This document shows, one piece after another, positions 1 to 22,972 of a stretch of DNA of 22,972 nucleotides. The stretch's first letter is position 1. Each line of letters begins with the position of its first letter. The position numbers and the translations under genes were made by a program. The stretch is from IMG/VR virus record IMGVR_UViG_3300044623_000600, positions 1 through 22,972 of that record. One strand, given 5' to 3'. This DNA comes from a virus. The notes under the pieces were generated by a model, which worked only from the letters and a program-made list of their open reading frames with translations, was not told the origin of the DNA and ran no database searches.

Positions 1-225
1 GAAGTTATCTCTAAATGTACAGATATCAACATCATTTAAATAACTAGGTTTTTCAGTCCAATCAACATCAAACGTGTTTAAAAGTTTTATCTCATAATTG
101 TTTTTAGAATTTTTTAACAATCTTGTTAACATTAAAACATTTTGTTTAATACCATTTGTCCAGATTGATTCTTTATTATCTTTCAGTCCAATTGTTATTC
201 CAATTTTTAATTTTTTAATTTCCAT
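1..225 (-). CDS. Glycosyltransferase-like protein (DUF2827-like), partial
   Basis: An open frame of 75 codons starts at the ATG at 225-223 and runs off the left edge, so only the N-terminus is visible. It begins MEIKKLKIGITIGL and continues with ESIWTNGIKQN, then LLNTFDVDW. This pattern (a Rossmann-like first strand, a W-x-NGIKQN stretch, then NTxDV) is what I recall from the DUF2827 group of glycosyltransferase-like proteins; the assignment is from memory and rests on the N-terminus only. The start overlaps the end of the J-domain-like gene by 11 bases (215-225), which suggests translational coupling and makes it the last visible gene of the leftward unit. If it is a glycosyltransferase, it could modify phage DNA, a virion protein or host surface glycans; the visible part does not say which. 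Confidence 0.55.
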   Translation of the reverse strand, partial: MEIKKLKIGITIGLKDNKESIWTNGIKQNVLMLTRLLKNSKNNYEIKLLNTFDVDWTEKPSYLNDVDICTFRDNF

Positions 226-793
226 TTTTATAGTGTTTTTCAATAAATCTATCTACTAGTTCATTTTTATCATTTTCATTAGATGCTGTTAACCATAACC
301 AAATAAAAGAAGATTCTATTTTCTTTATTTCATCTTTTTTGGAATCTAACAATTCCTTTAATGTTTTTGTTTCTTCTAGTGATAGTTTTACTTTTATATT
401 TAATTTTTTGGAAATGAAACATAATTCAAATATATTATAAGCTTCATATGCTTCAGTTGCTTCCATGTATAACTCGTTCAATTCTTCTGATTCAGCTTTA
501 TCTGGGTGTGTTAATTTAACTATGTTTCTATATATTTTCTTGATTCTAACTTTGGTGTTTTCAGATATACCAGACATATCTACTTTTGGTTCAATTTTTT
601 TTGATTTTGGTTCTTTGGTTGGTCCTTGGTTAATTTCTTCTGGTTTTAAATCACCTAATTTACCATTAACTAAATCTAAAAAACCTTTTTGATTTGTGTT
701 TATCATCTCTTTTTTTAATTCTTCATCAGACTTTAAAAAAGAATATTCTTGTATCAATTTGTTTATTTGTAAATCAACTAATTTTTCATCCAT
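215..793 (-). CDS. J-domain-like (DnaJ-type) protein
   Basis: This 192-residue protein has the J-domain signature in its middle: a basic helix (KVRIKKIYRNIVKLT) leads into His-Pro-Asp at residues 96-98, followed by K and a second helix (ELNELYMEATEAYEAYNIFEL). The HPD tripeptide is the element by which J-proteins stimulate Hsp70/DnaK ATPase. An N-terminal helical segment (1-50), a Pro/Lys-rich linker (about 55-72) and a charged C-terminal helix flank it; no zinc-finger or substrate-binding DnaJ domain follows. The gene lies 6 bases after the membrane-protein gene and overlaps the next gene, so it belongs to the leftward unit. It may redirect host DnaK toward a virion or membrane partner, which is inference. 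Helix I of a full J-domain is not obvious, so the fold may be degenerate. Confidence 0.65.
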   Translation of the reverse strand: MDEKLVDLQINKLIQEYSFLKSDEELKKEMINTNQKGFLDLVNGKLGDLKPEEINQGPTKEPKSKKIEPKVDMSGISENTKVRIKKIYRNIVKLTHPDKAESEELNELYMEATEAYEAYNIFELCFISKKLNIKVKLSLEETKTLKELLDSKKDEIKKIESSFIWLWLTASNENDKNELVDRFIEKHYKNGN

Positions 794-799
794 AATGGT

Positions 800-1192
800 T
801 TATTTAATAAGTACTTTATCAAAACAAAATGTAAATACCAATCCGTAAAGTACTCTAGCTATTACAACAGCTACAATAATATTCAATGAACCAAGTCCTA
901 ATAATGGTAACCCGATAAATAAAAATAAGTTTCTTAAAAATTTAAAAAAATGCCAAGCATCTGTTAGAAAAACAAAAATTGTTTTTGAACCATAAAATTT
1001 AGGTTCAGTCATACTATTTTCTTTGTATTTATTTTTCCAAGAAATAGATGCGTCCCAAAATAATGGATTATATTTATCTGGGTCGAATTTGAAAATACTT
1101 CTTTCATAATGAAATTGTATAGTATCCATAATTGCTTCTGAAATACTTGCTGCTATAACAAGTAATATTCCTAATATAGTTAATAATATCAT
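800..1192 (-). CDS. Small multi-pass membrane protein, unknown function
   Basis: This 130-residue protein has a hydrophobic N-terminal segment (about residues 1-20), a polar loop containing the aromatic stretch FWDASISWKNKYKE, and hydrophobic segments at about 86-108 and 109-124. The C-terminus is short and basic. It probably crosses the inner membrane two or three times with the aromatic loop on one side. I do not recognise an enzymatic motif, although proteins with an FW...SWKNKY loop seem familiar as unnamed Bacteroidota membrane proteins. It is the second gene of the leftward unit: it begins 2 bases after the stop of the fibre-like gene and its stop lies 6 bases before the J-domain-like gene. 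A role in host-surface change, such as superinfection exclusion, fits the neighbours but is speculative. Confidence 0.6.
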   Translation of the reverse strand: MILLTILGILLVIAASISEAIMDTIQFHYERSIFKFDPDKYNPLFWDASISWKNKYKENSMTEPKFYGSKTIFVFLTDAWHFFKFLRNLFLFIGLPLLGLGSLNIIVAVVIARVLYGLVFTFCFDKVLIK

Positions 1193-1194
1193 AA

Positions 1195-1836
1195 TTAATA
1201 TAAAGTTAAACCAAATCTAACATTTGTTGCTGTCCCTATTATATTTTGTGGCATAGAATTAATATTAGCAGTACTTGTTATACCAAAAATTAAATCATTT
1301 ATTCCAGTATCGTATATTGTTCTCCAACTGGTACCAGTAGGGTAAAAACCAACAATTAAATTTTCACCAGTAGTTACATCTAATGTTTGTCCTTCTTTTG
1401 GGGTTATATTTATAACATTTGGTCCTAAACCACAAACTGCACTACCTTCACCTATTAATGTGTGTGACTCAAATGTACCTCTATATATACCAAATAACAC
1501 AGTATCAGTACCACTATAACCCCAAAGTTTTGCTTTACTAATGGTCATATCCATTTCAGCAATAGTTAAATAATAGTATTGTGTGGTACCAGCTGTTGGT
1601 GCGGTATCACAAGATGAAATATTCATAGGTGAGAAAGCAACTTTTTTATTTGATGTAGTTGTACCAGTGGTTCCAGATAAATTATTTTCTAATGTATTAA
1701 TTCTATTAATATTAGTTAATAATAAATCATAAACTTCAGATATTGAATCAACACCTTCAGTAGTATTAGATTTAAGATTATCTATATCTTTTTTAAAACC
1801 TAATGATTGTGCTAATTTTTGTAATGTACTATTCAT
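1195..1836 (-). CDS. Fibre-like virion protein with GIYRG head domain
   Basis: This 213-residue protein has three parts: an N-terminal helical, coiled-coil-like stretch (residues 1-55, ending in NINRINTLENNL), a Thr/Gly-rich linker (54-63) and a C-terminal beta-rich domain (about 66-213). The C-terminal domain aligns with the end of the protein encoded at 21838-22650: TISK (98-101), GIYRG (116-120) and GQTL (149-152) recur in the same order and at nearly identical spacing. This supports a trimeric fibre or decoration protein with a terminal binding head. It lacks the N-terminal baseplate-anchor sequence seen in the right-hand fibres. It is the first gene of the leftward unit. A late-type motif in a long palindrome lies 18 bases upstream, so expression is probably late. 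It could instead be a secreted or surface adhesin; the module sharing favours a virion part. Confidence 0.6.
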   Translation of the reverse strand: MNSTLQKLAQSLGFKKDIDNLKSNTTEGVDSISEVYDLLLTNINRINTLENNLSGTTGTTTSNKKVAFSPMNISSCDTAPTAGTTQYYYLTIAEMDMTISKAKLWGYSGTDTVLFGIYRGTFESHTLIGEGSAVCGLGPNVINITPKEGQTLDVTTGENLIVGFYPTGTSWRTIYDTGINDLIFGITSTANINSMPQNIIGTATNVRFGLTLY

Positions 1837-1846
1837 AATATATTAT

Positions 1847-1879
1847 TTTTTATTATAAATATCATATTTATAATAAAAA
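1847..1879. promoter_or_regulatory. 33-bp perfect palindrome holding two opposed late-type motifs
   Basis: Sixteen-base arms (1847-1862 and 1864-1879) are exact reverse complements around a single C at 1863. Each arm ends in the ATATTTAT element that precedes most virion genes here, one copy pointing left to the gene starting at 1836 and one pointing right. It may act as a divergent promoter or as a dyad binding site for a phage regulator. The repeat itself is certain; its function is inferred. Confidence 0.65.
1855..1862 (-). promoter_or_regulatory. Late-type promoter motif for the leftward unit
   Basis: Read on the minus strand this is ATATTTAT followed by AATAAAAA, with 18 bases between it and the ATG at 1836. 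The same element stands before seven other genes of this window. No other promoter-like sequence was seen inside the leftward unit, so it probably drives all four genes. Confidence 0.5.
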
Positions 1880-1894
1880 CACATTAAAATAAAT

Positions 1895-1928
1895 AAAGCT
1901 GGGGCAATGCTCCAGCTTTTTTGTTTTT
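1895..1928 (+). terminator. Rho-independent terminator hairpin, rightward
   Basis: The left arm at 1895-1905 (AAAGCTGGGGC) pairs with 1909-1919 (GCTCCAGCTTT), with one G-U pair and an AAT loop, and is followed by TTTGTTTTT. The T-tract is on the plus strand, so it ends rightward transcription. Yet the genes to its left all read leftwards, so no plus-strand gene in the window needs it. It sits just upstream of the late-type motif of the 1957 gene. Confidence 0.75.
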
Positions 1929-1932
1929 ATAG

Positions 1933-1940
1933 ATATTTAT
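1933..1940 (+). promoter_or_regulatory. Late-type promoter motif before the repeat fibre
   Basis: ATATTTAT lies 16 bases before the ATG at 1957 and directly after the terminator hairpin. It is the best candidate start of the rightward unit covering 1957-5738. Confidence 0.5.
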
Positions 1941-1956
1941 TGTAAAGATTTAAACT

Positions 1957-4893
1957 ATGAATAACTATTTAATATTAAGAAGTCAAAATAGCCCATATAA
2001 TGACGTTACAAAAAGTAGCGTATTAAGTTTTGCTGAAATGGATGAAAATCTCATCTTTTTAAAAGGACTCGCAATACATACTGCAACAACAAACAATGGA
2101 ATTGTAACACTAACAAAATTCAATGGAGAAGACATTGAATTCAGTACTGGTGCTGGTACACCGTTTTTTTTACAAAATTCACAAACAACAGATGCTGGTT
2201 CAGATAAAGATGCAGTAATACAAAGAAGAGGTAGTATATTTGTTGGTGATTATATCCCATCAGCTGGGACTGGTAGTTTTAGTTTTATGGGTAAACAACA
2301 ATTTGCTATTAGACATACTGGATATACTTATATTAATCAAGAATCATATCAAAATAGCCCTAATGAATCTGGAAGTTTAGGTTTCTATAGACAAAGAGGT
2401 ACACCTCAAGCATCATTAAATTTATTGAAAAATGATGTTTTGGGTACTATAAAATTTACAACTACTGCTTATGGTATTTCTGGTGGTTCACAATGGGATA
2501 ATTGGATAGGTGTATACGCTAATGAAAATCATGGTGGTGTTACATTTGGTAGTTCTGGTGGTACTAGAATGGATTTTTATTTAACACCAAATGGTACTAT
2601 TCCAGCAAAAAAGGCTTTAAGTATTATTGGTAGTGGTGATACTCAAATATTTGGTAATTTAACTGCTAGTACAGTAAGTGCTACAACATATTATAATTTA
2701 CCAATAAATACTGATATATTTACAACTGGTGGTACTTATTCAAACGGAACAACTACATTTACCAATAATACTGGTGGAACATTTAATGTGTCTGGTTATT
2801 TTAAAACATCTGATGACATTTATACTACTGGTATGACTTTTAACGCTAGTAATTATAATTTAACTATTAGTAGAAACGATAATACTAGTTTTAGTCAAAA
2901 TTTATCTATTTTAGCTAGTGATATGACTATTACTGGTGGTACATATAATGCTAATAATGGTGTGGCTACGTTTACCAACAATACTGGTGGTACATTTAAT
3001 GTAAGTGGGTTCTTAACTGGAATGACAGATACATTTGTAACTGGTGGTACTTATAGTTCTGGTACTGCTACGTTCACCAATAACTCTGGTGGTACATTTA
3101 ATGTAAGTGGGTTTACCAATGGTGGTAGTGGTCCAATATCAGTTATTAACACATCTTCTTTATTTTCAACTGGATTAGTAGATACTGGATATCAAGCATC
3201 TGGAGTTACTGATTCAAACTTCTTCGGAAACTATGCTGGATATCAAGCATCTGGAGTTTCATTGTCAAACTTTATGGGTTTAAGTGCTGGTACATTTGCA
3301 ACAAACGCTGAACAATCTAACTTCTTTGGTTTCCGTAGTGGTTATGGTGCAACTGATGCAAACTCATCTAATTTCTTGGGTAGTAGTGCTGGTTATGGTG
3401 CAACTAATGCTTCTCAATCAAATTTCTTTGGTGTAAACTCTGGTTTGTTTGCTAGTGGTGCTACTGTATCAAACTTCTTTGGTACTAATGCTGGTTATCA
3501 AGCTTATGATGCTGCTGGTTCAAACTTTATTGGTCCAAGTGCTGGTTTTCAAGCATCTGGTGCTAATAATTCAAACTTTATTGGTTATTTAGTTGGTTAT
3601 AAAGCAACTAATGCTATTCGAGCTAACTTCATTGGATTTAACACTGGTTATCAAGCAAGTGGTGCTAATAATTCTAACTTCTTTGGTACTACTGCTGGTG
3701 GTCAAGCTTATAACGCATCTAACTCTAACTTCTTGGGGCAAGGGGCTGGTTATCAAGCTAGTGGTGCTAATAATTCAAATTTCTTTGGTCAAGCAGCTGG
3801 TCAACAAGCATATAATGCTTATCAATCAAACTTTATTGGTTATAATTCTGGTTATCAAGCATCTGGTGCGTTAGCTTCAATTTTTATAGGTGGTAGTTCT
3901 GGTTATCAAGCATCTGGTGCTGGTGAATCAAATTTCTTTGGTTGGTATGCTGGTTATAAAGCATATAGTGCTGGTTTTTCAACATTTATTGGTAGTAGTG
4001 CTGGTAGGGAAGCTAATGGTGCTACTTTTGCTAATTTTATGGGTCGTGCTGCTGGTTTAGGGGCTACTGGTGCTACTAATTCAAACTTTATTGGTTATAA
4101 TTCTGGTTATCAAGCAACTGGTGCTAGTCAATCTAATTTCATGGGGTATAGTGCTGGTCAACAAGCAACTGATGCTAAATTTAGTAATTTCATTGGTTAT
4201 CAAGCTGGTAATGGTGCATCTAGTGCTTCTTTTTCTAATTTCATGGGTAGTGCTACTGGTTTTAGAGCAACTGGTGCTACTAATTCAAATTTATTTGGTT
4301 ATAATGTTGGTTATGCAACAATCACTAGTGATAGTATTGGTTCAAATAATATAATTATTGGTACAAATATAACTTTATCTGCTGGTACAATAGACAGTAT
4401 CAATATTGGTGGTGTGTTGTTTGGAACTGGAACTTATTCAATAACTGGTGGTAATGCATCATTAACTGTAGTTCCTGGTGGTAAAATAGGTATTGGTGTT
4501 ATAGCACCTACAGAAAGGTTACATGTTAGTGGAAACTTATTGGTTGATGGTAATTTAACATTTACTGGTCAATCTAGAAATCCTATTTATAGTGCTGGAA
4601 CAGTAACTGCAACACATATACCTAACTGGAACAACAGTAATATCCAAACTGTTATCTTATCAGCAGCAACTACAAGTATTAGTGGTGGTACAAACATACA
4701 AAATGGTGCTGTTTATACTATGATACTTAAACAAAATGCTAGTGGTTCTAGAGTAGTTAATTGGGGTAGTGAATACAAATGGCAATCTGGTATAGCACCA
4801 GTTTTATCATCTACAGCAAATGCGGTTGACATAATAACATTAATAAGTGATGGTACTAGTTTGTATGGTCTTATAGCAAAAGATTTTAGATAA
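1957..4893 (+). CDS. Large tail-fibre/adhesin with 21 tandem 17-residue repeats
   Basis: This 978-residue protein is modular. Residues 1-40 (LRSQNSPYNDVTKSSVLSF, then MDENLIFLKG) look like a virion-attachment N-terminus. Residues 70-232 form a globular beta-rich region. SATTYYNLP at 241-249 marks a junction. Residues 253-386 hold four beta-repeats of about 35 residues with TGGTY and GGTFNVSG. Residues 420-776 hold 21 exact-length repeats of the pattern SNF-x-G-xx-AG-xx-A-xx-A-xx. A capping region (INIGGVLFGTGTY), a GKIGIG...ERLHVSG segment and a C-terminal beta domain ending SLYGLIAKDFR follow. The repeat resembles the YadA-head type of left-handed beta-roll, though with 17 rather than 14 residues per turn. 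The protein is probably a trimeric host-binding fibre. The lectin-like gene follows through a TAATG stop/start overlap. The start has an A-rich leader and no Shine-Dalgarno. Confidence 0.85.
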   Translation: MNNYLILRSQNSPYNDVTKSSVLSFAEMDENLIFLKGLAIHTATTNNGIVTLTKFNGEDIEFSTGAGTPFFLQNSQTTDAGSDKDAVIQRRGSIFVGDYIPSAGTGSFSFMGKQQFAIRHTGYTYINQESYQNSPNESGSLGFYRQRGTPQASLNLLKNDVLGTIKFTTTAYGISGGSQWDNWIGVYANENHGGVTFGSSGGTRMDFYLTPNGTIPAKKALSIIGSGDTQIFGNLTASTVSATTYYNLPINTDIFTTGGTYSNGTTTFTNNTGGTFNVSGYFKTSDDIYTTGMTFNASNYNLTISRNDNTSFSQNLSILASDMTITGGTYNANNGVATFTNNTGGTFNVSGFLTGMTDTFVTGGTYSSGTATFTNNSGGTFNVSGFTNGGSGPISVINTSSLFSTGLVDTGYQASGVTDSNFFGNYAGYQASGVSLSNFMGLSAGTFATNAEQSNFFGFRSGYGATDANSSNFLGSSAGYGATNASQSNFFGVNSGLFASGATVSNFFGTNAGYQAYDAAGSNFIGPSAGFQASGANNSNFIGYLVGYKATNAIRANFIGFNTGYQASGANNSNFFGTTAGGQAYNASNSNFLGQGAGYQASGANNSNFFGQAAGQQAYNAYQSNFIGYNSGYQASGALASIFIGGSSGYQASGAGESNFFGWYAGYKAYSAGFSTFIGSSAGREANGATFANFMGRAAGLGATGATNSNFIGYNSGYQATGASQSNFMGYSAGQQATDAKFSNFIGYQAGNGASSASFSNFMGSATGFRATGATNSNLFGYNVGYATITSDSIGSNNIIIGTNITLSAGTIDSINIGGVLFGTGTYSITGGNASLTVVPGGKIGIGVIAPTERLHVSGNLLVDGNLTFTGQSRNPIYSAGTVTATHIPNWNNSNIQTVILSAATTSISGGTNIQNGAVYTMILKQNASGSRVVNWGSEYKWQSGIAPVLSSTANAVDIITLISDGTSLYGLIAKDFR
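2713..3114 (+). repeat. Four beta-repeats (TGGTY / GGTFNVSG type) in the fibre gene
   Basis: Residues 253-386 contain four units, each starting D-x-x-x-TGG/M-T-(Y/F). Three of them end GGTFNVSG and the second is divergent. The same unit type occurs in the fibre encoded at 15597-17045, and a 22-base stretch at 2931-2952 is identical to 16298-16319. Confidence 0.8.
3214..4284 (+). repeat. Tandem array, 21 units of 51 bp (17 residues)
   Basis: Twenty-one in-frame units, each beginning with a Ser/Ala-x-Phe codon triplet, fill this interval without a single length change. Partial units flank it (GYQASGVTD before, SNLFGYNVGY after). Many units share long DNA blocks around GGTTATCAAGCA and GGTGCTAATAATTC, but synonymous positions have drifted. 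Copy number could change by recombination. Confidence 0.9.
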
Positions 4894-5738
4894 TGTTTAA
4901 TATACCTTTTAATTATAGAGATGGTTATAGTGCTGGTGACCCTTCACCACTTTTTGGTAATATAAAAGCTATCCTTTGGGTTGATTCTTTGAAGGGTGTT
5001 TATAATGGGTTACCTTATAGTGGTGGAACTGTTGGTAATACTGATATTAGATTATGGCAAGACCAAACGGTTTATGGTAATAATTTAACAGCAACAACAA
5101 CAAATTCACCAAGTTATTCAGCAGCAACATTCTCACCTAGTGGTAGTAGTTCTTCATTCCCATATATTGCATCAACTGATGCTAATTCTGAATATATGGC
5201 GGCTAATTTATCACCAAGTCTTACTGGTATTTCTTCTGGTTTTACAGTATTTTTTGTATTTAAAAGAAATACAACTAGAACATGGAGTTCTGGTGCACCT
5301 ATTATTGAATTCAATGCTGCGTGGAGTAGTGAGACAGAAGGATTTGGTATTGATGGTGATTCAACACCATCATTTATTGATATGTGGTATTATAATAACT
5401 CATTAAATAAAACAACAATATCAATTCCTTGGGGTTCTGGTGGTGTTGATTCATCTAAGTTCTTTTATTACACATACAGAATGAGTGGTGGAACTTGTAA
5501 TGGTTATGTTGGTTCGACACTTAAAACAGCAGCAATTGCTGCTGGTGGAAATAAAACAATGAAAGCTGTTTCAGCAACTGCTAAGTTTTATATTTCTGGT
5601 GGTTTTAATGGTAGTACATTTGCACAAGCTTCACCAATTGATATAGCTGAAGTTTTGGTGTATGATGGGGCTGTACCAGATGATGGGTTAATAACTGTTT
5701 GGAATTATTTTAAACAGAAATATGGATTTATAAATTAA
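4893..5738 (+). CDS. LamG/ConA-like lectin domain fibre protein
   Basis: This 281-residue protein starts in a TAATG overlap with the repeat fibre, which points to coupled translation. It reads as a concanavalin A-like (LamG/laminin-G type) jelly-roll. ILWVDSLKGV (27-36) and IRLWQDQTVYGNN (52-64) match the usual 'W-D-x-S-G-x-G-NN' opening. A central FTVFFVFKRN strand follows, and the end has the characteristic DIAEVLVYDGAVPDDG then VWNYFKQKYG (about 250-279). No signal peptide or transmembrane segment is seen. Such domains on phage tails bind host glycans, so it probably forms a tip or side adhesin assembled with the preceding fibre. No catalytic residues were recognised. Confidence 0.75.
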   Translation: MFNIPFNYRDGYSAGDPSPLFGNIKAILWVDSLKGVYNGLPYSGGTVGNTDIRLWQDQTVYGNNLTATTTNSPSYSAATFSPSGSSSSFPYIASTDANSEYMAANLSPSLTGISSGFTVFFVFKRNTTRTWSSGAPIIEFNAAWSSETEGFGIDGDSTPSFIDMWYYNNSLNKTTISIPWGSGGVDSSKFFYYTYRMSGGTCNGYVGSTLKTAAIAAGGNKTMKAVSATAKFYISGGFNGSTFAQASPIDIAEVLVYDGAVPDDGLITVWNYFKQKYGFIN

Positions 5739-5744
5739 AATTAG

Positions 5745-5752
5745 ATATTTAT
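5745..5752 (+). promoter_or_regulatory. Late-type motif 4 bases before an ATG
   Basis: ATATTTAT ends only 4 bases before the ATG at 5757. If it is a -10-like element, the transcript would start at or next to the start codon and be nearly leaderless. It lies 6 bases after the stop of the lectin-like gene. Confidence 0.4.
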
Positions 5753-5756
5753 TAGT

Positions 5757-6131
5757 ATGGAATTTCACATAAATAAAAAAGCAACGTTACCAAAACTTAA
5801 ATTGGAACTTATCAAAGATGGAAGAAATGATTTCAATAAATTTCACGATAAGATTCAAAACGCTAATATCACATTTACAATGACTGATATAGTTACTGGT
5901 GTCAAAAAAATAGCTTGTAAAATAGCTGGTATTGAAGAAGTACTACCTAAAAATAATTGTATTTGTGAGGAATATTATTTGGTTTATCAATTTACCACAA
6001 AAGAAACATCAGTGGCTGGAAGATATGCGGCATATTTTGAAATAGACTTTTTAGATGGTAGTGGTACTCTTATTGTGCCTATTCGTGAGGAATTATTTGT
6101 AAATGTGTTAGATGGTTCAATAAAAAAATAA
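5757..6131 (+). CDS. BppU-like baseplate/tail protein
   Basis: This 124-residue protein begins MEFHINKKATLPKLKLELIK and continues NANITFTMTDIVTGVKKI, with a closing IDFLDGSGTLIVPIREELFV stretch. The pattern of a short strand, a 'polarised change' segment and a final long strand is that of the BppU/baseplate-upper N-terminal Ig-like fold, which attaches receptor-binding proteins to the baseplate in other phages. It is short enough to be that domain alone. It follows the lectin gene by 18 bases and precedes the polymerase promoters, so it closes the left-hand fibre block. The assignment comes from recalled family patterns. The start is fixed by the lack of any other Met before residue 42. Confidence 0.6.
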   Translation: MEFHINKKATLPKLKLELIKDGRNDFNKFHDKIQNANITFTMTDIVTGVKKIACKIAGIEEVLPKNNCICEEYYLVYQFTTKETSVAGRYAAYFEIDFLDGSGTLIVPIREELFVNVLDGSIKK

Positions 6132-6138
6132 TATTTAC

Positions 6139-6169
6139 TTGACACTTTAAAAATAAAAATGTAAGTTTG
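6139..6169 (+). promoter_or_regulatory. Bacteroidota-type promoter P1 (TTG-N20-TAAGTTTG)
   Basis: TTG at 6139-6141 and TAAGTTTG at 6162-6169 are separated by exactly 20 bases and fit the TTG...TAnnTTTG housekeeping consensus of Bacteroidota. It is 82 bases from the polymerase ATG. Its -7 box is the left arm of the inverted repeat at 6162-6184. Confidence 0.65.
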
Positions 6170-6184
6170 TACGTTACAAACTTA
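6162..6184. repeat. Inverted repeat over promoter P1 (operator candidate)
   Basis: TAAGTTTGTA (6162-6171) and TACAAACTTA (6175-6184) are exact reverse complements around CGT. The left arm contains the P1 -7 element and the repeat spans the expected transcription start. That position suits a repressor site. It could also serve as a weak terminator for the 5757 gene, but no clean T-run follows. Confidence 0.6.
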
Positions 6185-6205
6185 AAAATTATTTTGACTT
6201 TTTCC

Positions 6206-6236
6206 TTGTTTTTATTTATTTTATTTAGTACCTTTG
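6206..6236 (+). promoter_or_regulatory. Bacteroidota-type promoter P2 (TTG-N20-TACCTTTG)
   Basis: TTG at 6206-6208 and TACCTTTG at 6229-6236 again have 20 bases between them, the same spacing as P1. The polymerase ATG is 15 bases further on, so the leader would be short. Two equal-spaced matches in 120 bases suggest host RNA polymerase reads this gene early. Confidence 0.7.
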
Positions 6237-6251
6237 TAAAAATATATTAAT

Positions 6252-9200
6252 ATGAGTAAATCTAAAACAAAGGTAAGTAACGAACAAATTGAATCGTTTT
6301 TACAAGGCTCAAACCCAGAAAAGTACATTGTAGCTGTTGAATCTAATTACAACGAACCAAAAGTAACACTGGTTATAAATGACCCAGAAAAGGGTAAATA
6401 TTTATATGATGATACATATAAACCATTTCTTTGGTTTAAAGAAGATGTAACATCAATGATTTATGGTGGTAAACGTCTTAAAATCATGGAAGCTTGTAAA
6501 GATTATGGTATTAAAATCACAAAACTTATTACTAGCAATGAAGAAGGTTATACTCCAGACAGAATGGATAGTGGATATAAATACATGGCTACATGTAAAC
6601 ACTCATACAATAATCTTTTAAAATTCTTTAAAGAAGGTGGTGTTGATGTATTTAGTGATAAAAACATTGACCCAGATGATGATAAATCACCAATGTATAG
6701 AAGTTTTTTCGTAATGTTTAGTCCTACTGAACAATATCTTATCCAAAGTGGTAAAAGATTGTTCAATGGAATGGATGATTACGATGATGTACATAGATTT
6801 CAATTTGACTTAGAGACTGAAGGATTATTTGCTAGTAAACATGCAATCTTTCAGATAGGTGTACGTGATAACAAAGGACTTGAAGGTGTGTTAGAGACGA
6901 TTGGTGCGACTCCAAGCGATAAACGAAACAGTGAGAGGGAAAACATCGAAAAGTTCTTTAAAATCATCGATGCAGTGCAACCAGATATTATCACTGGATA
7001 TAACTCTGAGAACTTTGACTGGCCTTTCTTATTTGAACGTGCTGAAAGACTTTCAATTCCAATTACTGAATTAGCGATTACACTTAACAGAATTTCTAAG
7101 ATTAGAAGAAAAGATGCATCGCTTAAACTAGGTGGTGAAACTGAGAAATATAAACAAACTCACATGTATGGTTATAATATCATGGATATTTCACATGCTG
7201 TACGTAGAGCAATGGCTATCAACTCTGAAATCAAATCTTGGGGTTTGAAATACATTACTCAATATTCTGAGATTGCAAAACCTAATCGTGTTTATGTTCC
7301 TGGTGATAAAATCAATACAACATGGGCTGATAAAGTTAATCAATACGCATTCAATGATACTGATGGTGATTGGTATATTATTACTGATAAGAAACCATTG
7401 AAAGATAATTATAAAGTAGTAAAAGGTGATTATATTGTTCAAAGATATCTTTGCGATGATTTATGGGAAACTGAACAAATTGATAATATCTTCAATCAAG
7501 CATCTTTCCTTATCGCAAAAATGTTACCTACAACATTCATGCGTAGTTCTACAATGGGTACTGCTGGTCAATGGAAACTAATCATGGCTGCATGGTCTTA
7601 CGAGAGAGGGTTAGCTATCCCATCTGGATTACCTAAAAGAGACTTTACTGGTGGTTTATCTCGTTTATTGGAAGTTGGTTATGCTAGAGGTGTTGTTAAG
7701 TTAGATTTTGCGGCACTTTATCCAAAGATTCAGTTAACTCACTTAATTTTCCCAGACTTAGATATTTCTGGTGTAATGGAAGGAATGTTAACATATGTTG
7801 TTGATACACGTGACAAATTTAAATTCTTGACTGGTATTGAGAAGAAAAAAGCTAAAAAACTTGAAGCTAAACTTAAAGAAAACAAAGATTTAACAGCAGA
7901 AGTGATTGTTTCAACCAAAAAAGAAATAGGTGAGTATAAAGCTTTGGCTAATTTATATGATAAAAAACAGTTACCTCTTAAAATTTTAGCCAATTCATGG
8001 TTTGGTTCATATGGTGCACCTTATATCTTTAACTGGGGTGATACTGATTCAGCTGAAGAAACAACATGTCGTGGTCGTCAATACTTACGTCTAATGGTTC
8101 GTCACTTTACTGAAAAACATGGTTTTAGAGCGTTGGTAGGTGATACAGATGGTTTTAACTTTGCATTCCCAGATAATATTGATGAAATCAAATACGTAGC
8201 AAAAGGTTCACATTGGAAAACTACTGATGATGGTGGAAAAGAATTAACTGGGTTAGATGCAGTATTGGCTGAATTCAATGAGAATTATATGGAAGGTCGT
8301 ATGGGATTGGATATCGATGATATTTGTAACTCAACAATCAACTTTGCTCGTAAAAATTATGCTAACGATATTGGTGGTAAAATTAAATTGGTTGGTAACT
8401 CTGTAAAATCTAAAAAAATGTCAGTTTATATTGAAGAATTTTTAGGTAAAGGAATTAGAATGTTATTGGATGGAGATGGTTATTCATTTGTTAATCATTA
8501 TTATGAATATGTAGATAAGATTTACAATTATCAAATTCCGCTTGTTAAGATGGCTTCAAAAGCTAAAATAAAGATAACCATTGCTGAATATAAGAAAAAG
8601 GCTACAAAGACAAATATAGCTGGTAATCCGTTACCTAAACAAGCTCATATGGAATTGGTTATGAGAGAAGGTTTAGATGTAAATTTAGGTGATACATTGT
8701 TTTATATAAATATTGGTGCTTCAAAATCAACTGGTGATTTAAAAACTATTGATAAAAACAAGATGAGTAAAAAAGATACATATGCTTATTTTGAAGCAAA
8801 TGGCTGTTATCCTACAGTTGATAAAGTTGTTGAGTTAAATTGTAAATTGATTGACCCAGAAACTGTTGAAAAAGACTTTGAGAATATCAAAGAATTAGAA
8901 GTACTTAAAAAAGCACTTATTGCAATGGAAGAAAATGGTGAAATGGATACTATGAATGAGGCATATGTTGGTATGACTGATAGAATGAAAGAGATTCAAA
9001 ATAGTTTATATACAGATGAATATAATGTTGCTCGTTATTTGGATGCATTCAATAAAAAGGTTAAACCACTACTTGTTTGTTTCAATGAAGACGTTAGGTC
9101 TAAAATAGTTTTAGATATTGTAAAAACAAAAGATAAAATTACAAAAAAAACAACTGAAAAGTTAAAAGAAAGAACTATCTTCACAAAAGGTGAATGTGAA

Positions 9201-10133
9201 TTAGTTTCTGGTATTCCTTTCAAAGAAAGTGACCAAGATACTTACGCTGACCTTATGAGAATGGAAGATAAAGAAATTAAATTCTGGGATAAAGTTAATA
9301 AGATTCCAAACAACATGGAAGTTGAAGAATGGGACGAAATTAGAGCTGATTATCATGAAAGACTTAGAATTGCTAGGTTAGAAGGTATTCAACATGAAAA
9401 GGATACACTAGAAGATATATTCAAACACTTAGAAATTAAAGAATTGAATGCGATTAAAACTACTGGTGAATTACAACAAGATGTTTTTATTATTTGTGGT
9501 ATTAGCAACGATGGTGATGGAATGCTTATCTCTAGAAAATGGAATGAACCCTTGTGTCATGTTTCAGACATATTTAAATATGAAAAAGATGCTATTGAAC
9601 GTGATAAATATTATCAGATGGCCAAAAACACGTCTGATGATAGATATGAGCAATGGTTAGATTATGTAACTGAATGTACTGTTATGACTGGTCAGACATA
9701 TAATATATTTTCTGAGATTGAAGAAGGATTGACTGAACATGAAACAGAAGTTGTTATTGAGACAATAGATAATGTTACTGAAAAATTAATCAAAAAAGCT
9801 GAATCGATAATTATCGTAAAACCAACAGAAGTTAAAAAGAAACGAGTTTATTCTGAAAGTGAAGAAGATGAGGATGTAATCGAAGAAGATGAAAATGGTA
9901 ATCTGGTTAGAAGTGAAGAAAATATAAATTTAGATGATGAATATGATGACACATTCGGTGAAATGCCAGATGATTATGAATCTAGGTCACCAGAAGAAAC
10001 TGATGAGTATTGGAAAAACCAAAGAGCTACAATGAATGAAGCTATAGAGTCAATAAATACTTACAATAAAAACGTTAAAAAAATAGAAGAAGAAGAGAAA
10101 AAAGATAAACCAGAAGATGAATGGGGATTCTAA
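6252..10133 (+). CDS. Family-B DNA polymerase with long C-terminal extension
   Basis: This 1293-residue protein is the replicative polymerase, related to T4 gp43. The 3'-5' exonuclease motifs are Exo I FDLETEG (D186, E188), Exo II GYNSENFD (D256) and Exo III Y399-x3-D403. The polymerase motifs are A, LDFAALYP (D485, steric-gate Y490); B, K577-x3-NSWFG (N581-G585); and C, GDTDG (D631, D633). Spacing between motifs is close to RB69 polymerase. Two oddities stand out: the motif B Tyr is Phe (F584), and about 660 residues follow motif C where RB69 has about 280. The extra part ends in an acidic tail (about 1199-1293) finishing PEDEWGF, which might be a sliding-clamp peptide. Two tandem host-type promoters precede it and a strong terminator follows. 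All catalytic acidic residues are present, so it should be active and proofreading. Confidence 0.95.
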   Translation: MSKSKTKVSNEQIESFLQGSNPEKYIVAVESNYNEPKVTLVINDPEKGKYLYDDTYKPFLWFKEDVTSMIYGGKRLKIMEACKDYGIKITKLITSNEEGYTPDRMDSGYKYMATCKHSYNNLLKFFKEGGVDVFSDKNIDPDDDKSPMYRSFFVMFSPTEQYLIQSGKRLFNGMDDYDDVHRFQFDLETEGLFASKHAIFQIGVRDNKGLEGVLETIGATPSDKRNSERENIEKFFKIIDAVQPDIITGYNSENFDWPFLFERAERLSIPITELAITLNRISKIRRKDASLKLGGETEKYKQTHMYGYNIMDISHAVRRAMAINSEIKSWGLKYITQYSEIAKPNRVYVPGDKINTTWADKVNQYAFNDTDGDWYIITDKKPLKDNYKVVKGDYIVQRYLCDDLWETEQIDNIFNQASFLIAKMLPTTFMRSSTMGTAGQWKLIMAAWSYERGLAIPSGLPKRDFTGGLSRLLEVGYARGVVKLDFAALYPKIQLTHLIFPDLDISGVMEGMLTYVVDTRDKFKFLTGIEKKKAKKLEAKLKENKDLTAEVIVSTKKEIGEYKALANLYDKKQLPLKILANSWFGSYGAPYIFNWGDTDSAEETTCRGRQYLRLMVRHFTEKHGFRALVGDTDGFNFAFPDNIDEIKYVAKGSHWKTTDDGGKELTGLDAVLAEFNENYMEGRMGLDIDDICNSTINFARKNYANDIGGKIKLVGNSVKSKKMSVYIEEFLGKGIRMLLDGDGYSFVNHYYEYVDKIYNYQIPLVKMASKAKIKITIAEYKKKATKTNIAGNPLPKQAHMELVMREGLDVNLGDTLFYINIGASKSTGDLKTIDKNKMSKKDTYAYFEANGCYPTVDKVVELNCKLIDPETVEKDFENIKELEVLKKALIAMEENGEMDTMNEAYVGMTDRMKEIQNSLYTDEYNVARYLDAFNKKVKPLLVCFNEDVRSKIVLDIVKTKDKITKKTTEKLKERTIFTKGECELVSGIPFKESDQDTYADLMRMEDKEIKFWDKVNKIPNNMEVEEWDEIRADYHERLRIARLEGIQHEKDTLEDIFKHLEIKELNAIKTTGELQQDVFIICGISNDGDGMLISRKWNEPLCHVSDIFKYEKDAIERDKYYQMAKNTSDDRYEQWLDYVTECTVMTGQTYNIFSEIEEGLTEHETEVVIETIDNVTEKLIKKAESIIIVKPTEVKKKRVYSESEEDEDVIEEDENGNLVRSEENINLDDEYDDTFGEMPDDYESRSPEETDEYWKNQRATMNEAIESINTYNKNVKKIEEEEKKDKPEDEWGF

Positions 10134-10140
10134 CAAATAA

Positions 10141-10171
10141 AAAAGGAGCTATTAAGCTCCTTTTCTTTTTT
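10141..10171. terminator. Bidirectional terminator between convergent genes
   Basis: AAAAGGAGCT (10141-10150) and AGCTCCTTTT (10155-10164) form a perfect 10-bp stem with an ATTA loop. CTTTTTT follows on the plus strand, and the minus strand reads TTTTTATTTG after the stem. It lies between the polymerase stop and the stop of the convergent neck gene, so it can serve both. Confidence 0.9.
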
Positions 10172-11315
10172 AATATACCCAGAACCCCATTGGTCTGTAT
10201 TTCATATGTTTGTTTAATGATTCGGCTTCCAGTGCACCTCTTTCTAATTGTTTTGTAGATGAAAGTCTATCTAATCTAGTATCAAGTCTTTCTAGTACAG
10301 CTTTTTTCTCGTCATTACCTTCAGAAAGCAAAGTATCGTAATCCATTGTTCTTTCAGCTTCAGAAACACCAACGATACCACCAAATTTACCTCTAACTCT
10401 ACCTAACGTTCTTTTACCTTCAGCAATAAATAACTGACGTACAAGTGTTTTTGTTGGTTCATTGAAATCAGCATAATCTAATTTTGATAAAGGAACTTGA
10501 TTAGGCATTTTAATAATATCTGGGTTATCAGCTTTACAAGCATCAATATCAGCGTTTGTTGTATCGTAATAGAAATACCATACTTGACAACCAGTCATAT
10601 TGATAGAACTACCAACACCACCAATTCCTTGTCCAAATGATAATTTAGAACCAGGCGTACTAATCAAATGCAATAATTTTGTTCCGTTAGGACCAGCAGT
10701 TATTTTATAAACCAATTCACTTCTAACAATACGATTTTTTAAGTTCATATCAGCAGCAGTTAATAGAATATCAAATGCTGGTGCAATATAATAACCAGAA
10801 CGAGCAGCACCACCAGCACCACCAGTTCCAACACCACCACCCATTTGTGCAAATCCACCACCAAAACCGTAGTCGATACCACCATAGTTAGCCAATAAAG
10901 CTTGACTAGTAGCTGGAGGTGTAATCCAAAGTACTTCATTTACTTCACGTCCAGCTGGAATTTGGTAAACTTGTCTACCAGCTTCTAATTCAACGTAATC
11001 TTTTTTAAGTTCCCATGGACCATTGGTTTGCAAACCAACTTGTTTTGAATATGCGTATGTATATTGAGTCATGAAATCGAAATTTCTTACACTCAAAGCA
11101 AAAGCCATGTCCATTGTGTCAATACTTTGACCCAATAAAGATTGCCATTGGTGTTCTATTAACCATTCTTGAACATATTGTGCGTAGTCTTCTATACAAA
11201 TTTCTAGAAGAGTACATAACTGTTCATCCGTTAATTCAATTTGGCGTATAGGTGCACCCAATGAATGTCTTAATTGACGGAACAATTTTTCTTTTTCGTC
11301 TAAACTAACTCCCAT
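10170..11315 (-). CDS. Probable neck/head-tail connector virion protein
   Basis: This 381-residue protein begins with helical segments (LDEKEKLFRQLRHSLGAPI; IELTDEQLCTLLEICIEDYAQYVQEWLIE), then a conserved-looking core (FMTQYTYAYSKQVGLQ; YVELEAGRQVYQIPAGREVNEVLW). A Gly-rich loop (about residues 145-174) and a second helical/charged C-terminal part ending MGFWVY follow. I recall this arrangement, especially the IPAGRE(V/I)NEVLW segment, in neck-type structural proteins of marine and Bacteroidota T4-like phages; this is memory-based. An adaptor role between portal and tail is therefore likely but not proven. A late-type motif sits 14 bases upstream and a terminator downstream, so it can be read independently of the glutaredoxin and helicase genes before it. 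Confidence 0.55.
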   Translation of the reverse strand: MGVSLDEKEKLFRQLRHSLGAPIRQIELTDEQLCTLLEICIEDYAQYVQEWLIEHQWQSLLGQSIDTMDMAFALSVRNFDFMTQYTYAYSKQVGLQTNGPWELKKDYVELEAGRQVYQIPAGREVNEVLWITPPATSQALLANYGGIDYGFGGGFAQMGGGVGTGGAGGAARSGYYIAPAFDILLTAADMNLKNRIVRSELVYKITAGPNGTKLLHLISTPGSKLSFGQGIGGVGSSINMTGCQVWYFYYDTTNADIDACKADNPDIIKMPNQVPLSKLDYADFNEPTKTLVRQLFIAEGKRTLGRVRGKFGGIVGVSEAERTMDYDTLLSEGNDEKKAVLERLDTRLDRLSSTKQLERGALEAESLNKHMKYRPMGFWVY

Positions 11316-11322
11316 AATTTTC

Positions 11323-11344
11323 TTTTCTTATAAATATAAGAAAA
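11323..11344. repeat. Perfect inverted repeat around the neck-gene late motif
   Basis: TTTTCTTATA (11323-11332) and TATAAGAAAA (11335-11344) are exact reverse complements around AA. The late-type motif lies inside. Without a T-run on the minus strand it is a poor terminator; a protein-binding dyad is more likely. Confidence 0.5.
11330..11337 (-). promoter_or_regulatory. Late-type promoter motif before the neck gene
   Basis: The minus strand reads ATATTTAT, 14 bases before the ATG at 11315, in the 36-base gap after the glutaredoxin stop. It would allow late expression of the neck protein separate from the early-type helicase-glutaredoxin unit. Confidence 0.5.
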
Positions 11345-11351
11345 AAAGGAA

Positions 11352-11606
11352 TTATCCTAAAAATCTCTTTGTTAATTCAGCAGCTTCGTTTATACTTTGA
11401 AAAGAAACATTAGGTACTAGCAATTGTTTACCTACCTTGATGATAGGAACTTCTTCTGCTTTAGATACCTCAAGAATTTTATTAAATTCTTCTTCATTTT
11501 CTGGAAGGTTCACATCAACATCTATAAATTGAATCCCTTCTTTTGTTAATAAGTCCTTTAACTCAGTGCAGTAAGGACAATCTTTAAAACCATAAATTGT
11601 TACCAT
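11352..11606 (-). CDS. Glutaredoxin
   Basis: This 84-residue protein has the full glutaredoxin signature: the active site CPYC at residues 10-13 after a first strand (VTIYGF), and the cis-proline segment EEVPIIKVG with V53-P54. Length is normal for a phage glutaredoxin such as T4 NrdC. It reduces disulfides using glutathione or thioredoxin reductase, classically to recycle ribonucleotide reductase for dNTP supply. No reductase gene is in this window. The helicase gene ends 3 bases upstream, so the two are cotranscribed. A DNA-precursor role fits the polymerase and helicase neighbours. The expected C-terminal Gly-Gly is replaced by a PNVSFQS stretch, so substrate specificity may differ. Confidence 0.9.
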   Translation of the reverse strand: MVTIYGFKDCPYCTELKDLLTKEGIQFIDVDVNLPENEEEFNKILEVSKAEEVPIIKVGKQLLVPNVSFQSINEAAELTKRFLG

Positions 11607-11609
11607 ATT

Positions 11610-13445
11610 TTAATCTATTAATTGTTCTGATAATAAATCAGTTATTTCATCATCTGATAATTTTTTCTCACCCATAATGGTTGAGATAATATCTTTTTTA
11701 TTTCTAAGCATTTCCCACATTCTAGTTGAGATTGTATCTTCAAATAATTGATAGTAAACATTTACATCATTATTTTGTCCAATACGATATGCTCTATCTT
11801 CTGCTTGTTCATTATTTCCTGGCACCCAATCAAATGAATTAAAAATAACAACAGTAGCTTCAGTAAGTGTAATACCAACACCAGCACTTTTGATATTTCC
11901 AATAAATACTTTTATTTTATCGTTGTTTTGGAATTGGTCAACTGAATGTTGTTTTTTAACATTTGACATTGAACCATTGTGTCTTACAGCATGTTTTCCA
12001 AAATGGTTGGCAATGATTTCTTGTTCTTCTGAAAATGAGGTAAATACAATTACTTTTCTACCCATTTCCAATGCGTTTTCAATCATTTCAATAGTATACG
12101 GAATAGCTTGAATAGCGATGAATTGTCTCAATAAAATAAGTTCAACCAAATCTTTTTGAGATTCCATTGTTTTTTTACCCAATTTCTTTTTCATTTCAAC
12201 ATATTCAACCCATAATTGTTCATACATTTTCCAACCAGCTTTATCTAATTGGTGATACATAGGAGTAACTATTTTATCTGGCATATCAATAGCATCTTTT
12301 TTCAAACGTCTTAATAATATGTTTTTTGTTTTATTTGCTAATTCTTCTAAATTTGATGCACCATCAGTTAACCAGATTTGTTTTCTTTGACCATTTTTAA
12401 GCGTTCTAAAGAACTGTCTACCGTCACAATACCTAACAGCATAATGTTTCCAATTCTCTGCGATAGGAGACTTAATTAGTTTCAATAAATTAAAGAAGTC
12501 CATGGGTCTGTTGGCAACTGGAGTTCCAGTAAGTAACCATACTTTTGGAATATTGTGTTTAACACAAACATCCACCATTATTTTACCTCTAATACTTTCG
12601 TTGTTTTTTAAGTTATGTGCTTCATCGACAATACATAAATCAAATTTAGTGTTTACTATATCTCTAATTAAGATTGGTTCCTCACCTTCTTTTATTTTTT
12701 TAGTGGCTGGCAAAGAATGGAAATTCTTTAATATATCAAAATTTATAATTGTAAATTTGTTACTATCCCATTTTTTCCCATCGATAATAGTTGTTTCATT
12801 ACAAAATACATTTATTTCTCGTTCCCAGTTAATTTTTGTTGATGAAGTGGTAACTATAAGAATTTTTTCAGCACCACTTTCTATTGCAGCAATAATTGAT
12901 TGCATGGACTTACCCAACCCCATATCATCAGCCAAAATACAACCATTTCTAGACAACAAAAATTTTATACCATCTTCTTGGTGTTTGTAAAGTGTTTTAC
13001 CGTATTTACTTAAAATTTCATTGTATTTTGTTAAATCAACGTTTACATCTACTTTTTCAAAATATGGGTCATCATTTACTTGTGTTTTCGGAACCCAATA
13101 CATTTTTGATTCTTTTTGGTTTTGTTTAAGTTTACCGTAAACATGGTAACTTTTATCCGTTTCAGCTAAAATGAATTCTATTAGTATTTTCTCTGGAGTA
13201 AATGATAAATCTTCAACTCTTTTAAGTTCTTCACCTAAATAAGAAGTTATACCAATAACTCGATTTATATATTGTGGTTCTCTTTCGTGATTATCCACAA
13301 TATATTTTGATTGGTTCTCAGTAAGAGCCAATTTTTTGTTTTTTATATACTCACCTTTTAATCTTCTTAGATATGGGTTGATACCTTCATACTTTTCTAG
13401 AAGTGTAATTGCTGAGCGTCCTCGTATGTCATCTAAATTTATCAA
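11610..13445 (-). CDS. SNF2-type DNA helicase/translocase
   Basis: An SF2 helicase of the SNF2 class, up to 632 residues if read from the TTG at 13508 (numbering below follows that reading). Visible motifs are Q/Walker A region LYKHQEDGIKFLL and ADDMGLGKS (193-201), DEAH box VDEAHNLKN (294-302), motif III LLTGTP (325-330), motif V region SAGVGITLTEA (541-551) and motif VI EQAEDRAYRIGQ (567-578). In T4-like phages such proteins (for example UvsW) remodel forks and recombination intermediates; this one is more like SMARCAL1/HepA-type translocases. There is no ATG near the start. The first 21 codons overlap a promoter-like sequence, so I prefer the TTG at 13445, just before NLDDIRGRSA. It is the first gene of a unit with glutaredoxin. 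Confidence 0.9.
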   Translation of the reverse strand: MINLDDIRGRSAITLLEKYEGINPYLRRLKGEYIKNKKLALTENQSKYIVDNHEREPQYINRVIGITSYLGEELKRVEDLSFTPEKILIEFILAETDKSYHVYGKLKQNQKESKMYWVPKTQVNDDPYFEKVDVNVDLTKYNEILSKYGKTLYKHQEDGIKFLLSRNGCILADDMGLGKSMQSIIAAIESGAEKILIVTTSSTKINWEREINVFCNETTIIDGKKWDSNKFTIINFDILKNFHSLPATKKIKEGEEPILIRDIVNTKFDLCIVDEAHNLKNNESIRGKIMVDVCVKHNIPKVWLLTGTPVANRPMDFFNLLKLIKSPIAENWKHYAVRYCDGRQFFRTLKNGQRKQIWLTDGASNLEELANKTKNILLRRLKKDAIDMPDKIVTPMYHQLDKAGWKMYEQLWVEYVEMKKKLGKKTMESQKDLVELILLRQFIAIQAIPYTIEMIENALEMGRKVIVFTSFSEEQEIIANHFGKHAVRHNGSMSNVKKQHSVDQFQNNDKIKVFIGNIKSAGVGITLTEATVVIFNSFDWVPGNNEQAEDRAYRIGQNNDVNVYYQLFEDTISTRMWEMLRNKKDIISTIMGEKKLSDDEITDLLSEQLID

Positions 13446-13477
13446 TGTAATTGTTTTTAATTCCTGGTAATTATATG

Positions 13478-13508
13478 TAAATATAATAATTTTTTTAATA
13501 AAAATCAA
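13478..13508 (-). promoter_or_regulatory. Probable helicase promoter (TTG-N20-TATATTTA)
   Basis: On the minus strand TTG (13508-13506) is followed after exactly 20 bases by TATATTTA (13485-13478), one base short of the TAnnTTTG box and with the same spacing as both polymerase promoters. If correct, the TTG at 13508 is a -33 element and not a start codon. The same box could be read as an imperfect late motif (ATATTTAC). Confidence 0.45.
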
Positions 13509-13537
13509 GTGTTATGGGATTAATATCTAAAAGATAA

Positions 13538-13545
13538 ATATTTAT
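13538..13545 (+). promoter_or_regulatory. Late-type promoter motif for the right-hand virion block
   Basis: ATATTTAT lies 10 bases before the ATG at 13556, inside the 10-base palindrome TAAATATTTA (13536-13545). It would drive the genes at 13556-15563, which have no other such motif. Confidence 0.5.
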
Positions 13546-13555
13546 ATTAAAAGAT

Positions 13556-14077
13556 ATGGATAATAAGAAGATTACACCGATAACACGTATCAACAAGTTT
13601 TTTTCCGAAGAGGATTTTGGATTGGAGATTTCTATGGGTCGTGAAGCACTAGAAGGTGATGGAAATTTCACAGTTATTTTGTATCGTGTTGATAGAGAGA
13701 ATAGTGCATCAGATAATTTATATGGTGAAGCTCCAAAGGATGGTATAAAATATTTTTCCCCAGTTGAATTGAAAGTAGTCCCTATTTTAGAAGAAGCTGA
13801 AAATAAAACTTATAATGGAAATGGTTCATTAAGATATTTACAAGATGGTAATTTCACATTTGGTATTTATGATTCTCAATTGAGTGAGCTAGATGTTCAA
13901 ATTAGTTATGGTGACTATATAGGTTACCCAGTTACTGAAACTGAAATTAGATATTTCAGTGTTGTTAACGATGGAGTTAAAAATTATGATAATAAACACA
14001 CAATAATGGGTTACAAAGGTGCATTTAGAACAATAAAATGTGCATCAATCGATGGTAGCGAGTTTAGAGGTGTATAA
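13556..14077 (+). CDS. Putative virion structural protein, family not recognised
   Basis: This 173-residue soluble protein has no signal peptide or membrane segment. It starts MDNKKITPITRINKFFSEEDF and is rich in beta-strand patterns (NFTVILYRVD; YFSPVELKVVPILE; LDVQISYGDYIGYPVTETEIRYFSVV), with an acidic composition. The strand-rich core with a GDYIGY turn resembles small neck or tail-completion proteins of myoviruses, but I do not recognise a family. It starts divergently from the helicase and 10 bases after a late-type motif. It is followed after 20 bases by the 352-residue virion protein, so both are probably made together late in infection. Confidence 0.5.
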   Translation: MDNKKITPITRINKFFSEEDFGLEISMGREALEGDGNFTVILYRVDRENSASDNLYGEAPKDGIKYFSPVELKVVPILEEAENKTYNGNGSLRYLQDGNFTFGIYDSQLSELDVQISYGDYIGYPVTETEIRYFSVVNDGVKNYDNKHTIMGYKGAFRTIKCASIDGSEFRGV

Positions 14078-14097
14078 AATAAAAAAAATTACAAATT

Positions 14098-15156
14098 ATG
14101 GCAATGCCTAAAGGATATATTACCAACATAAACATTCATCCAGGTAAAATTGGTTTTCCTAGAAGACAAGAAATATTAGATGATATTTCTGATAGAGGTA
14201 CATTTTTACCTAGAGGTGTATTGGAAGAAGATATGGACCAAACTTTTTTGGAATTTTTAAAATCTGATGAAAGAATGTCTTTATCTGTTGATGGTGAAAA
14301 AGTTCCAGTAATTTTTTTAACAATACAAAGATGGACAGAATTTAGTAAAACATGGCAATTTTCTGATAAATTCAAAAATATTGAATTACCATTTATTACA
14401 GTTGTTAGAAAACCAGATATTCAACAAGGTCAAAACCAAGCTGGATTATGGAATATACCAGCAAACCATACATATACATATATGAAAGTTCCAACTTGGG
14501 ATGGTGTTAGACGTGGTGTTGATTTATATAAAATACCACAACCAACTTCAGTTGATATGACATATGAAGTTAGGATGTTTACCAACAGAATGAAAGATTT
14601 GAATAAATTCAACAGATTGATTCAAAGAGCGTTTCAATCTAGACAATGTTATATTAGTGTAAATGGTCATCCAATGCCATTGCATTTAGAAACAATTGGT
14701 GATGAGAGTAATATTGATGATTTCGAAAACAGAAGATTTTATGTTCAATTATTTGAAATGAAATTATTGGGTTATATTCTAGATGAAGATGATTTTGAAG
14801 TTATTCCAACTATAAATAGAGGTATTACAACTATTGAAATAGAAGACTCTAGAATTTATAATGATGTTATTATTGAACCTATTAAGGTCGGTAATACAAT
14901 TACATATAGTTTTATATTTAAACCAGCAGCAAATAATATTTTTTCTTTTATTTGTCCATACGCTATTAATTTCACACAAATAGTTGATATACAAGATATT
15001 AGTAGAATTGTAATTTGGATTAATGGGGTTGGTGTATTTGATGGTACAATTATGACAACACCAATAATTGTAAATGCAAATGATACAGTTTCAATTAGAG
15101 TATATAAAAATCTACTAACTTTGGGTGGGTTTAAAATAATTGGAAACACAATTTAA
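14098..15156 (+). CDS. Conserved virion protein (baseplate/tail type) with beta-sandwich tail
   Basis: This 352-residue protein has a main domain (1-245) and a C-terminal beta-rich extension (about 250-352). The main domain has FLTIQRWTEFSKTWQFSDK, LPFITVVRKPD, YMKVPTWDGVRRGVDLYKIPQP and VDMTYEVRMFTNRMKDLNKFN, closing with RRFYVQLFEMKLLGYILDE. I recall closely similar strings in large uncultured or Bacteroidota phages as an unnamed virion protein; the wedge or tail-tube-end location is not established. The extension, with VWINGVGVFDG, reads like an Ig-like or carbohydrate-binding sandwich and may be a lineage-specific addition. The neighbour is 5 bases away and encodes a fibre, which favours a baseplate position. 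There is no Shine-Dalgarno, only an A-rich leader. Confidence 0.6.
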   Translation: MAMPKGYITNINIHPGKIGFPRRQEILDDISDRGTFLPRGVLEEDMDQTFLEFLKSDERMSLSVDGEKVPVIFLTIQRWTEFSKTWQFSDKFKNIELPFITVVRKPDIQQGQNQAGLWNIPANHTYTYMKVPTWDGVRRGVDLYKIPQPTSVDMTYEVRMFTNRMKDLNKFNRLIQRAFQSRQCYISVNGHPMPLHLETIGDESNIDDFENRRFYVQLFEMKLLGYILDEDDFEVIPTINRGITTIEIEDSRIYNDVIIEPIKVGNTITYSFIFKPAANNIFSFICPYAINFTQIVDIQDISRIVIWINGVGVFDGTIMTTPIIVNANDTVSIRVYKNLLTLGGFKIIGNTI

Positions 15157-15161
15157 ACAAT

Positions 15162-15563
15162 ATGGATAATAACTTTAGACCACTATATCATTCAGATATA
15201 AACGAAACATTTATAATTGAACCACTTTTAATTAATAGTGACACTATAAGTGCATGTACCGCTGTATTTACTAATATTTTAATTAGTTGTAGTGGTGATT
15301 CTCAAATACACTTAACTAGTGGGTCAACAATTTTTAATACTAGTATTCTACCAGAAATTGATAATAATATAGATGCTGGTACACCTTTGAAAAGATTCAG
15401 AAATATAAACACAGTTAGTGGAACTTCTAGTGTTTGGACTTCTACTGTTAAAGTGAATACACCAACGTTGGATTTAGGAAATGATTCACAAGGAAATTTA
15501 AGACAAATAACTGCAAATAACTCAATAGTTCATGATGATACTCTTTTAGGTGGAACTTATTAA
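15162..15563 (+). CDS. Small tail-fibre protein ending in DTLLGGTY
   Basis: This 133-residue beta-rich protein begins MDNNFRPLYHSDINETFIIEPL and has a central SILPEIDNNIDAGTPLKRFRNINTVSGTSS segment, a pattern I recall from shaft sections of phage fibres where the 'initial conditions' strand meets a repeat. It ends NSIVHDDTLLGGTY. The same end, DTLxGGTY, closes the next protein (15597-17045), and the internal fibre repeats start with D-x-x-x-TGGTY. It is probably an attachment or short fibre subunit. It follows the 352-residue virion gene by 5 bases, so translation is likely coupled. The short N-terminal region is not like the MANR anchors of the following two fibres. Confidence 0.6.
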   Translation: MDNNFRPLYHSDINETFIIEPLLINSDTISACTAVFTNILISCSGDSQIHLTSGSTIFNTSILPEIDNNIDAGTPLKRFRNINTVSGTSSVWTSTVKVNTPTLDLGNDSQGNLRQITANNSIVHDDTLLGGTY

Positions 15564-15572
15564 TAAAATAAT

Positions 15573-15580
15573 ATATTTAT
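15573..15580 (+). promoter_or_regulatory. Late-type promoter motif before the first MANR fibre
   Basis: ATATTTAT, within the dyad TATATTTATATA, ends 16 bases before the ATG at 15597. An A-rich leader without Shine-Dalgarno follows. Confidence 0.5.
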
Positions 15581-15596
15581 ATAAAAACAAAAACAA

Positions 15597-17045
15597 ATGG
15601 CAAATAGAAGTACTAGATTTATTCTAAAAAATAATGCAAATTCAACAGCACCTTTTTCTGGGTCTACATTACTAGCTGGTGAACCAATAGTTAACACAGC
15701 TGCTGGTATAATGATGTTCTCTGGTGTTACAACTGGAAGTAATGATTGGGTTCCAGCTGGTCCAGCTGGTAACGCTAATTTCTTTGAAGTTGGGTCAAAC
15801 CTTTATAATTTAAAAATTAGAAATAAAATTACAGAATATAGTGGTATAACAAATTTATCTGGTAAATTCTTATCTGGTACAACTAACGGTTTCGTATTGG
15901 CTGATATCACATCAATTGCTGGTGTTGATACTTATGTAACTGGATTTACATACAATGATAACGTATTAACTATTAAACAAAATGTTGGTCAATCTGATTT
16001 AACAGCATTGATAAACACAATGACTGGTTTAACTGTTAATGGTACATTATCAGCAACAACTGGTAATATAGGTACAATCAACACTACGACATTAAATGCA
16101 ACTGGTGGTAGTATTACAACAGCTGCTAGTAACCCAAATGATATTGTGAATTATAGTACATTGACTGGGTATTCAATATCAAATGATATTTATGTTACTG
16201 GTGGTACTATTTCTTATACTGGTCCTAATGGTTCAATCGTTTTAGGTAGAAAAAACGCATCAAATGTAACTTTAACTGGTTTAACTGATGTATATACTAC
16301 TGGTGGTACATATAATGCTGGTACACTTACATTAAATAATAATAGTAATGGTTCATTTAATGTAACTGGTTTAACATCAACAGATACATTTGTAACTGGT
16401 TTTACTTATTCACCAACAACAAATACTTTTACAATTAAACAAAATCAAGGTCAAAGTGATTTACCAGTTCAGTTTAATACTGTATCTGGTTTAACTGTTA
16501 GTAATTTAACATCTGGTAGAGTTGTTTATGTAGGTACTAGTGGTTTATTAACTGATGAGTCTGGATTTACATATGATGATGGAACAAATACATTTAGTGT
16601 TCCTTCAGATGGTGCTGTTAGTGTTGGTACTGGTGGTTTATCAGTTGCTGGTGATGCAGTTATTCAAGGTTCTTTGACAGTGTTTGGTCCTTCTGTTTCA
16701 GCGTTTACTTCTCAATTATATGTTGAAGACCCAAATATTACACTTAACTATAATCCAACTGGAAATACAACAGCAACATCTATTGGTGCTGGTTGGACAC
16801 TTCAAGATGGTAACGGGTTAAATGGTGGAAATGTAAACTTAGATATTAGAGCGTTAAATACACTTACTGGTTTAACTGGTACTCAAATTCCAAATATTAC
16901 TGAATATACATCAGCAACTGGTTATGGAAATAGAGGTTGGGTAACTCAATTAAATGATATCGTAATTAGAAGTACAAATATTGCAACACCAAATGGCGTT
17001 AGAGTATTGACAGAATTTGATACGTTAGATGGGGGTACATATTAG
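15597..17045 (+). CDS. Tail fibre with MANR anchor and TGGTY repeats
   Basis: This 482-residue protein starts MANRSTRFILKNN and then LLAGEPIVNTAAGIM, matching the N-terminus of the next fibre (17206) at MANR, G-x-L-xx-GE and NTA; this is probably the baseplate-attachment domain. The shaft repeats D-x-(F/Y)-x-TGFTY/TGGTY with intervening LTIKQNxGQSDL strands. Near the C-terminus is QLYVEDPNITLNYNP and a globular segment GAGWTLQDGNGLNGGNVNLDIRALN. It ends DTLDGGTY, followed by tandem stops TAG TAA. Composition is Thr/Gly/Asn-rich and free of Cys, as in trimeric fibres. A terminator hairpin follows at 17108, so this is probably the end of a transcription unit that starts at 15573. Confidence 0.8.
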   Translation: MANRSTRFILKNNANSTAPFSGSTLLAGEPIVNTAAGIMMFSGVTTGSNDWVPAGPAGNANFFEVGSNLYNLKIRNKITEYSGITNLSGKFLSGTTNGFVLADITSIAGVDTYVTGFTYNDNVLTIKQNVGQSDLTALINTMTGLTVNGTLSATTGNIGTINTTTLNATGGSITTAASNPNDIVNYSTLTGYSISNDIYVTGGTISYTGPNGSIVLGRKNASNVTLTGLTDVYTTGGTYNAGTLTLNNNSNGSFNVTGLTSTDTFVTGFTYSPTTNTFTIKQNQGQSDLPVQFNTVSGLTVSNLTSGRVVYVGTSGLLTDESGFTYDDGTNTFSVPSDGAVSVGTGGLSVAGDAVIQGSLTVFGPSVSAFTSQLYVEDPNITLNYNPTGNTTATSIGAGWTLQDGNGLNGGNVNLDIRALNTLTGLTGTQIPNITEYTSATGYGNRGWVTQLNDIVIRSTNIATPNGVRVLTEFDTLDGGTY

Positions 17046-17107
17046 TAAACACTTAATAATCAATTAGTTAATCACTAAAAGATTTACTTTAAAAATATCA
17101 CAATTAT

Positions 17108-17143
17108 AATATGCACAATTTACGGATTGTGCATATTTATTTT
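17108..17143 (+). terminator. Terminator with UACG-type tetraloop, overlapping a late motif
   Basis: A 12-bp perfect stem (17108-17119 with 17126-17137) encloses TTACGG, which can fold as a U-G pair closing a UACG tetraloop of the very stable UNCG class. TTATTTTA follows. The gene before it ends at 17045. The right arm runs straight into the late-type motif at 17133-17140. Confidence 0.75.
17133..17140 (+). promoter_or_regulatory. Late-type motif inside the terminator, with 65-nt leader
   Basis: ATATTTAT overlaps the terminator's right arm and tail and is 65 bases from the ATG at 17206, the longest leader of the set. The leader holds a dyad GGTTA-CA-TAACC (17149-17160) and a near-repeat of TTTATAGAG followed by GTT or ATT (17141-17152 and 17175-17186). 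Confidence 0.4.
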
Positions 17144-17205
17144 ATAGAGGTTACATAACCCAAAACTATAACTCTTTATAGAGATTTTTAAGACATACCA
17201 TTCAT

Positions 17206-19626
17206 ATGGCAAATAGAAAGAATACGTTTTTGATTAAACGTTCGAATGTTGTTGGCAAAGTTCCAGCAGCTGGTGATTTACAACTAGGAGAATTAGCTTT
17301 AAACACAGCTGACAATATACTTTACGCATCTGGAACCACAGCTGGTTCAATTCTACCAATTGGTTGGGATAGAGTTGCTAGAACTGGTGATACAATGACT
17401 GGTAATTTATTTACTCCATATCTATCTGCTACAACAGTATCCGCTACAACATACCTTAACCTACCTTCTTTTGCTGACGATTATTTACCATTATCTGGTG
17501 GTACAGTTTATGGTCCAACTATTTATACTGGTGGTTTAACTGCTGATACATTGAATGTTACTGGTTTGACGCAAACTAGTGGTGTAACATCTACTGGTGG
17601 TATTATATTTCCACAAAAAAACGTAACTGGTTCTTACACAGCAACAACTGCTGATTATTTTTTAACTGTTACTGGTGGTACTTTGGATATAACTCTGATG
17701 TCCGCAGTTGGTGTTCAAGGTAAGTTATTGGTAATTAAGAATGAAAATGATGGTATTGTGAATGTAATTTCTCAAGTTGGTGAAACTATTGATGATAGAA
17801 CAGATGTTTTATTAACAAAAGGTAATTCAGTACAGTTGATTAGTGATGGTGTTAATTGGGTTATAATAGGTTATAATATTGGTTCAACACAAGCTAACAC
17901 TGGTGTTATTGAATTTAGTGGGTTATCAAAGGTTACTAATTCTACTTTTGGTGTTGCACCATTAAAAGGGTTTATTGTTGATGATGTAACAAATCCAACA
18001 ATACCATTTTTAACATATGTAGAATATACTGGTGGAACACACACAGATAATTATGTTAATACTGCTTTTGAAACATTTGTATATATTACAAGTGGTGGGA
18101 CTATAGAACAACAAGCAACACCTTTAACTCCAACACAAAGAAGACAAAATATTTTCTTGGGTAAACTTGGTCACCCAGATAAAACAGTAATTAATCTGGT
18201 TTTTTCACAACCAGATTATATTTTAACACCTTTGGGTCAATTAAGAGATATGTTTATACCTATAAACTTAATCAACGGTGGTGTTTATCCTTCCCCAAAT
18301 ACTGATTTGACAATAAATAATAGTGCTGGTTACATTTATGGATTAGGTATTAATTTTTCTGCTGATGAACTTAGTCCTAACTCATTCTATGTTAGTGGTG
18401 GTTCACCAACTACATTCCAATATCGTACACAAACTGGTGGTACAATTACAAACACAACTTTGATTGACCCTTTGAACTATGATTTAAACGGTGTTATAAC
18501 ACCGTTGGCTGGTACAAAAGCAACAAACCAAAGAGTGTATTTACTTCAAAATGGTTCAATTAGAGTTATGTATGGACAACATGTTTATTCTAACTTTGCT
18601 GAAGCTGTTCAAAATATACAAATAGAAGCATTTACACCGTTTCCTAACTTTATAAACAACGCTGTATTAATTTCGATTATCACTCTATTATCATCAGCAA
18701 CTGATTTAACTGATACAACCAAAGCACAATTCTTTTTCACTTCAAAATTTGGTGAAACTATTGGGTCTGCTGGTGGTATATCAACAACTACACTTCAACA
18801 AGCGTACAACAATTCAACAAACCCAGAAATTGTTATAAATGCAACACTTGATGGGTTAACAATAAAGAATGGTACTGGAAACGCTGACAACATAACTAGA
18901 TTATTAGAAGGTCAGACAGCAGCAAATGGTGTTACATCATTTATAAGAGCTGATGGTTATATTTCTGGAACAACATTTCAAACTAACGGTTTCAATGCAA
19001 ATAGTAATGGTATAACAGCAACAACTGTTTCTGCAACAACATATTATAATCTACCTTTAGATATTAGAACAACTGGAACAACAGTTTTAAACGGTTCTGT
19101 TGCATTTAATAGAAATGATAGTATGTCAGCTTACACTGTTAGTTTTAGTGGTGTTAATATCAATGTTATTAGTGATGATATAAATAAAAGATTAACATTT
19201 AGTGCGTCAACTGGTGGTGGTTCTTCTTTACCAACATTAAATCAAGCTCAAATATTTATTGGGGATACATCAAATGTAGCTCAAGCTAGAAATGTATCTG
19301 GTGATATTGGTTTAGATTTTAGTGGTTTAACAACTATACAACCAAATGTTGTAACATATAACAAGATGCAAACAGTATCACAAAATGCTTTATTAGGTTC
19401 ACCTAATGTATCTGGAGGTACAGTCGAAGAAATACCGATGATTGATGCTTATATAACAGCTGGTACTGCATATACACTTTTAACAACATCTACCAATTGG
19501 GATATTGACGGAATTTATACTGGTTCAACAATATCTGGAACTTACCAAGGTCAATCTTGTTATAATGGTAACTATTGGTTTACTGCGGTTGACGATAATA
19601 TTTGGATTAGATTAATTAGAGGATAA
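17206..19626 (+). CDS. Large MANR-anchored tail fibre
   Basis: This 806-residue protein opens MANRKNTFLIKRSN, then VPAAGDLQLGELALNTADNILY (19-40). This is the 'G-x-L-x-LGE-x-A-x-NTA-x-x-x-LY' signature shared by many phage fibre N-termini and by the Mtd-type N-terminal domain. SATTYLNLP (79-87) and SATTYYNLP (609-617) mark module junctions. A beta-prism-like segment, TGSYTATTADYFLTVTGGT, follows the first. A central globular region (about 300-540; LGKLGHPDKTVINLVFSQPD; QRVYLLQNGSIRVMYGQHVY) could be an adhesin or peptidase-like domain of unknown type. Then comes a helix-rich LQQAYNNSTNPEIVINATLDGLTIKNG segment. The end is SGTYQGQSCYNGNYWFTAVDDNIWIRLIRG. The next gene starts 2 bases after the stop, so the LRR adhesin is probably its partner. 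Confidence 0.8.
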   Translation: MANRKNTFLIKRSNVVGKVPAAGDLQLGELALNTADNILYASGTTAGSILPIGWDRVARTGDTMTGNLFTPYLSATTVSATTYLNLPSFADDYLPLSGGTVYGPTIYTGGLTADTLNVTGLTQTSGVTSTGGIIFPQKNVTGSYTATTADYFLTVTGGTLDITLMSAVGVQGKLLVIKNENDGIVNVISQVGETIDDRTDVLLTKGNSVQLISDGVNWVIIGYNIGSTQANTGVIEFSGLSKVTNSTFGVAPLKGFIVDDVTNPTIPFLTYVEYTGGTHTDNYVNTAFETFVYITSGGTIEQQATPLTPTQRRQNIFLGKLGHPDKTVINLVFSQPDYILTPLGQLRDMFIPINLINGGVYPSPNTDLTINNSAGYIYGLGINFSADELSPNSFYVSGGSPTTFQYRTQTGGTITNTTLIDPLNYDLNGVITPLAGTKATNQRVYLLQNGSIRVMYGQHVYSNFAEAVQNIQIEAFTPFPNFINNAVLISIITLLSSATDLTDTTKAQFFFTSKFGETIGSAGGISTTTLQQAYNNSTNPEIVINATLDGLTIKNGTGNADNITRLLEGQTAANGVTSFIRADGYISGTTFQTNGFNANSNGITATTVSATTYYNLPLDIRTTGTTVLNGSVAFNRNDSMSAYTVSFSGVNINVISDDINKRLTFSASTGGGSSLPTLNQAQIFIGDTSNVAQARNVSGDIGLDFSGLTTIQPNVVTYNKMQTVSQNALLGSPNVSGGTVEEIPMIDAYITAGTAYTLLTTSTNWDIDGIYTGSTISGTYQGQSCYNGNYWFTAVDDNIWIRLIRG

Positions 19627-19628
19627 AT

Positions 19629-21617
19629 ATGGGAACATTATTAGTACATAAAAATAGAGTTATTACAAATGCATCAATAATAACTGATGTAACACCAGAA
19701 ACGTATATTAGACCAGTTAATTGGTTAACAATGCCAGATATCACAAGTGGTACTAGTGTTGTTTATTTACTTATGGGTTTAACTGAAAAATCAGATAACT
19801 GGTTAGCAGTTAATTGTGCTGGTCACTATACAGTTGATTGGGGTGATGGGTCGATTATTAATTATTCAGCAAACACAATCGCATCTTATCAAGCTTATTG
19901 GAGTGGTGCTAGTCCATCTACACTAACAAGTGATTTATATAGGCAAACACTTATAAAAATAACACCACAATCTGGTCAAACACTAACAAAGGTTGATTTA
20001 TCTGCTTTACACGTAAGTGCTAAAACAAGTTCATATCAACGTAATTATTTTGATATTAAATTATCAACACCAGATTTAACTTCGTTTACATTTGTTACAT
20101 CACCATTAATGCAACAATTTGAATGGATTGGAACAAATAAAATGACAACATTCCAATCTTTTTTCAATGGTTTTAGTTCTCTTAAAAAGATAATTAGTAT
20201 AGATGTATCTAATGCAAATACTACATTAGGTGTTTATCAATTATTTGGTAGTTGTAATTCATTGGTTGATATTCCATCATTAACGATACCTAGTGGTGCA
20301 ACTAACTTAACTTATATGTTTAATGGATGTAGTAAGATAAAAACTATACCAATGATGGATACAAGTAAAGTTACAAATATGTCTAGTATGTTTTCTTCAA
20401 CATCTTCTTTGGTTACAATACCTCAATTGGATACATCTAAAGTTACTGATATGAGTGGTATGTTTGGTTCTAGTGGTATAGTAACACTTCCTTTATTAGA
20501 TACATCTAAAGTAACTACTATGGCTAGTATGTTTAATGGTACTACAAGGTTACAAACAATACCATCATTTAATACACCAGTGTTGACTAATATTGGTACT
20601 ATGTTTCAATCATCTAAAATTGTGTCAGTACCATTTTTTGATGTGAGTAAAGTTACATCATCAGCTCAATATCCATTCTATTTCTGTTCAAAATTAACAT
20701 ATGTTGCTCCTTTGAATACATCTGGTATTACCAATTTTACTTATTGGTTTTCTCAATGTACTTCATTGGTTGAAGCACCATTGATAGATACATCTAATGG
20801 TACTGATATGTCTAGTATGTTTGCATCGTCATCATCACTTAGAACAATACCTTTGTTAAATACATCTAAAGTAATTAATATGACTAGTATGTTTCAAAGT
20901 TGTCCTTCATTGGTTACGATACCTTTAATCGATACTAGTAAAGTAACTAACACAAGTGCTATGTTTAATGGTTGTACTAGTTTAACATCTGTACCTCAAT
21001 TAAATTTATCAGCTGTAACCACGACTATTAGTATGTTTAATGGTTGCAGTTCATTGATTACACTACCATATTTGAATACTGATAAGTGTTTAACATTTAA
21101 TAATATGTTCTCTAATTGTATCAAATTAACTGGTATTACTGGATTAAACACTATTAGTGCAACAACTCTTAGTCAATTATTTTATCAAAACGTTATGATG
21201 GTATCTTCACCAACATTTAATTCACCAGCAGTTACTGTTGCTGATTATATGTTTGCTAATTGTAATAGATTAAGAAGTGTTGGGTTATTTAATACTAGTA
21301 AAATAACCAACGTAACTAGTATGTTTCAAGGTTGTAATAGATTAGAAGAAATACCAACATTTAATCTATCAGCAGCAACTTCTGGTTTAATTAGTACTAC
21401 CACTGCTTTAGGTTCATTTTTACCTACTGGTTATAGATATGCTATGTCTTTTTATGGTAATAATTTATCTTACTCAGCATTATTAACAATATTAAATAAT
21501 TTAGGTACCGCTGTTGGTGCTCAAAATATAAATGTTGCGTTTAATCCTGGTTCTACTAGTTTAACTGCGAGTGATAGATTGATAGCGACAAATAAAGGTT
21601 GGACAATAACTTATTAA
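19629..21617 (+). CDS. BspA-like (DUF285) leucine-rich-repeat adhesin
   Basis: This 662-residue protein has an N-terminal part with a PKD-like motif (YTVDWGDGS, 67-75). From about residue 200 it has some 15-17 repeats of about 24 residues of the form (S/Y)MF-xx-C-xx-L-xx-IP-x-(L/F)-(D/N)TSKVT-xM. This is the DUF285/BspA leucine-rich repeat typical of Bacteroidota and Mycoplasma surface proteins. A C-terminal cap follows (YSALLTILNNLG, then SLTASDRLIATNKGWTITY). No signal peptide, membrane anchor or sorting tail is present, so it is made in the cytoplasm as expected of a virion part. It begins 2 bases after the 806-residue fibre stop. GAGG, 6 bases upstream of the ATG, is the only Shine-Dalgarno-like site among these starts. 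It probably binds a host-surface ligand or host LRR partner. Confidence 0.85.
   Translation: MGTLLVHKNRVITNASIITDVTPETYIRPVNWLTMPDITSGTSVVYLLMGLTEKSDNWLAVNCAGHYTVDWGDGSIINYSANTIASYQAYWSGASPSTLTSDLYRQTLIKITPQSGQTLTKVDLSALHVSAKTSSYQRNYFDIKLSTPDLTSFTFVTSPLMQQFEWIGTNKMTTFQSFFNGFSSLKKIISIDVSNANTTLGVYQLFGSCNSLVDIPSLTIPSGATNLTYMFNGCSKIKTIPMMDTSKVTNMSSMFSSTSSLVTIPQLDTSKVTDMSGMFGSSGIVTLPLLDTSKVTTMASMFNGTTRLQTIPSFNTPVLTNIGTMFQSSKIVSVPFFDVSKVTSSAQYPFYFCSKLTYVAPLNTSGITNFTYWFSQCTSLVEAPLIDTSNGTDMSSMFASSSSLRTIPLLNTSKVINMTSMFQSCPSLVTIPLIDTSKVTNTSAMFNGCTSLTSVPQLNLSAVTTTISMFNGCSSLITLPYLNTDKCLTFNNMFSNCIKLTGITGLNTISATTLSQLFYQNVMMVSSPTFNSPAVTVADYMFANCNRLRSVGLFNTSKITNVTSMFQGCNRLEEIPTFNLSAATSGLISTTTALGSFLPTGYRYAMSFYGNNLSYSALLTILNNLGTAVGAQNINVAFNPGSTSLTASDRLIATNKGWTITY
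20313..21388 (+). repeat. BspA/DUF285 repeat array, about 15 units of 72 bp
   Basis: In-frame units of about 72 bases carry the conserved codons for SMF, TIP and DTSKVT. Most units are 24 residues long; a few vary by one residue (for example after GMFGSS and SVPFFDVSKVT). Two more degenerate units precede the array at about 20151-20312. Confidence 0.8.
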
Positions 21618-21635
21618 TAAAAACAAAAAAAAATT

Positions 21636-21836
21636 ATGGATAAAAGTGGATTTTATAAAGAAACATCTGAAGGTTGGTATTTTGCACCAAATTGTGTATC
21701 ATCACCAACTTATGAATTATTAAAAGAATTAAAGGATACATATAGTTACCCAATTGATGGTTGGTTTTGGTCAGAATCTGAACCAATAAATTATGTTGAT
21801 ATATTTATAAATAACGAAAATAATGATTTAATATAA
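21636..21836 (+). CDS. Small conserved fibre-cluster protein, unknown function
   Basis: This 66-residue acidic protein reads MDKSGFYKETSEGWYFAPN, then YELLKELKDTYSYPIDGWFWSESEP. The pattern of a short opening strand, a helix with K/D/T, 'YP-x-DGW-x-W' and an acidic end is one I associate with small proteins encoded within phage fibre operons, where it may be a fibre-assembly factor or a small tip subunit. Function is not established. It sits 18 bases after the LRR adhesin and 1 base before the next fibre, so it is surely cotranscribed. A late-type motif for the next gene is embedded in its last codons. It is not a shadow: no larger gene covers this interval on either strand. Confidence 0.6.
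   Translation: MDKSGFYKETSEGWYFAPNCVSSPTYELLKELKDTYSYPIDGWFWSESEPINYVDIFINNENNDLI
21801..21808 (+). promoter_or_regulatory. Late-type motif inside the small gene's end
   Basis: ATATTTAT, within the palindrome TATTTATAAATA (21802-21813), ends 29 bases before the ATG at 21838. Being in coding sequence it is a weaker case than the intergenic copies. Confidence 0.35.
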
Positions 21837-21837
21837 T

Positions 21838-22650
21838 ATGCCAACAAAAAATATAAATGCTGAGAAGATTCAAGGAAATTTATCGATAACTTCAATATCA
21901 GCAACAACAATAAACGCTACAAACTTATATGTAACTGGGGGGACACAATCTTTGTTTTCTGGAAATAGTTCAGTTGAAATGGTTAAGATTATTCAGTCTG
22001 GTTCTGGTGATGCATTTGTTGTTCAAGACCAAGATAATGGTGATGTATCACATTTCGTGATAAATGCAAGTGGTAATACTGCTATTGGTTTAATAGCACC
22101 ATTAAATGGTAATAAATTAACAGTTTCTGGAAACACAACAATATATGGTACTTTGAGTGCTACGACATATGTTGGTTTACCAAATGCTGGTGTGTTAGTT
22201 GTCCCAATAGCAACGTCTAGTGTTGCAGTAGGTACTGGTTCGAATGATTACTATCTAAATTTTAAAATACCTTATGGTTTAACTATAAGTAAAGTTGATT
22301 TTTCAGTTTCAACCGCTGGTTCTGATAGTGTTAGAATAGGTATTTATAGGGGTCAAGATTTAACAGCTGTTTTGGTTGGTCAGAGTGCTGGTGGTACAGT
22401 TTCAACATTAAATTCTGTTTCAATAGTTGCTGAATCTGGTCAAAATTTAACCTTTAGTGGTGGTAGTTGGATTGTTATTGGTGTGGCTGTTGGTGGAACT
22501 ACAACTAATTTATTTGGTTCTGCTTGTCCAGTTAATAATTTAATAGCTTGGACAAACACAACGGATAGTTCTGGTGGTTTCCCAGCTAACCCTAGAAGTA
22601 AAGGTGGTACTAGAACCAGTTTCCCATCAATAGAAATAACACTTACTTAA
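21838..22650 (+). CDS. Tail fibre with GIYRG terminal head domain
   Basis: This 270-residue protein has a shaft-like N-terminus (NLSITSISATTINATNLYVTGGT), a segment FVVQDQDNGDVSHFVINASGNTAIG (60-84), and the junction SATTYVGLP at 107-115. A C-terminal beta domain (about 118-270) follows. This last domain carries TISK (149-152), GIYRG (168-172) and GQNL (201-204), the same elements and spacing as in the minus-strand protein encoded at 1195-1836. The shaft strings are typical of trimeric phage fibres, and the domain is probably the receptor-binding tip. It starts 1 base after the small gene's stop. No signal sequence is present. Confidence 0.75.
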   Translation: MPTKNINAEKIQGNLSITSISATTINATNLYVTGGTQSLFSGNSSVEMVKIIQSGSGDAFVVQDQDNGDVSHFVINASGNTAIGLIAPLNGNKLTVSGNTTIYGTLSATTYVGLPNAGVLVVPIATSSVAVGTGSNDYYLNFKIPYGLTISKVDFSVSTAGSDSVRIGIYRGQDLTAVLVGQSAGGTVSTLNSVSIVAESGQNLTFSGGSWIVIGVAVGGTTTNLFGSACPVNNLIAWTNTTDSSGGFPANPRSKGGTRTSFPSIEITLT

Positions 22651-22660
22651 AATTAATAAT

Positions 22661-22972
22661 ATGGATAATATAAAGATAGAATTTTTAGGTTATGGTGTTG
22701 AGATGAGTATTGGTAAATTAACTGATATGCAATCGAATTACGTATTAACACATCAAATAGAATGTAATACTAATATACCTATATTAGAGCAGAATAATCA
22801 AGTAACATATAAAGATTGGAAAGAAGTTAATGATTTTGGGTTAATTTATGGTGCCACATATGGTAGTAGTTGTCAAATTAATATTTTGGTTAATGATGAA
22901 CCATATTTATTATCAAATATTATAGAAAAAAACGACTATATTTTAAAAGAAGAAAATAATAATTATTTAATG
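22661..22972 (+). CDS. Virion-cluster protein of unknown function, partial
   Basis: An open frame of 104 codons begins at the ATG at 22661, 10 bases after the fibre stop, and runs off the right edge. It reads MDNIKIEFLGYGVEMSIGKL, then TYKDWKEVNDFGLIYGATYG and QINILVNDEPYLLSNI, with a charged end. No known motif was recognised. The first residues suggest a beta-strand-rich soluble protein. It is placed in the same unit as the fibre before it, so a tail or fibre-assembly role is likely by context only. The leader is A-rich without Shine-Dalgarno. Confidence 0.6.
   Translation, partial: MDNIKIEFLGYGVEMSIGKLTDMQSNYVLTHQIECNTNIPILEQNNQVTYKDWKEVNDFGLIYGATYGSSCQINILVNDEPYLLSNIIEKNDYILKEENNNYLM

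Follow-up and report, generated by a model that had tools for sequence, protein, structure and literature searches.

Box copies and putative promoters in the analyzed window

The window, which is the whole 22,972-nucleotide stretch of virus record IMGVR_UViG_3300044623_000600 that was analyzed, contains 19 exact copies of the 8-mer ATATTTAT (the box) on its two strands, compared with a mean of 6.56 and a maximum of 13 in 100 shuffles. Nine copies, again counting both strands, fall within just 637 noncoding bases, a total that depends on the gene list used for the window; 500 shuffles averaged 0.71 copies and never exceeded 3. The pattern is real, and the original prediction had put the noncoding sequence correctly at well under 1 kb and the chance expectation at under one copy. 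The eight copies that it listed are all present, with distances to the following ATG (18, 16, 4, 14, 10, 16, 65 and 29 bases) that match the coordinates. Seven of them lie in noncoding sequence and the eighth inside the end of an ORF at 21636–21836; six are followed by an A-run, as had been stated, which is absent at 5745 and 17133.

We scored the copies with a position matrix trained on related phages, using a training set that also held the window's own upstream regions. The top-scoring site (23.2) is on the minus strand at 1855–1862, 18 bases from the gene at 1195–1836 (minus strand). Back to back with it and one base apart lies a second, plus-strand box (1864–1871; score 22.3) that was absent from the earlier list and is separated from the gene starting at 1957 by an intrinsic-terminator-like hairpin of 11 pairs (1895–1919, plus strand) located between the divergent genes. 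The latter gene (1957–4893), tail-fibre-like by its match to phrog_9017 (E 5.1e-10), is preceded by another box at 1933–1940 (plus strand, gap 16, score 19.0). Further plus-strand copies precede the genes at 5757–6131 (box 5745–5752, gap 4, score 16.2, of the near-leaderless class ATATTTATTAGTATG), 13556–14077 (13538–13545, gap 10, score 18.1), 15597–17045 (15573–15580, gap 16, score 19.1) and 21838–22650 (21801–21808, gap 29, score 14.8), and a minus-strand copy at 11330–11337 (gap 14, score 20.7) precedes a neck or head-completion-like gene (10170–11315, minus strand). The copy at 17133–17140 (plus strand, gap 65, score 10.5), ahead of a tail-fibre-like gene at 17206–19626, is the doubtful one because it lacks the A-run and is preceded by a hairpin-like repeat. 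Among the 11 unlisted copies, two are noncoding, namely 1864–1871 and a minus-strand copy at 13534–13541 (score 11.8), while the eight coding and one partly coding copies score from −5.0 to 8.0. An Rfam search of the window gave no match.

The two replication units had been described as starting from sites like TTG-N20-TAnnTTTG, which we take to be the promoter of the Bacteroidota primary sigma factor (host-type promoter). This is exact for the polymerase gene (PolB, 6252–10133), where TTG-N20-TACCTTTG at 6206–6236 (plus strand) ends 15 bases before the ATG at 6252 and has the spacer of 20 that is typical of this class in relatives. The SNF2-like helicase gene, as read by eye, has only a near-consensus TTG-N20-TATATTTA at 13478–13508 on the minus strand (TTG at 13508–13506, TATATTTA at 13485–13478). 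The TTG listed as the helicase start codon would then more likely be its −33 element.

An extended element conserved in related phages

Across 946 upstream regions in relatives, no other 8-mer is as biased towards the coding orientation as ATATTTAT (318 sense versus 115 antisense), and the counts in four long records were 20/6, 61/19, 38/12 and 37/7. Fifty kb of the T4 late region, taken as a control, proved too short for a k-mer ranking. The 8-mer that was originally taken as the element holds as its core, yet the full element is longer: the consensus of 322 nonredundant sites (out of 774) reads as a W-rich tract, about 12 bases, ATATTTAT, WWNW and AAA. The tract is located 17 to 13 bases ahead of the box, with a G+C content of 2–4% at −15, and persists without antisense-box sites (299 left) and without T5 runs (187 left). 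The G+C content ahead of the box also follows a rhythm with a period near 10.5 bases (0.035; ten control 8-mers gave 0.007–0.024).

The distance from the box to the ATG ranges from 2 to more than 90 bases, with 31 of the 322 sites at 4–5, four at 6–9 and 177 at 12–18; genes were called from ATG starts as the longest open frame, and therefore some gaps may be wrong. The peaks at 4 and 13–17 are the same as those of the host-type promoters in these phages (15 of 180 host-type boxes at gap 4, with a further peak at 13–17). None of ten control 8-mers shows both peaks. Two controls cluster at one distance, TTTATATA at 12–18 (29/73) and TATAATAA at 6–9 (31/95), and either can overlap the box plus the A-run that follows it; at gap 4–5, AAATAATA has 6 of 69 sites and AATTTATT 3 of 30. 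Since the box is often no more than 20 bases from the ATG, it could be imagined as an RNA-level element for translation start, mRNA processing or stability instead of a promoter. We regard this as very improbable, given the wide range of gaps, their mirroring of host-type promoter gaps, the upstream tract as part of the element, and the Shine-Dalgarno-like sequence found between the box and the ATG in several of the listed regions of the related phage Mel-JY01.

Conservation was assessed at the neck gene, with 75 of 80 neck loci taken in; of 54 distinct stretches upstream of its orthologues, 53 retain the box. Together with the shuffle and antisense controls, this rules out chance in AT-rich DNA, an origin that an all-A/T box would naturally bring to mind and that we consider next to impossible.

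Genes preceded by the box

Enrichment before structural genes was found genome-wide in Flavobacterium phage immuto, where the box precedes 20 of 27 units in the virion block compared with 8 of 67 others (p = 9e-9). For the unit counts in immuto and Mel-JY01, we counted either ATATTTAT or CTATTTATA as the box and delimited the virion blocks ourselves from the annotation. In a hand-compiled tally of relatives, 22 of 30 virion genes and 3 of 8 replication genes have the box (p = 0.09); this count excludes PhoH, short fragments of thymidylate synthase, genes whose role is unclear and those with an upstream noncoding stretch of less than 20 bases. Across four relatives, the exact box precedes none of four capsid genes and none of four portal genes, while it is present before genes for DnaB helicase (2/2), recA (1/2) and PhoH (4/4). 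The box is thus enriched before virion genes, as originally proposed, but these exceptions rule it out as an exclusive mark of them. The proposed promoter role is supported by its genome-wide occurrence in relatives, coding orientation, promoter-like distances and virion enrichment, although not in the form of a simple virion mark.

Separation from host-type promoters

Units with both the box and a host-type promoter are rarer than expected in four records (1/39, 3/202, 5/171 and 1/83, versus 2.4, 18.4, 13.8 and 4.0 expected). A TTG at the host-type spacing is also scarce, with 16 of 322 box sites having one at spacer 20 (and 11 at spacer 19), in contrast to 114 of 180 host-type sites at spacer 20. 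These numbers bear on the alternative that the box is read by the host primary sigma with a phage co-activator replacing the −33 TTG, an appropriation of sigma like that of T4 middle transcription. Such a mechanism would fit the resemblance of the box to the host-type −7 box (TATATTTG; TATATTTAG in immuto), the equal gaps to the ATG in both promoter classes, and the TTG counts at spacers 17–20 (7, 15, 11 and 16 in the 322 sites), which are slightly above those of most neighbouring spacers. The scarcity of TTG at spacer 20, the largely exclusive classes and the availability of a conserved phage sigma-like protein argue against it, and we judge it unlikely.

A candidate phage sigma factor

A sigma-like protein of 242 residues has full-length matches in 27 of 37 records. 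Of 16 records compared with PF04542, 13 gave a match to this protein, seven of them above the cut-off, and its relatives in immuto and Mel-JY01 gave none; sigma-family matches of the 242-residue protein and these relatives are weak and all under curated cut-offs, including that of TIGR02937. Judged by their titles, the 50 structural matches listed represent sigma factors or complexes of RNA polymerase, the best among them being sigmaE with Z 8.7 over residues 5–113, a modest value for a helical protein. The underlying structure model is weak (pLDDT 64, pTM 0.39), and Foldseek with this model gave many unrelated rows and no E-value under 0.001. PDB sequence searches produced no significant match, the best in one search being a SigA chain at E 0.054. 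Sequence and fold give moderate support for sigma-70 superfamily region 2. Helices are predicted in the C-terminal part at 205–216 and 220–239, and this part may be region 4, although alignments spanning residues 17–241 have an rmsd above 12.

Both immuto (gp118) and Mel-JY01 encode relatives of this protein and have the box. RM378 has a weaker relative and a related box TTATTTAA: TATTTAA occurs in 32 of 84 regions, where shuffles average 3.0. Which protein reads that box is ambiguous because a second one, annotated as a sigma factor and unrelated in sequence to the 242-residue family, is also present. LR756508 encodes a clear relative (E 2e-45 to that of immuto), and the 150 kb read of its 484 kb show no enrichment of the box (ATATTTAT one sense and one antisense; TATTTAT 5/3). 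No RNA polymerase beta-prime match was found in 16 records, using a control that was found in 14 of 14 genomes.

Another phage sigma could read the box instead, such as an RpoD-like protein of larger size (about 280 residues). Strong region 2 matches of this type are present in 10 of 16 records, including three (G004, G008 and G013) that have the box and no match to the 242-residue protein. It is missing, however, from six of the 16 that have both the box and the 242-residue protein (G003, G005, G009, G010, G011 and G015), although any of the records may be a fragment, and a single-sequence search of 1235 open frames in immuto, Mel-JY01, RM378 and the part of LR756508 that was read found none. 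We find this reading improbable, and we assign a similarly low chance to an alternative sigma factor of the host. The latter would suit the apparent adaptation of all exact-box phages to Bacteroidota-like hosts, whereas the many virion units served by the box argue against it, as does RM378, in which an altered box is accompanied by a relative of the phage protein that has diverged. Mel-JY01, labelled a Microcystis phage, had seemed to prove that the box tracks the phage rather than the host. It contains 17 TTG-N20-TAnnTTTG spacings of exactly 20, making its host label doubtful, so this phage does not serve as an independent host test and the argument is withdrawn.

Proposed model and relation to known systems

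We favor, with reasonable though not high confidence, the explanation that ATATTTAT forms the core of a promoter specific to these phages, which host RNA polymerase would recognize by means of the 242-residue protein. Its users would be a large clade of T4-related phages that probably infect Bacteroidota, and it may act late in infection. Transcription would probably begin at one of the third to fifth bases downstream of the box, resulting in leaders of roughly 9–16 bases, or near-leaderless messages where the ATG comes after four bases. In this scheme the host core enzyme most likely carries the 242-residue protein (sigma region 2 followed by the helical C-terminal part), which would replace the host sigma responsible for TTG-N20-TAnnTTTG. 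A more specific version, which we put forward tentatively and hold at somewhat less than even, is that a whole clade of T4-related Bacteroidota phages has a late system other than that of gp55. Its distinct phage sigma would contain both domains needed for reading a promoter, the promoter would be bipartite, combining the W tract with ATATTTAT, and an ATG four bases after the box would provide a near-leaderless option. Among the matches listed from the open-licence literature, none dealt with late promoters in Bacteroidota phages; the new part would be the promoter element, with its connection to one phage sigma, which could be used for annotating transcription units in abundant aquatic phages. 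Immuto on Flavobacterium sp. LMO8 provides a cultured system for the sigma.

Compared with the Bacteroidota primary-sigma promoter, the box occurs in the same phages, but its sites end in AT instead of G and mostly precede other genes. ECF-type sigma factors (sigmaE, SigW, CnrH) are among the best structural neighbours of the 242-residue protein, which differs in its sub-threshold family matches, weak for TIGR02937, and a putative region 4. Group 2 jumbo phages, as far as their description was available to us (PMC7824862), have a family B polymerase, a gp23-type capsid and no RNA polymerase of their own, and some infect Bacteroidota. Phage sigma factors are already known in these related phages, in minimal and RpoD-like versions proposed to recruit the host polymerase; the polymerase, capsid and sigma traits are shared with the phages studied here, while the portion of the description seen includes no promoter element.

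The T4 late promoter (TATAAATA; sigma gp55, co-activator gp33, sliding clamp gp45) likewise has a short A/T-only box upstream of virion genes, no host −35 element and a phage-encoded sigma, for which we have a sigma-like candidate. The original prediction saw the box as close to the reverse complement of the T4 sequence. Comparing TATTTATA (within ATATTTATA) with TATAAATA, both read on the same strand and in register, shows two central differences. Because the T4 box nearly equals its own reverse complement, calling the sequence reversed and calling it a two-base variant amount to one description; a true difference in orientation is ruled out. In the upstream regions of one relative (G001), TATAAATA occurs in 18 and TATTTATA in 44, and the box here is ATATTTAT(A) rather than the T4 box. 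No phrog_223 clamp was found in 16 records, in a search whose control was uninformative. The 242-residue protein is longer than gp55, and their link in sequence is weak: three members match the gp55 family phrog_234 collinearly at E 0.013–0.087, hhalign gave a probability of 12 (E 0.0025, 49 columns), and phmmer with T4 gp55 itself gave no match. T4 late promoters have no conservation at −35, according to the part seen of a review (PMC2988020), unlike the box, with its W-rich tract at −17 to −13. The two systems would illustrate a possible joint divergence of a T4-type late box and the factor that reads it.

Distribution of the box in the window and its relatives

The 22,972-base virus record encodes a family B DNA polymerase, an SNF2-like helicase, a glutaredoxin, a neck-like protein and tail-fibre-like proteins. 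Positions 19629-21617, inside the cluster of tail-fibre-like genes, code for PARCEL-type (Liste_lipo_26) surface-protein repeats, and 215-793 (-), near the window's start, encodes a DnaJ-like domain protein (27.1 bits versus a Pfam cut-off of 27.8).

The A/T-only 8-mer ATATTTAT (the box) occurs nine times, on both strands, in the window's 637 noncoding bases, compared with 0.71 in 500 shuffles (maximum 3). The eight copies of the original prediction and their gaps to the start codons are all correct when checked on the window sequence, and 11 further copies are present. A matrix learnt from relatives, with the window's own upstream regions within the training set, gives 10.5 for the listed site at 17133 and 14.8-23.2 for the other seven. 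Of the copies not listed, the two in noncoding sequence reach 22.3 and 11.8, and the nine that are coding or partly coding range from -5.0 to 8.0. Two back-to-back boxes, 1 base apart, lie with an adjoining terminator-like hairpin between divergent genes at 1855-1919.

Relatives in IMG/VR were collected for the polymerase (121 stretches, 80 loci kept) and the neck protein (218 stretches, 80 loci kept). The original prediction depended on enrichment of the box, which is indeed seen in the relatives: among 946 distinct upstream regions from the window and loci L001-L160, ATATTTAT is the top-ranked 8-mer by sense-minus-antisense score (318 versus 115). In four fully read related records, sense and antisense counts are 20/6 (G015), 61/19 (G001), 38/12 (G002) and 37/7 (G005). 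The box leads the ranking in G015 and G005; in G001 (rank 2) and G002 (rank 7) the words above it are host-type words and one A-rich word. ATATTTATNNNAAAA is present in all 16 records searched, with a lower backward-read control in every one. Back-to-back pairs with exactly 14 bases between the boxes recur at L162:8972 and 13 further loci, giving 14 distinct sequences of which some are nearly identical, and this arrangement is seemingly a conserved candidate bidirectional promoter.

Anatomy and distance to the start codon

From 774 box instances we kept 322 after dropping those with flanks at least 70% alike. With the first base of the box numbered 0, A occupies positions 12, 13 and 14 in 88, 81 and 75% of sites, about 90% have A or T at positions 8-9, and G+C is only 3-8% at positions -16 to -14. 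This upstream W-rich tract persists without antisense-box sites (299 left, 2% G+C at -15) and without T5 runs (187 left, 4%), and mean G+C at -17 to -13 is 0.109 for the box versus 0.196-0.327 for ten other AT-rich 8-mers.

Gaps to the ATG in the 322 sites fall at 4-5 in 31, 6-9 in four and 12-18 in 177, the gap-4 class reading ATATTTATwaGTATG. None of the ten control 8-mers has both peaks; two of them, which can overlap the box, show a single peak each, shifted or shared. The Bacteroidota host-type class TTG-N20-TAnnTTTG, a known promoter type, occurs in the same phages with the same gap geometry (of 180 nonredundant TAnnTTTG boxes, 114 have TTG at a spacer of exactly 20; 15 stand at gap 4, and gaps peak at 13-17). 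Of the indirect evidence for ATATTTAT as a promoter, this is the strongest. The common geometry would place transcription starts roughly three to five bases past the box, so that gap 4 would yield a near-leaderless message. Units carrying both elements number 1 of 39 in G015 (expected 2.4), 3 of 202 in G001 (18.4), 5 of 171 in G002 (13.8) and 1 of 83 in G005 (4.0). Judged from sequence, the box is very likely a promoter.

Genes preceded by the box

For the neck-gene orthologues, we compared 60-base upstream stretches from 75 of 80 loci, with identical ones merged. ATATTTAT stands at gap 13-18 in 53 of 54 distinct stretches with varying flanks, and the remaining one has a box with one mismatch. 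In four relatives, with gene classes assigned by similarity to proteins of the Flavobacterium phage immuto, the box precedes the terminase, prohead protease and the gene preceding the capsid gene (4/4 each), head completion (3/3), sheath, tube and baseplate assembly (2/2 each) and endolysin (1/1).

The box had been proposed as a mark of virion genes. Its enrichment in the virion blocks of immuto (20/27 versus 8/67 elsewhere, p = 9e-9) and phage Mel-JY01 (9/20 versus 10/80, p = 0.0025), with block limits set by us, agrees with this, but in the four relatives the box is absent before capsid (0/4) and portal (0/4) genes and present before PhoH (4/4), DnaB helicase (2/2) and recA (1/2). A tally made by hand in relatives, restricted to genes whose upstream noncoding stretch is 20 bases or longer, gives 22/30 virion versus 3/8 replication genes (p = 0.09). 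That box-driven expression is late we only infer.

The box in other phages

In immuto, ATATTTA is the top 7-mer (38 sense versus 3 antisense), ATATTTAT is second among 8-mers (19 versus 1 in 219), and the variant CTATTTATA is also present. Sense TAnnTTTG was found in 0 of 94 immuto regions (NC_055915; L286-L287); a second class, TTG, about 20 bases and TATATTTAG[GA], recurs instead at 17 of the 20 TATTTAG sites listed, mostly before small genes. In Mel-JY01 the box is the top 8-mer (17 versus 1 in 233). This phage (PP395634, L291-L294), labelled as infecting Microcystis elabens, has 17 TTG-N20-TAnnTTTG spacings of exactly 20; these Bacteroidota-type sites make the host label doubtful, and it may be wrong. 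A related box in RM378, TTATTTAA, often has GAAAA after it; of 84 regions there, 32 carry TATTTAA in sense and 19 in antisense orientation (shuffles, 3.0). In the part of LR756508 that was read, 150 of 484 kb, the box is not enriched, with the genetic code assumed.

A candidate reader of the box

A phage-encoded sigma-like protein of 242 residues is likely to read the box. Its match to sigma region 2 is seen in 13 of the 16 records and passes the Pfam cut-off in seven; searched alone, the nearest relative's copy falls under that cut-off, and no Pfam sigma family matches the immuto and Mel-JY01 relatives. Weak NCBIfam sigma matches were obtained for these three proteins and none for the RM378 relative. 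A full-length profile matches in 27 of 37 records, and the other 10 may be fragments. Its predicted structure is only modestly reliable (pLDDT 64). After structural re-comparison of Foldseek candidates, the 50 matches listed are all sigma factors or RNA polymerase complexes by title, mostly aligned over residues 14-113 and some over 17-241 with poor rmsd. The sequence link to gp55, the T4 late sigma, is weak.

Ten of the 16 records, including all three that lack the 242-residue protein, encode a larger sigma (about 280 residues), which as a query had no match in immuto, Mel-JY01, RM378 or the part of LR756508 read. RM378 itself has two sigma candidates, the annotated p144 (L297:28329-28928, -) and p020, which has no annotation but is related to the sigma-like family (L295:17032-17826, +); p144 has no sequence match to p020 or the 242-residue protein family. 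A beta-prime RNA polymerase subunit was not found in the 16 records.

Comparison with known late promoters

The T4 late promoter is described, in the relevant part of PMC2988020, as having no conservation at -35 and a consensus nearly constant across T4-like phages. The TATTTATA of the phages studied here differs from TATAAATA of the T4 late box at two central positions. The search outlined in PMC3037559 was run with the T4 box, which the present box would escape. T4-type late promoters are discussed for pf16 in PMC5587285, where RM378 is put on an isolated branch and the portion concerned gives no RM378 promoter. The corresponding passage of PMC5780444 attributes to the host sigma a late motif of cyanophage Ma-LMM01 that ends in TATTMT. 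Jumbo phages with the same gene set have phage sigma factors, both minimal and RpoD-like, according to the section on them in PMC7824862, and a phage sigma here is therefore expected rather than new.
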